Of a DNA stretch of 64,000 nt, positions 1-64,000 are shown piece after piece. The stretch's first letter is position 1; every line of letters begins with the position of its first letter. The stretch covers positions 62,001 through 126,000 of the forward strand of contig JAWCQO010000001.1 of assembly GCA_038869735.1 (NCBI GenBank). The letters are read 5' to 3'. The notes under the pieces are model-generated. The model saw only the letters and a program-made list of their open reading frames with translations. It was not told the origin of the DNA and did not search any database. The position numbers were made by a program, and so were the translations under genes. This DNA comes from Candidatus Anstonellales archaeon (lineage in GTDB: Archaea > Micrarchaeota > Micrarchaeia > Anstonellales > CG1-02-47-40).

Positions 1-1
1 T

Positions 2-871
2 TCGGGTGATGCTAGTTGTGTTACTCCGCCCATTAAACTTATCCCTGAGGTACAGAAAAAAATTTTGGAATATTCTAAAAAGATAGCGTTGGGGATGAAA
101 AATATTGGTGCAATAAATATACAGTACGTAGTAAAAGATAATGTAGTTTATGTGCTTGAAGCAAATCCGAGAGCTTCGCGGACAATTCCATATTTGAGCA
201 AAGCAATAAACGTGCCGCTTGCTAAGATAGCTACTAAAGTTATTTTAGGAAAAAAACTCTCTGAGCTCTCACTTCCAAAAGGAGGTTCTGCAAAAATTTC
301 TCATTATGCAGTAAAAAGCGTGGTTTTTCCCTTCTTAAAAATGCCGGGAGTTGATTTCGTACTTGGACCTGAAATGAGGAGTACGGGCGAGGCGATGGGG
401 ATCGACTATGATTTTGGAGTAGCATATTACAAATCCCTTCTTGGGGCTAATTTGAACATTCCTATACGTGGGGCTGTGCTTATAAGCTTAAAGAAAGAAC
501 ACCAAGAGCATGCTTATGAGCTTGGAAAAAGATTTTCCGCCCTTGGTTTTGTAGTCTGTGCCACGGAAGGAACTGCAAAGCGCATAGGAAACGCTGTCGT
601 TTTGAATAAGGCAGGAGAAGGCGAACCAAACGTTATTTCTAGCATAAAAAATGGTATGATATCGTTAGTAATAAACACTCCCTCTAAGGGTAAGGATGCC
701 CAAACCGATGGGTTTAAAATTAGGAGGGTAGCGATTGAGAGCAATATTGCATGCATAACAAACCTTGAAGCGGCCTTTGCACTTCTTGATGCGATGGAAT
801 CTGTAAAAAGAAATGGCGATGTCGGAGTACGTATGTTGGATGAGTTTAATGAAATGGAAAAAAGAGGATAG
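2..871 (+). CDS. carB: Carbamoyl-phosphate synthase large subunit, C-terminal part
   Basis: The large subunit makes carbamoyl phosphate from bicarbonate, ammonia delivered by CarA, and two ATP, for pyrimidine and arginine synthesis. The window opens inside the gene: the frame is open from base 2 and the true start lies upstream. The first residues, SGDASCVTPP, and the block YVLEANPRASRT around residue 50 belong to the ATP-grasp core of the second synthetase half. The last 130 or so residues (from GAVLISLKKEH) fit the MGS-like regulatory domain, including the CATEGTAKRIG loop. The stop overlaps the start of the next gene by 23 bases. Family identity is clear; only the length is unknown. Confidence 0.95.
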   Translation, partial: SGDASCVTPPIKLIPEVQKKILEYSKKIALGMKNIGAINIQYVVKDNVVYVLEANPRASRTIPYLSKAINVPLAKIATKVILGKKLSELSLPKGGSAKISHYAVKSVVFPFLKMPGVDFVLGPEMRSTGEAMGIDYDFGVAYYKSLLGANLNIPIRGAVLISLKKEHQEHAYELGKRFSALGFVVCATEGTAKRIGNAVVLNKAGEGEPNVISSIKNGMISLVINTPSKGKDAQTDGFKIRRVAIESNIACITNLEAAFALLDAMESVKRNGDVGVRMLDEFNEMEKRG

Positions 872-1403
872 GATAGATTGCGCATTTATTGCGGGCGCTA
901 TATTTTCTCTCTGCTTTATGACAATTCTTTTAATACTGTTCAGCGACTTGGTTCTTCCTCTTTTTGGAGCCACACATGCCACACCTGTCTTTTCTCCAGG
1001 GGCTGAAAAAGACATAATAAGCCTTATCGATTCTGCAAGGGAAAGCATTGATATTGAAGTGTATTTATTCACAAATGAAAAGGCGTCATCAGCCTTAATT
1101 GAAGCAAAAAAGCGAGGGGTTCGTGTGCGCCTTATAGTTGAAAGGCGAACAGATGCTGATAAAGAATGGAAGTTGATAGAGAAAATGGCACAAGAAGGGA
1201 TTGAGATTAAGATGGCAAGCCAGCGATTTACGCTTACTCATTCAAAATTTATGATTATTGATGGAAGAAGAGCATTGGTTGGCAGTATGAACTTCTCTGG
1301 ATCCGCTTTTGCTACCAATCGCGAAGCAGGAGTAATTCTAAGTGGAAAGATAGTAGATGAATATAAAAAAATATTTGAAGAAGATTGGCAAGAAGCTACG
1401 TAG
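849..1403 (+). CDS. Exported PLD-family nuclease-like protein, single HKD motif
   Basis: Single-domain phospholipase D superfamily protein of the small Nuc-like type, in which two copies normally dimerise to form one active site that cleaves phosphodiesters. A membrane segment (about residues 10-35) acts as an N-terminal anchor or signal, so the catalytic domain should face outside. The hallmark HSKFMIIDG, followed by GSMNFS, gives the HxK(x)4D motif. I chose the ATG at 849 because it puts the hydrophobic stretch close to the N-terminus; starts at 813, 819 and 840 in the same frame are possible. The substrate (nucleic acid or phospholipid) cannot be told from sequence. It overlaps the carB end by 23 bases, so it is probably co-transcribed. 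Confidence 0.85.
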   Translation: MKWKKEDRIDCAFIAGAIFSLCFMTILLILFSDLVLPLFGATHATPVFSPGAEKDIISLIDSARESIDIEVYLFTNEKASSALIEAKKRGVRVRLIVERRTDADKEWKLIEKMAQEGIEIKMASQRFTLTHSKFMIIDGRRALVGSMNFSGSAFATNREAGVILSGKIVDEYKKIFEEDWQEAT

Positions 1404-1422
1404 TCCATATTAATATGGGACT
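1402..1422. other. Near-perfect inverted repeat between two genes
   Basis: AGT-CCATAT-TA-ATATGG-(G)-ACT forms a nine-pair hairpin with one bulged base, starting within the stop codon of the PLD gene. No T-run follows, so it is not a typical archaeal terminator. It could be a palindromic operator or an RNA processing site ahead of the isoprenoid gene pair. The symmetry is seen directly; the role is unknown. Confidence 0.4.
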
Positions 1423-1437
1423 CTAGAGGATTTTAGA

Positions 1438-2541
1438 ATGAAAAAGAAAGGGATAAGCATAACAGGAGCAGGACCGGCTGGTTTGTCTGCGGCAATAAAC
1501 TTGGCAGACCAGTTTGAAGTAGAAGTTTTTGAAAAGGAAAAAGATGTTGGAATGAAATGGGAGGGGAGTCTTCAATTTCTTGAAAATTATACCAGCCAAA
1601 GAGATGTTTTCGATTGGCTTGAGGATGTTGGGATAGAGCCCAACTTTTACTCAAAGCCCTTCTTTGATATCGAAGTGATAGCGGGAAGAGATAAGGACGC
1701 CGTCCTATCTTCAAAAAAGCCTTTATGGTATGTTGTGCGTAGAGGAAATCAAAAGGGGATGCTGGATTATGCACTCAAAAAACAGGCTGAAAGAAAAGGG
1801 GTAAAGATAAATTTTATGTCTAGGTGTAAGGAACCGCAGATTATTGCAACTGGACCATCATCTGTGGAAGGATTAGCAAGGGAGGCTATTTTTGAAACTC
1901 GGCTAGAGGATACGTTCTTAGTTTTTTTGGACAACGAAATTGCACCAGGTGGCTATGCCTATTTGGTTGTTGCTGATAGAGTAGGTACAGTCTGTACTGC
2001 AATAACCAAGAATTTTGAGAATATTGATGCCTACTTCAAAAAGACTATCGAACGAGCAAGGGAAAAAAAAGATTTGGATATGAGGAATGCGAGAATAAAG
2101 ACTAACTTCGTTTCTTTTTATTTAACTAAATCAGCAAAGGTAGGTAGTAGAATATATGTGGGGGAAGCGGCGGGATTTCAGGATTTTGTATTTGGTTTTG
2201 GGTTGAGATATGCGATTTGTTCTGGATATCTTGCAGCTAGAAGCATAACTGAGAAGATGGACTACGACTTGCTTTGGAAAAGAGAGTTTGGAGAGATGTT
2301 GGAGCTTGGCATACTAAATCGCTGGATTTATGAATGGGGAGGGAATCCTTATTTAAAATTTTTATTGGAAGAGGCAAAAAGGAGAGGTGATTTCCGTAAA
2401 TTTTTGAAAGACTTAAATACTGCTTCTTTCTCAAAAAAGCTTTTAATTCCACTTGCAAAAATAGGTCTAGGAAAGGCTGAAAGGTGTAATCACATAGAAA
2501 ACTGTGTTTGGTGTCCACGGAAAAAAAGATGGGTGGCTTGA
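1438..2541 (+). CDS. Geranylgeranyl reductase family FAD-dependent oxidoreductase
   Basis: Flavoprotein of the geranylgeranyl reductase family, which in archaea saturates the isoprenoid chains of membrane lipids. The N-terminus has the dinucleotide-binding fold ITGAGPAGLSAAINLA and an acidic end to strand two (VEVFEKE). Around residues 235-260, YVGEAAGFQDFVFGFGLRYA matches the second FAD motif and the substrate tunnel of the family. The C-terminus has a Cys pair in ENCVWCPRKKRW. The ATG at 1438 has a GAGGA ribosome site a few bases upstream. Its stop overlaps the next start (TGATG), coupling it to a squalene/phytoene synthase. The pair could make a C30 or C40 isoprenoid as well as, or instead of, membrane lipid. 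Confidence 0.85.
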   Translation: MKKKGISITGAGPAGLSAAINLADQFEVEVFEKEKDVGMKWEGSLQFLENYTSQRDVFDWLEDVGIEPNFYSKPFFDIEVIAGRDKDAVLSSKKPLWYVVRRGNQKGMLDYALKKQAERKGVKINFMSRCKEPQIIATGPSSVEGLAREAIFETRLEDTFLVFLDNEIAPGGYAYLVVADRVGTVCTAITKNFENIDAYFKKTIERAREKKDLDMRNARIKTNFVSFYLTKSAKVGSRIYVGEAAGFQDFVFGFGLRYAICSGYLAARSITEKMDYDLLWKREFGEMLELGILNRWIYEWGGNPYLKFLLEEAKRRGDFRKFLKDLNTASFSKKLLIPLAKIGLGKAERCNHIENCVWCPRKKRWVA

Positions 2542-3416
2542 TGGAAAGAGGAAAGTATAGGTTGGAGGAATGTTATGAATACTGCAAAAAGATAACGCGA
2601 GAACGGGGATCTAATTTTTATCTTGGCTTTTCGTTTCTTCCAAAGGAAAAGAGAAACGCTATATTTGCTTCATATGCATTTTGTAGATATGCGGACGACA
2701 TAGTTGATGAATCTAGAAGTGTGGATCAAAAAAGTCTCCTTTTGAAGTGGAAGCGGGCATTGGAACTTTGCTATAGGGGAAAAGCAAACCATCCAATAAC
2801 CATTGCTTTGCAGGATGCTGTAAAAAAATATGGGATACCCAAACAAGCATTTTTGGGGTTAATTGAGGGTTGTGAAATGGACTTGGCTATCAAGAGATAC
2901 AACTCTTTTGAGGATCTTCTTAAATATTGCGAACGGGTTGCAGTTACGATGAGTACTATCTCGTTGCATATTTTTGGGATAAAAGATAAAAAAGCAGAGA
3001 AATATGGCAAGTATCTTAGCCTTGCACTTCAGCTTACAAATATACTTAGGGATGTTGGTGAGGACGCAAAAAGGGGGAGGATTTATATCCCAATCGAGGA
3101 TTTAAGAAAGTACGGTTATTCAGAAGAGGAGCTTTTCAGCGAGGTATTAAACCCCCAATTTAGAAGACTTATGGAATTTCAAGTTAGAAGGGTAAAGGAA
3201 TATTTCGAGAAAGCTGAAAAAGTTCTTTGTTGCATTGAAGAAGATTCCCGATTTGCAGCTCTGCTTATGGGTGCGGTTTATGCAAAAATCCTTGACAGCA
3301 TTGAAAAAAGCGGCTATGATGTATTTTCAAAGACGTATGGCCTTAGTTTGATGGATAAAGCAATACTTATCCTAAAGATGATGATTTACCCATCTTATAC
3401 AAAAATTTGGAAATGA
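2541..3416 (+). CDS. Squalene/phytoene synthase family protein
   Basis: Head-to-head prenyl synthase that condenses two farnesyl or geranylgeranyl diphosphates into squalene or phytoene. Both Mg-diphosphate motifs are intact: YAFCRYADDIVDE near residue 50 and LTNILRDVGEDAKRGR near residue 160, followed by the usual YIP. About 290 residues is normal for the family. The start at 2541 overlaps the stop of the reductase gene (TGATG); an in-frame ATG at 2529 is the alternative. Sequence alone does not separate squalene from phytoene synthase. No desaturase or cyclase lies nearby, so the product may go to an apolar membrane lipid rather than a carotenoid. That last step is inference. Confidence 0.9.
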   Translation: MERGKYRLEECYEYCKKITRERGSNFYLGFSFLPKEKRNAIFASYAFCRYADDIVDESRSVDQKSLLLKWKRALELCYRGKANHPITIALQDAVKKYGIPKQAFLGLIEGCEMDLAIKRYNSFEDLLKYCERVAVTMSTISLHIFGIKDKKAEKYGKYLSLALQLTNILRDVGEDAKRGRIYIPIEDLRKYGYSEEELFSEVLNPQFRRLMEFQVRRVKEYFEKAEKVLCCIEEDSRFAALLMGAVYAKILDSIEKSGYDVFSKTYGLSLMDKAILILKMMIYPSYTKIWK

Positions 3417-3462
3417 GAATAAGGATTGGAATTAATATTTTGTTTATCTGGTAGGTTGATAG

Positions 3463-4029
3463 TCATATTTTTCCGACAAGGTCTAAGCTTGGTCTTATTG
3501 TTTTTTTGCCAGGCTCCCAGCTTGCCGGACATACTTCCCCTTTTGTTTCGCGTATGAATTTGCAGGCCAAGAGCTTCCTAAAAGTTTCCTTTGCACTTCT
3601 TCCTATAGCGTTTTCGTTCATTTCAAGGCATTTGAGGACGCCATCAGGGTCTATTATAAATGTTGCTCGAAAGGAGATGCCCTCTTTTTCGATATACGTT
3701 CCAAATTCCTTGCAAATTCGCCCTGATGGATCAGCAAGCATGGGAAACTTCACTTTTTTTATAGCGGGGGAGTTATCGTGCCAAGCTTTGTGTACAAAGA
3801 CGGTGTCAGTACTTATACTTAGGATCTCTGCACCTTCTTTTTTGAAATTATCATAAAGAGTTGCTAACTCTTCAAGCTCTGTGGGGCATACAAATGTAAA
3901 GTCTGCAGGGTAGAAAAAAAGAATTACCCACTTTCCTCCATAATCTGAAAGTTTTATGGTTTTTTCCCCTCCATCAACGAAGGCCTTGGCCTCAAAATCA
4001 GGCACTTTCTCCCCTAGTCTTACAACCAT
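3463..4029 (-). CDS. 2-Cys peroxiredoxin (AhpC/Prx1 type)
   Basis: Thiol peroxidase that reduces hydrogen peroxide and alkyl hydroperoxides. The peroxidatic cysteine is Cys48 in PADFTFVCPTE and the resolving cysteine is Cys167 in EVCPASWEPGKK. The presence of both, and 188 residues, marks a typical two-cysteine AhpC/Prx1 enzyme rather than a BCP type. The start has an AAGGTGA ribosome site upstream. It is a single-gene unit converging on the isoprenoid pair. Its electrons could come from the thioredoxin reductase at 19136-20077, though no thioredoxin gene is in the window. Confidence 0.95.
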   Translation of the reverse strand: MVVRLGEKVPDFEAKAFVDGGEKTIKLSDYGGKWVILFFYPADFTFVCPTELEELATLYDNFKKEGAEILSISTDTVFVHKAWHDNSPAIKKVKFPMLADPSGRICKEFGTYIEKEGISFRATFIIDPDGVLKCLEMNENAIGRSAKETFRKLLACKFIRETKGEVCPASWEPGKKTIRPSLDLVGKI

Positions 4030-4112
4030 TTAAATTTCACCTTTCCTAAAAGATTTATTTGGAATTAATTTGAATCTAATATTTATAACTTTTATTCTCA
4101 TAGTGAAGGCAT

Positions 4113-4646
4113 ATGGAAGAAAAAAAAGATGAAGAGTTGGAGGTGCAGGGAAGGAAAGGTATTGCTTCAAGAGGCATCCCGTCTCATGAAGCCATGTACC
4201 TCCCCCCTCATGATAGTCACCATTTGAGAATTTTTCAAGATTCAAATGAGAATATAACAAGAAATCTATGGAGTTTGGAGGAGGTACTAAATTTTGTTTT
4301 TCCAAAAAAGTACCAGCAGAAGTATTATGCGTGTGCAACATCGTTTATTTCTTGTCTGGTGTCAAAATGTGAGATGAGTGGCTCTGACGTAAATGAATTT
4401 GTCAGGACATCTGGTGTATCGAAGGCAACGTTTTACAATAGGGTTTTACCCAGGCTCCGAAGAGTCGGTATGATAAAGGTTGAGAGGAAGACTGTCAGTT
4501 CGAAGGAGTCATCAAGGAAGTATAGACCGATGATTATAAGGATATCTAAGACATTTGGAAACTATTTAATAAAAATTGGGGATTCCTGGCTTGCCATCGT
4601 TGACGATGCAAGAAGTAGGAAGGATAAGTTGTACGAATCTCCCTAG
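4113..4646 (+). CDS. Winged-helix DNA-binding protein, probable transcription regulator
   Basis: Not a family I can name. The region around residues 85-135 (SDVNEFVRTSGVSKATFYNRVLPRL followed by a basic wing, RVGMIKVERK) has the pattern of a winged helix-turn-helix; the quoted stretch is interrupted here only for description. The first 60 residues are polar, probably disordered, with a cluster of histidines (PPHDSHH). The middle has two nearby cysteines (CATSFISCLVSKC). It diverges from the peroxiredoxin gene with an 83-base spacer, so a redox-responsive regulator of that gene is conceivable, but this rests on position only. The ATG at 4113 follows a TATA-like TTTATAACTTTTAT stretch closely, which fits a leaderless message. 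Confidence 0.6.
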   Translation: MEEKKDEELEVQGRKGIASRGIPSHEAMYLPPHDSHHLRIFQDSNENITRNLWSLEEVLNFVFPKKYQQKYYACATSFISCLVSKCEMSGSDVNEFVRTSGVSKATFYNRVLPRLRRVGMIKVERKTVSSKESSRKYRPMIIRISKTFGNYLIKIGDSWLAIVDDARSRKDKLYESP

Positions 4647-4768
4647 AAGCACTGTAGACGCAATTTGTCAGGTTACAACTGCAATTGACGAATATAGGCT
4701 ACTCTTTTTTGGTAAATTTTTCTTTTAAGCTGATCTCTTCAATACAATTCATCAGCGAGGTGTTATTT

Positions 4769-5092
4769 ATGACTAGTATCGGAACAATAAATCTGAAGAA
4801 AGGAATACTCAGAAGCCCAGAAATGCGTAGTGAAACTGGGGTCGAGAAAAAGAGGTCGTCATCGTTTTTGATAACAAAACCCCTCACAGAGGCAGCTATT
4901 CAAGCTATCAAAGCAACTCAATCAGATAGCAAAGACAAAAAAATCGAAAATGTTAGTGAGTATCACGATTGCAGAGACTGTGCGCCTTGGATCGGTGCGC
5001 CAGAGCCGCAAGTTAATGACGAAACAAAAAAAGAAAATGAACAACCAAAAAAATGGGATGCTGAGTGGTTTGGACTAAGCCCTACATGTTAA
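4769..5092 (+). CDS. Small hypothetical protein with CxxC
   Basis: A 107-residue protein I do not recognise. The ATG at 4769 is preferred because GAGGTG sits at a proper ribosome-site distance; the frame stays open upstream to 4685 but that part looks non-coding. The sequence is polar and probably partly disordered. One short cluster, HDCRDCAPWIGAPEP around residues 70-85, has a CxxC that could bind metal or form a disulphide. The tail ends DAEWFGLSPTC. No signal peptide or membrane segment is visible. It lies between a regulator and the converging coiled-coil gene. Confidence 0.5.
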   Translation: MTSIGTINLKKGILRSPEMRSETGVEKKRSSSFLITKPLTEAAIQAIKATQSDSKDKKIENVSEYHDCRDCAPWIGAPEPQVNDETKKENEQPKKWDAEWFGLSPTC

Positions 5093-5100
5093 TTGTGCCT

Positions 5101-6627
5101 TTATTTTTTCTTTGAAAGGTCCTTCTTTTTTTCTTTTTTTTCTTTTTTATTTGGGACAACATTGTGTTCTAAATTTCCGAGATGTTCAAGAAGAGTGTCT
5201 CTGGATGTTATTGCTTGAGAAAAGTTTTCATAAGCACTCCTTGCTCGTAACCTGAGTGTATCAACGCCAACACCTGGAGGTTCTTCATCAGTGCTGACTG
5301 ATGCTTCTATTGACTTGACTATACTTTTTGCCTCAATTATAAGATCCGCTATTCTCTTTTTGGAAGCTTCAATCTGCCTGTTTATTTCTTCCTCTGTCCT
5401 TTGTGCAGAGATGGCTTCAAAAAGGTTTTTTTCAGATACTTCTTTTAACTCGTCGATATATCGTCTGACAAAATTTGTTTCTACGGATTCCCTAAGAGAC
5501 TCGTATGCTTTTTGACTCTCTTGCGCAAAACGTTCAAATTCGTCAAGACGACGCGAGTATTCGTTAATGTATTCAACCACTGTTCGATCAATGTGTGAAA
5601 GTCTATTTATCTGCTCTGAGAGTTCCTTGATCTTCTGCTTTTGAGTTTCAAGGGAAGAACGCATTGGTAAGAGTCGTAAAGAAAGGTTTTTTGTAATTGT
5701 TTCTATTGAATCATAGGTTTTTTGAGCCGCCTCTAGATGCTCCATGTTCTGTCTTATTTGTGCAGTCGCTTCCTGGATGGTTAAACGGAGCTTTTGCTGC
5801 TCCTCTTTTGATTTCTCCAAAAGTTGAACAAGATCAATGAGCTTGGATTCGGCTCCAAAGAGATCTCTTTCATTTTCTTCTACTTTTTTTGTTGTATCAT
5901 ATCTTGCTTGATTGATTTCTATAAGTAGTTTTTCAATCTGAGTCTTTAGGCTTTGAAACACTTTCCTTGCTTCTATATCGATAGATGCTATCTTTTCGAG
6001 GTATGACTCCATCTGTTGTGCTGTCTCCGGAATTTCCATTGTTCTCTGCTGAAGAAATAAAATTGTTTTTTCCTTTTCTAGTAATCTCTCTGCTATCGTT
6101 TGAAGCTGAGTATCCATTCTTTTTTCGATTGGAAGGTAAACCTCTTCGTATATTTTTTCTTTTTCTGAATGCAACTTTGCAAGAACCTTCTTTTCTTTTT
6201 CTATTTCAGCAATATATTCTTTAAGTCGGTTGGCAGAAAGGTTGAGGCTTAATGGCTTTTTCTTCTTTCTACTTTTCGGCTTTCTCAAAGGCGGTGAGGC
6301 GGATTCGGTTTGAGAGAAAGCTTGGGGAAGAGAGGGACTGGACAGAGTATCTTCTTTTTCCAATTCTTTTTCGTGAGGTTGTGAGACTAAGTTTTCCTTA
6401 TGGTCTACATGTGCCTTCTTTCCTTTCCAGCGAACATATGTCTTTGTAAGTAAGTATTCTAACTCAATAAGGCCTCTTTCTTCTAATACACGAAGCCATC
6501 TTTCTGTGTCTTTTATACCGAGCCCACAGACTGACGCTGCCTCTGAAACTTCAACAACCTTTTTTGATTTGAGAAACTCTACGAGTATATCTATTTGAGT
6601 ATTTATGTCCCTGTTTGAGTGATCCAA
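5101..6627 (-). CDS. Winged-helix plus long coiled-coil protein
   Basis: A 508-residue protein with three visible parts. Residues 5-70 look like a winged helix (QIDILVEFLKSKK, then EVSEAASVCGLGIKDTERWL and a wing ending VRWKG). Residues 70-130 are a charged Ser/Pro/Lys linker. Residues 130-480 are almost unbroken heptad-rich coiled coil, ending in a lysine-rich tail. The only start that keeps the winged helix is a TTG at 6627. A GGTG upstream of it falls in a tandem repeat copied from the end of the L10e gene. Function is unknown. A DNA-binding head on a rod suggests a chromosome-organising or tethering role, which is inference. Confidence 0.7.
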   Translation of the reverse strand: MDHSNRDINTQIDILVEFLKSKKVVEVSEAASVCGLGIKDTERWLRVLEERGLIELEYLLTKTYVRWKGKKAHVDHKENLVSQPHEKELEKEDTLSSPSLPQAFSQTESASPPLRKPKSRKKKKPLSLNLSANRLKEYIAEIEKEKKVLAKLHSEKEKIYEEVYLPIEKRMDTQLQTIAERLLEKEKTILFLQQRTMEIPETAQQMESYLEKIASIDIEARKVFQSLKTQIEKLLIEINQARYDTTKKVEENERDLFGAESKLIDLVQLLEKSKEEQQKLRLTIQEATAQIRQNMEHLEAAQKTYDSIETITKNLSLRLLPMRSSLETQKQKIKELSEQINRLSHIDRTVVEYINEYSRRLDEFERFAQESQKAYESLRESVETNFVRRYIDELKEVSEKNLFEAISAQRTEEEINRQIEASKKRIADLIIEAKSIVKSIEASVSTDEEPPGVGVDTLRLRARSAYENFSQAITSRDTLLEHLGNLEHNVVPNKKEKKEKKKDLSKKK

Positions 6628-6632
6628 TTATA

Positions 6633-6684
6633 AACACCAGCTACTATGCGGAGATAGGAACACCAGCTACTATGCGGAGATAGG
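6633..6684. repeat. Perfect 2 x 26-bp tandem duplication at the L10e 3' end
   Basis: Two identical copies, 6633-6658 and 6659-6684, head to tail with no gap. The right-hand copy encodes the last four codons (PISA) and the stop of the leftward L10e gene. The left-hand copy is an extra, untranslated repeat downstream of that stop and supplies most of the spacer before the coiled-coil gene, including its GGTG. It looks like a recent slippage or unequal-exchange duplication. Confidence 0.95.
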
Positions 6685-7197
6685 CCTCTTTTCAACAACG
6701 AACTTTCCGGAAACCTTGCAACGCGCTCGTCTAAAAGCTTCAAGAACGGCATCCTCCTTATCTTTTGTTGTCATGATTCTAAACAGTGATTGACCTGGAT
6801 AGAGCCGTGCTGCTCTGTCCGTGGTGCGTCCAAAAGCCATTCGCATTCCTTTCTGAAGCCTGTCTGCCCCTGCTCCAGCTATCATTTTGTTTTCTCTTAG
6901 GACTTGATGGGGAAAAACAAGAACATGAAATAGGTATTGGTCTCGCATTACTTTTTCAAGATACTTATTTACCGCTTGCCTTGATGCTTCTATTGCGTTG
7001 TCTCTAAGCTGCACTGGCTGCTTTGCGACAAAGTCGTACTGTATATTATACGAATCGGAATCCTTTCCCATTTTATATACATGAAGAGAAAGGTGGGGCA
7101 TAGCTTTGATATACGATTTTTTTGGAGTGCTTTTTGAGTATCTTGTCCAAGCAACTTTTTTTATACTTCTGCAAGTTCTAGCTGGCCTTAAACCCAT
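6670..7197 (-). CDS. rpl10e: Ribosomal protein L10e (uL16)
   Basis: Large-subunit ribosomal protein, archaeal/eukaryal form of uL16, near the A-site tRNA and the P-stalk base. The 175-residue length is normal. Recognisable parts are the N-terminal MGLRPARTCR, the central HVLVFPHQVLRENKM, and GAGADRLQKGMRMAFG, the conserved loop near the peptidyl-transferase centre. A GAGGTG ribosome site precedes the ATG at 7197. The last codons and stop lie in a 26-bp tandem duplication; the reading frame is not damaged. Confidence 0.96.
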   Translation of the reverse strand: MGLRPARTCRSIKKVAWTRYSKSTPKKSYIKAMPHLSLHVYKMGKDSDSYNIQYDFVAKQPVQLRDNAIEASRQAVNKYLEKVMRDQYLFHVLVFPHQVLRENKMIAGAGADRLQKGMRMAFGRTTDRAARLYPGQSLFRIMTTKDKEDAVLEAFRRARCKVSGKFVVEKRPISA

Positions 7198-7218
7198 ATG
7201 ATGGACACCTCTTAGATA

Positions 7219-7848
7219 TTACTTAATTTCTTCATCTTTTTTGTTTGCATTGTTATTTTTGATATAAGAGTATATAAAAAATTGCGTTTTTTGAACTATG
7301 GGGTTTCCTGCAAGCAAAAAAACCACTAATGAGGATAATGCAGATAGAAAGATAGAGAAGTGGGCAACTGCCTCAAAGTCATTTGGAGGGATAATTATTT
7401 TTTCTACCCCAATATAATAATCTACATAGTCGTTTAAAAAAAAGAATAAAGACGCAGGAATTATAAGAAGAGTGCGTTTGTAAGGGATAGTAAGGATAGA
7501 CAAAGCCACCATTCCTATGTGGGGTAAGATGAAAAAAATAAGAGAATTAAGAAGACTTTCTTCTGAAAGATAAACTTGTGGATGGAAGAACGCCATCAGG
7601 AAAATGGTCCAAATTCCATACTTTATAAGAGCAATTGATGAAAGATAACGTAATAAAAGTAAAGAAGGATCATGGGAGGGGTTAAGGAGTACGGCCAGAG
7701 CAAGAATGATAGATAGAGGGGAATCCGCTACAAACAGCCAAAGATAGATGTTTACTTTCTTAAATGCATAGGAGTAGTAGTAAATTCCATAGATAGATGC
7801 AAAGATGAGGAGTAGGATGAGTATCTGACGGAGATTAGTGGTTTTCAT
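7219..7848 (-). CDS. DUF1405-type integral membrane protein
   Basis: A 209-residue membrane protein with about six hydrophobic segments. The pattern near the N-terminus (YGIYYYSYAF, then WLFVADSPLS) and FFLNDYVDYYIG near residue 145 are the landmarks I associate with the DUF1405 family of Archaea and Firmicutes, whose function is not established. It overlaps the preceding acyltransferase gene by 14 bases and is the last gene of a leftward PCNA-acyltransferase-DUF1405 run. The tail (NNNANKKDEEIK) is polar and probably cytoplasmic. Confidence 0.75.
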   Translation of the reverse strand: MKTTNLRQILILLLIFASIYGIYYYSYAFKKVNIYLWLFVADSPLSIILALAVLLNPSHDPSLLLLRYLSSIALIKYGIWTIFLMAFFHPQVYLSEESLLNSLIFFILPHIGMVALSILTIPYKRTLLIIPASLFFFLNDYVDYYIGVEKIIIPPNDFEAVAHFSIFLSALSSLVVFLLAGNPIVQKTQFFIYSYIKNNNANKKDEEIK

Positions 7849-8335
7849 GCGTCTTTCCTTGCTTTCTGATTATTCTGGCAGGTGAACCACAAACAAGTTG
7901 ATTTTTTCCCACGTTTTTTGTTACGATACTGCCCGCTCCGACCGTCGCATTATCACGTATCTCTATACCTGCCAATAGAATAGAGCGTGCACCTACAACT
8001 ACATTTTTGCCTATTCTAACTCTCCCCACACGAAATTGGTCTATCAAAAATTCGTGTGCAAGTATTACAGCTCCATAGCCGATGATGGAATTTTCCCCTA
8101 CTTCAATGAGTTCAGGATATAAGAAGTCAAAATCTACGTCCGGCGCGATTGAAACGTCTTTACCTATCCGAATTCCTGTCAGCGAAAGCAGTAAATTCTT
8201 GATGCTAAGTGAAGGAATTTTCTTTGAAATCTGGATTAGACAGTAATTAAAGGCCGTGCGCAAGGGATTTTTTACTCTCCACCATAGATGGAGAGAATTT
8301 TTACCAGAAACTTTTGTTATTTGTAGCCTTCTCAT
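7835..8335 (-). CDS. Left-handed beta-helix (hexapeptide) acyltransferase
   Basis: Member of the trimeric hexapeptide-repeat acyltransferases, which move acetyl or other acyl groups from CoA. Repeats run from about residue 55 to 150 (IRIGKDVSIAP, VRIGKNVVVGARSILLAGIE, IRDNATVGAGSIV), ending in the family hallmark GSPARIIRK. The N-terminal 50 residues are basic and amphipathic and may bind membrane. The acceptor is unknown. It follows PCNA by four bases and overlaps the DUF1405 gene, so all three are probably one transcript, with no obvious functional link to PCNA. Confidence 0.85.
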   Translation of the reverse strand: MRRLQITKVSGKNSLHLWWRVKNPLRTAFNYCLIQISKKIPSLSIKNLLLSLTGIRIGKDVSIAPDVDFDFLYPELIEVGENSIIGYGAVILAHEFLIDQFRVGRVRIGKNVVVGARSILLAGIEIRDNATVGAGSIVTKNVGKNQLVCGSPARIIRKQGKTHENH

Positions 8336-8339
8336 GGAT

Positions 8340-9086
8340 TTAATCGCTATCTAACCGTGGAGCAAGATAGTAGGAGACGTTTGCTCCCTCTACTTCGTAA
8401 GTTATTTTTATAGGGGCATTAGTCTTTAGCTTTATCTCGATTTCTTCAGTATCCGGTGCAGCTTTCGTGACGTCGTCAAGATACTGAAGAGGAAACGTTG
8501 CTCGCGAAGAAGCCTTTGCAATTATTTCAGATATCTCACTTGAATCTTTTTCGTATTCAGAATGAAGATTTGCTCCATCGCCTTTTACGTCTGCAAAAAA
8601 GCCAGAATCATTCGCTTCAAATGTAATGTGTGAAGAGATTAATGCAGCATCTTTTAATAATTCTTTAAGTGCTGCTGCTGTTATTTTGACAAATGCATCA
8701 TGCTCTATTAAGGGTTCTTTTTGGATTCCACTTGGCATCTCAATAATCGGAAGTTTAAAGCTTCTTTTCTTTTTTTCTGCCACAAAGCGTAACACAAGTT
8801 TATTTTCATCTTCAAGCACTTCTAGTTGCTCCCCTGCCCGAGCTCTTCCGAGAACCTTGCTTAAACTGTCAAAATTTATCCCTACGCGGGAGGTTGATTG
8901 CACATCGTATTCCAAAAAAACGTCTTTTGGCATAAAAAAGCAGACCATTGCTATTTGGGATGTGTCCATGGCCTTGAGGCGTATTCCCTCTGTTGTAAAT
9001 TCAAGTTGGCCTTCGTCGATCAAATTTACTATTGAGTCTATTGCTCCCTTGAAGGACCTTGCATCAGAGACAACTATCCTAAACAT
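8340..9086 (-). CDS. pcn: DNA sliding clamp PCNA
   Basis: Homotrimeric clamp that holds DNA polymerase, FEN-1, ligase and other PIP-box proteins on DNA. The two-fold repeated clamp fold is recognisable: an N-terminal half with GIRLKAMDTSQIAMV, an interdomain connector, and a C-terminal half ending YEVEGANVSYYLAPRL. I placed the start at the ATG of MFRIVVSDAR (9086), eight bases after GGGAGGT, rather than at an in-frame GTG at 9092. FEN-1 at 22065-23105 carries a matching C-terminal PIP box. One copy is present in the window. Confidence 0.97.
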   Translation of the reverse strand: MFRIVVSDARSFKGAIDSIVNLIDEGQLEFTTEGIRLKAMDTSQIAMVCFFMPKDVFLEYDVQSTSRVGINFDSLSKVLGRARAGEQLEVLEDENKLVLRFVAEKKKRSFKLPIIEMPSGIQKEPLIEHDAFVKITAAALKELLKDAALISSHITFEANDSGFFADVKGDGANLHSEYEKDSSEISEIIAKASSRATFPLQYLDDVTKAAPDTEEIEIKLKTNAPIKITYEVEGANVSYYLAPRLDSD

Positions 9087-9168
9087 ATGCACCGACCTCC
9101 CATCTATTTATGGATGCTAAATTTTTAATTCTGAGTGAGGATTTTTGAAAGCTTTATTTATATAGAAC

Positions 9169-10155
9169 TTAGCTTTGAAGGACTGACTTGCATCCTTCTG
9201 GTTCAATGAAAGCAAGATCACCTATTTGAAAGAAGGATATGAAAAGCTTGAAATAACCCATATAAGGGATACGCAAAAGAACTTTTCCTTTTAGTTGAGT
9301 AGTTGATGGAGGCACATTAAATTTTCCATTTATATAGTTGTATGCTTGAATGTCTGCGACCGGGTTGTTGTCTCCGCGGGTTAGGTAATAAGTAGTTGAG
9401 TCTGTTCTGAGCCCCAAAAAAACCCTATGTATTATATCATTAGGGTAATAGAGTTCAGAAGCATGTGGAGAGTAGACTATAATATCATTTGATTTATCAA
9501 AGCGGTAGCTCTGATTTTGATAAATTATTGCATCAATGCAAGGAGAATAACCTATGTATTGTCCGTCAATGCTAGAAACTTCGCACCTGGAATAGGTAAA
9601 AGTAAATCCACCACGGCTCTCTTTGAATTTTTCTGGATTTTTTAAAAATAAGGTACACGCTGGTTCATATTTTTTGTTGTAAGCGCAAAAAGAGAAAAAG
9701 GAGCCATCTACATCAACTGAATAATTATCGTAATGGACCACTGTTGAGGGGTTTAAGAGGCTATTAAAATCAGATATACTTACGTTGATGAATTGTGTTT
9801 TTGGGGTTCCGCCCGAAAGTATTACTAAATCTCCTCTTTCTAAGTTTGGGAGCATAGAACAAGTGACTATGCCGTTGATAGGTGAAGACGCCCCAAGAAG
9901 AATGGATGCACCAAACCACAACCCTAAAGCATACAAAATAGTGATTAATGTTTCTTTTATTTCCTTTTTTAATCCATGGGAAAATACACCCCCAAGAACT
10001 TCTGCTACTAAAAGAGAGAATATAAATATTGCAATTAATACTCCAAAGACGGGATTCTTAGTAAGAAGGAACAGAATGAAGCACAAACCAATCAGAAGAT
10101 AAAAAACGTTATTTTTATTCAGCTGGATTATATACTCCTTAATTGTCACATTCAC
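9169..10155 (-). CDS. Type I signal peptidase (archaeal S26B-like) with a large insert
   Basis: Membrane serine protease that cleaves signal peptides outside the cytoplasmic membrane. About three hydrophobic segments fill residues 15-90. The catalytic serine lies in VTCSMLPNLERGDLVIL near residue 98, the archaeal/ER-type histidine in NDIIHRVFLG near residue 240, and the acidic motif in TRGDNNPVAD near residue 258. About 120 residues separate the serine and histidine boxes, far more than in typical archaeal enzymes; this insert holds several cysteines and an aromatic-rich stretch. The gene starts right after the rpoL stop. Several exported proteins in the window are plausible substrates. Confidence 0.85.
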   Translation of the reverse strand: MNVTIKEYIIQLNKNNVFYLLIGLCFILFLLTKNPVFGVLIAIFIFSLLVAEVLGGVFSHGLKKEIKETLITILYALGLWFGASILLGASSPINGIVTCSMLPNLERGDLVILSGGTPKTQFINVSISDFNSLLNPSTVVHYDNYSVDVDGSFFSFCAYNKKYEPACTLFLKNPEKFKESRGGFTFTYSRCEVSSIDGQYIGYSPCIDAIIYQNQSYRFDKSNDIIVYSPHASELYYPNDIIHRVFLGLRTDSTTYYLTRGDNNPVADIQAYNYINGKFNVPPSTTQLKGKVLLRIPYMGYFKLFISFFQIGDLAFIEPEGCKSVLQS

Positions 10156-10158
10156 TCC

Positions 10159-10428
10159 TTACTCCTTTTTTATGTCTTGCTTGAATTTTTTAGCTTGGTC
10201 TGCAAGCTTTTTAGCAGCATTTGCAAGAACCTTGGCTGGGTCTTTGCTCTTCGTTCTAACAATAAGTTTCAGATTTCCAACCTCAGGATGTTCTTGGGTG
10301 CAAGAAGCAAACTCCACATCCTCATCTTCCAGGGCTATTTCACGTATCGCATTAAGAACTGAGATGTCTTCTCCCCCGACTTCTAGCTCGAGATAATTTT
10401 CCTCTTCCTTTATTACCTTTATTTCCAT
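10159..10428 (-). CDS. rpoL: DNA-directed RNA polymerase subunit L (Rpb11/AC19-like)
   Basis: Small assembly subunit that pairs with subunit D to scaffold the archaeal RNA polymerase. The 89-residue length and the core LNAIREIALEDEDVEFASC, followed by EHPEVGNLKLIVRT, match the Rpb11/RpoL family; the C-terminal helix is lysine-rich. AGGTGG lies upstream of the ATG. It sits between csl4 and the signal peptidase, 30 and 3 bases from each, in a leftward transcript pairing transcription with RNA turnover. Confidence 0.95.
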   Translation of the reverse strand: MEIKVIKEEENYLELEVGGEDISVLNAIREIALEDEDVEFASCTQEHPEVGNLKLIVRTKSKDPAKVLANAAKKLADQAKKFKQDIKKE

Positions 10429-10458
10429 ATAACAACCACCTTTGACGAATGTTAAGAA

Positions 10459-11022
10459 TTATTTCATGATGCTTTTTCCATATTCTGAACTTATCTTTCT
10501 CGTTTCTTTTTTTCCACAATGGCTACAGACAAGCATACGGGATACCAAATTCATTGGATGCCTATCTTGAGTACAAAACGCTTTAATTATCCCAAGGTCA
10601 TGGCTATTTACTCCAACGGAAACTTCAGTAGGTTTGATATCTATAACTCGAGCTTTGATAATGTCTCCTATTTTGACAAAATCATGGATATTTCTAACAA
10701 AGCCGATGCCAAGAGACGACGCATGCATGACTGCATATTCTGCCATGCTTTCATAAAATTTAGTAGGTGTTGGTGGCTGAGCAGTAAGTATTAGGGCAAC
10801 AGGTTCGACAATCATTTCTACTCTACCATAAATGATATCACCAACTGATATTTTGGATAGCATTTTTCGTCCAATTACGCTTATTCGTCTATTGGTGACT
10901 ACAACCTTCCCAAAAAGAGCTGAGTATATCTTACCATCTGAAGAATAAGTACCTGGCCCTTCTGCAAATTCTTCTTCCACACCTAGTTCCATTCCCGGAA
11001 CAGCTTCCTTTTCAACTTCCAC
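10459..11022 (-). CDS. csl4: Exosome RNA-binding cap subunit Csl4
   Basis: Cap protein of the archaeal RNA exosome, which binds RNA and guides it into the Rrp41/Rrp42 ring. Domains in order are an N-terminal segment (PGMELGVEEEFAEGPGTY), an S1 RNA-binding domain (about residues 60-145, with VGDIIYGRV and VKIGDIIKARV), and a zinc ribbon near the end with LVCSHCGKKE; the other cysteine is in FCTQDRH. The start is a GTG at 11022 with GGAGGG upstream. Position next to rpoL agrees with a role in RNA metabolism. Confidence 0.93.
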   Translation of the reverse strand: MEVEKEAVPGMELGVEEEFAEGPGTYSSDGKIYSALFGKVVVTNRRISVIGRKMLSKISVGDIIYGRVEMIVEPVALILTAQPPTPTKFYESMAEYAVMHASSLGIGFVRNIHDFVKIGDIIKARVIDIKPTEVSVGVNSHDLGIIKAFCTQDRHPMNLVSRMLVCSHCGKKETRKISSEYGKSIMK

Positions 11023-11120
11023 GCCACAAGCCCTCCTTAATAATCTTTACCAAAGCTTAAAATACAACCTTCTCTGCTTTCTAAAATGAGAGCATAAAGG
11101 ATTTAGTTTCTACCTATGCT

Positions 11121-11130
11121 TATTTAAATA
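11121..11130 (+). promoter_or_regulatory. TATA box of the DUF373 gene
   Basis: TATTTAAATA is centred about 28 bases before the ATG at 11154. The predicted transcript would begin within a few bases of the start codon, so the message is probably leaderless. No ribosome-binding site is visible. Confidence 0.6.
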
Positions 11131-11153
11131 GCTTTCTTCATTTTTTTAATTAT

Positions 11154-12389
11154 ATGTTTAAGAAATCCATTCTTGTACTTTGTATAGATAGAGACAACGA
11201 TTTGTACGAAAAAGTAAAGATATCTGGTCCTGTCATTGGAAGGAAAAAAAACATTGAAGCCGCGATAAAACTTGCATTAGCAGATCCAGAGGATCCTGAT
11301 ACCAATGCTATTTTCAAAGCAGTATCCACCTATGATGAGCTGTCCGAGCAATACAACGTAGAGATTGCCACGCTTACTGGCAACAAACAGCTTGGTTTTG
11401 CAGCTGACAAACAAATATCTGAACAGCTGGAAAGGGTACTCTCAGAATTTCATGCTGATTCCTGTGTTTTTATTTCTGATGGCGCTTCAGATGAGGAAAT
11501 AATGCCCATAGTTAGGTCAAGGATAAAAATAGATTCGGTAAAGGTTCTCGTAATTAAGCAAGCAAAGGAATTGGAACAGACGTATTTTGTTTTACTTGAG
11601 AAGTTAAAGGATCCTTATTATGCTCGCCTTATATTTGGGATACCTGCACTGGTATTGCTAGTAGTTTCTGTTTCGACTTATCTTAATTGGGGCTGGCAAC
11701 CGCTGGCTGCTTTGCTGGGACTTTATTTGCTTGCAAAAGGTCTTGGAATAGAGGAATCAGTATCCCGGATGTTTACAAAATTTAATTTTTCAGTTGAGAG
11801 GATGAGTTTGATTGTTTATCTTACCGCAGTACCGTTTTTCCTTTTCTCTTTATGGATAGCATATGAGGCGTATCTCAAGGCAACTTCAAGTGGGTTGGAA
11901 GGAGTGAAGGTAACTGCATCTACACTAAAAAGCATGCTTGAGCTTTTTCCATGGGCTCTCTTGCTTGTTGTGTTTGGAAAAATTATGGATTTGATGAGTG
12001 AAAAGAAGAAGTTTGAAATTCCAAAATACGGGCTTTATGCTATAAGCGTTACCATCTTGTGGTTCATTTTTTCTGTTGCAGTACAGTGGGTCTTGAACAT
12101 TGAACCGCCGTACGTCTATTTTTCAGATGTAATACTTGCAACTATTATTTCAGTGGCAGCCGCCTATTTCTCTATCAAAGTAATCAAAAAGATAAAAGTA
12201 GATGTGATATCAAGAATGCGTCTTGAAAACAAAGAGGTGCTATCCGAGACCGGGTCGTATGTTGGCAGAATAATTGGCGTAGACTCAAAGGAATCTGTGA
12301 TTATTGTGGAATCTCCATTTGGACAGAGATTTCAGCTTCCCATAGATGCGATTTCCTCTATCGGAGATAGAGTGGTCGTAAACTACTAA
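11154..12389 (+). CDS. DUF373 family membrane protein
   Basis: Archaeal protein of unknown function with two visible parts. Residues 1-150 form a soluble alpha/beta domain starting ILVLCIDRDNDL and including VFISDGASDEEI; the acidic clusters resemble a metal- or nucleotide-binding fold, but no activity is established. Residues 155-345 hold about six membrane segments. The last 55 residues (GSYVGRIIGVDSKESVIIVE and on) look like a small beta-barrel on the cytoplasmic side. It has its own TATA box and stands alone, ending just before the converging tRNA-Tyr gene. Confidence 0.9.
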   Translation: MFKKSILVLCIDRDNDLYEKVKISGPVIGRKKNIEAAIKLALADPEDPDTNAIFKAVSTYDELSEQYNVEIATLTGNKQLGFAADKQISEQLERVLSEFHADSCVFISDGASDEEIMPIVRSRIKIDSVKVLVIKQAKELEQTYFVLLEKLKDPYYARLIFGIPALVLLVVSVSTYLNWGWQPLAALLGLYLLAKGLGIEESVSRMFTKFNFSVERMSLIVYLTAVPFFLFSLWIAYEAYLKATSSGLEGVKVTASTLKSMLELFPWALLLVVFGKIMDLMSEKKKFEIPKYGLYAISVTILWFIFSVAVQWVLNIEPPYVYFSDVILATIISVAAAYFSIKVIKKIKVDVISRMRLENKEVLSETGSYVGRIIGVDSKESVIIVESPFGQRFQLPIDAISSIGDRVVVNY

Positions 12390-12409
12390 TTTGGAAATAA
12401 AAAAAGAAA

Positions 12410-12563
12410 TCCCGCCAGTGTGATTTATTCTACATAGGGCCAAAGTTTCATCCTTAGTTTGTTTTGCCTTTATGTTATTGAACACACAACATTCTGGTTC
12501 CTGCTTTTGAAAAAGCAGTTACAAGCTACAGCCAGACGCTCTGCCAGATTGAGCTATGGCGGG
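12410..12563 (-). tRNA. tRNA-Tyr (GTA) with two introns
   Basis: Acceptor CCCGCCA pairs with TGGCGGG and the discriminator is A, giving the C1-G72 pair typical of archaeal tRNA-Tyr. D-arm GCTC/GAGC, anticodon stem TCTGG/CCAGA and T-stem GTGTG/CACAC all pair. The anticodon GTA is at 12527-12529. Two insertions interrupt it: a 27-nt intron at the usual 37/38 site (12499-12525) with an internal CTGCTTTT/AAAAGCAG hairpin, and a 53-nt insertion in the T-loop between nucleotides 59 and 60 (12424-12476). Removing both gives a full-length tRNA with T-loop TTCAATT. CCA is not encoded, and a T-rich stretch follows. A TATA-like TTTTTAAATAT lies about 33 bases upstream. Confidence 0.9.
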
Positions 12564-12710
12564 ATTCCTACCTAAATTAAATGTGATAACATATTTAAAA
12601 AATAAACCTATAGGTTGAAGAAGTTACGGTTTCTTTTTGCTCTTGAAAGGATTAGTTCGTAAGAGGCAATAGAATTTAAATTTAGATAGTAAAATTATAA
12701 ATCAGACATT

Positions 12711-12826
12711 GCCTCGGTGGTGTAGTGGTTAGCATTCTAGGCTGTCGATCTAGCGACCCGGGTTCAAAAAATGTTCAGCCTTCCTGAGAAAGGAGTAACG
12801 GATTTTTGAAAATCCCGGCCGAGGCG
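12711..12826 (+). tRNA. tRNA-Asp (GTC) with a T-loop intron
   Basis: Acceptor GCCTCGG pairs with CCGAGGC, and the discriminator is G. The anticodon loop CTGTCGA holds GTC at 12744-12746, inside the stem CTAGG/TCTAG. T-stem CCGGG/CCCGG is split by a 44-nt insertion at 12769-12812, between nucleotides 59 and 60. The boundary forms a textbook bulge-helix-bulge: TTCA pairs with TGAA (4 bp), flanked by the bulges AAA on the 5' side and AAT on the 3' side. An internal CCTT/AAGG hairpin caps the insert. Splicing leaves T-loop TTCAAAT. CCA is not encoded. Confidence 0.93.
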
Positions 12827-13140
12827 TCGATTTCTTTTATTTTGGAGCGTTGAATAAGAATCAAGTGAAAAGGTTTAAGGTGGAATTAAGAATTTAAACG
12901 GCTCGTTCAGATATCTCTGCTCAAAGATTTTATCAGCAGATGCTTAGACGCCTTGCGTTTTTCTCAAATATTAGTTCCTTTGGCTGGAAATAAGGATTAA
13001 CCATTCGTTCTACCAGATGGATAAAAAAAGCCTTAACTATTGCAACAAATAAGTAAACGGCTTAGGAGTGTAAACGGTCACAAGAAGTCGGTTTGATATC
13101 TAAAATGCTTTTTTAAAGATTGTTGATAATATTTTGTGTA
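12827..13140. other. Intergenic region with no recognisable gene
   Basis: About 310 bases between tRNA-Asp and the exported coiled-coil gene. I see no convincing frame, tRNA, 5S, RNase P or SRP signature. Several short inverted repeats are present: AGACGC/GCGTTT near 12950, CCAT/ATGG near 13001-13020, and AAGCC/GGCTT spanning about 13030-13065. The word AAACGG recurs at about 12896, 13056 and 13074. A small structured RNA or a regulatory region is possible but not supported. Confidence 0.3.
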
Positions 13141-13150
13141 GGTGGTGTAA

Positions 13151-14560
13151 TTGGTTTTTAAGAAATCATTTTTTGTTTTATTAGTTAGTATGATGTTTTT
13201 TGCAACATTATTTTCTTTTTCTATAAACGAATTTCTTGAAAAAAATACGGAACCTTCTGATTTAATCGAAAAAATTCCTCTTATGAGTAATGAGTCCTCT
13301 CTTGTACTTATAAAAATAAATGGGAAAGAGACGTACATTTATTCTCAAGACATAGGCGGTGCGCTGGAATCTGTGGATGAAATAAAAAAAGCACTTATTA
13401 ATGATGCGTATCTAAAACGGGGTTATCAAGGCGTTGTTGGAAGGGCATTAAGTTCTCTGAGAAAGTTTAGAAGCGGAAAAGAGGATTTAGAAGGAAGATG
13501 CGATAGATATTTGGGGGTAGACAAAAAGCCATGTAAAGATAAAGAGAGTTGCTTGGTTGCTTGCTTTGCTGTTCCTCTCTGCAGTGGTGTAATTAATGCA
13601 AATGGGTTTTGGGAAGCGATGCTTGATTATACGCAAAAAAAAGACAGGTTGAACAATGAACTTTATGAAGCTGAAAAGATACTTGAAAACTTTGAGGAAT
13701 CAAAACTTGAAGAACTCGTTTCAAGGCTCAACAACATCATTTCAATTTCAAGTAACTTGTCTCAGAATGGAATTTTTCTAAACCGAACTGATCCTGGTTG
13801 CGATAGATTTGATTCCAGATGCTTTGAGTATTGTCCAAAAATAAATTACTCGACAGAAGAACTGGTAGCTTCAAAAAATGAGCTTGGAGCTTTGAGGGTC
13901 CTCTTCCTAAGCTCCGCAGAACAAGAGGAGAGGGCAGTAAAGATTGCACAAAAAACTGCCGAACAAAAGAAATATTTTGAAGAGAGGATAGAGAAGTTTT
14001 CTAAATTAAAAGATTCTGTATCGAAGAGGATTCAAAAAATAGTTAATGCATCAGATGAAATATTGAGAAATTTAACTTCACAAGAACTCGTAGATGGAAA
14101 GGCAAATCTCTCTGCAATAGGGGATGAGATTTTGGCTCTTGGTAGGGAGGGGGATTATAGGCAGGCATTTGGAAAGGAAGATGAGTTCGAAGCTCTTGCT
14201 TCCAACGTGGAAAGGAAAATAGAAGAGTTAAAGTTAAGGTATTCTAATCTAATTAAAAGATATGAGGAGATTTCAAAAAAGTATGCTTCAGAGGCTAGGT
14301 TCATCGAACCTGGCTCAGAAATTGAGGAGTTGTACCTCTCAATATCCAAAAGCCTCTCTTCAAGAATAAACAACTCAGAGATAGATATGAAATTGGCGGA
14401 TATTGATAACCTTGACGCAAAATTAAACAAGATTATTTCAGAGGCGGCATTATCGGGAAAAAGCGTTGAGGCAGGTCAAGTTACTGGTAATTATTGTCCT
14501 CTTCCCATTGCTATTCTACTTTTAGGATTTGTTGGAGCATTGTATAGTCTCAGACGCTAA
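13151..14560 (+). CDS. Exported coiled-coil protein with C-terminal membrane anchor
   Basis: A 469-residue protein I cannot assign to a family. An N-terminal signal (basic VFKK, then about 20 hydrophobic residues) is followed by an extracellular region. That region has a cysteine cluster at about residues 115-150 (RCDRYLG, CKDKESCLVACFAVPLC), a second at about 220-230 (GCDRFDSRCFEYC), and heptad-like helices to about residue 430. The C-terminus GNYCPLP plus a hydrophobic segment ending in RR is a tail anchor that also resembles a sortase-type sorting signal. The start is a TTG at 13151 with GGTGGTG upstream. Many N-x-S/T sites suggest glycosylation. Probably a cell-surface protein. Confidence 0.7.
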   Translation: MVFKKSFFVLLVSMMFFATLFSFSINEFLEKNTEPSDLIEKIPLMSNESSLVLIKINGKETYIYSQDIGGALESVDEIKKALINDAYLKRGYQGVVGRALSSLRKFRSGKEDLEGRCDRYLGVDKKPCKDKESCLVACFAVPLCSGVINANGFWEAMLDYTQKKDRLNNELYEAEKILENFEESKLEELVSRLNNIISISSNLSQNGIFLNRTDPGCDRFDSRCFEYCPKINYSTEELVASKNELGALRVLFLSSAEQEERAVKIAQKTAEQKKYFEERIEKFSKLKDSVSKRIQKIVNASDEILRNLTSQELVDGKANLSAIGDEILALGREGDYRQAFGKEDEFEALASNVERKIEELKLRYSNLIKRYEEISKKYASEARFIEPGSEIEELYLSISKSLSSRINNSEIDMKLADIDNLDAKLNKIISEAALSGKSVEAGQVTGNYCPLPIAILLLGFVGALYSLRR

Positions 14561-14575
14561 CGGTGATGCGAAGGT

Positions 14576-15643
14576 ATGAGCGAACCACTTCTCCTTACTC
14601 CTGGTCCAGTGTGGTTGCACCCAAAAATAAGAGAAGCAATGTCAAAACAGATAATATACCATAGAGGAAGAGAGATAGAAGAACTGATAAGTGGTCTTGT
14701 TAGTTACATTAAGAAAAACATGAACTGCCAAGATGCCTTTGTGCTTACTGGCTCTGGAACTACCGGTTGGGAATTTGCGTTTGCGAATTTGTGCAAAAAA
14801 GACGAGAAGATACTCTGCCTCTCAAACGGACATTTTGGGGAGAAGCTTGCAAAAGCTGCAAGTTATTTCGGAAATGTGATTGGATATAACCTAGAAGCAA
14901 ACAAAGGATGGAGTTTGGAAAGAGCAAAGGAGAAGATTGATGAAGCTTCTGACGCAACTCTTTTTGCGATGGTTTATAATGAGACAAGCACAGGTGTTGC
15001 AAATCACGCAAAGGATGTCTTCTCTTATGCAAAAAATAAAGGGATGATTACTATATGCGATGCTATATCTGCTTGGGGAGCAATGGAACTTGACATGCAG
15101 TCCTTTGGCATAGATTTCTGCATAAGTGCTTCCCAAAAGGCACTTGGAGCTTCGCCTGGACTTGCAATTGTAGGAGTCTCTCAGGAAGCCATGGAAAGGG
15201 CGCTTTCAAACAAAAGTACCTCATATTACCTTGATATGAAGATACATGCAGAGAATATGAAAAAATTTCAGACCCCTAATACGCCAGCAATAAGCTTAAT
15301 GTATGGGTTGCAGGCTGCTTTTGAACTTTGTGAAGAAAGAGGAGGAATGAGCGCAAATATTGAGAGACACAGAAGAGGGGGGGAGATGGCAAGACGATTT
15401 GTAAAGGATATTGGATATGAGGTCTTTGCCGAAGAAGGATTTTATTCAAATACCATAACTGCATTTTTGCTTGAAAATGCGGATGAGGTGAGACGAAAGT
15501 TATACGAAGAGAGGAATATCGTCACTGCGCGAGATTTTGGGGCTTATAGGGGAAGGTTATTTAGAATATGCCACATAGGAAATTTCACAGAAGTGGATTT
15601 AGGGAAGGCGTTTGAAGCTATAAGAGAAATTTTAGGAAGATGA
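14576..15643 (+). CDS. Class V aminotransferase (serine-pyruvate / alanine-glyoxylate type)
   Basis: PLP-dependent transaminase of fold type I, class V. The N-terminal LLLTPGPVWLHP is typical of the SPT/AGT group. The PLP-binding lysine is in ISASQKALGASPG near residue 195, and the phosphate-contacting stretch is LTGSGTTGWE near residue 60. It overlaps a phosphoglycerate-dehydrogenase-like gene by four bases (ATGA) and SerRS follows. In that context it may supply the transamination step of the phosphoserine route, as class V enzymes do in some archaea, or interconvert serine and hydroxypyruvate. The reaction class is firm; the substrate is inferred from neighbours. Confidence 0.88.
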   Translation: MSEPLLLTPGPVWLHPKIREAMSKQIIYHRGREIEELISGLVSYIKKNMNCQDAFVLTGSGTTGWEFAFANLCKKDEKILCLSNGHFGEKLAKAASYFGNVIGYNLEANKGWSLERAKEKIDEASDATLFAMVYNETSTGVANHAKDVFSYAKNKGMITICDAISAWGAMELDMQSFGIDFCISASQKALGASPGLAIVGVSQEAMERALSNKSTSYYLDMKIHAENMKKFQTPNTPAISLMYGLQAAFELCEERGGMSANIERHRRGGEMARRFVKDIGYEVFAEEGFYSNTITAFLLENADEVRRKLYEERNIVTARDFGAYRGRLFRICHIGNFTEVDLGKAFEAIREILGR

Positions 15644-16563
15644 TTACCACTTTAAAGTCTTTCTATTCTAATTTTAGTTATATGCCGACTATAGTCGTTG
15701 CAGATGAAATGGAAGAAGATGTATTAGAAATGCTAAGTGGAGTTGGAAAAATAGTTTATAAACCATCCAACATTGGGGTTGCTTTAACTGATGCAGATGC
15801 GCTTGTTGTTAGGAGTGCTACACGAGTAACCAGAGAACTTGTAGAGAATTGCAAAAAACTAAAAGTAGTTGCACGGGCAGGGGTGGGACTTGATAATATT
15901 GACATAGAAAGTTGCGAGAAGAAAGGCATAAAGGTATTTAACACTCCCGGTTCCTCAACTGAAGCTGTCGCTGAACTTACAATAGGATTGATGATTTGTG
16001 CTTGTAGAAACGTTGGCAAAGCACATTTTGGAATGAAAAATGGAAAGTGGGAAAAGAAAAAGCTAACCGGCTTTGAAATTGAAGGAAAAACTCTTGGAAT
16101 AATAGGATATGGAAGAATTGGGAAAGCCGTAGCAGAAAAGGCTGTTGCTCTTGGGATGAGAGTGATTGCGTCTGACCCTACTGCAAAAAACGATGCTTAT
16201 GCAAGAATAGTCTCTTTTCAGGAACTTTTGAAAGAGTCGGACATAATATCATTGCACTGTAACTTAACTGATGCAACAAAAGGAATGATAAATAAAGAGG
16301 CAATTGAAATGATGCGAAATGGAGTGGTGATATTAAACCTGGCCCGCGGCGAACTTATAAATGAAGATGCATTGTATGATGGATGCAAATCTGGAAAAAT
16401 TTATGCTGTCGCTCTTGACGTCTATTCAGCCGAACCTTATAAGGGGAAGTTACTAGAATTAGACAACATTATATTCACTCCCCATATCGGAGCCTCTACT
16501 CAAGAAGCTCAAAAAAAAATTGGAGTAGAACTTGTGCATAAATTAAAGCAGGAGTTAGGGTAA
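15640..16563 (+). CDS. serA: D-3-phosphoglycerate dehydrogenase-like, short form
   Basis: NAD-dependent D-2-hydroxyacid dehydrogenase. The NAD-binding motif is LGIIGYGRIGKAVAEKA, and the catalytic set is Arg in NLARGELINEDAL, Glu in DVYSAEP and His in FTPHIGASTQEA. The final GAST after the histidine is characteristic of phosphoglycerate dehydrogenases. At about 307 residues it lacks the C-terminal ACT regulatory domain. The ATG at 15640 overlaps the aminotransferase stop and has AGGAAG upstream; an internal ATG at 15682 (MPTIVVADEM) would match the usual family N-terminus. It would oxidise 3-phosphoglycerate as the first step to serine. Confidence 0.85.
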   Translation: MITTLKSFYSNFSYMPTIVVADEMEEDVLEMLSGVGKIVYKPSNIGVALTDADALVVRSATRVTRELVENCKKLKVVARAGVGLDNIDIESCEKKGIKVFNTPGSSTEAVAELTIGLMICACRNVGKAHFGMKNGKWEKKKLTGFEIEGKTLGIIGYGRIGKAVAEKAVALGMRVIASDPTAKNDAYARIVSFQELLKESDIISLHCNLTDATKGMINKEAIEMMRNGVVILNLARGELINEDALYDGCKSGKIYAVALDVYSAEPYKGKLLELDNIIFTPHIGASTQEAQKKIGVELVHKLKQELG

Positions 16564-16565
16564 AC

Positions 16566-17834
16566 ATGCCAACACTGAAGCAGATTAGAGAAAACGCAGA
16601 AGAATTCTTTCAAGGACTGACAAAGAGGGGGATGGATACAGACATCATAAAAAAATTGCTTGAAATAGACAAACGATGGAGAAAAGAGAAGGCTGAGCTT
16701 GATTTGCTGAGAGCAAAGAAAAACGAATTTTCAAAAATGATTGCTCAAGCAAAGAGCAAGGGTGAAATAATAGAAAAAGAGCTTGAACTGATGAAGAAGA
16801 ATTCTGAAGAGATAACTCAACTTGAAAGAGAGATTAGGACAATAGAATCAAAAATAGAGGAAATTTTACTTCTTATTCCGAATATGCCTCATAACAGCGT
16901 CCCTCTGGGAAATAGCTCTGAAGAAAATGTGGTTGTAAGGGAGGGACCTCAAAAACCAAAAAAGGATTCAAAAAGCGTTGTCCCACACTATGACTTACTC
17001 ACAAAACATAGGCTTATCGACTTTGAAAGAGGAGCAAAGTTAGCTGGACACCGGTTTGCTTTTCTTAGAGGGAAGATAGCGCGTCTGGAAAGGGCTCTTT
17101 CTAATTTTATGGTGGAATGTGCAGTTGGCAGAGGATACACTGAGTATTGGGTTCCATATCTTGTTGGAAAAAAAGCAATGATTGGAAGTGGACACCTTCC
17201 AAAGTTTTCTAAGGAAGTTTATAAGTGTAGCGAAGATGAGCTTTATCTCATTCCCACGGCAGAAGTACCACTTGTCAATCTCTTTGCCGATGAAATTTTA
17301 GATGAAGAGGATTTGCCAGTTAAGATATGCGCATTTAGTCCATGTTTCAGAAGAGAAGCGGGAGAGTACCAAAAGGACATAAAAGGTTTCATTCGCCAAC
17401 ACCAGTTTGACAAGGTTGAGTTAGTAAAATTCTGCTTGCCGGATGAATCTTACAAGGAATTAGAAAGCATGGTGAAAGATGCTGAGTCTGTTTTGCAAAG
17501 GCTCGGATTACCTTATAGAGTTGTTGAGCTTTGTACCGGCGATTTAGGCTTTGCATCTGCAAAAACTTATGATTTGGAAGTTTGGATTCCGTCTCAGGAC
17601 AAATATAGAGAGGTATCATCTTGTTCAAACTGCACTGACTTTCAGTCAATAAGAGCTAATATCAAGTTTTGGAGAAAGGGAAAGCCGGAATATGTTCACA
17701 CTTTAAATGGAAGTGGAATTGCAGTTGGAAGGACGCTTGTTGCACTAGTCGAAAATTTTCAGGATGAGGATGGAATTGATATTCCAAAACCGTTGCAGGA
17801 TTTTATGCAGTGCGAAAGAATAGAATGGGAATAA
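16566..17834 (+). CDS. serS: Seryl-tRNA synthetase
   Basis: Class IIa synthetase that charges tRNA-Ser. The N-terminal 110 residues form the long antiparallel coiled-coil arm that recognises the variable arm of tRNA-Ser. Motif 2 is in FSPCFRREAGEYQKDIKGF, the serine-site region in LYLIPTAEVPLVNLF, and motif 3 in HTLNGSGIAVGRTLVALVEN. It is the common bacterial/archaeal form, not the rare methanogen type. It starts two bases after the dehydrogenase stop, so serine synthesis and charging share a transcript. A cognate tRNA-Ser(GCT) lies at 54447-54561. Confidence 0.97.
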   Translation: MPTLKQIRENAEEFFQGLTKRGMDTDIIKKLLEIDKRWRKEKAELDLLRAKKNEFSKMIAQAKSKGEIIEKELELMKKNSEEITQLEREIRTIESKIEEILLLIPNMPHNSVPLGNSSEENVVVREGPQKPKKDSKSVVPHYDLLTKHRLIDFERGAKLAGHRFAFLRGKIARLERALSNFMVECAVGRGYTEYWVPYLVGKKAMIGSGHLPKFSKEVYKCSEDELYLIPTAEVPLVNLFADEILDEEDLPVKICAFSPCFRREAGEYQKDIKGFIRQHQFDKVELVKFCLPDESYKELESMVKDAESVLQRLGLPYRVVELCTGDLGFASAKTYDLEVWIPSQDKYREVSSCSNCTDFQSIRANIKFWRKGKPEYVHTLNGSGIAVGRTLVALVENFQDEDGIDIPKPLQDFMQCERIEWE

Positions 17835-17850
17835 TTGGGTGCTTGGCCTT

Positions 17851-19146
17851 ATGAGCACAAAAGATAGGTGGTCGGGCAGTTTAGAGTTTATAATTGCTGC
17901 GATAGGTTCTGCTGTTGGTATCGGCAACATTTGGAGATTTCCATATATAATGGGACAGAATGGAATGTTGGCATTTTTAGTTCCATACACAGTCTGCTTG
18001 ATTGTGATTGGAGTGCCACTGCTTATGCTTGAGATAGGAGCTGGGCTGTATTTTAGGGTCTCTTATTTAGAAGTTTTAAAGAAGATTGGGTTCCCCCAGA
18101 GCCTTGGAATTTTTACACTTTTGGTAGTGTTCTTTATTTTGAGCTATTACGTCGTTATTACAAGCTGGATGTTGTTTTATGCATTCGGTTTTTTTACTGG
18201 TCTAGACGTGAATTTTGGGATTATATCAGGAAGTTATATATCTGTCCCATTTTTCCTTGCGACTATCTTTCTCCTTTACGTAGTGATGTCACTTGGAATA
18301 AAAAAAGGAATTGAGCCAGCTGTCATGGTGTTTGTTCCTATTCTCGCTTTGCTATTAGTGGTGATAACCGCATATATGTTGATAATGATGCCTCAGACCA
18401 TAGAGAAAACGCTTGAAAAAATTGAATTGGATATGGAATATTTTATGAGTCCTCGAACGTGGCTTTTTGCTTCTGCTCAAGTAGTATTTTCACTTTCGAT
18501 AGGCATGGGATTGATGCTTACTTATGGTGCCTATGTAAAGGATAGATTAGACCTAAAAAAGTCTGCGCTGACGATATGTTTAGGAGACTTGACAGTATCA
18601 CTTCTTTCAGTGTTTATAATATTTCCACTTGCATTCCTATCTGGTACTTCGATAGAAGAAGGAGCACTTTTATCAATGGAAGCGCTTCCAGTCATTTTTG
18701 GAATGATGCCGTTTGGTAAATTTGTGGGAGGTATTTTTTTTCTTCTTGTATTTATAGCAGCATTTACTTCGGCAATTTCCATGGCCGAGATGGGTATTCA
18801 CTCGTTTGATAGTAAACTGAAACTTTCAAGACAGAAAGCGGTCGAGTATTTTCTTCTTGCACTTTTGTTAGTGAGTAGTGTAGTGCTATTGAGTTATTCG
18901 CCTCTCAACTTATCACTGTTTGGAAAACCTATCCTGGACTTATTTGATGTTATATTTGGCACAATGCTTTCGCCTTTGTCCGCATTTTTAGTTTTGGTTG
19001 CGCTAGCTCATTATTGGGATATAAAAAGGTTCTTACTGCTGGCAGGAATAATGAATAGAACTCTGTCGAGAATACTTGAGTATATTCTAAAATGGGTCTC
19101 TCCGGCTATTCTTATACTGCTTTTTAGTTACGGGATTACTCATTAA
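17851..19146 (+). CDS. Sodium-dependent symporter, NSS/SNF family
   Basis: Neurotransmitter:sodium symporter homologue of the LeuT type, which imports an amino acid or amine with sodium. The first membrane segment carries the hallmark AAIGSAVGIGNIWRFPYIM, whose unwound centre binds substrate and sodium. About 11-12 hydrophobic segments cover the 431 residues. I chose the ATG at 17851; a GTG at 17839 is an alternative. It follows SerRS by 16 bases, making an amino-acid substrate plausible. The end overlaps the converging thioredoxin reductase gene by 11 bases. Confidence 0.93.
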   Translation: MSTKDRWSGSLEFIIAAIGSAVGIGNIWRFPYIMGQNGMLAFLVPYTVCLIVIGVPLLMLEIGAGLYFRVSYLEVLKKIGFPQSLGIFTLLVVFFILSYYVVITSWMLFYAFGFFTGLDVNFGIISGSYISVPFFLATIFLLYVVMSLGIKKGIEPAVMVFVPILALLLVVITAYMLIMMPQTIEKTLEKIELDMEYFMSPRTWLFASAQVVFSLSIGMGLMLTYGAYVKDRLDLKKSALTICLGDLTVSLLSVFIIFPLAFLSGTSIEEGALLSMEALPVIFGMMPFGKFVGGIFFLLVFIAAFTSAISMAEMGIHSFDSKLKLSRQKAVEYFLLALLLVSSVVLLSYSPLNLSLFGKPILDLFDVIFGTMLSPLSAFLVLVALAHYWDIKRFLLLAGIMNRTLSRILEYILKWVSPAILILLFSYGITH

Positions 19147-20077
19147 AAGCCGAAAATCTTTTTACATAGTCATAAACCGCTTCTGATACTATAGCCCCAT
19201 GCCCTACTGCTACAGGAGCTTGCTTTACTCCTCCAGTTAAATCCCCTATTGCAAAAACTCCACCAATGTTGGTTTGCATTCGAGAATCAACCTCTACGTA
19301 ACCTGCTTCAGAAAGCTTTGCTCCAAGGGATTTTGCCAATGAGTTGGCGGGGTCAAAGCCTATGTTTATGAAAACACCATCTACAGGTAAGGTCTTTTCG
19401 GTATTTGATTTTGTGTCAAAAAAAACGATACGCTCAACCCTTTTGCTTCCTTCTATACGCTTTACTTCTGCATTGAGAATAAAATTTGCTCCTAGATTTT
19501 TGACTTCTTCTATCAAGAGTTTATCTCCAGCTCGAAACTCATCTCTTCTGTGGATTATGTAGACTTTACTTGCGTAGTCTAAGAGAAGACGTGCGGAAGT
19601 AAACGCAGAATCTCCACCTCCAACGACTGCCACGACCTTTTCACTAAAGAATGCGGCATCGCATATGGCGCAATATGAAACGCCACGACTTGCAAATTCC
19701 TTTTCTCCGGGGACCCCAAGGTGTCTGTATGAAGCGCCTGTTGCTAGAACTACTGACTTTGAGAGGTAGGTGTTTTTGTCATTTCCAATCAGAATAAAAC
19801 TCTTATTCTCCTTTTTTATGTCAAGTATCTGCGCTTGAACGTAGATTGCACCAAGGTCAGTTGCTTGAAATAGCATCTTTTCACCAAGCTCCGGGCCAGA
19901 AATCCTCCTAAAGCCGGGAAAGTTCTCAATGCGGTCTGTCAGAGCCAACGCGCCTCCGGGCAATTTTGATTCAAACAAGATTGTTGAAAGCTTTTTTCTT
20001 ACGCAATAAATCGCTGCAGTTAATCCTGCGGGTCCAGCACCGACTATTGCTACATCATAAAGTTTTAATTTGTTCAT
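19136..20077 (-). CDS. trxB: Thioredoxin reductase
   Basis: FAD- and NAD(P)H-dependent disulphide reductase of the low-molecular-weight type. Residues 9-20 hold the FAD motif IVGAGPAGLTAA, the redox pair is Cys136/Cys139 in SYCAICDAAFF, the NAD(P)H motif is VVGGGDSAFTSA near residue 152, and the C-terminal FAD motif is GGVFAIGDLTGG. The 313-residue length is standard. It could reduce a thioredoxin- or glutaredoxin-like protein elsewhere in the genome and so feed the peroxiredoxin at 3463. It lies 14 bases after the start-side neighbour, a site-2 protease, on the same strand. Confidence 0.96.
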   Translation of the reverse strand: MNKLKLYDVAIVGAGPAGLTAAIYCVRKKLSTILFESKLPGGALALTDRIENFPGFRRISGPELGEKMLFQATDLGAIYVQAQILDIKKENKSFILIGNDKNTYLSKSVVLATGASYRHLGVPGEKEFASRGVSYCAICDAAFFSEKVVAVVGGGDSAFTSARLLLDYASKVYIIHRRDEFRAGDKLLIEEVKNLGANFILNAEVKRIEGSKRVERIVFFDTKSNTEKTLPVDGVFINIGFDPANSLAKSLGAKLSEAGYVEVDSRMQTNIGGVFAIGDLTGGVKQAPVAVGHGAIVSEAVYDYVKRFSAFNE

Positions 20078-20091
20078 GCACCCATCACCCT

Positions 20092-21513
20092 TTATTTAAA
20101 CAACCATGGAAGAAAATTTAGGAGAAAAGCAGCAGTCACGCCGGCTGTTATGGCGTTTACTATCCTCTTGTCGTTTACTGAGAGTTCAAATATTCTTTGT
20201 CCATCAAAAAAAGGAAGAGGGAGAAGATTTACAACTCCAACTATGAAATTTAGGAGAAAGAGGAGAGCAATGGTTGAATAGATAAAGTTCAAACTTTCAA
20301 AGCCATCCTTCCAAACAAATCTCCAACCTATGCCGTGATTAGAGAGCGGAACATAGAGAACGCCCAGTCTTCCATTTTCGTCTGCAATTAAGGTTTTTTC
20401 TCCTTTGTCTGTCAAGAGCCTAACTTTTTGACCTGCTGAGAACTTTGGTAGTTCAAAATTTTCAGAGATTGGCTGCGAATCAATAGCCCTTATTATGGCG
20501 CCACTTTCAAGTTCAGAATTTCCTGAAAGTATGTACAAAGCGGGCTGTCGTAAGTCTGAACTCAAGATTACAAAAATGGATAAAATGAAAAAGGAGAATA
20601 TGCTGAAAACAAAATTTGCAGCTGAACCGGCTATAAGAACTCTCTTTTGCGTTAGGTTATCAGCTGACAAGAGTTCACTTTCGTTTGGTTCTATAAATGC
20701 CCCTACCGGGATTATTCCAAACAGAACAAGACCGGCTGAATCGACCCGTATTTTAGAAACCCTTGAAAGAATCCCGTGAGCAGTCTCGTGAACAAAAAGA
20801 AGAACAAGAAGAGCTATGATTCCTTCCCACAGGGGGAGATTTATGCCGGGAAGAAGGAGGGATGCTCCCGGTTCCATCACTTTGATGCGGAGGTCTGAAT
20901 TAAAAATAAATCTTAAGACAGCAATGGAGATTGTAAGAGAATAGTAAAAAAGCCCAATAAGCGAAAAAATTGCAAATCCACCAACAAAAATAATAAGCGC
21001 TGAAAGGTAGATGAAAGTTTCATCTCCAATCAGTCCCTTACTTTTTTCTTTGCTTACTGCTATGAGGTCGATCCCTGAGATGAGTGACGAAGCCAGTGGT
21101 AGGATGTGGGGAATAGCAAACAAAAAGAACAGTAGAATAATGAATAATGAAAGGGGGATAACTATAGCGTAATATTTGATGTTCTTTTTCAAATCTGGGA
21201 AGAGGAAGATGGAAAAAAGCCCGAACCCAAAGACTAAACCAGAATCTGCAAAAAACTTCCATAAAGTTGGAGAAAGTCTCGCAATTTTATCGAGGTAATC
21301 CACCCCCCTTTGGGTTCTGAGAAGCATTAGACCTCCAAATCCTGAAATATTCCAAATTGATTGGAGGATGGTTCCTGCACACGTAAGTGAAATGACCGCT
21401 AGGATAAATTTGATGATTGAGTTAAGTTCAACGTTCAGCAATAGGATTAGAAGAAACAATGTAGCGATGAAGATTAATGCGGTTAAAGTGATACGCTTGT
21501 TTAGTTTTATCAT
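20092..21513 (-). CDS. Site-2 protease family membrane metalloprotease (M50)
   Basis: Intramembrane zinc protease. The zinc ligands are His242 and His246 of HETAHG, with Glu243 catalytic, and Asp437 in LPLPFFDGQ as third ligand. A PDZ-like region lies between them, about residues 320-390 (GAIIRAIDSQPI, FSAGQKVRLLTDKG). There are about 10 membrane segments, four more at the N-terminus than the minimal core, as in other large archaeal S2P proteins. It normally releases membrane-bound regulators. The membrane-tethered winged-helix regulator at 48717 is a conceivable target, which is speculation. Confidence 0.92.
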   Translation of the reverse strand: MIKLNKRITLTALIFIATLFLLILLLNVELNSIIKFILAVISLTCAGTILQSIWNISGFGGLMLLRTQRGVDYLDKIARLSPTLWKFFADSGLVFGFGLFSIFLFPDLKKNIKYYAIVIPLSLFIILLFFLFAIPHILPLASSLISGIDLIAVSKEKSKGLIGDETFIYLSALIIFVGGFAIFSLIGLFYYSLTISIAVLRFIFNSDLRIKVMEPGASLLLPGINLPLWEGIIALLVLLFVHETAHGILSRVSKIRVDSAGLVLFGIIPVGAFIEPNESELLSADNLTQKRVLIAGSAANFVFSIFSFFILSIFVILSSDLRQPALYILSGNSELESGAIIRAIDSQPISENFELPKFSAGQKVRLLTDKGEKTLIADENGRLGVLYVPLSNHGIGWRFVWKDGFESLNFIYSTIALLFLLNFIVGVVNLLPLPFFDGQRIFELSVNDKRIVNAITAGVTAAFLLNFLPWLFK

Positions 21514-21585
21514 GAAAAAATATTGGAAAGAGAAAATATAAAGCTGATTGAGTTAAGGATATAGTTGTTGCCTTGAAACGGGGTG

Positions 21586-22065
21586 ATGTCCGTGACTGAA
21601 TGCGAGATGTGTGGAGGTGAAGGGGCAGGATATCTTATTTTAGTGGAAGGTGCAAAACTTTTTGTTTGTCAACAATGTTCAACTCTGGGGAAAATATTAA
21701 GCAGGCCGTCAGTTGAAAGGAGAGAGAAAAACACATTCCAACCAGCGCCTAAAACTGAAGTTGAGATTGTCGACGATTACGCAAAAAGAATAAGAGAGGC
21801 TCGGGAAAAAATGGGGCTTTCCGTTTCGGTTGTAGCGGAGAGGATAAATGAGAAAGAGTCTTTTTTAAAAAAAATAGAAAGTGGGAGTGCTCTTCCGCCA
21901 CAAAAGCTTGCTCGCAAATTAGAGCGCGAACTCAGTATAAAGTTATTGGAAGAAGTGACCGAATCAGTTACTTTATCAAAGAATTCAAAATCGGTGGATG
22001 AAGGGGTAACGCTGTGGGACATTTTTGAAAAAGATAAAAAAAGAAAAGAGGGGGGCCAATTTTAA
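21586..22065 (+). CDS. Archaeal multiprotein bridging factor 1 (aMBF1)
   Basis: Zinc-ribbon plus Cro-type helix-turn-helix protein, the archaeal counterpart of the eukaryal coactivator MBF1. The ribbon ligands are in CEMCGGEG and FVCQQCSTLG. The HTH spans about residues 65-120 (YAKRIREAREKMGLSVSVVAE, given here as a partial quote up to that point). The C-terminal 40 residues are an acidic, then basic, tail. The start may be ATG 21586 or GTG 21592. Its stop overlaps the FEN-1 start by one base, so replication/repair nucleases and this factor are co-expressed. Confidence 0.9.
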   Translation: MSVTECEMCGGEGAGYLILVEGAKLFVCQQCSTLGKILSRPSVERREKNTFQPAPKTEVEIVDDYAKRIREAREKMGLSVSVVAERINEKESFLKKIESGSALPPQKLARKLERELSIKLLEEVTESVTLSKNSKSVDEGVTLWDIFEKDKKRKEGGQF

Positions 22066-23105
22066 TGGGTGCTGAGATAGGACAACTAATTGAAGGAAGA
22101 AAAGTCTCTCTCAATGAGATTTCTGGAAGGATATTTGCTGTCGATGCCTACAACGCCATTTATCAATTTCTTTCATCTACCAGACAAGCTGATGGAACCC
22201 CCCTTATGAACTCTGAAGGGAAAGTAACAGGACATCTTGCAGGAATATTTTACAGGAACTCAAAACTCATCGAAAATGGTATTCGAGTAGTTTATGTTTT
22301 CGATGGCAGGCCCCCAGATTTTAAGGAGAGGACGATGGAAGAAAGGAGAAAGGTGAGAGAAGAGGCTGAAGAAAATTGGAAAGACGCTATTGAAAGGGGG
22401 GAGGTAGATGAAGCAAGAAAATATGCCCAGGCAGCAAACGAATTAACTAAAGAAATGGTAGAGGACTCAAAAAAACTGTTGGAGTATATGGGAATCCCTT
22501 TTATACAAGCACCCTCAGAAGGCGAGGCACAGGCAGCAGAGATGGCAAGAAACGGGTTGGTTTATGCGGTGGCGTCTCAGGACGCAGATTCCCTTCTCTT
22601 TGGAGCTCCCCGGCTACTGCGAAACTTATCAATAACCGGTAGGAGAAAGGTTCCACGAAAAGATGAGTATGTCTTGGTAGAGCCTGAAGTCGTTGAACTT
22701 GAAGAGATACTAAGAAAGAATGGCTTAAGTAGGAAAAAGCTTATCTGGCTTGGAATCCTTGTTGGCACTGACTTTAATAAAGGTATAAAGGGAATCGGTG
22801 TAAAGAAGGGACTTAAGATAGTTAGACAATCCGAAAGCCTTGAAAAAGTAAAGACGTATGTGGAGAGAGAACTTAAAGCTTCATTTGATGAGGACGTATT
22901 TGCAATTGAAAACTTCTTTCTAAATCCACCCGTAATTAAGGAGATTGAGCTCAAGTTTGGGGTAGCAGATAGAGACAACCTTGAGAAGTTTCTCTGTGAA
23001 AAGCATGACTTCTCTCCTGAAAGAGTTAGGAAAACGGCAGAATCACTTATAAAGAGTCAGCAGATTAAAGGTAAACAAACCGAATTGAGCGGCTGGTTTG
23101 AATGA
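22065..23105 (+). CDS. fen: Flap structure-specific endonuclease FEN-1
   Basis: Removes 5' flaps during Okazaki-fragment maturation and repair. The N-terminal block is present with its metal-binding aspartates (FAVDAYNAIYQFL, YVFDGRPP). The internal block contains IQAPSEGEAQAAEM and VASQDADSLLFG, and the helix-hairpin-helix is in GTDFNKGIKGIGVKKGLKI. The protein ends in a PCNA-interaction box, QTELSGWF, eight residues from the C-terminus. Residue 2 is Gly as in eukaryal and archaeal FEN-1, where the N-terminus lies at the active site. The gene overlaps its neighbours at both ends. Confidence 0.97.
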   Translation: MGAEIGQLIEGRKVSLNEISGRIFAVDAYNAIYQFLSSTRQADGTPLMNSEGKVTGHLAGIFYRNSKLIENGIRVVYVFDGRPPDFKERTMEERRKVREEAEENWKDAIERGEVDEARKYAQAANELTKEMVEDSKKLLEYMGIPFIQAPSEGEAQAAEMARNGLVYAVASQDADSLLFGAPRLLRNLSITGRRKVPRKDEYVLVEPEVVELEEILRKNGLSRKKLIWLGILVGTDFNKGIKGIGVKKGLKIVRQSESLEKVKTYVERELKASFDEDVFAIENFFLNPPVIKEIELKFGVADRDNLEKFLCEKHDFSPERVRKTAESLIKSQQIKGKQTELSGWFE

Positions 23106-23986
23106 GACTTATCACGCATACTGATTTTGACGGTGTGATCTGTGCCGTCTTGATTACTTGCGTAGAAGTTGTGGATGAGATATTGTTTTTAGATCCTGCA
23201 ACCATACAGGAGAAAAAAATACGTGTAACCGAAAACGACATAATTGCTGACCTTCCATTTCATCCAAAATGCGGGCTTTGGTTTGACCATCATGCAACAA
23301 GTAAGCCACCTGAAGGAACTGAAATTAGAGGAAGCTTTTCACTAAAAAAAAGTGCGGCAAGAGTTGTTTACGAATATTATGAAAATCCTTATCTTGAACG
23401 TTACCAAGAAGTTGTGGATTGGGCAGATAGGATAGATTCAGGAGAGATAACCCCTCAAGAGGCAATTAATCCTAGTGGGTGGAGGCTCTTATCAGAAACG
23501 CTTGAGAGTGATGCAGAAAAAAAAGTTGATGATGAATATAGGTGGCATGTCATCGAATGGATAAGAAAAGGTGAGAGTATAGAAAAAATCCTTGAAAGGA
23601 GGGAGGTAAAAAAAAGAACCGAAGCTGCATTAAAAGATTTGAAAGATTTTTTGGAGATGGTAAAAAAAATCGGGAGAATGGAGGGTTCAGTATCCATTGT
23701 TGATATGCGAGGGTTAGAAAAAGTGCCTAAAGGAAACAATTTTTTGATTTACGTAGCATTCCCAAGTTCACTAGTTTCAGTAAGAATATATGACAACAGA
23801 ACTAATAAGGATGTAATAGACATTAATGTTGGGAGGAATACATTTAATCGTGCCTCTAAGATAGATATAGGTGCATTGATGAAGGAGTATGGGGGAGGAG
23901 GACATCCGATGTGTGGAGGGACCCACCTAAAAAAAGAAGATGCTGACAAAAAGATAAAGGAGATTTTGGAGAGGTTGCAGGAATAG
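23102..23986 (+). CDS. DHH/DHHA1 family phosphoesterase
   Basis: RecJ/NrnA-like phosphoesterase. The N-terminus has the metal motif ITHTDFDGVICAVL and the DHH motif in LWFDHHATSK; the C-terminal DHHA1 domain ends with EYGGGGHPMCGG. At 294 residues it is shorter than the archaeal GAN/RecJ replisome nuclease, so an oligonucleotide or cyclic-dinucleotide phosphodiesterase is as likely. It overlaps the FEN-1 stop by four bases (ATGA). Coupling suggests a role in clearing short DNA or RNA fragments, which is inferred from context. Confidence 0.88.
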   Translation: MRLITHTDFDGVICAVLITCVEVVDEILFLDPATIQEKKIRVTENDIIADLPFHPKCGLWFDHHATSKPPEGTEIRGSFSLKKSAARVVYEYYENPYLERYQEVVDWADRIDSGEITPQEAINPSGWRLLSETLESDAEKKVDDEYRWHVIEWIRKGESIEKILERREVKKRTEAALKDLKDFLEMVKKIGRMEGSVSIVDMRGLEKVPKGNNFLIYVAFPSSLVSVRIYDNRTNKDVIDINVGRNTFNRASKIDIGALMKEYGGGGHPMCGGTHLKKEDADKKIKEILERLQE

Positions 23987-24463
23987 TCAATATCCAAGGT
24001 CGCTTATTATTCTCGAACTTTTGTAAAGAGATTCGTCCATATGTTCCTTTATTTTTATTATTCTATAGTCTCGTTTAGGCGGTACAAAGGGTTCTTGGTC
24101 ATAACCAAAAATGATAACATCAGGAGAGACAAAATTTAACGTAGAAAGTCTATCTTCAACTCCCGCAATTGCAAAATCTACATATTTAATAGATTCGACC
24201 ATTTTTTTTCTATATTCTTGTGGGTGAAGGAGCTTGCCTTTTGTTTTCATCACAAAATCGTCTGTTGAGACAACAACCACTAGAAAATCACAATATTCTT
24301 TTGCTTTCTCAAGAGTAAACACATGGCCTAAATGCAAAACGTCAAAGGCACCACCGGTCATTCCTACTATTATCTGCTTGCGCACTTCAGGCGGAAGAGG
24401 AGGGGATTTTCCTTCAAGGAATATGCGAAATTGCTTTTTTATTAACTCTTTTTCCACAATCAT
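23987..24463 (-). CDS. Cytidylyltransferase-like nucleotidyltransferase (RibL/TagD group)
   Basis: Adds a nucleotide to a small phosphorylated substrate. The GGAFDVLHLGHVFTLEKAKE block has the HxGH active site. YKSSRII near the end matches the second conserved motif (usually SSTRII) that binds triphosphate. It may be archaeal FAD synthetase (RibL), a glycerol-phosphate-type cytidylyltransferase or a related enzyme; sequence reading alone does not choose. The N-terminal 30 residues (including SPPLPPEV) extend beyond the usual fold. It overlaps the AsnRS end by four bases and is probably translated with it. Confidence 0.75.
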   Translation of the reverse strand: MIVEKELIKKQFRIFLEGKSPPLPPEVRKQIIVGMTGGAFDVLHLGHVFTLEKAKEYCDFLVVVVSTDDFVMKTKGKLLHPQEYRKKMVESIKYVDFAIAGVEDRLSTLNFVSPDVIIFGYDQEPFVPPKRDYRIIKIKEHMDESLYKSSRIISDLGY

Positions 24464-25770
24464 GGGTCAACCCTGTTTATCAGACGTGGAAAGGGAATAG
24501 CGTCTCGTATGTGATCTAGATTAAGCATCCATTTTATAAGTCGCTCTATGCCTAATCCAAATCCTGAATGAGGTATGCTTCCGTATCTTCGAAGGTCGAT
24601 GTACCACTGATAATCTGCGGCATTGAGTTTTTCTTCATTTATTCTTTTGAGAAGTTCTTCTAAATCCCATATTCTTTCGCTTCCACCAATTAGCTCTCCG
24701 TGGCCATCAGGAGCATACATGTCATCACAGAGAACATAGCCGGGATTTTGTGGGTCTTCCCGCATATAAAATGACTTTATCTTCTTTGGGAAGTGGGTTA
24801 CAAAAATGGGTTTCTCTTCGCCTTTTGTAAGGAGACTTTCTTCATCCGAACCGAAGTCTTGATCTTGATTCATGTGCCCCCCTCGTTTGTTTACTAAGCT
24901 TACTGCTTCCTTGTGAGTCATTCTTTTGAATGGAGCCTTCACTTTTAGGAGACGTTCAGGGTCTTGATCTAATGATTTGATGATATCAACATCTTGGTAT
25001 CCGAATTTTTGGCATACATATTCTATCATTTTTTCTTGGAGCTCCATATTCATTTTATGGTCATAAAATGCTATTTCAGGTTCAAGATGCCAATATTCAG
25101 TGAGGTGTTTTGTGGTCCTTGAAGGCTCAGCTCTAAATGAAGGAGCAAGAACATATACCTTCTCAAGAGAAGCGATATATGCTTCAGCATACAGCTGAGA
25201 AGATTGAGTTAGATATGCTTTTTTTCCAAAATAATCCAAAGGAAATAGTGTGCTTCCGCCTTCACATCCTACGCGTGTTATTATTGGGGGTGCAACTTCC
25301 CAGAAACCTTCTTGGAATAAAAATTCTCTAAGGTATGAGACAATTTTCGCTCGCGCCTTCATGATGGCTGTAAGTTTTCGTGATCTGAGCCAGAGGTGTC
25401 GCGTATCTAGGAGAAATTCTACTGATTGATCTTTTGCTATTGGGAAGGGTTCGCCTTTGTGGACTAACCTTACATCTGTAGCAGATATTTCGTATCCTCC
25501 AGGAGCTCTTTTATCTTCTTTTACTACCCCTTCAATAAGAATTGACGATTCAATAAAGAGGTCGTTTGAAGCACGCCAAGCTCCTTCTCCTACTGAATCC
25601 TTTTTTATTGCACACTGGATTATTCCACTGCTGTCTCTTACAACAACAAAGGAGACGCCACCTGAGGCTCTTTGCCTATAGACCCATCCACGAATTTTTA
25701 CTCTTTGGCCCGTATGATGTCCTTCTTGAATTTGGCTTATCTGCACAAATCTATCCTTGATGGGGTCCAT
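24460..25770 (-). CDS. asnS: Asparaginyl-tRNA synthetase
   Basis: Class IIb synthetase. The N-terminal OB-fold anticodon-binding domain covers residues 15-105 (RVKIRGWVYRQRASGGVSF). The catalytic core has motif 2 in FRAEPSRTTKHLTEYWHLEPE and motif 3 in GFGLGIERLIKWML. I call it AsnRS rather than AspRS from CEGGSTLFPLDYFG and the TEYWHLEPE form of motif 2; AspRS usually has NEF there. A genome with AsnRS can charge Asn directly without amidotransferase. The start codon is at 25770, and the downstream nucleotidyltransferase overlaps by four bases. Confidence 0.9.
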   Translation of the reverse strand: MDPIKDRFVQISQIQEGHHTGQRVKIRGWVYRQRASGGVSFVVVRDSSGIIQCAIKKDSVGEGAWRASNDLFIESSILIEGVVKEDKRAPGGYEISATDVRLVHKGEPFPIAKDQSVEFLLDTRHLWLRSRKLTAIMKARAKIVSYLREFLFQEGFWEVAPPIITRVGCEGGSTLFPLDYFGKKAYLTQSSQLYAEAYIASLEKVYVLAPSFRAEPSRTTKHLTEYWHLEPEIAFYDHKMNMELQEKMIEYVCQKFGYQDVDIIKSLDQDPERLLKVKAPFKRMTHKEAVSLVNKRGGHMNQDQDFGSDEESLLTKGEEKPIFVTHFPKKIKSFYMREDPQNPGYVLCDDMYAPDGHGELIGGSERIWDLEELLKRINEEKLNAADYQWYIDLRRYGSIPHSGFGLGIERLIKWMLNLDHIRDAIPFPRLINRVDP

Positions 25771-25833
25771 TCCTTTTCACCAGAGCACCGTTATGATTTG
25801 AAAAAAATAAAATTAAATATGATTGCAAAGACC

Positions 25834-27870
25834 CTATTCGCGCAAGTTTTTTTGTAACCTTTTGATAAGAATAGACTTTCTTTTTCCTTCTTGCAGAACA
25901 AGGGACAGGACTTCATCTATTCTTGATACTGGATGTATTTTAAGTGATTTTTTTGCGGTTTCTGAGAGGAATATCCCTTCTGAATTTGCCGTGGGTACGA
26001 TTACATGTTCTATTCCTGACTCGAATGCGGCTTCGCACTTGGCATTAACGCCACCTACGGGCAGCACTTCTCCTCTCACAGATAGCGAACCTGTCATTGC
26101 AAAGTTTTGCTTTACCCCTATACTCTCGAGAGCCGAAATAACTGCAACCGCAACAGAGATTGAGGCTGAATCTCCTTCGACTCCTTCGTATGTCTGCAAA
26201 AACTGAACGTGGATATCGTAATTATAGACATTTTTTCCTATGTGTTTTTTTATTATCGCAGAAACGTTCGAGATGGCTTCCTTTGCAATTTCCCCTAGCT
26301 TTCCCGTTGCTATTATTTTTCCTTCGTTTTTGGAGGATGCAGGAGTGACTTCTGCAACTATGGGAAGGACAATCCCGCTTGCTCCTTCTCCCATGACCGC
26401 CAACCCATTGACCTTTCCAATTTTTTCACCATGCGATACAAATATTCGATAATCTTTTTTGTACTCTATGCTTCGTGTAGATATCTGTTGCTCAAGCGTT
26501 TGGGCAACGGCACGGGCCTTTCTTATGTGAGTGGCGTCAACGAGGGAAGCTCCTTCTTCTCTTGCTATATCTCCTGCCGCGCGTATGAGACCTCCAAGCT
26601 CCCTGAGATTGAGTGAGAGGTGTTTTTTTCTAAAGGAGCGTTTTCTTGCTTCGGCTATTATTTCTTCGACAGCATCACGCGTAAAGTGAGGAATTTTGCC
26701 GTCTTTTTTTACTTCTTGGGCAACAAAGCGTGCAAACTTATTTTCTGTCTCCTCGCAATCCGGGATAGACTCTTCCACATATATTTCGTATCCATTACCG
26801 CGTATACGGGAGCGGAGAGCTGGATGCATTCCTGCAAGGTCGTGGATATTTCCTGCTGCTACAAGCACAAAGTCGCACGGAACGGGCTCTGTTTTTACTA
26901 TTGCTCCGCTTGATTGCTCTGACTGTCCAGTTATAGGAAACTGCTTTTCTTGCATAGCGGTTAGGATATCCTGTTGAGATTTCATGCTCATTGAGGCAAT
27001 CTCATCTATGAATAGGACGCCCTTATTGGCCTTATGTATTGCGCCCGCTTCAACTCGAAGATGCGCAGGAGTTCCAAGTCCTCCTGATTGAAGTGGGTCA
27101 TGTTTTACATCGCCAAAAAGCGCCCCTGCTTTTGAACCAGTAGCATCAACGAAAGGGGCTGTTTTCATTCCTGAATTGTCTACTATTAACTTTGGTTCTG
27201 AGAGTCCATCGGAAAATCCCATCCTCCTACCTATCTGACTCGTAAATCGCCATATGAAAAAGAGGATTGCAACTCCAATAAGAAGAGCGAGTGAGAACCA
27301 ACGATTTTTTTCTGAAAAGCCATCTGTGGCATATATAAAAACTATGGAAAGAAGAAGGAGGCCGACAAGGAGTATTGTTGGAGAAACGCCACTACTTTCA
27401 AGTTGATGCTTTCTTTTTGAGTACTCCACTATTCTCCGTCCGTAGCCTTTTTCTTTTGGTTGGGTGTAAAAGCCCAATCGGTTGCGTTTTGGCTTTGCTG
27501 GCAAGAAATTATTATCAGGACCCATTTGTTCGTAGATGGATTGTGTTTTATGGTTATAGATTTCTTGGAGGAAAGGGTCTTGTCTTATCTCCTCTTGCGA
27601 AGGGTTTGTCTTAACCACACGGACTAAGGGCCTATTTTCGTCATTTGGATTGGGATAGACAAGAACGTCTTCAAGCGTTTCTGCAGGCATTATCTCTGCC
27701 ATTGCCTGCGCAAGCATGCTTTTTCCTGTGCCCGGAGGCCCTATAAGAAGAACGTTTCGTCTTTGAGCTGCTGCTTTTTTAATAATTTTTACGGCGGCAT
27801 CCTGTCCTATGACCTGGTCTATTAATTTCTCCGGAACCGGAAGTTCTTCTGTGGATTTAAACTGCATCAT
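25834..27870 (-). CDS. lon: Membrane-anchored archaeal Lon protease (LonB)
   Basis: ATP-dependent protease of the archaeal LonB class. Order of parts: Walker [15 protein letters not shown] (about residue 40), two membrane segments inserted in the AAA domain (about residues 163-212), Walker [12 protein letters not shown] (about 285), and the C-terminal protease domain with catalytic Ser568 in EGDSASIS and Lys611 in [10 protein letters not shown]. The transmembrane insertion separates LonB from bacterial LonA and places it on the inner face of the membrane. It degrades unfolded and membrane proteins. A small membrane protein follows on the same strand. Confidence 0.97.
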
Positions 27871-27889
27871 AGTGGACCATACCTAATTA

Positions 27890-28366
27890 CTAATCTTTTA
27901 ATGTTATATATACTGCAATGAAGGCTATTATAAGAAAGACAACAAAGAGTGGAACGACTATAGTAGCGCTTGAGACAAGCACCTGTCCCATCTCATAGGT
28001 AGCTTGTATTGTGTTCTGTATCAGGTTGCTGCGTTCATAATTTTCTTCTTGGTTTTTGATTATGTGTGTCTTTTGTTCAAATTCGATTAATAAGTTTTTA
28101 TCTTCTTGCGACTGTATTCTATATGTGTAAGAGCCAGCACCCTTTGCCTTAAAATTAATATACCCCGCATTGTCGGTTACAAGCGTGAGATTTTCAGTTG
28201 GACCTTCTATAAAAACCACAATCCCGCGAGCTGGCTTGCCGTCATCCGTAAAAAACCTAACGTAGACGGAGGACTCTTGGCTTACAAGTAAAGGGGCGTT
28301 GATGTTGTAAGCAAACAGTATGGCACCAAGAATCAAGAACAGAAGAGGTGGAATAATCTTGAGCAT
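27890..28366 (-). CDS. Membrane protein with extracellular Ig-like domain
   Basis: A 158-residue protein not assigned to a named family. A hydrophobic signal or anchor at residues 3-24 is followed by a beta-sandwich-like stretch (SVYVRFFTDDGKPARGIVVF and on to about residue 85) resembling carboxypeptidase-regulatory or Ig-like folds. A short polar helix follows, then a second membrane segment (about 128-155). Both ends are membrane-embedded and the middle faces outside. It lies upstream of lon on the same strand, 19 bases from it, so the two may be co-transcribed. Confidence 0.6.
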   Translation of the reverse strand: MLKIIPPLLFLILGAILFAYNINAPLLVSQESSVYVRFFTDDGKPARGIVVFIEGPTENLTLVTDNAGYINFKAKGAGSYTYRIQSQEDKNLLIEFEQKTHIIKNQEENYERSNLIQNTIQATYEMGQVLVSSATIVVPLFVVFLIIAFIAVYITLKD

Positions 28367-28467
28367 AGATCTATCCCTTATTTATATTCTTATTTATTAA
28401 ATTTATATCAAATTTGTATGTCTGAAGATGTTCTATTTATTTCTGGTGATACGACTTTTTAAGTATT

Positions 28468-28911
28468 TCAGAAGTTTTGAATATCAGAATTTTTGAATAA
28501 TCGTCTGTGTTCGAGCATTATGCACCTATCCTGTATGAAAGGGATGCCAGCATCTTTGGCTATTTCTTCTGCCTCAGCATTTTTTATTCCCAGCTGAAGC
28601 CACAGTAACCGTGGGGTGAGCTTTAAAGCTTCTCTTGCTATTTGCGGGCACTCTTGTGAAGGCCTAAAAACATTCACTATATCGGGAGAGAAAGAGAGAG
28701 CAGAGAGGCTGGGATAAGCAGTCTCCCCAAGAATTTCTTTTTGGTTTGGGTTGATTGGGATTATCCTGTAGCCGTTGTCTTGGAGATATTTTGGAATCCT
28801 GTGTGCCTCTTTTTGAGGATTTGAAGAGCAGCCGACTACGGCTATCGTCTTGGAAATAGATAGGAGCAATCTTAGTTCTTCATCTGAAACCGTATGTATC
28901 ACTAAAACCAT
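28468..28911 (-). CDS. CoA-binding domain protein (YccU-like)
   Basis: Small Rossmann-fold CoA-binding protein. The N-terminal IAVVGCSSNPQKEAHRIPKY is the CoA-binding loop. The middle has VNVFRPSQECPQIAREAL and the end has LWLQLGIKNAEAEEIAKDAG and DRCIMLEHRR, all conserved in the stand-alone YccU family. This domain also forms the N-terminus of ADP-forming acyl-CoA synthetases, but here it stands alone. Its role in the cell is not established. Its start region and the tRNA-Leu gene share one AT-rich stretch, which may serve as promoter in both directions. Confidence 0.9.
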   Translation of the reverse strand: MVLVIHTVSDEELRLLLSISKTIAVVGCSSNPQKEAHRIPKYLQDNGYRIIPINPNQKEILGETAYPSLSALSFSPDIVNVFRPSQECPQIAREALKLTPRLLWLQLGIKNAEAEEIAKDAGIPFIQDRCIMLEHRRLFKNSDIQNF

Positions 28912-28960
28912 TTAGTTTTGAGTTAAGATTTTTTAATAGGAAGGATAAAAACTTGTGTAA

Positions 28961-29097
28961 GCAGGGGTGGCGGAGCCTGGTCAAACGCGTCAGACTCAAG
29001 ACCAAACAGAGTTCGTGCGACATCTGATGGCTTAGGCCTTCGCAGGTTCGAATCAGTTTTCCAAAAAGACTTTCCAAAGAGAATCCTGCCCCCTGCA
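28961..29097 (+). tRNA. tRNA-Leu (CAA) with two introns
   Basis: Acceptor GCAGGGG pairs with CCCCTGC, and the discriminator is A. Anticodon stem TCAGA/TCTGA holds loop CTCAAG-A with anticodon CAA at 28997-28999. A 21-nt intron lies at 37/38 (29001-29021). The long variable arm (GGC/GCC stem) is as expected for Leu. T-stem GCAGG/CCTGC is interrupted by a 31-nt insertion between nucleotides 59 and 60 (29053-29083). Splicing gives T-loop TTCGAAT. The boundary helix is relaxed: TTC pairs with GAG next to an AAT bulge. CCA is not encoded. A TATA-like TTTTTTAATA lies about 27 bases upstream. Confidence 0.92.
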
Positions 29098-29199
29098 TTT
29101 TAATCAATGAATTGATCAAGAAGTCTTCTTGGTTTGATATCGAGTGTTGGTGAGAAGTGAAGGATGAATAAATAGAAAGTCAGCAAGCGTTGTGCTACT

Positions 29200-30402
29200 A
29201 TGAGACGTTTTATTTTAAGAGAGATAGGAAGTCTTGATAAGAATGTTATTATTCTTGGCATAGTTAGCTTTTTCAATGATATTGCAAGCGAGATGGTTTT
29301 TTCTCTGCTTCCGGTTTTTATGAGCAATGTATTGCTTTTAGACAAGCATGTGATTGGGCTTATTGAAGGGATGGCAGAATCTTCAAGCAGTCTATTCAAG
29401 ATAATCTCTGGGAGATTAGCTATGAAGGCAAAAAGGCAATTTATTGGTCTGGGGTATGTGATTTCTACTTTGTGTAAACCACTATTTGCACTTGCAAATT
29501 CATGGTGGCTCCTCTTTCTTGTTAGATTTGCGGATAGAGCAGGAAAAGGAATTCGCACGCCTCCACGAGACGCTTTAATAGCTGACCTTACGAAGAGAGA
29601 GATGCGAGGAAAGGCTTTTGGACTTCACCGTGCAATGGATACGCTGGGAGCGCTGTTTGGACCGCTTTTTGCGTTTTTTCTTGTTGGAGCTTTCTCACTT
29701 TCTTATTACGAGGTATTCTTGCTTGCGGTTCTTCCTGCGGGTATTGCTGTAGCAGTGTTTTATTTCTTTGTTGAGGACAAAGAAACTCAAAAGAAGATAG
29801 AAGTAGAGAGCGGAGGGGGATATGATCCACTAATTGAGAAACATAATTCCAGATTATTTTTGCTTGCTACAAGTCTATTTGCTATTGGCAATTTCAGTTT
29901 TGCATTTGTGCTTATAAGAGCTAATGAAATAGGAGTAGATGCACAATATGTTCCCCTTGTTTATCTTTTGTTCAATGCTTGTTATGTTCTCTTTTCAATT
30001 CCATTTGGCGCTTTTGCCGATAAGGTAGGAAGCCGAAAAGCGTTACAGTTATCTTACGCAATATTCGGAATAACTTTTTTTGGCTTTGGGTTTACGCATA
30101 GTGTGAGTGAATTTATTGTCATTTTATGTCTTTATGGAGCTGCCTTTGCTGGAGTGGAAACGCTGCAAAGAGTTGTTGGGAGTAAGGTTGTGGAAAGCAA
30201 AATGAGAGTAACTCTTTTTGGTAACTATCAGGGGATGGGTGGTTTTTTGGCATTTTTTGCAAGCTTTTTTGCAGGGTTATTGTGGGAAACATATGGACCA
30301 CAGTCTGCATTTTTCTTTGGCGGTGCTAGTAGTATTGTTGCTGCAATAATCCTCTTCCGGATGAAAAGCATAATGGTTCGGTATAAAAAAGATTCAGTAT
30401 AA
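29200..30402 (+). CDS. MFS transporter
   Basis: Major facilitator with about 12 membrane segments in 400 residues. The loop after segment 2 has GRLAMKAKRQ, a form of the MFS signature. RFADRAGKGIRTPPRDALIAD near residue 115 is a motif I associate with a prokaryotic subfamily often annotated as multidrug or sugar exporters; the quote stops before 21 residues where interrupted by the end of the loop. Substrate is unknown. The ATG at 29200 lies about 30 bases after a TATA-like AATAAATA, so the message is probably leaderless. It converges on the purine cluster. Confidence 0.85.
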   Translation: MRRFILREIGSLDKNVIILGIVSFFNDIASEMVFSLLPVFMSNVLLLDKHVIGLIEGMAESSSSLFKIISGRLAMKAKRQFIGLGYVISTLCKPLFALANSWWLLFLVRFADRAGKGIRTPPRDALIADLTKREMRGKAFGLHRAMDTLGALFGPLFAFFLVGAFSLSYYEVFLLAVLPAGIAVAVFYFFVEDKETQKKIEVESGGGYDPLIEKHNSRLFLLATSLFAIGNFSFAFVLIRANEIGVDAQYVPLVYLLFNACYVLFSIPFGAFADKVGSRKALQLSYAIFGITFFGFGFTHSVSEFIVILCLYGAAFAGVETLQRVVGSKVVESKMRVTLFGNYQGMGGFLAFFASFFAGLLWETYGPQSAFFFGGASSIVAAIILFRMKSIMVRYKKDSV

Positions 30403-30419
30403 AAAAGACGCTAGAATAA

Positions 30420-30983
30420 TCATTTTCTAACCAATTTAAGAAAGTTTGAATAGATTTCTGAACCATATTGGGTATGTTCCACTTCAGGATGGAAAAGACA
30501 GCCGTATATGGGTCGGGATGCTGATTTGAAAGCATGATTTGAGCAATCCTTTGAGTGAGCAAGGATTTTGAATCCTGGAGTATTGACGACTTCATCGTTA
30601 TGTGATGCCCAGACTATAAATGAATCTGGTAGGCCTTCAAAAAGCTCGTCATGTTCATCTATTATTAGTTCCACTCTTCCATATTCTGGTCCTCTTGCCG
30701 GCCTAGCTTCTCCTCCAAAATGCATCCCTATAAATTGTTGTCCCGCGCATATCCCCAAGATAGGGCCCTCAAACTTCTGCAAATACTCTCCGGCGTTTCC
30801 GGTTTCTTTAGCGCCCAGACCTATTCTTAGTGCACCGCCTGAAAAGATTAGAGCATCGGCTCCCCTCACTTCATTGTAGGGAGTTGTAAGAGGGATTATC
30901 TTTGAAGAAACACCAAGATAACGGAGAGTCCTCTGAATTCGGTGCGTCCACTGAGAACCAAAATCTGCTATTAAGATCTCCAT
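30420..30983 (-). CDS. guaAA: GMP synthase, glutamine amidotransferase subunit
   Basis: Class I amidotransferase that supplies ammonia to the separate ATP-pyrophosphatase subunit to convert XMP to GMP. The triad is intact: Cys79 in GICAGQQFIG, His165 and Glu167 in LFHPEVEH. A stand-alone amidotransferase is the archaeal arrangement; bacteria have one fused chain. I chose the ATG of MEILIADFGSQ at 30983; five residues upstream are possible. It follows the synthetase subunit by five bases. Confidence 0.95.
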   Translation of the reverse strand: MEILIADFGSQWTHRIQRTLRYLGVSSKIIPLTTPYNEVRGADALIFSGGALRIGLGAKETGNAGEYLQKFEGPILGICAGQQFIGMHFGGEARPARGPEYGRVELIIDEHDELFEGLPDSFIVWASHNDEVVNTPGFKILAHSKDCSNHAFKSASRPIYGCLFHPEVEHTQYGSEIYSNFLKLVRK

Positions 30984-30988
30984 TGTTC

Positions 30989-31948
30989 TCACTCCCATTC
31001 TATTGTTGCCGGTGGTTTTGAAGTGACGTCATAAAGAACCCTGTTTACGTGGTCCTTTAAGGAACGCGTTATTCTATCAGTTATGGATTCCAAGACTTCG
31101 TGGGGGATTTTTGATGCTTTTGCAGTCATACCATCTACGCTGTCTACCGCTCTGATTGCTATAGTATATTTGTATGCCCGCGCGTCCCCGAGAACTCCGA
31201 CGGTCTTGACAGGCAGGAGTATTGAAAAATATTGCCATGGCAGAGACATTTTTCCACTCAATGATGCTGCTCTGATTTCCTCTTCTACAATAGCTGACGC
31301 TTCGCGTACTATACTCACCTTTTCTGGAGTGACCTCTCCTATTATTCTAACTGCAAGTCCGGGTCCAGGGAAGGGTTGGCGATAGATAAATTCTTTGGGG
31401 ATGCCAAGCTCACGCGCAACTTCTCTTACCTCGTCCTTATAAAGCTCTCTGAGAGGCTCACACAACTCCAATTTCATATTTTGAGGAAGTCCCCCGACGT
31501 TATGATGGGACTTTATTTTATCTCGCATTCCCCCGCCGGACTCTATCCAATCGGGAGCAATTGTACCTTGGATAAGAAATTTAGCGTTGGATAAAGATGC
31601 TTCCTGCTCGAAGATTTCTATAAAGTTTTTTCCGATAACTTTGCGTTTTTCTTCAGGATCAACAACATTAAAAAGGGAAGAAAGAAATTTATCTGAGGCA
31701 TCTATAATTTTGAGCGGCAGGCCTACTGCTCTTGCAGCGTTTCTTACTTCATCTGCTTCATTCTTTCTCATAAGACCCGTATCAACAAAAACGCAGGATA
31801 GCTGAGAGGAGATAGCGTAGTAAGCAAGAGTTGCAGCTACTATGCTGTCCACGCCACCTGAAACGGCAACTATTGCGCGATCAGAGGCAATAGTTTTCTT
31901 GATTTCTTCTTTAGCTGTTTTTATAAAATCTTTTGGCTCAAACGGCAT
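30989..31948 (-). CDS. guaAB: GMP synthase, ATP pyrophosphatase subunit
   Basis: N-type ATP pyrophosphatase that adenylates XMP and accepts ammonia to form GMP. The PP-loop is AVSGGVDSIVAATLAYYA near residue 28. The C-terminal dimerisation domain has RQPFPGPGLAVRIIGE and ends DVTSKPPATIEWE, as in all GMP synthases. Together with the adjacent glutaminase it forms the complete enzyme. It diverges from the PurP pair, grouping late IMP synthesis with GMP synthesis. Confidence 0.96.
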   Translation of the reverse strand: MPFEPKDFIKTAKEEIKKTIASDRAIVAVSGGVDSIVAATLAYYAISSQLSCVFVDTGLMRKNEADEVRNAARAVGLPLKIIDASDKFLSSLFNVVDPEEKRKVIGKNFIEIFEQEASLSNAKFLIQGTIAPDWIESGGGMRDKIKSHHNVGGLPQNMKLELCEPLRELYKDEVREVARELGIPKEFIYRQPFPGPGLAVRIIGEVTPEKVSIVREASAIVEEEIRAASLSGKMSLPWQYFSILLPVKTVGVLGDARAYKYTIAIRAVDSVDGMTAKASKIPHEVLESITDRITRSLKDHVNRVLYDVTSKPPATIEWE

Positions 31949-32065
31949 AGTATATTTTTTTGAAAAATGTATTTAAAAGAGATGTCATAAGTAGTATGCA
32001 TAAGTTCTGCTTAGAATTGACGAAAGGGATTAGGTATTTTAAAACTATTCAGCAATAAATCAGAT

Positions 32066-33199
32066 ATGTTGGATATCAGGGAAATACAAGGCCTTGCGTC
32101 TTCATATAGAAAACCAACTATTGGAGTTATCGGCTCTCATTCTGCGCTGGAGGTTTGCGATGGCGCAAAGGAGGAAAAAATAAGGAACATAGTACTCTGC
32201 AAAAGAGGGAGAGAGAAGACTTACGCCAAATATTATCTAGCAAGAAAAGAGGGAGGAAGGGAAGTCGGTTGCGTTGACGAGGTCATGATATTTGAAGAAT
32301 GGAGCGACATAGCAAAAAAGGAAACGGTGGCTGAGCTGGTGAAGCGGCAGTGCATTTTTGTTCCAAATCGCTCTTTTTCCGTATATGTTGGTTATGAGAA
32401 TATTGAGGAAAAGTTTAGGGTACCCATCTTTGGAAATAGGAGGTTATTGAGAGCAGAGGAGAGAACCGAAAAAAAGAACCAGAGATGGCTTTTGGAAAAA
32501 GCTGGAATTCCTGTGCCGGAGGTTGTCAAGAAACCAGAGAACATTGAAAGGCTTTCTATAGTTAAAGCTCAGCAGGCAGAAAGAAGTTATGAGCGTGCTT
32601 TCTTTTTTGTTTCTAGTTATGAAGAATATAAAAAGAAGGTTGGAGAGTTAGAAGAACAGGGGATATGCACAAAAAAAGGCATTGAAGAAGCATTGATTGA
32701 GGAGGTTGTTCTTGGAGCTCACTTTAATTTCAATTTTTTTTACTCCCCCATTAGAAAGAGGCTTGAGCTATTAGGGATTGATATGAGAAGGCAGACAAGT
32801 CTTGACGGAATTTTGAGGCTCCCTGCTTGGGAACAGATGGAAATTGCAAGAACCGTGAGAACCGAAAATATTGAAGTGGGGCATGTAGCTTGTACACTAA
32901 GAGAAAGCCTCCTTGAAAAGGTCTTTGATATTGGAGAGAGATTGCTTGAGGTTTGTAAAGAGCAGTATCCGCCGGGGATCATTGGTGCGTTTGCGATGCA
33001 GGGAGCAGTTGTACCTAGAAAGAAATCTGAAGAAATAGTTATATTCGACATTTCATTTAGAATGCCTGGTTCTCCCGGAATAAGGTTTACACCTTATCCA
33101 CAGTATCTTTATAGAGAAGGGATAAGTTGTGGAAGAAGAGTAGCAAGGGAGATAAGTTGGGCTCACAGAGAGGGAAGACTAGATGAGTTAGTCACGTGA
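32066..33199 (+). CDS. PurP paralogue with a degenerate ATP-grasp loop
   Basis: Homologue of the archaeal formate-dependent FAICAR synthetase, PurP. The N-terminal GVIGSHSALEVCDGAKEE and the C-terminal GAFAMQGAV...GRRVAREISWAHREGRLDELV pattern parallel the next gene. The glycine-rich ATP loop is not preserved: the canonical neighbour has FSGAKGGRGY, this one has KAQQAERSYERAF. Other acidic residues near the C-terminus (IVIFDISFRM) remain. It may be a non-catalytic partner, or act on another substrate; PurP paralogues in other archaea are not all understood. It lies four bases upstream of purP on the same strand. Confidence 0.8.
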   Translation: MLDIREIQGLASSYRKPTIGVIGSHSALEVCDGAKEEKIRNIVLCKRGREKTYAKYYLARKEGGREVGCVDEVMIFEEWSDIAKKETVAELVKRQCIFVPNRSFSVYVGYENIEEKFRVPIFGNRRLLRAEERTEKKNQRWLLEKAGIPVPEVVKKPENIERLSIVKAQQAERSYERAFFFVSSYEEYKKKVGELEEQGICTKKGIEEALIEEVVLGAHFNFNFFYSPIRKRLELLGIDMRRQTSLDGILRLPAWEQMEIARTVRTENIEVGHVACTLRESLLEKVFDIGERLLEVCKEQYPPGIIGAFAMQGAVVPRKKSEEIVIFDISFRMPGSPGIRFTPYPQYLYREGISCGRRVAREISWAHREGRLDELVT

Positions 33200-33203
33200 T
33201 TTT

Positions 33204-34265
33204 ATGATTAAGAAAGAGGCTATTGATAGCATTATAGAGGATTACAAGCCGAAGGATATCAAAATTGCTACCCTATGCTCACATTGCGCGCTTCAAGTAT
33301 TTCACGGTGCAAGAAGCGAAGGAATAAAGACTATTGGGATTTGTACACCAGAAAGAAAAAAAATATATGATGCTTTTGCATTGGCAAAGCCGGATGAGTA
33401 CATACTCATCGATGACCCGAAAAATCTGCTTTCAAGCGGAATAGATGATGAATTGATAGGAAAAAACGCAATCTTAGTTCCGCATGGTTCTCTTGTTGAG
33501 TATGGAGGAGAGGAGATAGAAAACTTCAAAGCGCCTATTCTTGGGAATAGGAAGTCGCTTGTCTGGGAGAGAGACAGAATAAAGATGTTTGAGTGGATGC
33601 GGGAAGCGCGCATCCAAACTCCGCGGCTTCTTAGACCCGAAGAAATAGATAGGCCATGTATTGTAAAGTTTTCTGGGGCAAAGGGAGGGAGGGGGTACAT
33701 TGCAGTTAACTCTCCCGAAGAATTTGAAAGAAAGGTTAACAAAAAAGAAGGTGTTATAATACAGGAATATCTGGCAGGAGTAAGGTTTTATCCTCACTTC
33801 TTTTATACTCCTCTTTCAAGGGAAGGCTACCGGGCTGGAGAAGGAAGTGTTGAGCTTATAGGCATAGATAGAAGGTATGAGAGCAATGTAGATGAGATTT
33901 ATAGACCACTTTCTACTGGAATGGACATAAAGCCAAGCTTTACGGTTGTTGGAAACGAACCGGTGGTTGTGAGGGAAAGCCTCTTGAATGAGATATTTGA
34001 GATTGGAAAGAACGTTATAGAGGCAGCAGAACGTTTATTTGGAGGGATCCCCGGACCATTTTGTGTAGAGACAGTTTGCGATGAGAATCTGCAGTTTTAT
34101 GCGTTTGAGATATCTTCAAGAATTGTGGCAGGAACAAATCTTTATCCTGAAGGCTCGCATTATACCGTATATAATTACCCAGAATGGATGAGTATGGGAA
34201 GGAGAATTGCAAGAGAAATAAGGATAGCTATTGCAAAAGAAAAACTCCATAAAATAGTTTACTGA
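33204..34265 (+). CDS. purP: Formate-dependent FAICAR synthetase PurP
   Basis: ATP-grasp ligase that uses formate and ATP to formylate AICAR to FAICAR, the archaeal replacement for the folate-dependent step of purine synthesis. The start, IATLCSHCALQVFHGARSEG, and the ATP loop VKFSGAKGGRGYIAV near residue 155 match the family. Metal-binding acidic residues lie in FYAFEISSRIVAGTN near the C-terminus. The gene follows its degenerate paralogue and diverges from GMP synthase. A GGTGCAAGAAG-like region is internal only; translation probably relies on coupling. Confidence 0.95.
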   Translation: MIKKEAIDSIIEDYKPKDIKIATLCSHCALQVFHGARSEGIKTIGICTPERKKIYDAFALAKPDEYILIDDPKNLLSSGIDDELIGKNAILVPHGSLVEYGGEEIENFKAPILGNRKSLVWERDRIKMFEWMREARIQTPRLLRPEEIDRPCIVKFSGAKGGRGYIAVNSPEEFERKVNKKEGVIIQEYLAGVRFYPHFFYTPLSREGYRAGEGSVELIGIDRRYESNVDEIYRPLSTGMDIKPSFTVVGNEPVVVRESLLNEIFEIGKNVIEAAERLFGGIPGPFCVETVCDENLQFYAFEISSRIVAGTNLYPEGSHYTVYNYPEWMSMGRRIAREIRIAIAKEKLHKIVY

Positions 34266-34358
34266 AATTGCCAAGTTAAATGGCAAGGGACGTTAGTTTT
34301 TCAGCTTTATCATATGAATTAAAAAAGTAAAAATGTGAAGTTCATGTGGTTGATTTGA

Positions 34359-34871
34359 ATGGACGCTGAAGAGGAAAAGGGCGAAAGGATAGCTGAGAAG
34401 GCTGTGAAAGAAGGAGGGGTTCAAGCTATCTTATATTATGACATCCACGGCACTTCACCGGAGGCATTGCGGAATATAATGGTTGGTTTTGTTGGTAAGC
34501 TTTTGGCCGAAGAAGGCGTTTTGTACTCTTATGGCAAGATTGAGGCCCCCCAAAAGGATAGTGAAACCGAAAACTATTACACTTCCGCTGAAGTAAAGAT
34601 GGTTTTTAGAGATTTCAATTCTCTTGCGATGCTATGCGCAAAATATCTCCCCATTGGAATAGAGATATTAAAGCCAAACGAAATTAAAATGAAGGTAGGG
34701 GAAGCACAGAACATGCTTCTTAACATAGCTTCTATTGCAAACGAATATGCTGAGGAGCTTTTAAAACGGACAATGGATAAAGATGAGCTAAGAAAATATC
34801 AAGAGAAGATAATTAAAAGGGAGGAACTTGGAAGAAAGCTTCTTGAAAAAAAGGCAAAAGAGTTGAGATAG
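34359..34871 (+). CDS. Conserved archaeal protein of unknown function, partner of a KaiC-like ATPase
   Basis: A 170-residue protein I do not recognise. The N-terminal 110 residues look like an alpha/beta domain (QAILYYDIHGTSPEALRNIM, KLLAEEGVLYSYGKIEA, SAEVKMVFRDFNSLAMLCAK). The C-terminal 50 residues are charged helix, KRTMDKDELRKYQEKIIKRE and beyond, likely coiled coil. There is no signal or membrane segment. It ends immediately before the KaiC-like ATPase (the stop is followed directly by its ATG), so the two products are likely made together and may interact. It lacks an obvious catalytic motif. Confidence 0.7.
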   Translation: MDAEEEKGERIAEKAVKEGGVQAILYYDIHGTSPEALRNIMVGFVGKLLAEEGVLYSYGKIEAPQKDSETENYYTSAEVKMVFRDFNSLAMLCAKYLPIGIEILKPNEIKMKVGEAQNMLLNIASIANEYAEELLKRTMDKDELRKYQEKIIKREELGRKLLEKKAKELR

Positions 34872-35702
34872 ATGCAAGACGATGACTCTTTTCTAGATTA
34901 TGAGGATTATCTGGGAATCATGCAAAAAGCATTTGAAGAAGCTGAGAAAAAAAAGACGCTAGACGATAAAATAAAGAAAGAAAAAAGCCGAAAGGTAGGG
35001 GGTAACAGCGATGTAAGAGTTAAAAGTGGTATTCAGGGATTGGATGAACTCATAGGAGGGGGGTTTAAGAAAAATAGTGTGATTGTGGTTGGTGGCGGAG
35101 TTGGAAATGGAAAAACGACATTTTCAATGCAGTACATCATAAATGGTATGCTTAAATTCAGAGAGCTTGGGCTTTTTATTTCGATTGACGAGGAACGCGA
35201 ACCCATGTATGAGAACATGAAATCCCTGGGGTGGGATTTGGAAAAGCTTGAAAGGGAAAAGAAAATTGTGTTTATAGATTATCCTGCACATGAAGTTGAT
35301 CAGTTTTTTTCTCAGGAGAATACGGTCTTAGGGCTTATAGAAAGCATGAATATTAAAAGAGTGGCAATTGATTCGGCTGCGCCTCTTGCTTTGGTATATG
35401 AAAAGGAAGATGAGAGGCGTACAAATCTTCTTGAGCTTATGGGCAAAATAAGGAAATGGAACTGTACAACTCTAATTACCTGTGAAGATAACGCAGATGC
35501 AAGTCCGAAGGCACCAGCTACTCGATATGGGATTGAATCTGTAGCAGACGGCTTTATATATCTTCATAATATACTTTCAGGAAATGAGAGAAAAAGAGGG
35601 ATTGAAATCATAAAGATGAGAGGGACGCCGCATTCTCAAAGAATTGTTCCAATGTTAATATCAAAGGGCGGAATAACTGTCTTTCCAAAAAAGAGGTTTT
35701 AA
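34872..35702 (+). CDS. KaiC/RadA-superfamily ATPase
   Basis: RecA-fold ATPase of the single-domain KaiC-like type. About 50 residues of charged leader precede GIQGLDELIGGGFKKNSVIV, the KaiC N-cap. Walker A is GGGVGNGKTTFS near residue 80. Walker B-like RVAIDSAAPLALVYEK lies near residue 165. The C-terminus MRGTPHSQRIVPMLISKGG is the usual KaiC end. Archaea have many such proteins with roles in signalling and motility, mostly untested. It is preceded without spacing by a conserved unknown gene and followed by trpS. Confidence 0.88.
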   Translation: MQDDDSFLDYEDYLGIMQKAFEEAEKKKTLDDKIKKEKSRKVGGNSDVRVKSGIQGLDELIGGGFKKNSVIVVGGGVGNGKTTFSMQYIINGMLKFRELGLFISIDEEREPMYENMKSLGWDLEKLEREKKIVFIDYPAHEVDQFFSQENTVLGLIESMNIKRVAIDSAAPLALVYEKEDERRTNLLELMGKIRKWNCTTLITCEDNADASPKAPATRYGIESVADGFIYLHNILSGNERKRGIEIIKMRGTPHSQRIVPMLISKGGITVFPKKRF

Positions 35703-35704
35703 TT

Positions 35705-36784
35705 ATGATGATAGATCCTTGGTCCAATCAACTTGTTGAATATGACAAACTATTTTCTGAATTTGGGTTGGAGAGGATAAGCAATGATATCTTAAAAAGG
35801 ATAAAAAACAAAGGGAGATTTTTTGGACGTGGAATCATTTTTGCCCACAGAGACTTTGAAAAATGGCTCGATGCATGGGAGAGAGGAGAGGAAGTTGCGG
35901 TAGTAAGCGGTATAAAGCCGTCAAATGATTTTCACCTTGGTTCAAAGATGACAGCTGATGAGATGATTTACTTTCAAAAGGAATTTGGGGCTAAAGTATT
36001 TTATGCGATAGCTGACTTGGAAGCGTATGCGGATAACGGAACTTCTTTAGAGAAAGGGCTTGAGTTTGCAATCTCAAACCTTGCGGATATGCTTGCGTTG
36101 GGTCTAGATGAAAGAAAGACTTATGTATGGAGACAAAGCCAAGAAAAAAGAGTAATGAATATGGCTTATGTCTTTGCAAGAAAAGTCACAAATTCTGCGC
36201 TTAGGGCAATATATGGGGAAAGGAACATTGCGCTCTATTTTTCTGCTTTAACTCAAGCAGGAGATATACTTCTTCCTCAGCATAAGGACTTTGGAGGAAG
36301 AAAGCACGTTCTGGTGCCCATAGGGGTAGACCAGGACCCACATATTAGGATGACGCGGGATATAGCTGGCCGAGAAGGGTTGATTCTACCTTCATCCACC
36401 TACCACTTCTTTATGAGAGACCTGAAAGGAGAACAGAAAATGAGCAAAAGAGATCCTGAGGGTATTTTGTTTTTGAACGACTCTCCTGCAATAGCTAGAA
36501 AGAAGATAATGAACACTCTTACAGGAGGAAGAGAGACTGCAGAAGAGCAGAGAAAAAAAGGAGGGATTATTGAAAATTGTGTAATTTATGAGTTGGCAAA
36601 GTTCCACTTCTTGGACGACAAAGAGCTGGATGAGATGAGGAGAAAGTGCCTGAATGGGGAAATCTTGTGTGGTGAAGACAAAGAGTTTATAGCAAATGTT
36701 GTATGTGAATGGTTGGAAAAGCATCAGGAGAGAAAAAAGAGATTTGTTCCAAAAGCTAAAAAAATGTTGGGAGTAGAGGGATAG
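35705..36784 (+). CDS. trpS: Tryptophanyl-tRNA synthetase (archaeal/eukaryal type)
   Basis: Class Ic synthetase. The N-terminal WSNQLVEYDKLFSEFGLERI and FFGRGIIFAHRDFEKW match archaeal/eukaryal TrpRS. The HIGH-like box reads SGIKPSNDFHLGS and the KMSKS box reads KGEQKMSKRDPEG, both departing from the usual archaeal forms (HLGH and KMSAS). VPIGVDQDPHIRMTRDIA and the C-terminal GGIIENCVIYELAKFHF block agree with TrpRS rather than TyrRS. At 359 residues it is near the minimal length. Identification is firm at family level; the altered boxes are worth a check. Confidence 0.88.
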   Translation: MMIDPWSNQLVEYDKLFSEFGLERISNDILKRIKNKGRFFGRGIIFAHRDFEKWLDAWERGEEVAVVSGIKPSNDFHLGSKMTADEMIYFQKEFGAKVFYAIADLEAYADNGTSLEKGLEFAISNLADMLALGLDERKTYVWRQSQEKRVMNMAYVFARKVTNSALRAIYGERNIALYFSALTQAGDILLPQHKDFGGRKHVLVPIGVDQDPHIRMTRDIAGREGLILPSSTYHFFMRDLKGEQKMSKRDPEGILFLNDSPAIARKKIMNTLTGGRETAEEQRKKGGIIENCVIYELAKFHFLDDKELDEMRRKCLNGEILCGEDKEFIANVVCEWLEKHQERKKRFVPKAKKMLGVEG

Positions 36785-36800
36785 GAGTGGATGGTCGTTT

Positions 36801-37712
36801 ATGAGTTATATAAAAATTGACTTTATGAAAATTATAAGGGAAGTTTACGGGTGGTACAAAAATGTTGATGCATGGATTTGGCCTACTGTTTTGTTTTTAG
36901 GGACCATAATAAGTGGGTATAGCATTGAGCTTATCCTTAGACATTTTATTTATAGAGGGGTTGGCGTATTTGGCTCTATTTTAGGATTTTTTGGCATCTT
37001 GGCCGGATTGTTGTTCCAGCTCCTTTTATTGTCTTTTGCTTTAGCAAAAATAACTGAAAGTGCTCTTGCAAAACGCAATTTTGAAAGTAAAAAGGTTGGG
37101 CGGCAATCTGTCTTTGAGTACACTCTTCTAATCCTACTGGTAGCTCTTATCCAAGTGGCGGCATTAGCAGGGGGAATGATTATTCTCTCGCTCTTTTCTT
37201 ATGCTGGGAAGATGGTTTTCTCGTTCTTGTTTTATCTAGATAATGGGGGTATGGGGAGCTTCTCAGAAAAAAACGTTATACCTGTTCTCCTCTGGCTAGT
37301 AGTCCAATTATTGATTTTTATAGTGGTTGTGTTGTTAGAATTTTACATAGTCTGTCGCCTTGCTTTTGCATCTATTATCTTCTGGGTAGAGAAAGGGTGC
37401 GGAGTTATTGATGCAGTCAAGCTTTCAATTAAGCGAACAGAGAAAAATACTATACAGATTGCACTTGGGATAGTGACAATCTCAGGTTCGACTATATTGG
37501 GCGCTTTGATTCTTATTGGTCTTGGCATCGTAGCTGCTTTTTTTGTTCCTTACATTGGGGCAATTTTAACTAATATTTTATTGTTATTGGGAGTTATATT
37601 AGCTCAGAGTGGGAGTATTTTTGGGTCTGTTGAGTTATACGACCAAACGGTAGGGATAAAACACGTAGAAACGTCTTATAGAGAAAAACAAAAAAAGAGA
37701 AAACATCAGTGA
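36801..37712 (+). CDS. Polytopic membrane protein of unknown function
   Basis: A 303-residue protein with about six membrane segments (roughly residues 28-48, 52-80, 108-138, 160-188, 218-245, 248-272). A soluble stretch near residue 195 (WVEKGCGVIDAVKLSIKRTEKN) resembles the cytoplasmic loop of membrane proteins loosely grouped as DUF975- or GlpQ-membrane-domain-like families. I cannot assign it. AGGAG lies upstream of the ATG, 17 bases after trpS. The tail REKQKKRKHQ is strongly basic. It overlaps the converging fusion gene by seven bases. Confidence 0.6.
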   Translation: MSYIKIDFMKIIREVYGWYKNVDAWIWPTVLFLGTIISGYSIELILRHFIYRGVGVFGSILGFFGILAGLLFQLLLLSFALAKITESALAKRNFESKKVGRQSVFEYTLLILLVALIQVAALAGGMIILSLFSYAGKMVFSFLFYLDNGGMGSFSEKNVIPVLLWLVVQLLIFIVVVLLEFYIVCRLAFASIIFWVEKGCGVIDAVKLSIKRTEKNTIQIALGIVTISGSTILGALILIGLGIVAAFFVPYIGAILTNILLLLGVILAQSGSIFGSVELYDQTVGIKHVETSYREKQKKRKHQ

Positions 37713-38677
37713 ATGGCCTTATGGATTCTTGGAACAAAAGCGCAGAGAACAGCTTGTTCTATCATCTGCTCCCGTGTAAGAAGCCCTCCAGAAAGATATG
37801 AAATAGCACCTCCTTTCTTACCTATATTCTGTATTTTTGACATAGTGGAAACTACTGCTCCCAGCTCTGACTTTGTTGATTTTATTTCTTGGACGATTTC
37901 TTGGGGAAGAGCAAACCCCATACTGTTACCGATTGTTAGGTACATCCCATCCCACACAGCACAAAAAAGGATATCATGATAAGATGAACCAAACCTAAAA
38001 AGACCGGACTCAAGTCCTATTCCAAAATCAGCTTTTCCATTCATCTTATTATATGCAGAAACTGCACGGTTTATCGCCCCGCGAATGGTGTGGAGAGAAA
38101 ACGGTTGGGCAGGGACCCGCGAATGAACCGAAAACGCCTTTAAGAGAAAGTTATTTAGAAGGAGCTTTAGGGCTTTTGTAGTGCTTTTTATCTTAGTGGG
38201 ATTGGTGGAACCCAAGGCAACAGTAACTTTCGAAAGTCGATTTCCGTTATTGTCAGTTTTTCCCATATGGATAAACTCTGCTGAAAGCTTTTTGTAATCA
38301 AAGGCAAACTTGAGAGGAACGCAGATTATGCTGAGAGCCGGCAAGCCTCTTTTCTTGCGTATTGAGTTTATCTCTTGTGCTACAGGTTCGGTTTCCTCAC
38401 TTACGATTATTGCATCTATATCTTTTGAGGTCGTACTTATGCCAAATCTGTCAGAAAGTGGAATTATTGAAAAATTTGGGTGAATTGAGGATAAGTATTT
38501 GACGAGTGCCATTTTTCGTTGTGAATATGGCTTCACAGTATAATTTCTGGTGGAATTTGCAAACGTGTCTGTTGTAAGACCAACAACTAATTTTTGGAAG
38601 CCCTTGGCGGCAACAAACAGTTTATGGTGGCCATTATGAATAGTATCAAATGTACCACCCAAGACGGCAGTTTTCAT
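37706..38677 (-). CDS. Fusion: phosphopantetheine adenylyltransferase + YjjX/DUF84 NTP phosphatase
   Basis: Two-domain protein. Residues 1-145 are an archaeal-type phosphopantetheine adenylyltransferase: the active-site GGTFDTIHNGHHKLF begins at residue 8 and SAEFIHMGK closes the domain. This enzyme makes dephospho-CoA. Residues 150-323 match the inosine/xanthosine triphosphatase family YjjX: VALGSTNPTKIKSTTKAL at the start, VPAQPFSLHTIRGAINRA in the middle and ADFGIGLESGL. Such enzymes remove non-canonical purine nucleotides. Joining CoA synthesis to nucleotide house-cleaning in one chain is unusual. Both catalytic cores look intact. An ATG opens the frame at 38677. Confidence 0.85.
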   Translation of the reverse strand: MKTAVLGGTFDTIHNGHHKLFVAAKGFQKLVVGLTTDTFANSTRNYTVKPYSQRKMALVKYLSSIHPNFSIIPLSDRFGISTTSKDIDAIIVSEETEPVAQEINSIRKKRGLPALSIICVPLKFAFDYKKLSAEFIHMGKTDNNGNRLSKVTVALGSTNPTKIKSTTKALKLLLNNFLLKAFSVHSRVPAQPFSLHTIRGAINRAVSAYNKMNGKADFGIGLESGLFRFGSSYHDILFCAVWDGMYLTIGNSMGFALPQEIVQEIKSTKSELGAVVSTMSKIQNIGKKGGAISYLSGGLLTREQMIEQAVLCAFVPRIHKAIH

Positions 38678-38756
38678 AAGGCGAGTTGGTTTTGGAGAAG
38701 GATATATAAATAATTTTGGATGTTAATCACAAAGTTAATCACAAAAAGTGGTTGAT

Positions 38757-38984
38757 ATGAGAAATAACAAAAGACGCGTAGAGATGGATATAAAGAAATT
38801 TTATGAGAGTATAAATGCGGTTGAAAGAAGAGGGATTGAACACGAAGCTGTTATAGCTGCAAAGAAGTATTGTGAGGATGCCAAATACTTTTTGGAAAAA
38901 GGAGATTTATTTACGGCATTTGGGTGCATTTCATACGCCCACGGACTGCTCGATGCTGTAATTAAGTATGGAAAGGAAGAATAA
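38757..38984 (+). CDS. DUF357 protein
   Basis: Small helical archaeal protein of about 75 residues. [20 protein letters not shown] followed by [18 protein letters not shown] is the diagnostic DUF357 pattern. The family's function is unknown; its helical hairpin shape resembles HEPN-like or TPR-like small proteins. I chose the ATG at 38757; an in-frame GTG at 38748 would add three residues. It diverges from the CoaD-YjjX fusion with about 80 bases between them, which contain TATA-like TATATAAATAATT for one or both genes. Confidence 0.85.
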
Positions 38985-39144
38985 GCATTAAATTTAAAAA
39001 TGATATTACCAAGAAATGTGATTTTTTGTAATTTATCAGGTAGATAGTATGTTTTACTCTAAAGATTAATAGATAATTTTATAAAGAATTTGACAAAAAA
39101 TGTAGAAAATCTCTTTTTAAGTTCTATTTTCAATAGAGAGTGAT

Positions 39145-39948
39145 ATGAATACTTATAAGCTTTCAGCAGGAGCTCTCCTTGCCTCAATAGCGTTTTTGTT
39201 TCAGATTGGAAATGACGTGTTGGGGGTACAAACCGGATTTGGGATGACGGTTGATCTTGTTGGTGTTCCGATATTAGTGGCTTTTTTTATTCTTGGATAT
39301 GAAACCGCATTATATGTGGCTGTTCTTGTTGCTATGTTTATAACTTTCTTTGCTGCCTCTTCTTATATAGGCGCATTTATGAAATTTGCAGCAACGATTC
39401 CATCTATACTTGTGCCAGCAGCATATCTGATCTCAGCGAAAAAGACGCTTGATTTTGGAAAAATGTGTGGATTGGTATGTTTATGTCTTTTGGCACTTGT
39501 TGGATTGGTTGGCCTTGGCACCCACCTAACGGATTTGTCAGGCAAGATTATAGGACATAAGAGTTTGTGGATTGGTCTTATACCGATATTTATTGTAGCA
39601 GTATTTTCATACATCATGCTTCTGATCTGGAGGAGATACGAAAAGGCTGTTGACGTAAATGCTCTTTCAAAAATTCAATATATGCTTTTTGTTCTTATAA
39701 CTGTAGTAATAGTGCGCGGACTTTTGATGATAGTTGCAAACTTCTATTTTGCAGGCCCCATCTTTTTCAAGATGAGCTCAGAAGAATTTATTGCACTGGT
39801 GGAAGGAGTCAACTTTCTTTGGTTGGGAAAGGGTGTGGCGTGGTATTTAGTGATATTTTTCTGGAACGCTATTCAGGCTGCTGTGGAGTTTGTTATAAGC
39901 TGGATGATTGCGTATAAGTTTGGTCTTGTAAAGATGTATTCTGAGTAA
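39145..39948 (+). CDS. ECF transporter substrate-binding (S) component
   Basis: Membrane protein with about six segments that, from position and pattern, is the substrate-specific part of an energy-coupling-factor importer. The start LSAGALLASIAFLFQIGNDV and the polar residues within segments (GVQTGFGMTVDLVGVPILVA, quoted as partial) are typical of S components. Its ATPase and EcfT partners follow directly. Substrate is unknown: riboflavin, biotin, another vitamin or a metal are all possible. I saw no riboswitch in the 160 bases upstream. A TATA-like CTTTTTAAG sits about 28 bases before the ATG, fitting a leaderless transcript. Confidence 0.75.
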   Translation: MNTYKLSAGALLASIAFLFQIGNDVLGVQTGFGMTVDLVGVPILVAFFILGYETALYVAVLVAMFITFFAASSYIGAFMKFAATIPSILVPAAYLISAKKTLDFGKMCGLVCLCLLALVGLVGLGTHLTDLSGKIIGHKSLWIGLIPIFIVAVFSYIMLLIWRRYEKAVDVNALSKIQYMLFVLITVVIVRGLLMIVANFYFAGPIFFKMSSEEFIALVEGVNFLWLGKGVAWYLVIFFWNAIQAAVEFVISWMIAYKFGLVKMYSE

Positions 39949-39957
39949 GGGTTGAAA

Positions 39958-40635
39958 ATGGAAATAATTAGAGTAAGTAGACTATCCTTTGCTTATCCGT
40001 CCACCGACAAGATCCTAAAGGGAGTAAATTTGAGAGTGAAGGAGGGAGAGCTAGTTGGATTAATCGGAGAGGTTGGAAGCGGAAAAACAACGCTCTTAAG
40101 TTGTATAAATGGTGTTATACCGAAGCTTGTAAAGGGAAAAATTGAAGGCGAAGTGGAAGTTCTGGGGAAGGATCCAATAAAAGAGGGTGCAAGAAAGATG
40201 AGTTCTCTAATCTCGACTGTTTTACAATCCCCCGATGACCAGTTATTTTTGACAAGTGTCTATGACGAAGTTGCGTTTTCGTTGAGAAATCGCGGTATTG
40301 ATGAAGAGGAAACGAGAAGAAGAGTAGATGAAGCACTTTCTAGGGTTGGAATAATAGAACTGAAAGAAAAAAATCCTATAGAGCTTTCGCTTGGACAGAA
40401 GCAAAAGGTTATTCTTGCTTGTGCTCTTGCTATGAAAAATAAGATTATGGTTTTGGATGAGCCATGCTCATGCCTTGGAAGAAAAGGAAAGGAAAGAACG
40501 TTCAAAATCCTTAGGGAAGAATGCGAAGAAGGGAGGACCGCAATTGTTGCGGAGCATGACATAAAAATTCTTGAAAAGAATGCGGATAGGATATTTCTCC
40601 TACATAATGGAAGGATAAAAGTTCTGAGAGGATGA
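39958..40635 (+). CDS. ecfA: ECF transporter ATP-binding subunit
   Basis: ABC ATPase that powers the ECF importer. Walker A GEVGSGKTTLLS lies near residue 40, the Q-loop in TVLQSPDDQLFL, the signature in ELSLGQKQKVILA, Walker B in KIMVLDEPCSCLG and the H-loop in AIVAEHD. QSPDDQLF after the Q-loop is typical of cobalt/ECF-type ATPases. Only one ATPase gene is present, so the motor is probably a homodimer rather than EcfA/EcfA'. ATG at 39958 is 10 bases after the S-component stop. Confidence 0.93.
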   Translation: MEIIRVSRLSFAYPSTDKILKGVNLRVKEGELVGLIGEVGSGKTTLLSCINGVIPKLVKGKIEGEVEVLGKDPIKEGARKMSSLISTVLQSPDDQLFLTSVYDEVAFSLRNRGIDEEETRRRVDEALSRVGIIELKEKNPIELSLGQKQKVILACALAMKNKIMVLDEPCSCLGRKGKERTFKILREECEEGRTAIVAEHDIKILEKNADRIFLLHNGRIKVLRG

Positions 40636-40639
40636 CTTT

Positions 40640-41257
40640 ATGTTAATACATTACGTTGAGGGGGCCTCTATTGTGCATTCTTTGGCTCCAGAGTTGAAAA
40701 TGTCTTTTTTGTTGTTGTTTCTTTTTCTTGCGCTTATAATCCCTCTTGAGTATTCCTGGATTCTTCTCTTAGTACTGTTTGGAAGCTATTATTTGGCGAA
40801 TATATCCTTAATTGATGTTTGCAAAAAAAATTGGTTGATATTGGCAGTTGGATTAATTCCGCTATTGGGTAGGGCGCTTTTTCAAAGAGGAGAGTTAGAG
40901 TTATTTATGGGGGTTAACATTCCTCTTGGGCTTTATCTTGGAATTATGAATTTTATGTATGTTGTATTCATTAGTTTTTTTTCACTTTTGTTTGTGTATA
41001 CCACCAAACCCCATCAATTGCAGAAAGCATTATTGTTTCTTCGAGTGCCAAAGAAGATTGTGTTGATGTTCATAATAGCACTTCATTATATCCCGTATTT
41101 TCAAAGGAGAATTGAGCGAATAAGGATTGCCCATGAGATTAGGGGGGGCAAGGATGTGTTTTCTCTTCTTATTCCACTCATTTCGAATGTATTTTTGGAA
41201 GCGAGAAAGCTGAGCATAGCACTGGAAATAAGAGGATTTGAAAGCGAGAGTGACTAG
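40640..41257 (+). CDS. ecfT: ECF transporter transmembrane coupling subunit EcfT
   Basis: Coupling protein that links the S component to the ATPase. About five membrane segments are followed by the two coupling helices with Ala-Arg-Gly-type motifs: RIRIAHEIRGG near residue 170 and SIALEIRGFE near the end, which contact the ATPase grooves. Together with the previous two genes this forms a complete single-operon ECF importer. It overlaps the converging Hjc gene by four bases. Confidence 0.93.
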   Translation: MLIHYVEGASIVHSLAPELKMSFLLLFLFLALIIPLEYSWILLLVLFGSYYLANISLIDVCKKNWLILAVGLIPLLGRALFQRGELELFMGVNIPLGLYLGIMNFMYVVFISFFSLLFVYTTKPHQLQKALLFLRVPKKIVLMFIIALHYIPYFQRRIERIRIAHEIRGGKDVFSLLIPLISNVFLEARKLSIALEIRGFESESD

Positions 41258-41637
41258 ACCAGTTCTTCTTTTCTTTTTCCAAGTCTCTCTGCCTCTGCAA
41301 AAGAGATGGAATACGAATCCTTGTTTTCGCGAAAATAGCTGGGAAAGAGAAAAAACCATCCTGCCCGTGACACTCGCCAAGCAATATAGGTAGTTATACC
41401 CGTGTTCTCTTCCCAACTTTTTAGGAGGAGAAACTGCTTGCGCTGGATGTGGAGGTATTTTCCTTCATGAGCTTTGCATTCTATAGCGTATTGTTTGCCT
41501 GCTTTGAATGCGAGGAGGTCGGGTGAGAGTGAATTAGCACCGCTTCCTGCGGCTCGAATTACCGAAAAGCCTTTTTGAGAAAAATAGTTAATTAGTTCTC
41601 GTTCAGAGCGTGAACCTTTGCGCGAAGACGGTGTCAT
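41254..41637 (-). CDS. hjc: Holliday junction resolvase Hjc
   Basis: Archaeal resolvase that cleaves four-way DNA junctions symmetrically. The catalytic residues are all visible: Glu12 in GSRSERELINYF, Asp40 in SLSPDLLAF, and Glu53 and Lys55 in YAIECKAHEG. GSGANS before the aspartate is the usual loop. At 127 residues the length is standard. It is a dimeric PD-(D/E)XK nuclease and works with homologous recombination; no RadA gene is in the window. Confidence 0.95.
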   Translation of the reverse strand: MTPSSRKGSRSERELINYFSQKGFSVIRAAGSGANSLSPDLLAFKAGKQYAIECKAHEGKYLHIQRKQFLLLKSWEENTGITTYIAWRVSRAGWFFLFPSYFRENKDSYSISFAEAERLGKRKEELV

Positions 41638-41723
41638 AATGACTCAAAACGCCTTGAGTATATAAGCTTTTGTTATACCAATTGGGGAAGAACTAAGCAT
41701 TTAAAAGCTTTGATTTGGATATA

Positions 41724-42236
41724 ATGAATATGAGGGATGTACTAAAAGTAGGAGAATGTATGACCGTCGGAGTGATTACACTACCCGGGAATAAAACCGC
41801 CTTTGACGCAGCAAAGCTACTTAAAAAAACACAGGTAGGGTCGATAATTGTAACGAAGGATAAGAAAGCGGACGGTATTGTAACTGAAAGAGATATAATA
41901 TATAAGGTGGTTTCTGCGGGGTTAGATCCAAAAAAAACACTATTAAAAAAAATTATGACCTGCCCTCTAAAAGTTATAGACACTGAAAAATCTATTGAGG
42001 ATGCCGCACTTGCAATGAAAAGATATAAGATAAAACGATTGCCGGTTATTGACAAAAAAAAGCGGCTGGTAGGCATAATAACTGAGGGGGATCTTCTGCG
42101 TGTTTATCCAGGAATGACTACGATCTTAGTGGAAAAGGCACGTATGGGGGAAATTGAGCCTCAGGAAAGAATAAGAAAATGGGTTAGTAAGGATATATAC
42201 TCCGATTATGAATATAAAGAAGAAAGAGACGTATAA
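41724..42236 (+). CDS. CBS-domain pair protein
   Basis: Stand-alone tandem CBS (Bateman) module of about 165 residues, likely to bind an adenine nucleotide and act as a regulator. CBS1 runs from KVGECMTVGVITLPG to GIVTERDIIYKVV, and CBS2 from IMTCPLKVIDTEKSIEDAAL to LVGIITEGDLLRVYPG. A C-terminal helix of about 35 residues follows. The start may be ATG 41724 or 41730. No fused effector domain is present, and the target is unknown. It is followed by a structured intergenic element and dnaG. Confidence 0.88.
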   Translation: MNMRDVLKVGECMTVGVITLPGNKTAFDAAKLLKKTQVGSIIVTKDKKADGIVTERDIIYKVVSAGLDPKKTLLKKIMTCPLKVIDTEKSIEDAALAMKRYKIKRLPVIDKKKRLVGIITEGDLLRVYPGMTTILVEKARMGEIEPQERIRKWVSKDIYSDYEYKEERDV

Positions 42237-42269
42237 TATTATTAATCTGTGAAAAGAGTAAAGAGATAT

Positions 42270-42332
42270 GCTGTGCAAGGATGGCAGGCAGAACCTTTGT
42301 GTGTGATGAAGCCTTCGTCAACATTGCACAGC
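42270..42332 (+). ncRNA. Candidate structured RNA or leader upstream of dnaG
   Basis: A perfect 9-bp stem, GCTGTGCAA (42270-42278) with TTGCACAGC (42324-42332), encloses 45 bases. Inside, TGATGAA and TTCGTCA pair (one G-T) to form a second hairpin, and AGG/CCT may form a third. The element is followed by TTTCTT, then AT-rich DNA that could be the dnaG promoter, so it may be a separate small RNA. It contains a C-box-like TGATGA but no D box, and no ACA after the stem, so I cannot call it a C/D or H/ACA guide. The folding is seen; the function is not. Confidence 0.4.
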
Positions 42333-42412
42333 TTTCTTCCTAAAAATAAATGTGCATTCTCCTCCTTTTTGTTTTAGTGCATCTCTCTTTTCAGAATGAA
42401 GAGGTGAACAAA

Positions 42413-43741
42413 GTGGGGAAAACTTATATTGAAACCGTAAAATACTTAATTCATGCAAATATAGAAATCGACGGCCTTGTAGAAAAGCCAGACGTTGTAG
42501 GAGCTATTTTTGGCCAAACAGAGGGCCTTTTGGGAGACGAGTTGGATTTAAGAGACCTCCAAAAAAATGGACGTATAGGCCGCATTGAAGTTGATTTGCA
42601 AGAGAAAGGAGGGAAGAGTGTCGGGAAAATTAAAATTCCTTCCTCCCTCGATATGGTTGAGACAAGTATACTTGCAGCTTCTCTTGAGACAGTAGACCGA
42701 GTCGGTCCTTGCGAAGCACGGATAGTTGTTGAAAAAGTTGAGGATACAAGAAACATAAAAAGAAAAGAGCTTATTGAAAGAGCAAAAAAACTGTTAAGAG
42801 AGATGTTAATAGAAGAGATACCAGAGAGCAGAGAAATATCAGAACAAGTACGCGTGGAAGTAAAGGCATCTGAAATCTGCGAGTACGGGCCTGAGAAGCT
42901 TCCATGCGGACCAGGAATTGACAGATACGATTCAATAATCCTTGTTGAAGGACGTGCAGATGTTATAAACCTTCTAAAAAACGATATAACAAATGTTATT
43001 GCTATTGGAGGAGCGAATATCACTGAAACCATCGCAAACCTCTGCAGGAAGAAGGAGGTAACGGTATTTCTAGACGGTGATAGAGGAGGAGACATAATAC
43101 TACGCGAACTTGCAAGTGCGGCAGAGATAGATTTTGTAGCACGGGCTCCAAAAGGAAAGGAAGTAGAGGAACTCTCAAGAAAGGAGGTTATAAAATGTCT
43201 CCGCGCGAAAGTACCTTACGAACAAGAGAATTCAATAAAGGAGGGATTAGAAAACGGAAAAAGGGAAGACGTTTACAAGCCTTCATATCAACAAGCCGGT
43301 TCTTCAGTTTATGAAAGATACAGAGAAGGGCATTATGAAAAAAAACTTCCATATAGACGGAGACGAGAAGCGGATGTTCCAGCCGTGACCCAAACCTCTT
43401 CGGATAACTCTTCTCAGGAAATGCAGGAAACAGAAGAGAGGGGTGGATTCCAACCTTCAGAGGTCCCTGAAGTGTATATTAGAAGTCTGGATGAGTTGGA
43501 AAATACCCTTCGAGCACGATTTTATAATGATGCAAAGGAATGTATAAGAGAAATTCCAGTACGAGATATAATAAAAAGTTTGGAGGAAGAAACGGAGGTA
43601 TCTTCTGTTGTTTTCGACGGAATAGTGACGCAAAGGCTTGCTGAGATGGCTGAAAATAAGGGAGTTAAATTCCTCGTAGGGGTAAAGATGGGTAATGTTT
43701 TTAGAAGACCAACAAAGACACTTATTTACACGAAAACTTAG
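42413..43741 (+). CDS. dnaG: Archaeal DnaG primase-like protein
   Basis: Toprim-domain protein related to bacterial primase; in archaea it is associated with the RNA exosome and can prime in vitro. The N-terminal KPDVVGAIFGQTEGLLGDEL and KNGRIGRIEV are conserved. The Toprim motif is SIILVEGRADVINLLK (Glu), with Asp in VFLDGDRGG. After residue 290 comes a charged low-complexity linker of about 85 residues, then a conserved C-terminal domain. The start is a GTG at 42413 with GAGGTGA five bases upstream; this gives the family N-terminus GKTYIETVKYLIHA and leaves out an unlikely hydrophobic extension. Confidence 0.93.
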   Translation: MGKTYIETVKYLIHANIEIDGLVEKPDVVGAIFGQTEGLLGDELDLRDLQKNGRIGRIEVDLQEKGGKSVGKIKIPSSLDMVETSILAASLETVDRVGPCEARIVVEKVEDTRNIKRKELIERAKKLLREMLIEEIPESREISEQVRVEVKASEICEYGPEKLPCGPGIDRYDSIILVEGRADVINLLKNDITNVIAIGGANITETIANLCRKKEVTVFLDGDRGGDIILRELASAAEIDFVARAPKGKEVEELSRKEVIKCLRAKVPYEQENSIKEGLENGKREDVYKPSYQQAGSSVYERYREGHYEKKLPYRRRREADVPAVTQTSSDNSSQEMQETEERGGFQPSEVPEVYIRSLDELENTLRARFYNDAKECIREIPVRDIIKSLEEETEVSSVVFDGIVTQRLAEMAENKGVKFLVGVKMGNVFRRPTKTLIYTKT

Positions 43742-43805
43742 AGATTCAGCAGAGAAATGAAAAACCACAAAGAGAAAAAGATAAAGATATGCAGAAGAAA
43801 TAGGG

Positions 43806-43967
43806 CTAGTATGTACGTATAGCGTGTCCGGTTATTTCTAAGTTACATGTAGCGTGTTCTTTGCACCACTTATAGCACTTTAAAGCCCACTGTTTTTGCT
43901 TATAAGCCAACCCACATATGGGACAAGTGTGTTTTTTGAGGTGTTTGATATTTTTTTTTGTTTTCAT
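43806..43967 (-). CDS. Small Cys-rich putative metal-binding protein
   Basis: Protein of 53 residues with HTCPICGLAYKQKQWALKC followed by YKWCKEHATCNLEI. Two CxxC-type and two further cysteines plus histidine make a likely zinc or copper site. I recall short archaeal proteins with the WCxxHxxCNLEI pattern near heavy-metal transporters, but cannot name a family. ATG 43967 is chosen; an in-frame GTG at 43994 is possible. A TATA-like AATATAAAATATA lies about 30 bases upstream. It follows copA on the same strand, suggesting a role in metal handling. Confidence 0.65.
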   Translation of the reverse strand: MKTKKNIKHLKKHTCPICGLAYKQKQWALKCYKWCKEHATCNLEITGHAIRTY

Positions 43968-44011
43968 GGGAATATACCGGCGGCACTTAAACACGACTAT
44001 ATTTTATATTT

Positions 44012-46297
44012 TTATTTTTCTTTCCCTGCAATGCTTTTTGGCCTAAAACTTTTCATAATCAGAGTGTTTAGAACCACGCTAAGTGAGGAGAGCGCCATTG
44101 CACCTCCTGCTATAACCGGGGAAAGAGTAAATCCTGTAAATGGATAGAGAACCCCCATAGCAATAGGTATTCCGACTGAATTATAGAAGAACGCCCAAAA
44201 GAGATTTTGTTTTATTTTTTTCATAGTATAATCTGAAAGTTCTATTGCAGTTAAAACGGCACGCAAGTCATTTTTTACTAAAACTACACTCCCACTTTCT
44301 ATCGCAATATCAGTGCCTTCTCCAACAGCAATTCCAACATCAGCTTTAGCAAGCGCGGGGGCATCGTTGATTCCGTCACCAACAAATGCTACCTTTGAAC
44401 CAGTGGCCTGCAACCTTGATACTTCTCTTGCTTTATGTTGGGGTGGTACGCCCGCTAAGACTTTTTTGATTCCAACTGTCTTTGCTATGGCCTTCGCAGT
44501 ACGTTCGTTATCGCCAGTTATCATCAAAACATCAATGCCCATTTTTTGCAAACTTGATATGGCTTGAGGGGAATGCTCTTTTATTGTGTCTGCTATTGCT
44601 ATTAAACCTAATAATTTGCTATCCGAAGCTACGGCCACAACGGTTTTGCCGCTGTTTTCAAGTTTGTGCATTTCTCTTTCTGCTGCATGGCTTAGTGAGA
44701 CATTTCTTTTTTTCATAAATGCAGCATTGCCAACGATTATTTCGTGATTCCCAATTTTTGTTGATATGCCATATCCGGGTATTACTTTAAATGATGATGT
44801 CTTGAGTAAGTTGATTTTAAGTTTCTTTGCTTTGTTTATTATAGCTTCTCCAAGATGGTGCTCTGATTTCTTTTCGGCGGAAGCTGCGATAAGTAAAAGT
44901 TTTTTGCTTGTTATGCCGAAGGGAATTATATCAGTAACTTCTGCCTTACCTTTAGTTATTGTTCCTGTCTTATCGAGAACTATTTTTTTGATCTTATGCA
45001 TTAACTCAAGACTCTCTGCGTTTTTGAAAAGTATTCCGTATTCGGCCCCTTTGCCGGTCCCCATCATCACCGCAGTTGGAGTTGCAAGGCCCATAGCACA
45101 TGGACAGGCAATTATCAGCGTAGAAACAAAGATTGTAAGTGAGAAGACAAGTTTTTCTTTTGCAACAAAAAACCAGTATGAAAAGGACACGAGTGAGAGG
45201 ATAAGGACGGCCCAAACAAAATTTCCTGCAACAATATCAACAAGTTTTTGAATGGGGGCTTTTGAGCCTTGTGCCTCCTCAACTAGTTTTATTATTTGCG
45301 CCAACAGCGTATCTGAGCCTACCTTAGTGGCTCTAAATTTAATAAACCCTGTTTTATTTATTGTGCCGCCTATAACAATACTTCCTTTCTTTTTGTGGAT
45401 GGGCATGCTCTCTCCAGTCACCATGCTTTCATCAATGCTCGAAGAACCATCAATTACGACTCCATCAACAGGAATCTTGCCTCCTGGCTTCACTAGGATT
45501 ATGTCGCCGGGTATGACACTACTAATGGGGACTTCTATTTCTTTTCCATTTCTAATTATGGTAGCCGTCTTTGGTTGTAAACCTATTAGCCGTTTTATTG
45601 CCTCAGAAGTCCTGCCTTTTGCTATGGATTCTAGATATTTACCGACAACTATAAATGAAAGTAGAAGAGCGGCAGTTTCAAAATATACTTCACCTTCAAT
45701 AAGCCCAATCGTTACTACGGCACTATAAAGATAAGCAGTACCTACTCCGATTGCCACAAGACTTTCCATTCCTGGCATTCGATTTATAAGAGAACGAATT
45801 CCTCTTACAAAAAAATCTCTGTTTAGATATAGTACCGGAGTAGAAAATAGAAATTGGAGTATTGCAGAGTTTTCAGATATTAGCGGCGGATATTCTAAAA
45901 GGATGATTCCTTTGACCATCTCTGGGAGGCCGAGTATTAGGGTTGGAAGTGAAAGGGTAAAGGAGTATATTACCCTTAACCTAAGCTCTGCTATTTCTCG
46001 TTCACGCTGAATTTTTTCTTTGTCGCGGGCTTCCGAACCATAAAGAAGGGAGGAGGTACCGCTATCCTCACTTTTGTGTTGGCTTTCGTCTATTTCAGCC
46101 TTGTACCCAAGAAGGTCAATAGTTTTTTTGAAATCGTCAGGACTAGTTTTCTTCTCATCGAATTCAACTATTGCATTATTAGTAGCAAAATTTACAACAG
46201 CCGCTTTCACGCCATCAATTTTTTTGAGTCTTTTTTCAATGTTTGTGGCGCACGAAGCACAGTGCATCCCTAAAATGTAGAATTTTATTTTTTTCAT
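44012..46297 (-). CDS. copA: Copper-transporting P1B-type ATPase
   Basis: Copper exporter. One N-terminal HMA domain carries GMHCASCATN (Cys13/Cys16). The transmembrane metal site is Cys398-Pro-Cys400 in IIACPCAMGLATP. The phosphorylation motif is LDKTGTITKGKAEV, the SEHHLGEAI motif binds ATP, and GDGINDAPALAKADVG is the hinge. Eight membrane segments in the standard P1B order are visible. A CPC motif with a single HMA fits Cu(I) export. GGAGGG precedes the ATG. It is the fifth gene of a leftward copper operon. Confidence 0.96.
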   Translation of the reverse strand: MKKIKFYILGMHCASCATNIEKRLKKIDGVKAAVVNFATNNAIVEFDEKKTSPDDFKKTIDLLGYKAEIDESQHKSEDSGTSSLLYGSEARDKEKIQREREIAELRLRVIYSFTLSLPTLILGLPEMVKGIILLEYPPLISENSAILQFLFSTPVLYLNRDFFVRGIRSLINRMPGMESLVAIGVGTAYLYSAVVTIGLIEGEVYFETAALLLSFIVVGKYLESIAKGRTSEAIKRLIGLQPKTATIIRNGKEIEVPISSVIPGDIILVKPGGKIPVDGVVIDGSSSIDESMVTGESMPIHKKKGSIVIGGTINKTGFIKFRATKVGSDTLLAQIIKLVEEAQGSKAPIQKLVDIVAGNFVWAVLILSLVSFSYWFFVAKEKLVFSLTIFVSTLIIACPCAMGLATPTAVMMGTGKGAEYGILFKNAESLELMHKIKKIVLDKTGTITKGKAEVTDIIPFGITSKKLLLIAASAEKKSEHHLGEAIINKAKKLKINLLKTSSFKVIPGYGISTKIGNHEIIVGNAAFMKKRNVSLSHAAEREMHKLENSGKTVVAVASDSKLLGLIAIADTIKEHSPQAISSLQKMGIDVLMITGDNERTAKAIAKTVGIKKVLAGVPPQHKAREVSRLQATGSKVAFVGDGINDAPALAKADVGIAVGEGTDIAIESGSVVLVKNDLRAVLTAIELSDYTMKKIKQNLFWAFFYNSVGIPIAMGVLYPFTGFTLSPVIAGGAMALSSLSVVLNTLIMKSFRPKSIAGKEK

Positions 46298-46312
46298 CTA
46301 ATCCCTCCGTCT

Positions 46313-47233
46313 CTATATGTATGTAAGCGGTCCTTTTGGTCCGGCTATCATTATGATGGAAGCAGCCAGAAAAAGAGATGCAGAAAAGTAGAAGAAGTCA
46401 GAAAGCCCTGAGTTATGATGCTCCTTCTTTGCAGCACCCACTTCTCGATACATCATATAACTTAAACCAAATATTACAATAACACATAGTGAGAAGAAGA
46501 TATAAAGAAATGGCAGAAGGTTATCAGAGAAGAGCATAATTGAGGTCATTGCACCCATTGGTCCTGACATCATTCCCGCCATTATTCCCTCCATCGCCCC
46601 CATAACTCCACAAAAACGCCCTAAATTGACGCCTAACCCTATCCCTATAGTCATCCCAACTAGTGAACCTATAAACATACCGTTTGTTGCACCTACGAGA
46701 AGGCCGAACATTGAACCGCAAACCATACCCATTGTCATTCCTATCATCATACCATTTGTGCAGGACAAACCTTTGCGATAGCATGACATATGGTAATAAG
46801 CGAATGCAGTAGAGATTGATGCGAAGATAGCAAGCAGAAGAAAAGGGAGATAGGCTGAATCGAACATCCCTCCAAAGTATCCCAAAGCACCTAAAAAGAT
46901 AAGTGTTAGTAATGAAACGAGAGCATTAATAAGGAGTCTGCGTTCGACTTCTAAAGAAGCATCCCTACCATCAACAAGACGCATGCAATAATCTTTTACA
47001 AACGCCCAGTTGCCGCGAGTCACAAAAGATTCTTTATTAGTCTCAATAAAGCCTTTTAGCGCAAGAGCTTCTTTCAATGATGAAAAGTCATTTTCGCTTG
47101 AGTAGAAAACAACTATGCCGGAGTCGTAATCTATGCTCTTTAGTTCTGCATTATGGTCCCGTGCAATTTTCTCTAAAAGTTTCTCGCAACTGCTGCACGA
47201 AAGGCCGGTTAAATGCAAAGTTAAATCAGGCAT
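46313..47233 (-). CDS. HMA-domain protein with Gly/Met-rich membrane region
   Basis: A 306-residue protein of unusual design. Residues 1-65 are a heavy-metal-associated domain with GLSCSSCEKLLEKI. After a polar linker come two membrane segments (about 110-155). Then, at about residues 160-235, there is a continuous glycine/methionine repeat region: NGMMIGMTMGMVCGSMFG, GATNGMFIGSLVGMTIGIG, GVMGAMEGIMAGMMSGPMG. Two or three more membrane segments follow. The Met-rich helices could form a copper path, as Met clusters do in known copper transporters. I know no named family. It lies between CopZ-like and CopA genes, so a copper role is strongly suggested but not proven. Confidence 0.75.
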   Translation of the reverse strand: MPDLTLHLTGLSCSSCEKLLEKIARDHNAELKSIDYDSGIVVFYSSENDFSSLKEALALKGFIETNKESFVTRGNWAFVKDYCMRLVDGRDASLEVERRLLINALVSLLTLIFLGALGYFGGMFDSAYLPFLLLAIFASISTAFAYYHMSCYRKGLSCTNGMMIGMTMGMVCGSMFGLLVGATNGMFIGSLVGMTIGIGLGVNLGRFCGVMGAMEGIMAGMMSGPMGAMTSIMLFSDNLLPFLYIFFSLCVIVIFGLSYMMYREVGAAKKEHHNSGLSDFFYFSASLFLAASIIMIAGPKGPLTYI

Positions 47234-47237
47234 AGGA

Positions 47238-47459
47238 TCACTTTTTGAGTAATGGAATTTTAGCTACAGTATAGCCTTCTTTTTCTATTGCGACTATTGC
47301 TGACTCAATAGCATCTTTACTTTTGGCATCAAATCTTATCTCACCTTTTTTGGAATCTACGCTGATGTTTGATATCCCTCCTATTTCTGAGAGAGCGTCT
47401 TGAAGAAGAAGTTCGCAAGAGCGGCAGTGAAGCCCAACTACTTTCAAAACTTCAGTCAT
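47238..47459 (-). CDS. CopZ-like HMA copper chaperone
   Basis: Single heavy-metal-associated domain of about 73 residues. The metal loop is GLHCRSCELLLQDAL; the rest has the beta-alpha-beta pattern ISVDSKKGEIRFDAK and ends KEGYTVAKIPLLKK. It should carry Cu(I) or a similar metal to CopA. The ATG at 47459 is preferred over 47486 because GAGGTGA lies in front and the start overlaps the stop of the previous gene (ATGA). Leu-Leu-Leu after the second cysteine is a little unlike classical CopZ. Confidence 0.85.
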   Translation of the reverse strand: MTEVLKVVGLHCRSCELLLQDALSEIGGISNISVDSKKGEIRFDAKSKDAIESAIVAIEKEGYTVAKIPLLKK

Positions 47460-47935
47460 TTTTTCATCACCTCGCAGTTGCTGCATTGCCTTTTTAGGAG
47501 AAAGTGGATGGAGAGCGCAAGAAAGACTATGCTAATTAATCCTAAGGATAGGTTAAAACCAGAGATAAACGCTGCGGCAGAACCCAGGCCTGCCCACATT
47601 AGAAGGGGGGGATAACAGAAAGGGCATGATGTTGTAAAGAATGCTAAAGTGCTACCAATAACAGACAGTTTTAGTGGAAGAGTATGTTTCTCTTTGTTAG
47701 AGTGGTTGTAGAAGAGGAGAGTAGCATTAAGAGAAATGAGAAGAGAAATGCAAAATATTATGAGCAATAGCAATGGGTCTGTAAAGGGATTTATCTGCAG
47801 TGGTAAAGGAACTATAAAGTTGGAAGTTATTGAGAGTATAATAAAAAATATGAGAAAGAGGAGACTAAACAAGAGAGTATATTCTCTTTTTGATAGTATG
47901 TTCCGTAGGTATAGGATAGAATGTGATGCGCTCAT
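47456..47935 (-). CDS. Four-helix membrane protein with CPFC motif
   Basis: A 159-residue protein with about four membrane segments (roughly residues 21-42, 52-76, 88-115, 125-150). FFTTSCPFCYPPLL lies at the start of segment 3; a CxxC next to a membrane helix resembles the metal-binding pairs of MerT-like and other small metal or redox membrane proteins. The tail ends QCSNCEVMKK with another CxxC facing the cytoplasm. It overlaps its neighbours at both ends (ATGA type). Function is probably metal transfer or disulphide chemistry within the copper operon; this is inferred from the cysteines and position. Confidence 0.7.
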   Translation of the reverse strand: MSASHSILYLRNILSKREYTLLFSLLFLIFFIILSITSNFIVPLPLQINPFTDPLLLLIIFCISLLISLNATLLFYNHSNKEKHTLPLKLSVIGSTLAFFTTSCPFCYPPLLMWAGLGSAAAFISGFNLSLGLISIVFLALSIHFLLKRQCSNCEVMKK

Positions 47936-48651
47936 ACGACCACTAGTTTGCCTCCCCTAAACATTCTCATGCCGCAATTGTACTCGAAGGTACCTTCTCT
48001 GTTTGGAATAAAATCGACTATCTGTTCCTCACCGCTTTTTGAAATTGCACGGACGTTTAAACCATATATGACGAGCTGTCTTCCACAACCTGCATTCTTA
48101 TCGGCTGAGAAATGCAGCCTGACCGGTACTCCCTTTTTTACTTCTATTCTGTCTTTGTCATATCTCCCTGTCGAAAGCGCCCTAATATAGATATCCTGTA
48201 CTTCTTTATTACCGGATGTTCCAGTAACATAAGAGGAGGGAGAGGTGTTTGATGAGGGAGAGCGGATAGTGTTTAGAGTTGTAAGGGATGCATCAAGAGG
48301 ACATGCTCCAACATTCCCACTTTCGCATGATGGTTGCGACGAAGATGACAGGATACCGGCAACAAGATAAATCAGAAGAAGGATTGCAAGGGACGAAGCT
48401 AGTATAAAGGGGAAGGTATTCATTTGTGCATTTATTTGAGCGGTTTTTGCCATTTGATTATTTAGTTGAGTAGTTGCTTTGTTTTCTGAGGCTTTTTCAT
48501 TTCTTGTCTCTTGATCGCAGCCACAACCAAAAGAGCTCCTGGGAATCTCGTTTGGTTCTTCTTGTGGTGTATTGCTTTGGTTTACAATGGGTTCAATATG
48601 GACCACCTCTATGTTAAATTTATTAAATTTAATTGCTGTTAGATGTATCAT
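47932..48651 (-). CDS. Membrane-anchored cupredoxin-like protein
   Basis: Three parts. The cytoplasmic N-terminal 75 residues are polar and contain FGCGCDQET, a possible metal-capture loop. A membrane segment spans about residues 80-102. The extracellular part has a low-complexity Ser/Thr linker and a C-terminal cupredoxin-type domain (about 150-239), with DRIEVKKGVPVRLHF, NAGCGRQLVIYG and FEYNCGMRMFRGGKLVVV as probable copper ligands (Cys, His-less, Met). It is the first gene of the leftward operon, opposite the winged-helix regulator. A periplasm-side copper buffer or donor is likely. Lack of an obvious His ligand is unusual. Confidence 0.75.
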   Translation of the reverse strand: MIHLTAIKFNKFNIEVVHIEPIVNQSNTPQEEPNEIPRSSFGCGCDQETRNEKASENKATTQLNNQMAKTAQINAQMNTFPFILASSLAILLLIYLVAGILSSSSQPSCESGNVGACPLDASLTTLNTIRSPSSNTSPSSYVTGTSGNKEVQDIYIRALSTGRYDKDRIEVKKGVPVRLHFSADKNAGCGRQLVIYGLNVRAISKSGEEQIVDFIPNREGTFEYNCGMRMFRGGKLVVV

Positions 48652-48656
48652 TTGAC

Positions 48657-48687
48657 TGAAACAATATAAATTAGATAATGAAACAAT
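48657..48687. promoter_or_regulatory. Direct repeat, putative operator between copper operon and regulator
   Basis: TGAAACAAT occurs twice in the same orientation, at 48657-48665 and 48679-48687, 22 bases apart, or about two helical turns. The repeats bracket AATATAAATT, a TATA-like element for the rightward gene; GTTTTTAATG (about 48689-48698) could serve the leftward operon. This layout suits a dimeric regulator that controls both promoters. The repeat is seen; regulation is inferred. Confidence 0.5.
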
Positions 48688-48716
48688 GTTTTTAATGTAG
48701 GTTGTAGTGTGAAAAT

Positions 48717-49187
48717 ATGGAAAACATAAATAAAGTAATAGCTGGGATTTTAGTTACGGCATTCTTTATTTTTCTTATTACGGCGCTTTCCTTTGTTTAT
48801 GTAGCATCAATCGAAGGTGCGGAGATACCAAGTCTTTTTCAGCCGTTTCTCCAGTATCATGTTGAGTTCATGATAATTATGGGGCTTGTGGGTTTCGTTG
48901 CTGGGATTGTTATTTATAATAATCTTATATCGACCATTCAGAGGCAAAAAAAGACAAATGTTGGGATAGTGATGAAGTTCCTTGAAGACAAAGAAAGGGA
49001 GATTTTGGAGCTGCTCTTAAAGAGAGACGGGATGACAACACAGAGTGAAATTTCAAGACTCCCTGGAATGAACAGATTAAAGGCTCACCGCATCGTAAAG
49101 AAACTTGAAAAAAGAGGAATAATATACATAGAAAAAAACGGAAAAGTGAATATGGTTCGCCTTATAGACGAACTGAAAGAAAAATGA
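48717..49187 (+). CDS. Membrane-tethered winged-helix regulator
   Basis: Two membrane segments (about residues 5-30 and 48-70) precede a C-terminal winged helix. The latter reads REILELLLKRDGMTTQSEIS, then RLPGMNRLKAHRIVKKLEKR with a wing ending IEKNGKVNMVRL, matching the archaeal MarR/COG2512-like DNA-binding type. Such proteins sense the membrane or outside and act on nearby promoters. It diverges from the copper operon with 65 bases between them and is the obvious candidate regulator. The extracellular loop between segments is short (ASIEGAEIPSLFQPF) and has no Cys, so the signal is unclear. Confidence 0.8.
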   Translation: MENINKVIAGILVTAFFIFLITALSFVYVASIEGAEIPSLFQPFLQYHVEFMIIMGLVGFVAGIVIYNNLISTIQRQKKTNVGIVMKFLEDKEREILELLLKRDGMTTQSEISRLPGMNRLKAHRIVKKLEKRGIIYIEKNGKVNMVRLIDELKEK

Positions 49188-49197
49188 AAAGAAAAAG

Positions 49198-49443
49198 TTA
49201 TCCTATGACTTCTCCAATTGCAAAGCTGGAACGAAGCTCCTTTATCTTTATCTTCACATTGTCGCCTTCCTTCGTATTCGGCACAAAGATTACAAAGCCG
49301 TCTTTCTTTGCTATTCCGTCTCCTTTTGCTGCTTTGGCCTCTATAGTGACATCAAGCTCATCGTTTACCTTGACGGGTTTGGGGCCAAAATCTCGTATGC
49401 CTCGCCTACCAAATCTACTATCTTCTCCCTCTGAACCTTTCAT
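49198..49443 (-). CDS. Small TRAM-domain protein
   Basis: RNA-binding beta-barrel protein of about 81 residues. A short basic N-terminus (DSRFGRRGIRDFGPKPVKV) leads into the TRAM core, with VTIEAKAAKGDGIAKKDGFV and VPNTKEGDNVKIKIKEL. Stand-alone TRAM proteins are common in Euryarchaeota and have been linked to cold-responsive RNA chaperone activity. ATG 49443 has GGAGGT seven bases upstream, so it is preferred to the GTG at 49449. It converges on the regulator gene and diverges from the large surface protein. Confidence 0.92.
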   Translation of the reverse strand: MKGSEGEDSRFGRRGIRDFGPKPVKVNDELDVTIEAKAAKGDGIAKKDGFVIFVPNTKEGDNVKIKIKELRSSFAIGEVIG

Positions 49444-49490
49444 CCTCACTACCTCCTTTGTCAGATTTTGCGTTGGTTGGTTATGGAAGA

Positions 49491-49500
49491 GGTTATTTAA
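49491..49500. promoter_or_regulatory. AT-rich TATA element shared by two divergent genes
   Basis: GTTATTTAAA lies about 27 bases before the ATG at 49523 and about 50 bases before the TRAM start on the other strand. Rightward transcription would begin near 49520, making the second ATG of the surface protein leaderless. Confidence 0.45.
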
Positions 49501-49510
49501 AAATGATGGT

Positions 49511-51820
49511 ATGAATAAAACTATGAAAGGGAGAAGCTTCGGGTGGATTAGTTCATTTTTAGTTTTTATTTTTTTAGTCTGTTTTTCTTTTGGCTATGAG
49601 CCAACTTCCTTTTCTTTTGTCGTGGGAGGAGTAGTAAATGTAAATTCAACATTTTTTTTAGATATTGTCGCAAATAACAGCAACTATGTAGGAGGTTGTT
49701 CTGATAGAGTGAACGCCAACAGTAGCCGTGTCCTTGTCAATTCAAGTGGAAATTTTATTGCGCTTTCGGATTATAACATTTCAGAACGCTATAATGCTAG
49801 CGGAATTAGCGGGACTGCCCGCCTACAGATTAAGATTTCTGCATTGGGTATTTACAATATAAGCTTGAATACGACAGGATGTGAAAACGTCTCACCATAT
49901 ACCAGCACAACCATCTCTCTCTATGGAGGCAGATTTTTTGGCTATGTTTGGAATGGGAGTATAGGAAATCCATTTTTGGGAGCGGAAGTAAAATTATCTG
50001 GAAACTATGGAAATGAAACTGCATTTACGGATTCAGATGGATATTACCAGTTTTTTGATGTAGTACCCTCTAATGGATATATGATATCAGCAAATGCAAG
50101 CGGGTATGAATCAAACCAGAGCTGGAATCTTACTCTAGTTGAAAACGAAAGCAAGAGCATAAATTTTACACTAAAAAGAATTAGTGGAGAAGATGTGACA
50201 AATGGTTCTCTTTTTGGTTTTGTACTAAATTCAAGCAGCGGTTATGGAATAGGCGGTGCAAATCTCAAAATGGATAACTCGACTCTAAACATAACACTAA
50301 AAACCAATACTTCACAGAATGGAAGCTACTCCTTTTTCAATATGATGCCTGGATTATATCTGCTTTCGGTCACTGCTACAGAATTTGAGGGCCACTCTAG
50401 AATTGTGTTAATTGTAGGGGGTTATAATTATCTCAATATAACACTCAACGAAAGCAAAGGTGGAAGAATTTTTGGTTATGTAAGAAATGTAAGCAACAAT
50501 GCAAGTGTTCCAGATGCACTAATAAGGATATCAAAAAACAGATATTTAGTAACTAAAAATACAGGTAGCAACGGGTATTATTATTTTGATAATCTTACTG
50601 CCGGCAACTACACCTTGCTTGTAAATGCTACAAAGTTTATATCACGCACGTTATACTTTGAATTAAAAAATTCTTCAAGCGCTGTAGAGCTTAACATTTC
50701 ATTATTTACAATTAGTCTTTCAAACTTATCAAACGGAGTTTCATGTGAAAATGATGATCAGTGTGCAAGCGGAAATTGTTGCAATAGAGTATGTACTGCT
50801 CTGGATTGCAATGTAAGCGCAGGGGGAACTTGTAGAGAAAGTGTTGAGTGCGAAGCTGGGCTTTCCTGCTGTTACGGAACCTGCCAATTGCCTCCGTGTA
50901 TTCAGCTCAATGTTCCTGAAGGAGGTGCATGTAACAAAACTTATCAGTGCATAAGAGGACTTGTGTGTTGTGGGGGCTTTTGCAAAAGCGGCGAGTGCGT
51001 AGAGGACGTTGAAGTTGAGGTTGAAAAAACAGAAGTAATAGTGCTTGGGTTCGAAAGAATAGGTGTCAAGAGAAAAGTAATCTCAAATAAGAGCATGCAA
51101 AGAAGTGAAGTCTCTCTTAATATTATAAATATAGAAGAAGAAGCGATTTATAATGTAGAGCTTTGGGAGACCGTCCCGTCAAATGTTGCTGGAGTGGGTA
51201 TTAGTGAAATAGAGCCAAAGGAGCATTACATACTTAATGGAAGCGGCGGAAGCAAGATCATTATATGGAGATTTTCTGTCCTTGAGCCTCAAAAAGAGAT
51301 AAGTATACGATACAAAATAAACAAATTTGTTGATGATGCAAGCGGCTTTTCTTCTTTTGGGAAGAGATATGAAACAGTGACTCCTGAAAAGATTAAGATT
51401 GCAAGGCTAATTGCGCCAGCAAGGATAAATGTGGGAAAACAAGTTACACTCGCACTGAAGGACATTGATGGTACGCCTATCCCTAATGTTGGGATTATAA
51501 TTTCTGCACCAAACGGACAGAATATGATACTCATCTCAAATGACGATGGAATGGTGAAATATGTAGCGAGCATAGAAGGCGAGTATACGTATTCGGTTGA
51601 AGGATGGCAACTTATAGAATCTGTAAGAAAAACGATGTCTGTAAAGGAATACGTTGAACATATAAATATAAGTTCAGGGATAAAGGTTGGTCAGATACAG
51701 CTAAACGCAAGCGAGATTTTTTCGTTTGGACTCGCTGGATTAGTGTTAGTTTTTATAGCTGCAGGTATTGTTCTTGTTTTGATTATTCTGTTTTATTATA
51801 TTTATTTGAAAAAAAAGTGA
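49511..51820 (+). CDS. Large cell-surface protein with carboxypeptidase-regulatory-like repeats
   Basis: About 769 residues, secreted and tail-anchored. The signal peptide begins at MKGRSFGWISSFLVF (49523), with 49511 as the alternative start. After a first N-rich domain come three repeats of the carboxypeptidase-regulatory/Cna-B-like fold, each opening like GRFFGYVWNG, GSLFGFVLNS and GRIFGYVRNV and containing a TDSDGYYQFFD-type turn. Then a Cys-rich stretch, with three CxxxxxCASGNCC-like units, resembles a Dickkopf or EB-type module. Next is a C-terminal domain pair (PARINVGKQVTLALKDIDGT) and a membrane anchor ending KKK. Dozens of N-x-S/T sites suggest heavy glycosylation. The frame is open further upstream, but that part lies antisense to the TRAM gene. 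Confidence 0.8.
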   Translation: MNKTMKGRSFGWISSFLVFIFLVCFSFGYEPTSFSFVVGGVVNVNSTFFLDIVANNSNYVGGCSDRVNANSSRVLVNSSGNFIALSDYNISERYNASGISGTARLQIKISALGIYNISLNTTGCENVSPYTSTTISLYGGRFFGYVWNGSIGNPFLGAEVKLSGNYGNETAFTDSDGYYQFFDVVPSNGYMISANASGYESNQSWNLTLVENESKSINFTLKRISGEDVTNGSLFGFVLNSSSGYGIGGANLKMDNSTLNITLKTNTSQNGSYSFFNMMPGLYLLSVTATEFEGHSRIVLIVGGYNYLNITLNESKGGRIFGYVRNVSNNASVPDALIRISKNRYLVTKNTGSNGYYYFDNLTAGNYTLLVNATKFISRTLYFELKNSSSAVELNISLFTISLSNLSNGVSCENDDQCASGNCCNRVCTALDCNVSAGGTCRESVECEAGLSCCYGTCQLPPCIQLNVPEGGACNKTYQCIRGLVCCGGFCKSGECVEDVEVEVEKTEVIVLGFERIGVKRKVISNKSMQRSEVSLNIINIEEEAIYNVELWETVPSNVAGVGISEIEPKEHYILNGSGGSKIIIWRFSVLEPQKEISIRYKINKFVDDASGFSSFGKRYETVTPEKIKIARLIAPARINVGKQVTLALKDIDGTPIPNVGIIISAPNGQNMILISNDDGMVKYVASIEGEYTYSVEGWQLIESVRKTMSVKEYVEHINISSGIKVGQIQLNASEIFSFGLAGLVLVFIAAGIVLVLIILFYYIYLKKK

Positions 51821-54356
51821 AGAATACTTTTTTTCCTATTTCATTTGTAACAAAATAAACAAGAACCAAAAAAAGTATAATTAAAAGAAGCGTAGGGTTT
51901 GGAGGGGAAAACCTGAAAATTTCGGCTGTTATTGGCGTATAGATGAAAGCAAACGTAAGAATTATTGCAAAAAGCGAAGTGATGATCAATGAAAGGGAAG
52001 GTTGGCTTTTCCAGGCAGGGAGTGTTGTGCGGAGGGAGAAGATTATCGTTATCTCTGTGAGAATGGAGAGTAAGAACCAAGACGTTCTGAACTGTGATAC
52101 TGGGGTATTAAGGAAAAGCAACATGAGAAGAATTAAGAGAACATCAAAAAATGAGCTAATGAGCCCAAAAAAGAGCATAAAGCGAAAAATCAATGAGTTA
52201 TCCCATCTTTGAGGTTTTTTAGTGTATGATGAATCAACATTGTCTGTAGATATTGCAAACATTGGAACGTCGGATATGAGATTTGTAAGAAGTATTTGTG
52301 AAGGGAGTAAAGGGATGAAAGGAAGAATGACTGACGAAAGGCTAACGGTCAGCATATTTCCAAGATTTGCGCTAACCGTATAACGGACATATTTGAAAAT
52401 GTTTCCAAAGATTTTTCTTCCCTCTTCAACGCCTTCTGAGATTATATCCAAACTTTTTTGTAGGAGGATTATATGAGATGCCCCCTTTGCTACGTCTGCT
52501 GCGGTATCAACGGATATACCAACATCAGCTGCCCGGAGAGCAGGAGCGTCATTTATTCCGTCGCCCAAAAAACCAACAACATGTCCGTTGGAGCGCAAAG
52601 CCTCAACAATTTTTAGTTTCTGATCAGGGGTAACGCGTGCAAAAACGTCATATTTTTCCACAGCCTCCAAGAGTTCTTTTTCGCTCATCTCTGAAATTTC
52701 GCTTCCAAGGATTATTCTGTTGTCTTTTAGTGGAAGACCAATGTCATTGCATAGTTTTCTCGTGACATTTGGGTCGTCACCTGTGAGAATCTTCACTTGG
52801 ATGTTGAGTTGATTTAAGCGTTTTATCGCATGTGAAGCAGTCGCTTTTGGGGGATTTGAAAAAAGAACAAAGCCTATGAATATGAGGTTCTTTTCGTCGT
52901 GAAGGGAATAATCGGATTTGGACTCTATCTCGCTATATGCAACTCCTATTGTACTTAACCCATCTTTTGTATATTGAGAGATTGCGTTCAATACCTCCTC
53001 TTTTTTCTTCTCAACTGGGAGGACAGTTGACTTCATCTTGATTCTTGAACAGACGTCTAAGACGGATTCCGGCGCTCCTTTTGTTATTATATATTTCTTT
53101 GCTCCCTCTTTGACTATCACCGACATTCTTTTTCTTTTGAAATCAAAAGGAATCTCATAGAGCTTTTCAAATCTGGATATATCTGCACCGGCCTTTTTTC
53201 CTTCCTTTTTTATTGCAATATCTATTGGGTTTCCACGAATTCTTGTTGAACCAACCGCTGAGTTACAGAGAAGAGCGTATTCAAAGACATCATGATTGTC
53301 TTGCATATCAAGGTCAACATACTTGAAGAAGCGAAGTCCCTCTTCAGTAAGAGTCCCTGTTTTATCAGTACAAAGAACATCCATGTTTCCTAAATCTTCT
53401 ATTGCTGCCAGCTTTTTTGTAACAACCTTATTTTTTGCAAGTTTTAGGCTACCTACTGAAAGCGCTATAGTAATTATTGCTGGAAGCGCTTCTGGAGTTA
53501 TGCCAACAGCTAAGGCAAGCGCAAAGAGGGCTGAGTCAAGAAGAGGATTTTTCTCTCCATGACCTGCCAAATAGTTTGTAATAAATACAAAAAGAGTGAT
53601 TGCAGCCATTAACTTCATAAGCATAAATCCAAACTTTCTTACACTAATCTGAAAATCGGATTCGGGCACACGCGAAGAAAAGACTGCAGTAGTCTTCCCA
53701 AAAAACGTATTATTACCAGTGAATACAACTACGCCTATGGCATAGCCTTCAAGGATCGTTGTTCCCATAAAGAGTCCATTTGATATTTCTTGAGGAGTGT
53801 TTGATGATGGGGGGGAGGGACGGACGTTTTTTTCAACCGGTCTTGATTCTCCAGTTAAGATACTTTGGTCTACAATAATGCCTGACCTTGACTCCAAAAT
53901 ACGCAAGTCAGCTGGGACTATGTCTCCAAGACCGACAGAGACGACATCGCCAGGGACAAGCTCGGAGGAGGATATTTGGAACTTCTTACCTCCTCTTATT
54001 ACGGTAGCTTTATAGCTGTAATATTTTTTGAGTTCGGACAAAACCTTTTCTGCTTTGTATTCTTGAAAGAAGCCAAAAACGACGCTTGCAAGGATAAGTA
54101 AAAAAATCACAAGAGAATCAAGTAGGTCTCCAAGGAAGATAGATATGAGGCACCCAAAAAGAAGTATTAGAATGGGGGGAGTCTTTAGTTGAGATAGCAG
54201 GATTTCTTGGCTGTTGCGTCTATCTTTGTCAGGAATTATGTTTGGTCCGTATTTTTCCAGTCTATTTTTTGCTTCTTTTTCGGAAAGACCGTATGGGGAG
54301 CTTGCAAGCTCAGCTAATAGAGCATTCGCCTCTAAAGACCATATGGTTGAGTTCAC
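51783..54356 (-). CDS. P-type ATPase, magnesium-type (P3B-like)
   Basis: An 857-residue cation pump. The N-terminal cation-ATPase domain has GLSEKEAKNRLEKYGPN. TGES is in ILTGESRPVEKN, the phosphorylation site is VLCTDKTGTLTEEG, the ATP-site lysine is in YIITKGAPES and the hinge is LGDGINDAPALRAADVG. Membrane helix 4 has GITPEALPAIITIALS, close to the TPEMLP form of MgtA, and there is no HMA domain or CPC motif, so magnesium or a related divalent ion is the best guess. A proton or calcium pump is the alternative. The start is a GTG at 54356 near a TATA-like element. It overlaps the converging surface-protein gene by 38 bases. Confidence 0.85.
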   Translation of the reverse strand: MNSTIWSLEANALLAELASSPYGLSEKEAKNRLEKYGPNIIPDKDRRNSQEILLSQLKTPPILILLFGCLISIFLGDLLDSLVIFLLILASVVFGFFQEYKAEKVLSELKKYYSYKATVIRGGKKFQISSSELVPGDVVSVGLGDIVPADLRILESRSGIIVDQSILTGESRPVEKNVRPSPPSSNTPQEISNGLFMGTTILEGYAIGVVVFTGNNTFFGKTTAVFSSRVPESDFQISVRKFGFMLMKLMAAITLFVFITNYLAGHGEKNPLLDSALFALALAVGITPEALPAIITIALSVGSLKLAKNKVVTKKLAAIEDLGNMDVLCTDKTGTLTEEGLRFFKYVDLDMQDNHDVFEYALLCNSAVGSTRIRGNPIDIAIKKEGKKAGADISRFEKLYEIPFDFKRKRMSVIVKEGAKKYIITKGAPESVLDVCSRIKMKSTVLPVEKKKEEVLNAISQYTKDGLSTIGVAYSEIESKSDYSLHDEKNLIFIGFVLFSNPPKATASHAIKRLNQLNIQVKILTGDDPNVTRKLCNDIGLPLKDNRIILGSEISEMSEKELLEAVEKYDVFARVTPDQKLKIVEALRSNGHVVGFLGDGINDAPALRAADVGISVDTAADVAKGASHIILLQKSLDIISEGVEEGRKIFGNIFKYVRYTVSANLGNMLTVSLSSVILPFIPLLPSQILLTNLISDVPMFAISTDNVDSSYTKKPQRWDNSLIFRFMLFFGLISSFFDVLLILLMLLFLNTPVSQFRTSWFLLSILTEITIIFSLRTTLPAWKSQPSLSLIITSLFAIILTFAFIYTPITAEIFRFSPPNPTLLLIILFLVLVYFVTNEIGKKVFFTFFSNKYNKTE

Positions 54357-54446
54357 AGAGATGGATGTTATAAAAAAGGTTAAAAATATATTTGAGTAAG
54401 AGTGCTTGAAAATAATTTAAATATAGGATGGCATTATTTTTATCAA

Positions 54447-54561
54447 GCTGAGGTCGCATAGCCTGGTTAGTGCGCTGGATTGCTAATCCAGTGTCGAAAG
54501 ACGCGCAGGTTCAAAGCAAAAAAATGTATCAAGCTTCGTGGGGAAAATCCTGCCCTCAGCG
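54447..54561 (+). tRNA. tRNA-Ser (GCT) with a T-loop intron
   Basis: Acceptor GCTGAGG pairs with CCTCAGC; the discriminator is G. Anticodon stem CTGGA/TCCAG holds loop TTGCTAA with anticodon GCT at 54482-54484. The long variable arm (GTC/GAC-type stem) fits Ser. T-stem GCAGG/CCTGC is split by a 32-nt insertion at 54516-54547, between nucleotides 59 and 60. TTC of the exon pairs with GAA near the 3' end of the insert. Splicing gives T-loop TTCAAAT. CCA is not encoded, and a T-run follows at 54562. A TATA box, ATTTAAATAT, lies about 28 bases upstream. Confidence 0.93.
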
Positions 54562-54627
54562 TTTTTTATTGTTTTTATAGTTTCTACTTTCTTCGGAAAT
54601 TAGGAGAGTATTGAGAAGGATTAGAGA

Positions 54628-54897
54628 ATGGGAGGGTCCGGTATTGCCGAACGCACAAGTAGGGGTTGTTTGGGCCCGTGCTCCGCCTTGGCTCCTCCAA
54701 GCACAAATACAAAAATCTTAGGGCTGCTCCTTCCGGCCTGACCCGGTTCGATTTTTGCTTCGCCCTGCAGGTCAAGACATCTACGCACTAGAGCCCAAGC
54801 CGCCTGACTTGGGCGAAAGCGACGCAACCGGATTTTCGGTCCTGCCTTGAGGGGACATGCAGTTACAAGGGACCCCTAGCCCCCCGACCTATCCCAT
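54628..54897 (-). ncRNA. Signal recognition particle (7S) RNA
   Basis: RNA scaffold of SRP, about 270 nt. The 5' domain reads GGTCGGGGGGCTAGGGGTCC then CTTGTAACTG, the Alu-domain form of archaeal 7S RNA. The S domain carries the universal helix 8: GGGTCAGGCCGG-AAGGAGCAGCCC, with the asymmetric loop that binds SRP54. The 5' ATGGGA pairs with TCCCAT at the 3' end, giving the terminal helix. The gene is GC-rich against AT-rich surroundings. A TATA box sits about 25 bases upstream of the inferred 5' end, which supports the start at 54897 within a few bases. Confidence 0.93.
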
Positions 54898-54917
54898 AAA
54901 TTTAGGGATTATTTCAT

Positions 54918-54926
54918 TTATAAGAT
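54918..54926 (-). promoter_or_regulatory. TATA box of the SRP RNA gene
   Basis: On the reverse strand CTTATAAATG is centred about 25 bases upstream of the predicted SRP RNA 5' end at 54897, the normal archaeal distance. Confidence 0.65.
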
Positions 54927-54977
54927 TTCGTTATTATGGCTTTTTCAAATAAACAAAAACAGGATTACCCAAAAAGT

Positions 54978-54987
54978 TATATATAAG
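54978..54987 (+). promoter_or_regulatory. TATA box of ftsZ
   Basis: TTATATATAA is about 28 bases before 55010, where transcription should begin, leaving a leader of roughly 15-20 bases that contains AGGAAGGGTGATGG before the ftsZ start codon. Confidence 0.65.
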
Positions 54988-55025
54988 AGGTGATTAAGGA
55001 TGTTTAGGCGTTGATAGGAAGGGTG

Positions 55026-56081
55026 ATGGGAATGCAGGCTGATGAGGGAGAGGGGTTTAAAGGGCAGGACAAAGTGTATGTAGAAAATGAAAACATCGGC
55101 CCAAAGATAATGGTAGTTGGTGTGGGTGGAGCAGGTTGCAATACAATAAATAGAATAATTAGAGGAGGGGGAGGAGCATACGCTGAGCTTCTTGCTATAA
55201 ATACCGATAAGGTCCATTTGTCTACAGTCTCAAACGAAGCAAAGAGAATACTTATAGGAAAGGGAGTAACTAAGGGACTTGGTGCAGGAGGGTTTCCTGA
55301 AATAGGAAAGAAATGCGCAATGGTAGCAAAAAAAGAGCTTGAGAACATACTTCAAGGTGTTGATCTCCTTTTCATTACTGCAGGAATGGGAGGCGGCACA
55401 GGAACTGGTGCAGCACCAGTAATTGCTCAAATAGCAAAGGAAGCTGGCGCTATCGTTGTCTCAATGGTTACTTATCCATTTAATCTGGAGCGATCAAGAT
55501 TGAAAATAGCGCAAGAAGGAGTAGATGAACTTTGCAAGAGTTCAGATACGTTAGTCTTGATAGATAACAATAGATTATTGAATTATGCCCCGAATATCCC
55601 GATTGAGAAGGCTTTTGAACTTGTAGACGAGATTACTTCAAAAGCAGTTAAAGGGATTGTAGAGACGATATCTGTGCCTTCACTTATAAATCTGGATTTT
55701 GCTGACGTCAGGTCAGTGATGAATGAAGGCGGAGTTTCTATGATTGCTGTTGGTGAGGCTTCGGGAGTGGATAGAGTAAATACAATTGCAGAAAACACTC
55801 TAAAGCATAGATTACTAGATGTTGATTATGAAGGCGCTAAGGGGGTGCTGCTTCACATAACTGGTGGACAGGACCTTACTCTTGGTGATGCAACAGCTGT
55901 TGGAGAGAGGTTTACTGAGATGGTTGACAAAAGTGCCAATGTAACTTTGGGAGCAAGAATTGACCCCGCAATGCGAGATAGAATTGAAGTAATCGCAATC
56001 TTTACCGGAGTAAAATCAGAAAGCCTGATGGGTAAAAAGAACGACGAAGGAGAAGGAAGAATCGAAGATCTGTTATTTTAG
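55026..56081 (+). CDS. ftsZ: Cell-division GTPase FtsZ
   Basis: Tubulin-like GTPase that forms the division ring. The GTP-binding set is complete: VGVGGAGCNTINRI near residue 30, the signature TAGMGGGTGTGAAPVIA near residue 118, and MVTYPFNLERSR then IDNNRLLNYAPNIP. The synergy T7 loop is LINLDFADVRSVM. The C-terminus is short (EGRIEDLLF), with a small conserved end peptide. The start may be ATG 55026 or 55032; both follow the AGGAAGG site. A putative terminator hairpin follows. Confidence 0.97.
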   Translation: MGMQADEGEGFKGQDKVYVENENIGPKIMVVGVGGAGCNTINRIIRGGGGAYAELLAINTDKVHLSTVSNEAKRILIGKGVTKGLGAGGFPEIGKKCAMVAKKELENILQGVDLLFITAGMGGGTGTGAAPVIAQIAKEAGAIVVSMVTYPFNLERSRLKIAQEGVDELCKSSDTLVLIDNNRLLNYAPNIPIEKAFELVDEITSKAVKGIVETISVPSLINLDFADVRSVMNEGGVSMIAVGEASGVDRVNTIAENTLKHRLLDVDYEGAKGVLLHITGGQDLTLGDATAVGERFTEMVDKSANVTLGARIDPAMRDRIEVIAIFTGVKSESLMGKKNDEGEGRIEDLLF

Positions 56082-56085
56082 AAGT

Positions 56086-56125
56086 CCAGATAAGAGTGTA
56101 AGGAGCTAGCTTTCCGTTTATCTGG
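56086..56125 (+). terminator. Hairpin after ftsZ
   Basis: CCAGATAA (56086-56093) pairs with TTATCTGG (56118-56125); the palindrome AGCTAGCT lies within the loop. GCATTTTTATTT follows. It could end ftsZ transcription or separate it from the converging truD gene. Confidence 0.45.
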
Positions 56126-56152
56126 GCATTTTTATTTGGGAAGGAAGAGCTT

Positions 56153-57370
56153 TTAGTGATTTCCCGAGCCGATGAATTCTTGGAGTGCTACTGTTCCGTA
56201 GGCTCCCTTTTGTAGTGAGAACCTGAAGAGTCCACTCTCTCTTACAAATGAGAAGTCCACCATAGGCGCAAGAGCAGACCTATAAGCGCCTTTTACTGAA
56301 AGAGCTGGGAACTTTTTAATTTTGAAAAGTGAGAGAGTTATTCCTTCCTCTTCTAAAAGCTTCTTTTCTATCTCAGTTAGTTCGCTTTCTTTTGTTTCGT
56401 ATCCTAGCAGTTTGCAGACCAAAAAAGAGTTATTCTGCGACCCATCTTTTTTGATTGAGAGGTCTGGAAAGCCTAACTTTCCTCTTCCGCAGTAGAATTC
56501 CCCTTCTCTTGCAACAAAATCTCTCGTATGGACACGTACTTCAAGAGCCTTGTTGAATAAGTAAGATTGATAGGCATGAAGGAACATAATTGATAGTGCC
56601 CGAGGGAGTCGCTGGACGGCTCCTACAAAGTCATTCGGGTATTTTGTTAGATGGTGTAGCATAAGTCTCTCATACTTGAGGTGAGAGGGAAAATTTTTTA
56701 GTGCTAAGTTAAAATCGTGGGTTTCTGCCAATTCTTTTCTTGCTTGTACTGCCTGCGGGTCTTTCTCGTTGCTTGAATCGGAGAGGTAGCTCATGATTGC
56801 TTCTTTAAATTTCTCTTGAAGAAGTAATTTTCCAATTTTATGCGTATTTGATCTAAGTGAGCCAAACCTCTGAGAACCAAAGTAATTAGGGAACAAAAGT
56901 CTGGTTTCACTTGCGATTTCTTTTATTGCCTCCTCCTTGCCTGAGGTTTGAGGAATGAGAGCTGTAAACCTGTTTCCCAACAGTTCGCCCATTCTTACCG
57001 GTTCTTCGCAAGCCCATGAACCATTTATCTGAATATCCTGGATTTTGAGTGACAGGAGTTTTTCTGGCTCTATAGCAAATACGCTACAAAGTTGCGTTGT
57101 GGTGGCGTTTTTATCTTTTATTCCTGCGTGAGAGAAGCGCTTGTGAGTTATATGAAGTGCTTTTGCAATCGCAAGCTCGGCTTGTATTGTACTCCAACCT
57201 GATTTTTGGAGGACAAAGTGTGCAAACTTCCCATCGGAGGAAGATTTTTCAATCTTTTTTCCTACTTCAAGCACTTCACAAGTAGGGGTTATCTCCTCGA
57301 CAACGAAAGTTTGAGGAGTGGGGAAGAATGGAATATTTAGAGAGGGGAGACTTGCAAGGCGACGCATCAT
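56153..57370 (-). CDS. truD: tRNA pseudouridine synthase TruD
   Basis: Modifies U13 of tRNA (and in archaea possibly other sites). The catalytic aspartate is Asp86 in HAGIKDKNATTTQ, and the TruD-specific NYFGSQRFGSLR lies near residue 170; the insertion domain follows. FLHAYQSYLFNKALEVR and the C-terminal RFSLQKGAYGTVALQEFIG are typical of the family. At 405 residues it is normal for archaea. It diverges from topoisomerase I with 54 bases between starts. Confidence 0.96.
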   Translation of the reverse strand: MMRRLASLPSLNIPFFPTPQTFVVEEITPTCEVLEVGKKIEKSSSDGKFAHFVLQKSGWSTIQAELAIAKALHITHKRFSHAGIKDKNATTTQLCSVFAIEPEKLLSLKIQDIQINGSWACEEPVRMGELLGNRFTALIPQTSGKEEAIKEIASETRLLFPNYFGSQRFGSLRSNTHKIGKLLLQEKFKEAIMSYLSDSSNEKDPQAVQARKELAETHDFNLALKNFPSHLKYERLMLHHLTKYPNDFVGAVQRLPRALSIMFLHAYQSYLFNKALEVRVHTRDFVAREGEFYCGRGKLGFPDLSIKKDGSQNNSFLVCKLLGYETKESELTEIEKKLLEEEGITLSLFKIKKFPALSVKGAYRSALAPMVDFSFVRESGLFRFSLQKGAYGTVALQEFIGSGNH

Positions 57371-57424
57371 GGGTTATTTTAAACATTATTAATAAATAAA
57401 GAGAGGGTTTGAGGGAAATGAAGT

Positions 57425-59467
57425 ATGCAGCTTATTGTTTGCGAAAAGCCAAGAGTAGCACAGAAGATAGCCTCTGCGCTTGCTGAAGGAGAGATTAGAA
57501 TAGGAAAGTTTAGGAAGGTCAAATATTATATCTTAAAGCGAGAGGGGCAAGAGATTTGTGTTGCACCTGCAGTTGGGCACGTCTATTCTCTTGACCAAAA
57601 ATCAGGAGAAAAGAATAGCTATCCTGTTTTTGATGTAGATTGGAGAAAAGCTTATGAGGTTGAAAAAGAAGCTCATTACACAAAAGATTATATTGAACTT
57701 CTTGAGGAGCTGGGAAAAAAGGCAGATGAGATAATAATAGCTTGTGACTATGACATAGAAGGAAGTCTTATAGGGTATAATGTACTTCGCTTTGCCTGTG
57801 GACGAAGCGAAGGAGCGCGAATGAAGTTTTCGACTCTCACCTCTGAAGAGCTAATTGAAGCTTATGAAAAACGCACAGGGGTAGATGTTCTTAATGCCAA
57901 ATCTGGTGAGGCACGGCATATCTTGGATTGGATATGGGGGATAAATTTAAGCCGCGCCTTGATGGAGGCTATAAGAAAAAGAGGAAGCTTCAAGATCATG
58001 AGCATAGGACGTGTACAGGGTCCCGCTCTCTCAATCCTTGCAAAAAGGGAGAAAGAGATATTACAATTTAAGCCTACACCTTACTGGGAGGTATTATTTG
58101 AAGCAAAAGGAGTTACATTTACTCACGAAAAGGAAAGATTTGAAAAAAGAGAGGAAGCAAAAAAGGCGTATGAAACAACAAGTAAAGAAGGAAGAGTTAT
58201 AAAAATAGAAAAGAAAGAGTATTTACAACCTGCGCCGTCTCCTTTTGATTTAACAAGCTTGCAGATTGAGGCTCATGCCTGTCTCGGTATTGACCCAAAA
58301 CGAACACTTGATATAGCTCAGAGGCTGTATGAGGCGTCTCTTATCTCCTATCCGCGCACAAGTTCCCAAAAACTTCCCTTACAGCTCAGGTTGCCGCTTA
58401 TAATACAACGGCTATCTCAAAATCCCAAATATTCCGAACACGCTAGGGCGTTAATTGCAAATAAAAGATTTACGCCAAAGGAGGGAAAAAAGGAGGATGC
58501 GGCCCACCCAGCTATCCACCCTACCGGCATTATTAGCAAATTGGAGGGTACAGAAGAAAAACTCTATGACCTTATAGTAAGGCGTTTTCTTTCTACTTTT
58601 GCCGAACCTGCACGAAGGGAAAGCCAAAAAATAATAATTGAAGCCGGCAGTCAGAGGTATAGGACTTCTGGAAACAGAACTTTGTTTGAAGGATGGTTTG
58701 AGATTTACAAGCCTTACTTGAGAATGGAAGAAGTAAGCTTACCCTCTTTTGCAGAAGGCGAAATAGTTAAGGTAGAAGGACTTAGAATCGTGGAAAAAAG
58801 GACTAAGCCTCCAAAGAGATACACGCCTGCATCCATAATAGCAGAGCTTGAGAGGATGGGGCTTGGCACAAAGGGCACGAGAGCTGTGATTATAGACACT
58901 CTATTTAAAAGAGGGTATATCCACGGAAAACAGATAAGGGTAACCCCATTTGGAATGTCAGTTTATGAAACCCTCTCTGAGAATGTTCCTGAAATAATGG
59001 ATGAGGGGATGACAAGAAAACTTGAATATGAAATGGAGAGGATACAGAATGGGGAAATTCAAGAAGAGATAGTAATCGAAAATGGAAAAAGGCTGTTGGA
59101 AGAAGCAATAGTTCATCTAAACTCCCTTCAAAATGAAGTAGGCAAGGCTTTGTCAGAGGGGTTAGTTGAAAAGAAGGCTGCAGATTCTATTTTAGGAAAA
59201 TGTAGATGCGGGCATGATATTAAAGAAATAACATCAAAATCAAACAAAAGATTCGCAGGTTGCTCCAATTATCCAAACTGCAGTATAACTTACCCGCTTC
59301 CCCAAGAAGGTAAAATTGAACCACTTGGAAGTGTATGCGAAACTTGTGGGACTCCTCAAATAAAGGTTAGTAGAAAACGAAGGAAGGCATTTATTATGTG
59401 CCTAGACCCAAACTGTGCCACAAAGGAGGGATGGGGGGAGTGGAAGAGCAAGAAAAAAGAGGGATAA
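57425..59467 (+). CDS. topA: DNA topoisomerase I (type IA)
   Basis: Type IA enzyme that relaxes negative supercoils through a covalent 5'-phosphotyrosine. The Toprim domain opens IVCEKPRVAQKIASAL and has ACDYDIEGSLIGYN. The catalytic Tyr309 is in LISYPRTSSQKLP. The C-terminus has two zinc-ribbon repeats, LGKCRCGHDIKE with GCSNYPNCSITYPLP and SVCETCGTPQIKV with MCLDPNCATKEGW. There is no reverse-gyrase helicase domain, so it is not reverse gyrase; I see no sign here of obligate hyperthermophily. Length 680 is usual for archaeal TopA. Confidence 0.96.
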   Translation: MQLIVCEKPRVAQKIASALAEGEIRIGKFRKVKYYILKREGQEICVAPAVGHVYSLDQKSGEKNSYPVFDVDWRKAYEVEKEAHYTKDYIELLEELGKKADEIIIACDYDIEGSLIGYNVLRFACGRSEGARMKFSTLTSEELIEAYEKRTGVDVLNAKSGEARHILDWIWGINLSRALMEAIRKRGSFKIMSIGRVQGPALSILAKREKEILQFKPTPYWEVLFEAKGVTFTHEKERFEKREEAKKAYETTSKEGRVIKIEKKEYLQPAPSPFDLTSLQIEAHACLGIDPKRTLDIAQRLYEASLISYPRTSSQKLPLQLRLPLIIQRLSQNPKYSEHARALIANKRFTPKEGKKEDAAHPAIHPTGIISKLEGTEEKLYDLIVRRFLSTFAEPARRESQKIIIEAGSQRYRTSGNRTLFEGWFEIYKPYLRMEEVSLPSFAEGEIVKVEGLRIVEKRTKPPKRYTPASIIAELERMGLGTKGTRAVIIDTLFKRGYIHGKQIRVTPFGMSVYETLSENVPEIMDEGMTRKLEYEMERIQNGEIQEEIVIENGKRLLEEAIVHLNSLQNEVGKALSEGLVEKKAADSILGKCRCGHDIKEITSKSNKRFAGCSNYPNCSITYPLPQEGKIEPLGSVCETCGTPQIKVSRKRRKAFIMCLDPNCATKEGWGEWKSKKKEG

Positions 59468-59513
59468 AAGTTAAAAAAGAGAAGCTCCAAACTACTCCGT
59501 AAGGCGATGTAAC

Positions 59514-60170
59514 ATGAGGATAGGCACTCTTGTGATTTTCTTATTTTTGTTTGGAGTGTTTTATCCCCAGATAACTCCTGGTTCGTGTAGTGATGGAACG
59601 CCGTATGGGAAATGTTCTAATGTTACTGCAGGTAAGTTTTGTACTGGGTTAATAACTAATCCAACACTTCAGGATAACGCAATACGGTGCAAGTGTAGCT
59701 CTGTGCCAGGATACACTACGGACCCGTCTAACCCTGATAGATGCATAGCTCTTCAGGCCGGATGTGCAAACAACAATCCCCCATGTAAGGAATATGAGGA
59801 ATGTATAAACAACAAGTGTGAGAAAAAGAAAGGATGCCAATATGGCAATCCGCCGTGTCCTCCGACACAGGAATGTGTAGATAACCAGTGTGTAATTAAA
59901 AGCGGTTGTCTTTTCAACAACCCCCCATGTCCGTTAGGACAAGTTTGCAATGCAGTTACCAATACATGCATCTCGGCATTGGAAATAGAAACGGCCCAAC
60001 CTTCGCAATCACCTTCTGCTTCTCCGCCAACCAAAACTGAAGCACCTGAGACAGAGGAGGAGGGACCACCTGAGCTTATTACTTATGAACCAAGAAAAGT
60101 AGGATTGTGTTGTGCAAGTGCCCTTGCCATTTTGGCAGTTGGGTTTATGGTTATTGTAAAGAAGAGTTAG
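59514..60170 (+). CDS. Exported Cys-rich repeat protein with C-terminal anchor
   Basis: A 218-residue surface protein I cannot assign. A signal peptide covers residues 1-20. A first Cys-rich region (SCSDGTPYGKCSNVT to GRCIAL-like end) is followed by three tandem units of about 25 residues, each of the pattern GC-x(3-4)-NPPC-x(5)-EC-x(2)-NxC: AGCANNNPPCKEYEECINNK, KGCQYGNPPCPPTQECVDNQ and SGCLFNNPPCPLGQVC. They look like small disulphide knots. A Pro/Ser/Thr/Glu linker (about 155-190) leads to a membrane anchor ending IVKKS, preceded by two cysteines. ATG 59514 follows AAGGCGATG. It lies alone between topA and tRNA-His. Confidence 0.75.
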   Translation: MRIGTLVIFLFLFGVFYPQITPGSCSDGTPYGKCSNVTAGKFCTGLITNPTLQDNAIRCKCSSVPGYTTDPSNPDRCIALQAGCANNNPPCKEYEECINNKCEKKKGCQYGNPPCPPTQECVDNQCVIKSGCLFNNPPCPLGQVCNAVTNTCISALEIETAQPSQSPSASPPTKTEAPETEEEGPPELITYEPRKVGLCCASALAILAVGFMVIVKKS

Positions 60171-60253
60171 ATTTTTTGCTTTAAAGTTGTTTACTTTAAA
60201 ATTGATTTGTTTATCTTAATTATTTATAATAGCTAAGCTACAATTATTTTTGT

Positions 60254-60360
60254 GGCCACGGTGGTGTAGCTAGGCAGCACAGGGGACTGTGGATCCCCGG
60301 GCCCGAGTTCAAACTAACGCCAATTAACGGCGCTATAAAGAACAAATCTCGGCTGTGGCC
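60254..60360 (+). tRNA. tRNA-His (GTG) with a T-loop intron
   Basis: G-1 at 60254 pairs with the discriminator C at 60360, the identity pair of tRNA-His. Acceptor GCCACGG pairs with CTGTGGC (one G-T). Anticodon stem GGGGA/TCCCC holds loop CTGTGGA with anticodon GTG at 60289-60291. T-stem CCGAG/CTCGG is split by a 33-nt insertion at 60314-60346, between nucleotides 59 and 60, with an internal CGCC/GGCG hairpin. Splicing gives T-loop TTCAAAT. CCA is not encoded. TATTTATAAT lies about 30 bases upstream. Confidence 0.92.
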
Positions 60361-60401
60361 CATTTGTTTTATATAAGAAGATGAAATAGGAGCGTATCCG
60401 G

Positions 60402-61397
60402 TTGAAAAAAATAGTTCTTCAGATGCTACTCTCGCTGGTCATCCTTGCTTTAATTATGTATTTGGCGGATTTTGAAAAAGTTGCTCAGATTATTTATGAG
60501 GCCAATCTTTTCTATCTTGCAGTTGCTGTTGTATTCTACTTTTCCATAAATATTGTAATGGTATTTAGAATTGGGATGATTCTAGATTATCTGGGAGAAA
60601 AAACAGATTATCGGAGGATACTAACCTCTCATTTTGGAGGTATGCTTGCATCTGATTTTACTCCTGCTCGTGCGGGTTATCTGTTAACGGCTTTTTTGAT
60701 TTCAAGAAATCAGGGGGTTGACTTAAATAAATCGCTCGTTTCTATTCTTGGCCCGCAGATGTTTGACTTCATATTCAAATTTGTGGCTGGAGGAATTGGA
60801 ATCTGGTACCTATCTACGTTCATTCTTACTTTTTGGCAAGGAACTAAATTAAATCTCATTATGGGGCTGGTCGTTCTTGGGGGCATGATTTTGTGTATAT
60901 GGCTCTTGCTCTTTTCAAAGAAGTTTTTAGAGTTAATTTCATTTATAAGAAACCTTCCCGCAGGGAAGCATGCATACGAGACTCTTTTAAATATGCAGCA
61001 GAATTCGCATGCTATTTCTAGCCTAACACCGCAGATATTGGTCCTCTTGTTTGTTACGTGGGTTCTCAAAGCAATAGAATGGTGGTTTATCTCAATGGGA
61101 CTTGGGATAGAGCCAAATATAAATTTCCCGCCTATAATATTTTGGGGTTTTATTCAACCAATAGTTACTCTCTTGCAATTTATGCCATTTCCGACTATTG
61201 CCGGGGTAGGATTGGCTGAAGGTGGGGCATCTATTCTGCTTATGCAGTTTGGTGTGAGCTTTCCTCACTCTGTTGCATTTACCTTGATGACTCGTTTTGT
61301 GATGGTAATGGTGGATATTATAGGTATTGGTGAGGTCTTGAGGTTAATTTTCAGAAATGAGAAGAAAATGAGTCAAATTAAAGCGCCTAAAATCTGA
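60402..61397 (+). CDS. Flippase-like / LPG-synthase transmembrane domain protein
   Basis: Integral membrane protein of the UPF0104 family, related to the membrane half of bacterial lysylphosphatidylglycerol synthase and proposed lipid flippases. About eight membrane segments are seen. TSHFGGMLASDFTPARAGYL near residue 85 and MPFPTIAGVGLAEGGAS near residue 270 are family landmarks. The soluble transferase domain is absent. The start is a TTG at 60402. In archaea these proteins often accompany polyprenol-linked glycan or lipid genes; the glycosyltransferase at the window end may be relevant. It overlaps nmd3 by 11 bases at the 3' end. Confidence 0.88.
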   Translation: MKKIVLQMLLSLVILALIMYLADFEKVAQIIYEANLFYLAVAVVFYFSINIVMVFRIGMILDYLGEKTDYRRILTSHFGGMLASDFTPARAGYLLTAFLISRNQGVDLNKSLVSILGPQMFDFIFKFVAGGIGIWYLSTFILTFWQGTKLNLIMGLVVLGGMILCIWLLLFSKKFLELISFIRNLPAGKHAYETLLNMQQNSHAISSLTPQILVLLFVTWVLKAIEWWFISMGLGIEPNINFPPIIFWGFIQPIVTLLQFMPFPTIAGVGLAEGGASILLMQFGVSFPHSVAFTLMTRFVMVMVDIIGIGEVLRLIFRNEKKMSQIKAPKI

Positions 61398-62010
61398 TTC
61401 TAAAAGTTGAGCGGTATAGCCTTTTTCCGTCTTTTCTCTGCCCTGCTATTTTCTCTGTCCGTAAATAAGAAAGACCAGATGCCTGGATTACACTCTGCGT
61501 CACTCTCTTGCTTCCGACGCAAAGGTTTATACCTTCTTTTAGCTTTATTTCGCGAGAAACAAACGTGATTGGAGCAAGTTGCTTCTTAAAAATAGAGGCA
61601 TATTTCTGAACTTTAGCTGGATCGCCTCTAAGCTGGATTATAGCTTCGTGATAATGTCCAAGAGATTTTGAACATGTGGGGCAGGTAGTTCTCGTATACT
61701 CAACAGCAACATTGTAAGAGCGCATAATCTTCGCGTCGCTCATATGTATGGATACAATTAAACTTGATGTGTTCTTATCAAAATGAAATGATGAGGCTTG
61801 ACCCTTGCTATTTTTTATGATTATTTCAGCTATATTGTGTGTCGTAGGGGGAACCCAGCCTCGGCCTTTTATTTTATTGCAGACTTTACAAAGAGGGATT
61901 TTGACAGAATCTGGTGGCAAAAAAGAGATAGGATAGCAGCTTGTGCAAAAATTTCCTGCAAACTCTGCCTGGGAGGATGACCTACCACACTTTGGGCATA
62001 TTTTGTGCAT
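61387..62010 (-). CDS. nmd3: NMD3-like 50S ribosome assembly/export-related protein
   Basis: Archaeal homologue of eukaryal Nmd3, which accompanies the large ribosomal subunit; the archaeal role is probably in 50S assembly. An N-terminal zinc finger, ICPKCGRSS with NFCTSCYP, is followed by CKVCNKIKGRGWV. The NMD3 core includes RTTCPTCSKSLGHYHEAIIQ and FVSREIKLKEGINLCVGSKR. At 207 residues it lacks the C-terminal extension of the eukaryal protein, as usual in archaea. It is divergent from the DUF2070 gene. Confidence 0.92.
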   Translation of the reverse strand: MHKICPKCGRSSSQAEFAGNFCTSCYPISFLPPDSVKIPLCKVCNKIKGRGWVPPTTHNIAEIIIKNSKGQASSFHFDKNTSSLIVSIHMSDAKIMRSYNVAVEYTRTTCPTCSKSLGHYHEAIIQLRGDPAKVQKYASIFKKQLAPITFVSREIKLKEGINLCVGSKRVTQSVIQASGLSYLRTEKIAGQRKDGKRLYRSTFRIRF

Positions 62011-62067
62011 TTTAAAATTGATGATTAGTTAAATTATAAATATTTACATTGCTAAAAAGAAGGGGAG

Positions 62068-63852
62068 ATGATGGGTTCAGCTGAACGAGCGATTGGACTT
62101 ACAAAGTATTTTGTTAGCTTGCCGCGAGCAAGAACGATTGGAGCGTACCTTATTTTGGTTGGTGCTCTCTTCGGGCTTATAGTTAGCATTTCAACTCAAA
62201 AAATTGCAGAAATAGAAATTATAGGAAGTGTCGGGATGGGTGTGTTTCTCATCTCTCTCCCGGCTTTCCTCTCAGCTTTTACAGTTTATCTAGTGTGTAG
62301 GTGGATACCTCTAAAGCGAGTGCTAGTTCTTTCACTTTTTGGAGCAATGAGCTATGGGGTATTTTATGTAATAGGGATTTTGCTTTTAGAGAGTGGAGTT
62401 TCCTTTGGAGGGGAAGTGATTCTCGTAGGATTTGGGCTTATCTTTGTAATATGGTTTTTGATTGCAAAGCTTGTGTTTGGTCTTGGAAAGATTTCTTTTG
62501 TTTTTGCAACACTCCAGCTCTTTTATAACGCAATATTTCTTATGACTACCCACCTCATCTCCTTTGACGAAGGCTGGATGCCGATCATCTTAAAGATGTA
62601 TTTTTCATCATTACTGTTTTTGATTGCGCTATATTCTCTTTTTTTCGTATTGAATGCGCCTATGAAGAGAAACATTGGTGTAGATAGTACGCAAGCAATC
62701 TCTATGTTTGCAGCTCAATGGCTTGAAGGCGGAAAAGAGCTTGAAGAAACTTTTGAATCTATGGGGGAAGAAGTTGAGACATTATTGGGGACTATTGTGT
62801 TTAAGGGCTCAAAAAAAGAAACGGTTTTCCTGGTGCCGGGAGTGCATTTTGGACCTTTTGGAAATCTCGGCGGCAGTGAATTTTCAAAGTTGCTTGCAAA
62901 TAGACTGGAAGGTGAGAACAGAGACGTGTTTGTATTTCATTCTCTCGTTACAAATGACATGAATCCTGTCTCATCGCGTGAAATTGAGAAGATAATCGCC
63001 TGTTTTGAGGGACAATATAAAAAAATGGAATTTTCGCCTGCGGTTGGGAACATTTGTAGAGGACGTGGCGGAAATTCACATGCCCTCTGCCTCAAAATAA
63101 ACGACTTTGCATTTGTCGGATTTTCCAGAGCACCTCTTACGACTGAGGATGTAAATTTCGGGATTGGTAGAAGCTTGCAGATGCTTGCAAATAGATTTGT
63201 TAGGGAAGCTGTTTTAGTGGACCAACATAATTCTGAAACAGGAGACATAACTTCGGTTGAGCCGGGTTCTCACATCCAATTTGAAATGGAAGAGGCGCTT
63301 TTGGACGCTCTGGAAAAAAATAAAAGGATGGAGAGATTGGAACTTGGATGCGGTGCACAAAAACTTGAGTGCAAATCGGTAGGGGGAGGTGGGATAAAAA
63401 CTGCTCTCTTTGGATTTGGAAAAAAGTTTTTTGCGTTAATTTTGTTAGACTCTAATGGAGTCGTTCCCTCTTTTAGAGATGAGGTAATAAGAGAGGTAAA
63501 AGAATGGGGAAAGAAGAAAAAAATGGAAGTAGAAGCCGAGATTTTTACTACAGATACTCATGAGGTGAATATTGTTCAGGGAGTCTTGAATCCTGTAGGA
63601 AAGAGGCGTGAAGAGGGTGAGGAAGTTATTTCTGCTATTGTTAATTGCCTAGAAGAAGCTAAAAGGAACATGGAAGGAGTAAGCGCGGGCGTTTCTGTGG
63701 ACAGATTCACCACAACTGTATTGGGAGCGAAAGTCTCCACTGAAGTAGTTGCAACTATAAGTGCAGTAATTGCAATCGCAAGGATAGCTATACCTGTGAT
63801 ACTTATAGGCACCGTTATCTTGATTTTATGGAGCCTTACAAAAATTAAGTAA
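62068..63852 (+). CDS. DUF2070 family membrane protein
   Basis: A 594-residue archaeal protein with a membrane N-terminus (about six segments, residues 25-200) and a large cytoplasmic or external domain (about 210-560). The latter has VPGVHFGPFGNLGGSEFSK, ICRGRGGNSHALCLKINDF and LVDQHNSETGDITSVEPGS. His/Asp-rich motifs in these blocks suggest a metal- or phosphate-binding site, though the family has no established activity. One last membrane segment closes the C-terminus. ATG 62068 (or 62071) follows GGGGAGATG. The next gene begins just after its stop. Confidence 0.9.
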   Translation: MMGSAERAIGLTKYFVSLPRARTIGAYLILVGALFGLIVSISTQKIAEIEIIGSVGMGVFLISLPAFLSAFTVYLVCRWIPLKRVLVLSLFGAMSYGVFYVIGILLLESGVSFGGEVILVGFGLIFVIWFLIAKLVFGLGKISFVFATLQLFYNAIFLMTTHLISFDEGWMPIILKMYFSSLLFLIALYSLFFVLNAPMKRNIGVDSTQAISMFAAQWLEGGKELEETFESMGEEVETLLGTIVFKGSKKETVFLVPGVHFGPFGNLGGSEFSKLLANRLEGENRDVFVFHSLVTNDMNPVSSREIEKIIACFEGQYKKMEFSPAVGNICRGRGGNSHALCLKINDFAFVGFSRAPLTTEDVNFGIGRSLQMLANRFVREAVLVDQHNSETGDITSVEPGSHIQFEMEEALLDALEKNKRMERLELGCGAQKLECKSVGGGGIKTALFGFGKKFFALILLDSNGVVPSFRDEVIREVKEWGKKKKMEVEAEIFTTDTHEVNIVQGVLNPVGKRREEGEEVISAIVNCLEEAKRNMEGVSAGVSVDRFTTTVLGAKVSTEVVATISAVIAIARIAIPVILIGTVILILWSLTKIK

Positions 63853-63857
63853 AAGAA

Positions 63858-64000
63858 GTGAGAGGGGATTTTCTGAAGCTTGGATTTTTTACAGATACTT
63901 ATCTTCCAAATAGAGACGGCGTAGTTAGGGTTATATTAAACACGAAGGAAGTTATTGAAAGAAAAGGACATAGAGTATACACGTTTGCACCTTATGGAAA
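63858..64000 (+). CDS. Glycosyltransferase family 4, N-terminal fragment
   Basis: The window ends inside this gene. The visible residues LGFFTDTYLPNRDGVVRVI then KEVIERKGHRVYTFAPYG match the N-terminal domain of family-4 glycosyltransferases (GT-B fold). A GTG at 63858 is the best start I can see, six bases after the DUF2070 stop. It probably works on lipid or surface glycans. Only 47 codons are visible, so donor and acceptor are unknown. Confidence 0.7.
   Translation, partial: MRGDFLKLGFFTDTYLPNRDGVVRVILNTKEVIERKGHRVYTFAPYG

Follow-up and report, generated by a model that had tools for sequence, protein, structure and literature searches.

The window, the 64-kb stretch of micrarchaeal DNA analysed here, contains five tRNA genes (Tyr-GTA, Asp-GTC, Leu-CAA, Ser-GCT and His-GTG), and in every one of them an insert interrupts the T-loop. 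The preliminary description of this DNA had placed inserts of 53, 44, 31, 32 and 33 nt in these genes, and both the places and the lengths are correct; it had not noticed the canonical introns at position 37/38 of tRNA-Tyr and tRNA-Leu(CAA). The genes and their introns are listed below in window coordinates (BHB, bulge-helix-bulge).

12410-12563, minus strand: tRNA-Tyr(GTA) with two introns; ARAGORN calls Tyr-GTA after excision
12424-12476 in 59/60 numbering, minus strand: T-loop intron of tRNA-Tyr, 53 nt; BHB pairing favours 58/59, that is, 12425-12477
12499-12525, minus strand: canonical 37/38 intron of tRNA-Tyr, 27 nt
12711-12826, plus strand: tRNA-Asp(GTC) with one intron; ARAGORN calls Asp-GTC after excision
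12769-12812, plus strand: T-loop intron of tRNA-Asp at 59/60, 44 nt; TTCA/TGAA, BHB formed in the MFE fold
28961-29097, plus strand: tRNA-Leu(CAA) with two introns; ARAGORN calls Leu-CAA after excision
29001-29021, plus strand: canonical 37/38 intron of tRNA-Leu(CAA), 21 nt
29053-29083, plus strand: T-loop intron of tRNA-Leu(CAA) at 59/60, 31 nt; relaxed BHB, TTCG/AGAG
54447-54561, plus strand: tRNA-Ser(GCT) with one intron; Rfam tRNA match of 47 bits that skips the insert; ARAGORN calls Ser-GCT after excision
54516-54547, plus strand: T-loop intron of tRNA-Ser(GCT) at 59/60, 32 nt; relaxed BHB, TTCA/GGAA
60255-60360, plus strand: tRNA-His(GTG) with one intron; ARAGORN calls His-GTG after excision
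60314-60346 in 59/60 numbering, plus strand: T-loop intron of tRNA-His, 33 nt; BHB pairing favours 58/59, that is, 60313-60345

Close downstream of tRNA-Ser(GCT), the opposite strand carries a gene for archaeal SRP RNA (54626-54899, minus strand; Rfam RF01857, 104 bits).

Removal of the inserts leaves TTCRANT inside a perfect 5-bp T-stem in all five tRNAs, as the preliminary description had claimed, and each excised product takes the normal cloverleaf expected of tRNAs with archaeal BHB introns; ARAGORN calls all five with the correct anticodons. On the window as written, ARAGORN finds no tRNA, even with introns allowed, and Rfam at its gathering cut-off finds only Ser-GCT, with the insert skipped. 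The earlier statement that default finders would miss such genes therefore holds for ARAGORN and for the Rfam cut-off (four of five missed) but not for tRNAscan-SE 2.0, whose archaeal mode does search for noncanonical introns (PMC8450103). Across the genome, ARAGORN calls none of 17 tRNAs with T-arm introns as precursors and 16 of them after removal of the T-arm and 37/38 introns; the seventeenth, Pro-GGG, which has an apparent further intron at 32/33, stays uncalled. Excision of an equal length a few bases off proved a poor control, with ARAGORN still accepting many such products.

Pairing at the exon–intron junctions was scored at two adjacent positions. In the BHB model for an intron at 59/60, exon T54-R57 pairs with the four bases that precede the intron's last two; for an intron at 58/59, exon G53-C56 pairs with the same four bases. 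At 59/60, the central helix is fully Watson–Crick in Asp (TTCA/TGAA, 4/4), has three Watson–Crick pairs of four in Ser-GCT (TTCA/GGAA) and has two plus one GU pair in Leu-CAA (TTCG/AGAG). His pairs at 58/59 with GTTC/GAAC (4/4, versus 1/4 at 59/60), and Tyr does so with GTTC/GAAT (three Watson–Crick pairs and one GU, versus 1/4 Watson–Crick at 59/60). A single 59/60 site had been proposed for all five tRNAs; it is borne out in Asp, Leu and Ser but not in His and Tyr, for which the best BHB pairing falls at 58/59. The spliced product is the same for His at either position and differs for Tyr, where a cut at 58/59 would leave TTCAAAT and one at 59/60 TTCAATT.

With 58/59 or 59/60 allowed, the five window introns average 3.2 Watson–Crick pairs of four, compared with 1.78 for shuffled introns (0 of 5000 shuffles as high); with 59/60 forced, the mean is 2.2 compared with 1.26 (95/5000). 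The genome's 15 introns at these two positions, which have strict or relaxed BHBs at their junctions, average 3.13 of four against 1.64 for shuffles (0/5000). The 126-nt T-loop insert of Leu-GAG forms a poor BHB. When the precursors were folded without constraint, the expected BHB was clear for Asp (z = -2.4) and His (z = -3.2) and was absent from the MFE structures of Tyr, Leu and Ser.

The genome encodes a single EndA, a 392-residue protein in one open reading frame that aligns end to end with the ε2 EndA of ARMAN-2 (4fz2; E = 1e-130, 50% identity). It keeps the catalytic residues Y236, H251 and K282, the ARMAN-specific-loop (ASL) residues Y160 and K161 (the latter being Lys162 in this protein), and K228, R275 and W384 (roles of the catalytic, loop and RNA-contacting residues from PMC12397907). 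This architecture, one αN-α-βC protomer some 390 residues long that contains the catalytic Tyr/His/Lys and the ASL Tyr-Lys, identifies the splicing endonuclease as ε2-type. Efficient removal of relaxed-BHB introns has been reported for two types of enzyme, ε2 and (αβ)2 (PMC6379350). In named genomes, relatives of this EndA come first from micrarchaea and then from aenigmatarchaea; that of Micrarchaeota archaeon CG1_02_47_40 is the nearest (76% identical). A gene for the RtcB ligase is also present (E = 7e-170), and gene content thus provides both a ligase and an endonuclease fit for relaxed or noncanonical BHBs.

We conclude, with a probability of about 0.9, that the window inserts are T-loop introns of the protein-spliced, archaeal BHB kind; the T-loop would be a universal landing site for such introns. 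To judge from the gene sequences, the introns are probably removable by the unusual ε2 endonuclease; we infer that splicing occurs and that the introns spread by gene-to-gene copying. The inserts might instead be retained, the tRNAs working with an enlarged T-loop or being pseudogenes. We regard this as very improbable: the stems are intact, the BHB complementarity exceeds chance and a matching endonuclease is encoded. Moreover, the genome's tRNA matches in the covariance searches include no uninterrupted copy of the five tRNAs, and these searches gave no second gene for any of the five anticodons.

In the splicing mechanism that we propose, the T-stem would remain paired in the precursor, and the four last exon nucleotides before the 5′ bulge would pair with a 4-nt complement just ahead of the intron's last two bases to give a strict or relaxed BHB. 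The ε2 EndA would then cleave in both bulges, leaving the exons to be joined by RtcB. No other part of tRNAs is as uniform as the T-arm. Since it is near-identical across tRNAs from about position 51 to 59, an intron that complements it should be spliceable from any host tRNA: one whose sixth- to third-last bases complement TTCR or GTTC would form its own BHB wherever it lands, and at 56/57 the intron would complement GGGT, a match seen as GCCY-AA. The 37/38 site would differ, its exon half varying with the anticodon. With an endonuclease tolerant of relaxed BHBs, the cost of T-loop insertions would be low. Because the promoters of archaeal tRNA genes lie upstream, an interruption of the T-loop would leave them intact; in the window genome, the upstream A+T-rich element is the same in genes with T-loop introns and in others.

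The window genome (884 kb in 15 contigs, 97% complete) yields 44 tRNA genes, one per anticodon except for initiator and elongator Met, in an inventory that combines covariance searches with our own intron-aware scan of the stretches around matches and that may miss genes. Arg-GCG and Cys-GCA tRNAs were not found by these searches. T-arm introns occur in 17 of the 44 (Ala-GGC, Ala-TGC, Asp, Gly-CCC, His, Leu-CAA, Leu-GAG, Leu-TAG, initiator Met, Pro-GGG, Arg-TCG, Ser-CGA, Ser-GCT, Ser-GGA, Thr-TGT, Val-TAC and Tyr); 27 lack one, and 15 of the 44 are free of introns altogether. The best BHB position is 59/60 for 12 of the 17, 58/59 for three, 56/57 for one and 53/54 for one. These counts of interrupted and uninterrupted tRNAs overturn the suggestion in the preliminary description of a genome-wide 59/60 rule. 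That all five window tRNAs have such an intron is a local run; the hypergeometric probability of that draw is 0.006, with no correction for the choice of this window on that very ground. Anticodon-arm introns are present in about 20 of the 44 tRNAs and D-arm introns in two (Val-CAC and Gln-CTG), and by our own count the 44 genes hold about 39 introns. Within this genome no intron sequence family was detected, with 0 pairs above the shuffle limit against 0.7 expected.

Several genes outside the window have unusual architectures. tRNA-Val(CAC) (L011:1341-1448) contains a 37-nt D-loop intron in which exon GTCG pairs with intron CGAC, and the D-arm after its excision equals that of Val-GAC. tRNA-Gln(CTG) (L022:1501-1613) combines a 22-nt D-arm intron (exon GGTC paired with intron GACC) with an 18-nt intron at 37/38. 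The 37/38 introns of tRNA-Ile(GAT) (L033:153-347; 121 nt) and tRNA-Trp(CCA) (L035:356-541; 114 nt) are very long and could hold a guide RNA. tRNA-Pro(GGG) (L160:189-348) has apparent introns at 32/33 and 53/54. The T-loop of tRNA-Thr(GGT) (G000:C1:38341-38458, minus strand) begins TGCAA, with G at the near-invariant T55, and the same is seen in CG1_02_47_40 (L184); this tRNA is without a T-arm intron in both genomes.

Our same-family comparison consists of one genome, that of CG1_02_47_40, hereafter the sister, for which the entries G002 and G004 gave identical hits. There, 38 of the 42 tRNAs detected carry T-arm introns, at 53/54, 56/57, 58/59 or 59/60, the exceptions being Phe, Gln-TTG, Arg-CCT and Thr-GGT. 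The 34 automatically resolved introns fall at 56/57 (13), 58/59 (10), 59/60 (9) and 53/54 (2); those of Asn, Pro-CGG, Ser-TGA and Ser-CGA were located by visual inspection, and Pro-CGG has two introns in its T-arm. A near-rule of T-arm interruption thus holds in the sister, though over four positions. Introns would accumulate at a universal T-loop landing site, and they have done so moderately in the window genome (17/44) and almost completely in the sister (38/42). Elsewhere in the order, other families have scattered T-loop introns only, at 59/60 and 56/57. Scattered introns of this kind also occur in Fermentimicrarchaeum, in four of ten long matches examined, and in the genome LFW-35.

The sister's introns, moreover, are related to one another. 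Seventeen of those at 58/59 and 59/60 form clusters of similar sequence, and 79 intron pairs exceed the 99.5% shuffle limit against 2.8 expected. One family, starting (A/T)CCCATATGGGGG, includes T-loop introns as well as the 37/38 introns of Ser-TGA and Ser-CGA, and has members in intergenic DNA. A motif search for this family gave nine sites in the sister, of which four lie within T-loop introns and two immediately next to tRNA-Ala genes; the window genome gave no site; among the 295 class genomes searched, the start motif occurs in the sister only and is absent from the other 294. Elements of the form CCCATATGGGGG...CCCCCC are seen at L274, L278 and L281 of the sister in all three settings (T-loop introns, 37/38 introns and intergenic DNA). 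A second family, resembling AGCTTTGACTGGCG...GCCGGCAAAGC, is found at 59/60 of several tRNAs and apparently also in the D-loop of Val-GAC; it is also present at Thr-TGT of the more distant LFW-35.

On these sequences, spread of introns by copying appears well supported in the sister and is unproven in the window genome, whose introns share no sequence, so that copying between genes is supported in the sister only. A tentative reading, which we hold at somewhat less than even odds, is that in this micrarchaeal family the conserved T-arm serves as a universal landing site for small mobile BHB introns, non-coding elements whose insertions are rendered harmless by host tRNA splicing. In the sister, these would be the dispersed, palindromic first family, found at T-loop and 37/38 positions, next to tRNA genes and between genes, and the second family, found in T-loops and, apparently, in one D-loop.

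Selection against tRNA-targeting integrases, which would keep the T-loop interrupted, is a different explanation, raised in the preliminary description and published earlier by Randau and Soll in 2008, as cited in PMC4090602 and PMC3218864. Archaeal viruses do use T-arm sequences as att sites (PMC4090602), and the only tyrosine-recombinase match in the window genome (L291; G000:C11:10845-11299) has a broken reading frame and lies on a contig on which no tRNA was found. We nevertheless consider it improbable: 27 of the 44 tRNAs keep an uninterrupted T-arm that is still available, and the sister's introns behave as spreading sequence families, for which no host benefit is needed.

The T-loop introns might also be old, inherited at one ancestral site rather than recently gained. 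All five window tRNAs carry T-arm introns in the sister too, and the introns of the window genome are mutually unlike, as expected of old sequences. However, no intron sequence shared between the two genomes was detected at orthologous tRNAs (three pairs above the limit against 2.9 expected), several sister introns sit elsewhere (56/57 in Ser-GCT, 58/59 in Leu-CAA) and relatives outside the family mostly lack T-loop introns. Ancestral inheritance therefore seems rather unlikely to us, although less so than protection from integrases.

T-loop introns were already known, as the preliminary description had said: positions 56/57 and 59/60 are among the known noncanonical archaeal intron sites (PMC4090602). 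The closest parallel is in the Thermoproteales (Pyrobaculum; PMC4090602, PMC4033280, PMC8450103), which likewise have T-arm introns at 56/57 and 59/60, several introns per gene and strict or relaxed BHBs. Intron transposition has been described in this group (PMC4033280), as read from intron families common to different tRNAs; families of this kind are found in the sister (79 pairs versus 2.8 expected) and not in the window genome (0 pairs). Thermoproteales average 0.84 introns per tRNA gene, and in P. calidifontis 71 introns are spread over 46 tRNA genes (PMC8450103); the intron load of the window genome is of this order. They differ in belonging to another phylum and in using an (αβ)2 endonuclease in place of ε2, and the sister differs in the concentration of its introns in the T-arm.

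Within the same phylum, ARMAN-1 and ARMAN-2 have multiple-intron tRNAs (PMC4033280; Fujishima 2011 and Hirata 2012, as reported in PMC4033280, PMC6379350 and PMC12397907). The ARMAN-2 EndA, as described in those later papers, cuts relaxed BHB/BHL introns and is of the same ε2 type, with the same key residues, as the enzyme here (50% identical). Permuted tRNAs of Thermofilum pendens also use the 59/60 junction; their halves are reversed, whereas the micrarchaeal genes here have the normal order with an intron (PMC3218864). Near-complete T-arm interruption in Micrarchaeota was not reported in the literature searched, a comparison that covers genomes other than ARMAN for T-loop counts. The introns are thus of a known kind, and the new part is the comparison with the sister, which is extreme at 38 of 42.

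These results extend the dense noncanonical tRNA intron load, described mainly in hyperthermophilic Thermoproteales, to a micrarchaeal family. In such genomes the tRNA counts of ordinary gene finders are badly wrong, as with ARAGORN's zero of five here. The sister is a natural test case for the spread of tRNA introns, and for the question of whether a permissive splicing endonuclease suffices to allow it.

Follow-up and report, generated by a model that had tools for sequence, protein, structure and literature searches.

A stretch of 64,000 nucleotides from the genome of Candidatus Anstonellales archaeon (the whole stretch is hereafter called the window) encodes, within a copper operon, a protein in which an HMA domain is joined to a seven-helix membrane domain rich in Gly and Met (the GM protein and GM domain; Table 1). 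Sequence comparison indicates that this membrane component is a new, undescribed family, set in a copper gene module of a known kind. The GM domain very probably handles a soft metal, and there is about an even chance that it serves as a through-membrane conduit or relay for Cu(I)/Ag(I) between the cytoplasmic HMA domain and an external cupredoxin, following a Ctr1-like principle while being unrelated to Ctr1.

Table 1 Features of the GM gene and of the surrounding copper genes in the window, with the basis of each assignment
Feature	Position	Strand	Basis and remarks
CopA-type P1B copper ATPase	44012..46297	-	15 nt downstream of GM gene; TIGR01511 5.5e-181
GM (HMA-GM) protein gene	46313..47233	-	306 aa; N-terminal HMA and seven-TM Gly/Met domain; ORF, 58 homologous loci, AF2 models
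HMA domain, residues 1-67	47033..47233	-	Atx1/CopZ fold match; PF00403 in 6/14 homologues
CxxC metal site of HMA domain, C13-C16 (C13-S-S-C16)	47186..47197	-	translation
TM1 (90-120)	46874..46966	-	AF2 model
TM2 (126-151)	46781..46858	-	AF2 model
Gly/Met core, TM3-TM5, residues 158-233	46535..46762	-	conservation in 56 sequences; AF2 helices H158-184, H186-208, H210-233
TM3 (158-184): C158, M162, M163, M166, M170 at predicted cytoplasmic end	46682..46762	-	AF2 model, conservation
TM4 (186-208), Gly zipper, few Met	46610..46678	-	AF2 model, conservation
TM5 (210-233): Met ladder M211, M214, M218, M222, M226, M229, M233, acidic E215	46535..46606	-	Met-face statistics, AF2, conservation
TM6 (239-265)	46439..46519	-	AF2 model
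TM7 (277-297)	46343..46405	-	AF2 model
CopZ-like HMA protein	47238..47486	-	4 nt upstream of GM gene; PF00403 2.9e-9; start may be internal ATG 47459
Small TM protein, CPFC motif, no family match	47456..47935	-	present in 19/58 loci
Membrane-anchored cupredoxin, first operon gene	47932..48651	-	PF13473 7e-10
Divergent membrane-tethered winged-helix protein (two-TM), candidate regulator	48717..49187	+	PF13412 6.1e-7; in 36/58 loci

The original prediction had assigned an HMA domain to this protein, and its N-terminal domain is indeed a true HMA domain of the Atx1/CopZ type. It carries the CxxC site, its AF2 model has the element order E-H-E-E-H of the ferredoxin-like beta-alpha-beta-beta-alpha fold, and its best fold match is Atx1 (4a47; Z 9.6, rmsd 1.6 over 61 residues), with CopZ proteins next. 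The PF00403 profile gives no match to the GM protein of the window at E 2, and its matches among the homologues reach 1.3e-8 at best. Since the HMA domain is optional, being absent from several homologues, the membrane domain represents the core of the family.

A repeat of Gly and Met within membrane helices had likewise been proposed, and the 78-residue segment 158-235 contains 16 Met and 19 Gly, spread over three consecutive helices of the AF2 model. Gly occupies every fourth position (161, 165, 169 and so on up to 209), a run of 13 consecutive occurrences that was reached in 0 of 100,000 segment shuffles. In an alignment of 56 sequences from DPANN archaea and Chloroflexota, whose homologues are 22-58% identical to the GM protein of the window, the Met positions are kept throughout: M163, M166, M222, M226, M229 and M233 are invariant (56/56), and M162 (55/56), M218 (52/56), M170 and M211 (50/56 each) nearly so. 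Position 215 is acidic in 54 of these sequences, and C158, which adjoins the Met cluster of TM3 at its predicted cytoplasmic end, is conserved. Across the same alignment Met makes up 21% of TM3 and 29% of TM5, as opposed to 2-9% of the other five helices. TM5 has its Mets on a single helix face (mean vector 0.81, equalled by about 0.05% of random placements), and in the AF2 monomer model this face extends along the whole helix, across the full membrane. As other hydrophobic residues (Leu, Ile or Val) would suffice for packing, this conservation suggests that the Mets act as thioether ligands for a soft metal.

Chance composition was rejected as the source of the Gly/Met pattern, as its positions are retained across 56 diverse sequences; the matches that composition does produce are Gly-Val repeats lacking Met. 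A repeat at the DNA level was also rejected, TRF giving one array only (28 bp x 2.3 copies). The first locus scan relied on short peptide patterns (including GMMIGMTM), which could favour relatives that keep Met, while most homologues were gathered by whole-sequence or profile searches of genomes rather than by such patterns.

The full-length AF2 model, built from 14 sequences, has a pLDDT of 86 and a pTM of 0.79; that of the membrane domain alone, built from 56 sequences, shows seven TM helices with a pLDDT of 95.3 and a pTM of 0.91, both being models of monomers. By mean charge, the loops at 150-158 and 204-211 are positive and the one at 232-240 is net negative, while that at 183-188 is close to zero and that at 262-278 mixed. 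Together with a cytoplasmic HMA domain, these charges point to an N-in, C-out topology, in which TM3 and TM5 would run outwards from the cytoplasm; about one positive charge on the C-terminal tail speaks slightly against it. In Foldseek, the best PDB match of the membrane domain has E 0.13 and a TM score of 0.17, and the best hit of the fold search (Z 6.3, rmsd 8.6 over 130 residues) is within noise for helical bundles. As no significant match was found in either the PDB or the viral fold libraries, the modelled fold is possibly new relative to these collections.

Membership in a known transporter family, a possibility already raised with the original prediction, was not found by Pfam and NCBIfam profiles or by fold searches: the GM membrane domain has no match among Pfam, NCBIfam or PHROGs families, and no published description of it was found in the literature searched. 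A PDB profile match to an 'ARID domain-containing protein' (23fj; E 7e-4 over 67 Gly-rich positions) was taken as compositional and set aside. A parallel in principle is Ctr1, which takes up copper via a Met filter and combines Met rows (MxxxM) for Cu(I) with glycine-zipper packing in its membrane helices (PMC6437178). Both features recur in the GM protein, where MxxxM lies in TM3 and TM5. However, Ctr1 is a eukaryotic homotrimer of three-TM subunits, with MxxxM in TM2 and Met triads as its filter, whereas the GM protein, for which seven TM helices are predicted, has ten conserved Mets in its core as well as an HMA domain, and the Ctr1 profile (PF04145) matches none of 14 family members at E 1. 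With the CopA/CopZ system the GM protein shares the type of HMA domain as well as the neighbourhood of both genes, yet it lacks ATPase domains and its membrane domain is unrelated by profile search.

The operon runs in the order cupredoxin, small CPFC-motif TM protein, CopZ-like HMA protein, GM protein and CopA; neighbouring genes overlap, or are spaced, by no more than about 30 nt. The CopA translation carries the CPC, YN and MxxSS motifs, which we take to be those of P1B-1 pumps. Promoter and terminator scans performed no better than shuffles. The association with copper genes extends to the homologues: in counts that are approximate because a few of the 58 loci represent the same genome reached by two routes, a CopA ORF lies within 5 kb of the GM gene in 46 loci, a separate cupredoxin is found in 45, a CopZ-like HMA protein also in 45, and in 32 the GM domain carries a fused HMA domain. 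CopA or cupredoxin is present in 53/58, several of the negatives being on short contigs. Some other features of this neighbourhood deserve mention. The small CPFC protein (47456-47935) is perhaps a thiol or metal partner, and the winged-helix protein (48717-49187) is a candidate membrane-tethered copper-responsive regulator. In the operon cupredoxin (P0002), a Cys-rich GCGC stretch (48517-48528) that precedes the TM anchor and is predicted to face the cytoplasm is a possible extra metal site. A second P-type ATPase, without an HMA domain, is encoded close to the copper operon (51783-54356).

Gene fusions connect the GM domain to the same partners. In Chloroflexota it is fused to YHS domains (PF04945, 3.2e-11 and 1.3e-10), some of these genes having no CopA nearby, and one Chloroflexota locus (L059, 4705-6564) encodes in a single chain a SurA-like N-terminal segment, the GM domain and a cupredoxin (PF13473, 3e-15), with a CopA gene adjacent. 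Two archaeal loci (L098 and L102) also display a GM domain fused to cupredoxin (PF13473, 1.3e-16 and 4.1e-14). With profiles built for this analysis, such cupredoxin fusions occur in at most 4 of the 58 loci, that of L100 being without Pfam support. They sit in separate parts of the tree, which requires three changes, indicating that the fusion recurred or was lost. A similar arrangement exists in bacterial DsbD_2 proteins (sulfite exporter TauE/SafE by annotation), which are fused to the same type of cupredoxin and have genes for CopA or YHS and for HMA proteins as neighbours; as in GM loci, a membrane domain is combined with a fused or adjacent cupredoxin, an HMA protein and CopA. The two differ in that the membrane domains have no detectable homology, the DsbD_2 profile (PF13386) matching none of 14 GM members and hhalign giving a probability of 0.1-0.2% against two DsbD_2 proteins, and in that the GM domain occurs more often with a separate cupredoxin and a fused HMA domain. 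With its cupredoxin fusion and gene cluster, the GM domain thus occupies the DsbD_2 slot without detectable homology to it. Of the original idea of a metal channel or store attached to a metal-capture domain, the link to copper is much strengthened by the CopA/CopZ/cupredoxin operon and the cupredoxin and YHS fusions, while the capture domain is optional; Cu(I) binding, membrane passage and its direction, a pore or a store, and oligomerisation are what we infer.

In the proposed conduit or relay, Cu(I) would be presented by the HMA domain in the cytoplasm, or by the CopZ-like protein of the gene just upstream, at a cytoplasmic mouth formed by C158 and M162/M163/M166/M170 of TM3 and by E215 of TM5. 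The ladder M211-M214-M218-M222-M226-M229-M233 of TM5 could then relay the ion across the membrane to the external cupredoxin, a product of the same operon that in some homologues forms one chain with the GM domain. The Gly zippers would let the helices pack closely about the Met path, either in one subunit or between subunits. The likely role is copper efflux or detoxification. One objection is that the CopA of the operon already offers an export route for Cu(I), which would make another exporter superfluous; the GM protein could instead import, buffer, sense or chaperone the metal. More tentatively, and with somewhat less than an even chance, the family would be an archaeal and bacterial Cu(I)/Ag(I) channel or carrier of a new class, having a seven-TM Gly-zipper fold of its own and a transmembrane Met ladder, loaded by HMA and emptied by cupredoxin, and evolved independently of Ctr1.

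The main rival, although unlikely, is an accessory copper relay that would not by itself carry the ion through the membrane: like DsbD_2, the GM protein would pass Cu(I) to or from CopA, or anchor and load the cupredoxin at the outer face, its Mets being exchange sites without a continuous path. The identical architectural and operon slot, the transport route already supplied by CopA and the repeated fusion to cupredoxin are all consistent with this, but the conserved Met face covers the full length of TM5 rather than one side, and the hhalign comparison detects no homology to DsbD_2.

Distinctly less probable is a membrane-embedded store or buffer, in which the many Met sites (at least 10 per subunit in the core) would hold several Cu(I) for release to CopA at need. 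Csp copper storage proteins are four-helix bundles lined by thiolates (Cys) that store Cu(I) and are mostly cytosolic (PMC10155185). They resemble the GM protein in having several Cu(I)-type ligands inside a helix bundle; however, these ligands are Cys in Csp and would be Met in the GM protein, where Cys is scarce, the Met pattern is fixed and partner proteins are linked to it on either side of the membrane. The Met face of TM5, which reaches from one membrane surface to the opposite one, makes a conduit or relay a better fit than a store.

A purely structural Gly-zipper protein, such as an MscL-like oligomeric pore in which Met is a flexible packing residue and copper incidental, appears improbable. 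Other Gly-zipper proteins exist, and the 13 Gly at an exact spacing of four, together with a weak match to MscL (PF01741; E 0.14, 12.9 bits, below the cut-off of 27.4), speak in its favour. The match of YMGG to the GM family (E 0.035) is also below its curated cut-off, and although both families share the regular GxxxG spacing, neither has an invariant Met pattern. Against this reading, six positions are invariantly Met and not Leu, Ile or Val, operon and fusions are all metal-related, and Gly-Val repeat proteins without Met score by composition only.

There is very little to commend a copper importer for cuproenzymes: the Met filter of Ctr1 does serve uptake (PMC6437178), and the direction of transport by the GM protein is itself only a proposal, but the operon holds a CopA-type exporter and no COX1 was found in the genome of the window, 0 of 59 genomes (this one and 58 relatives) passing the family cut-off. 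Supply of a heme-copper oxidase is therefore unlikely here, which favours efflux or detoxification.

To our knowledge, little has been established about the passage of Cu(I) across prokaryotic membranes beyond P1B ATPases and RND pumps, or about metal handling in DPANN archaea. A widely conserved family that combines an invariant transmembrane Met pattern with copper partners is a directly testable candidate, and allows the Met-filter principle of Ctr1 to be compared with an independent case.

The GM gene is present in a single copy in the genome of the window, in 24 of a set of 59 genomes made up of itself and near relatives, and in 51 of 295 genomes of the same phylum (E 1e-10), with homologues in further DPANN records (Micrarchaeota, Nanoarchaeota, Pacearchaeota and Woesearchaeota). 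In Bacteria, five clear cases were identified among 298 genomes of one Chloroflexota class; beyond Chloroflexota, the search was a single scan of genome contigs with patterns derived from the query, so that the bacterial breadth found is a lower bound. Plasmids yielded no relatives by tblastn with either the GM protein or the Chloroflexota core, and none of 149 pattern matches in viral contigs was confirmed. Weak matches in Chloroflexota genomes (E 1e-6 to 1e-3) were rejected as Gly-Val repeats and not homologues; many Chloroflexota reading frames (L039-L058) consist of low-complexity Gly-Val tetrad repeats that mimic Gly-zipper profiles. Finally, four loci (L095, L096, L097 and L103) form a short, divergent subfamily of 151-176 aa without HMA, located near CopA or a CPFC-type protein, in which M170 and M211 are lost and the TM5 Met ladder is mostly kept.
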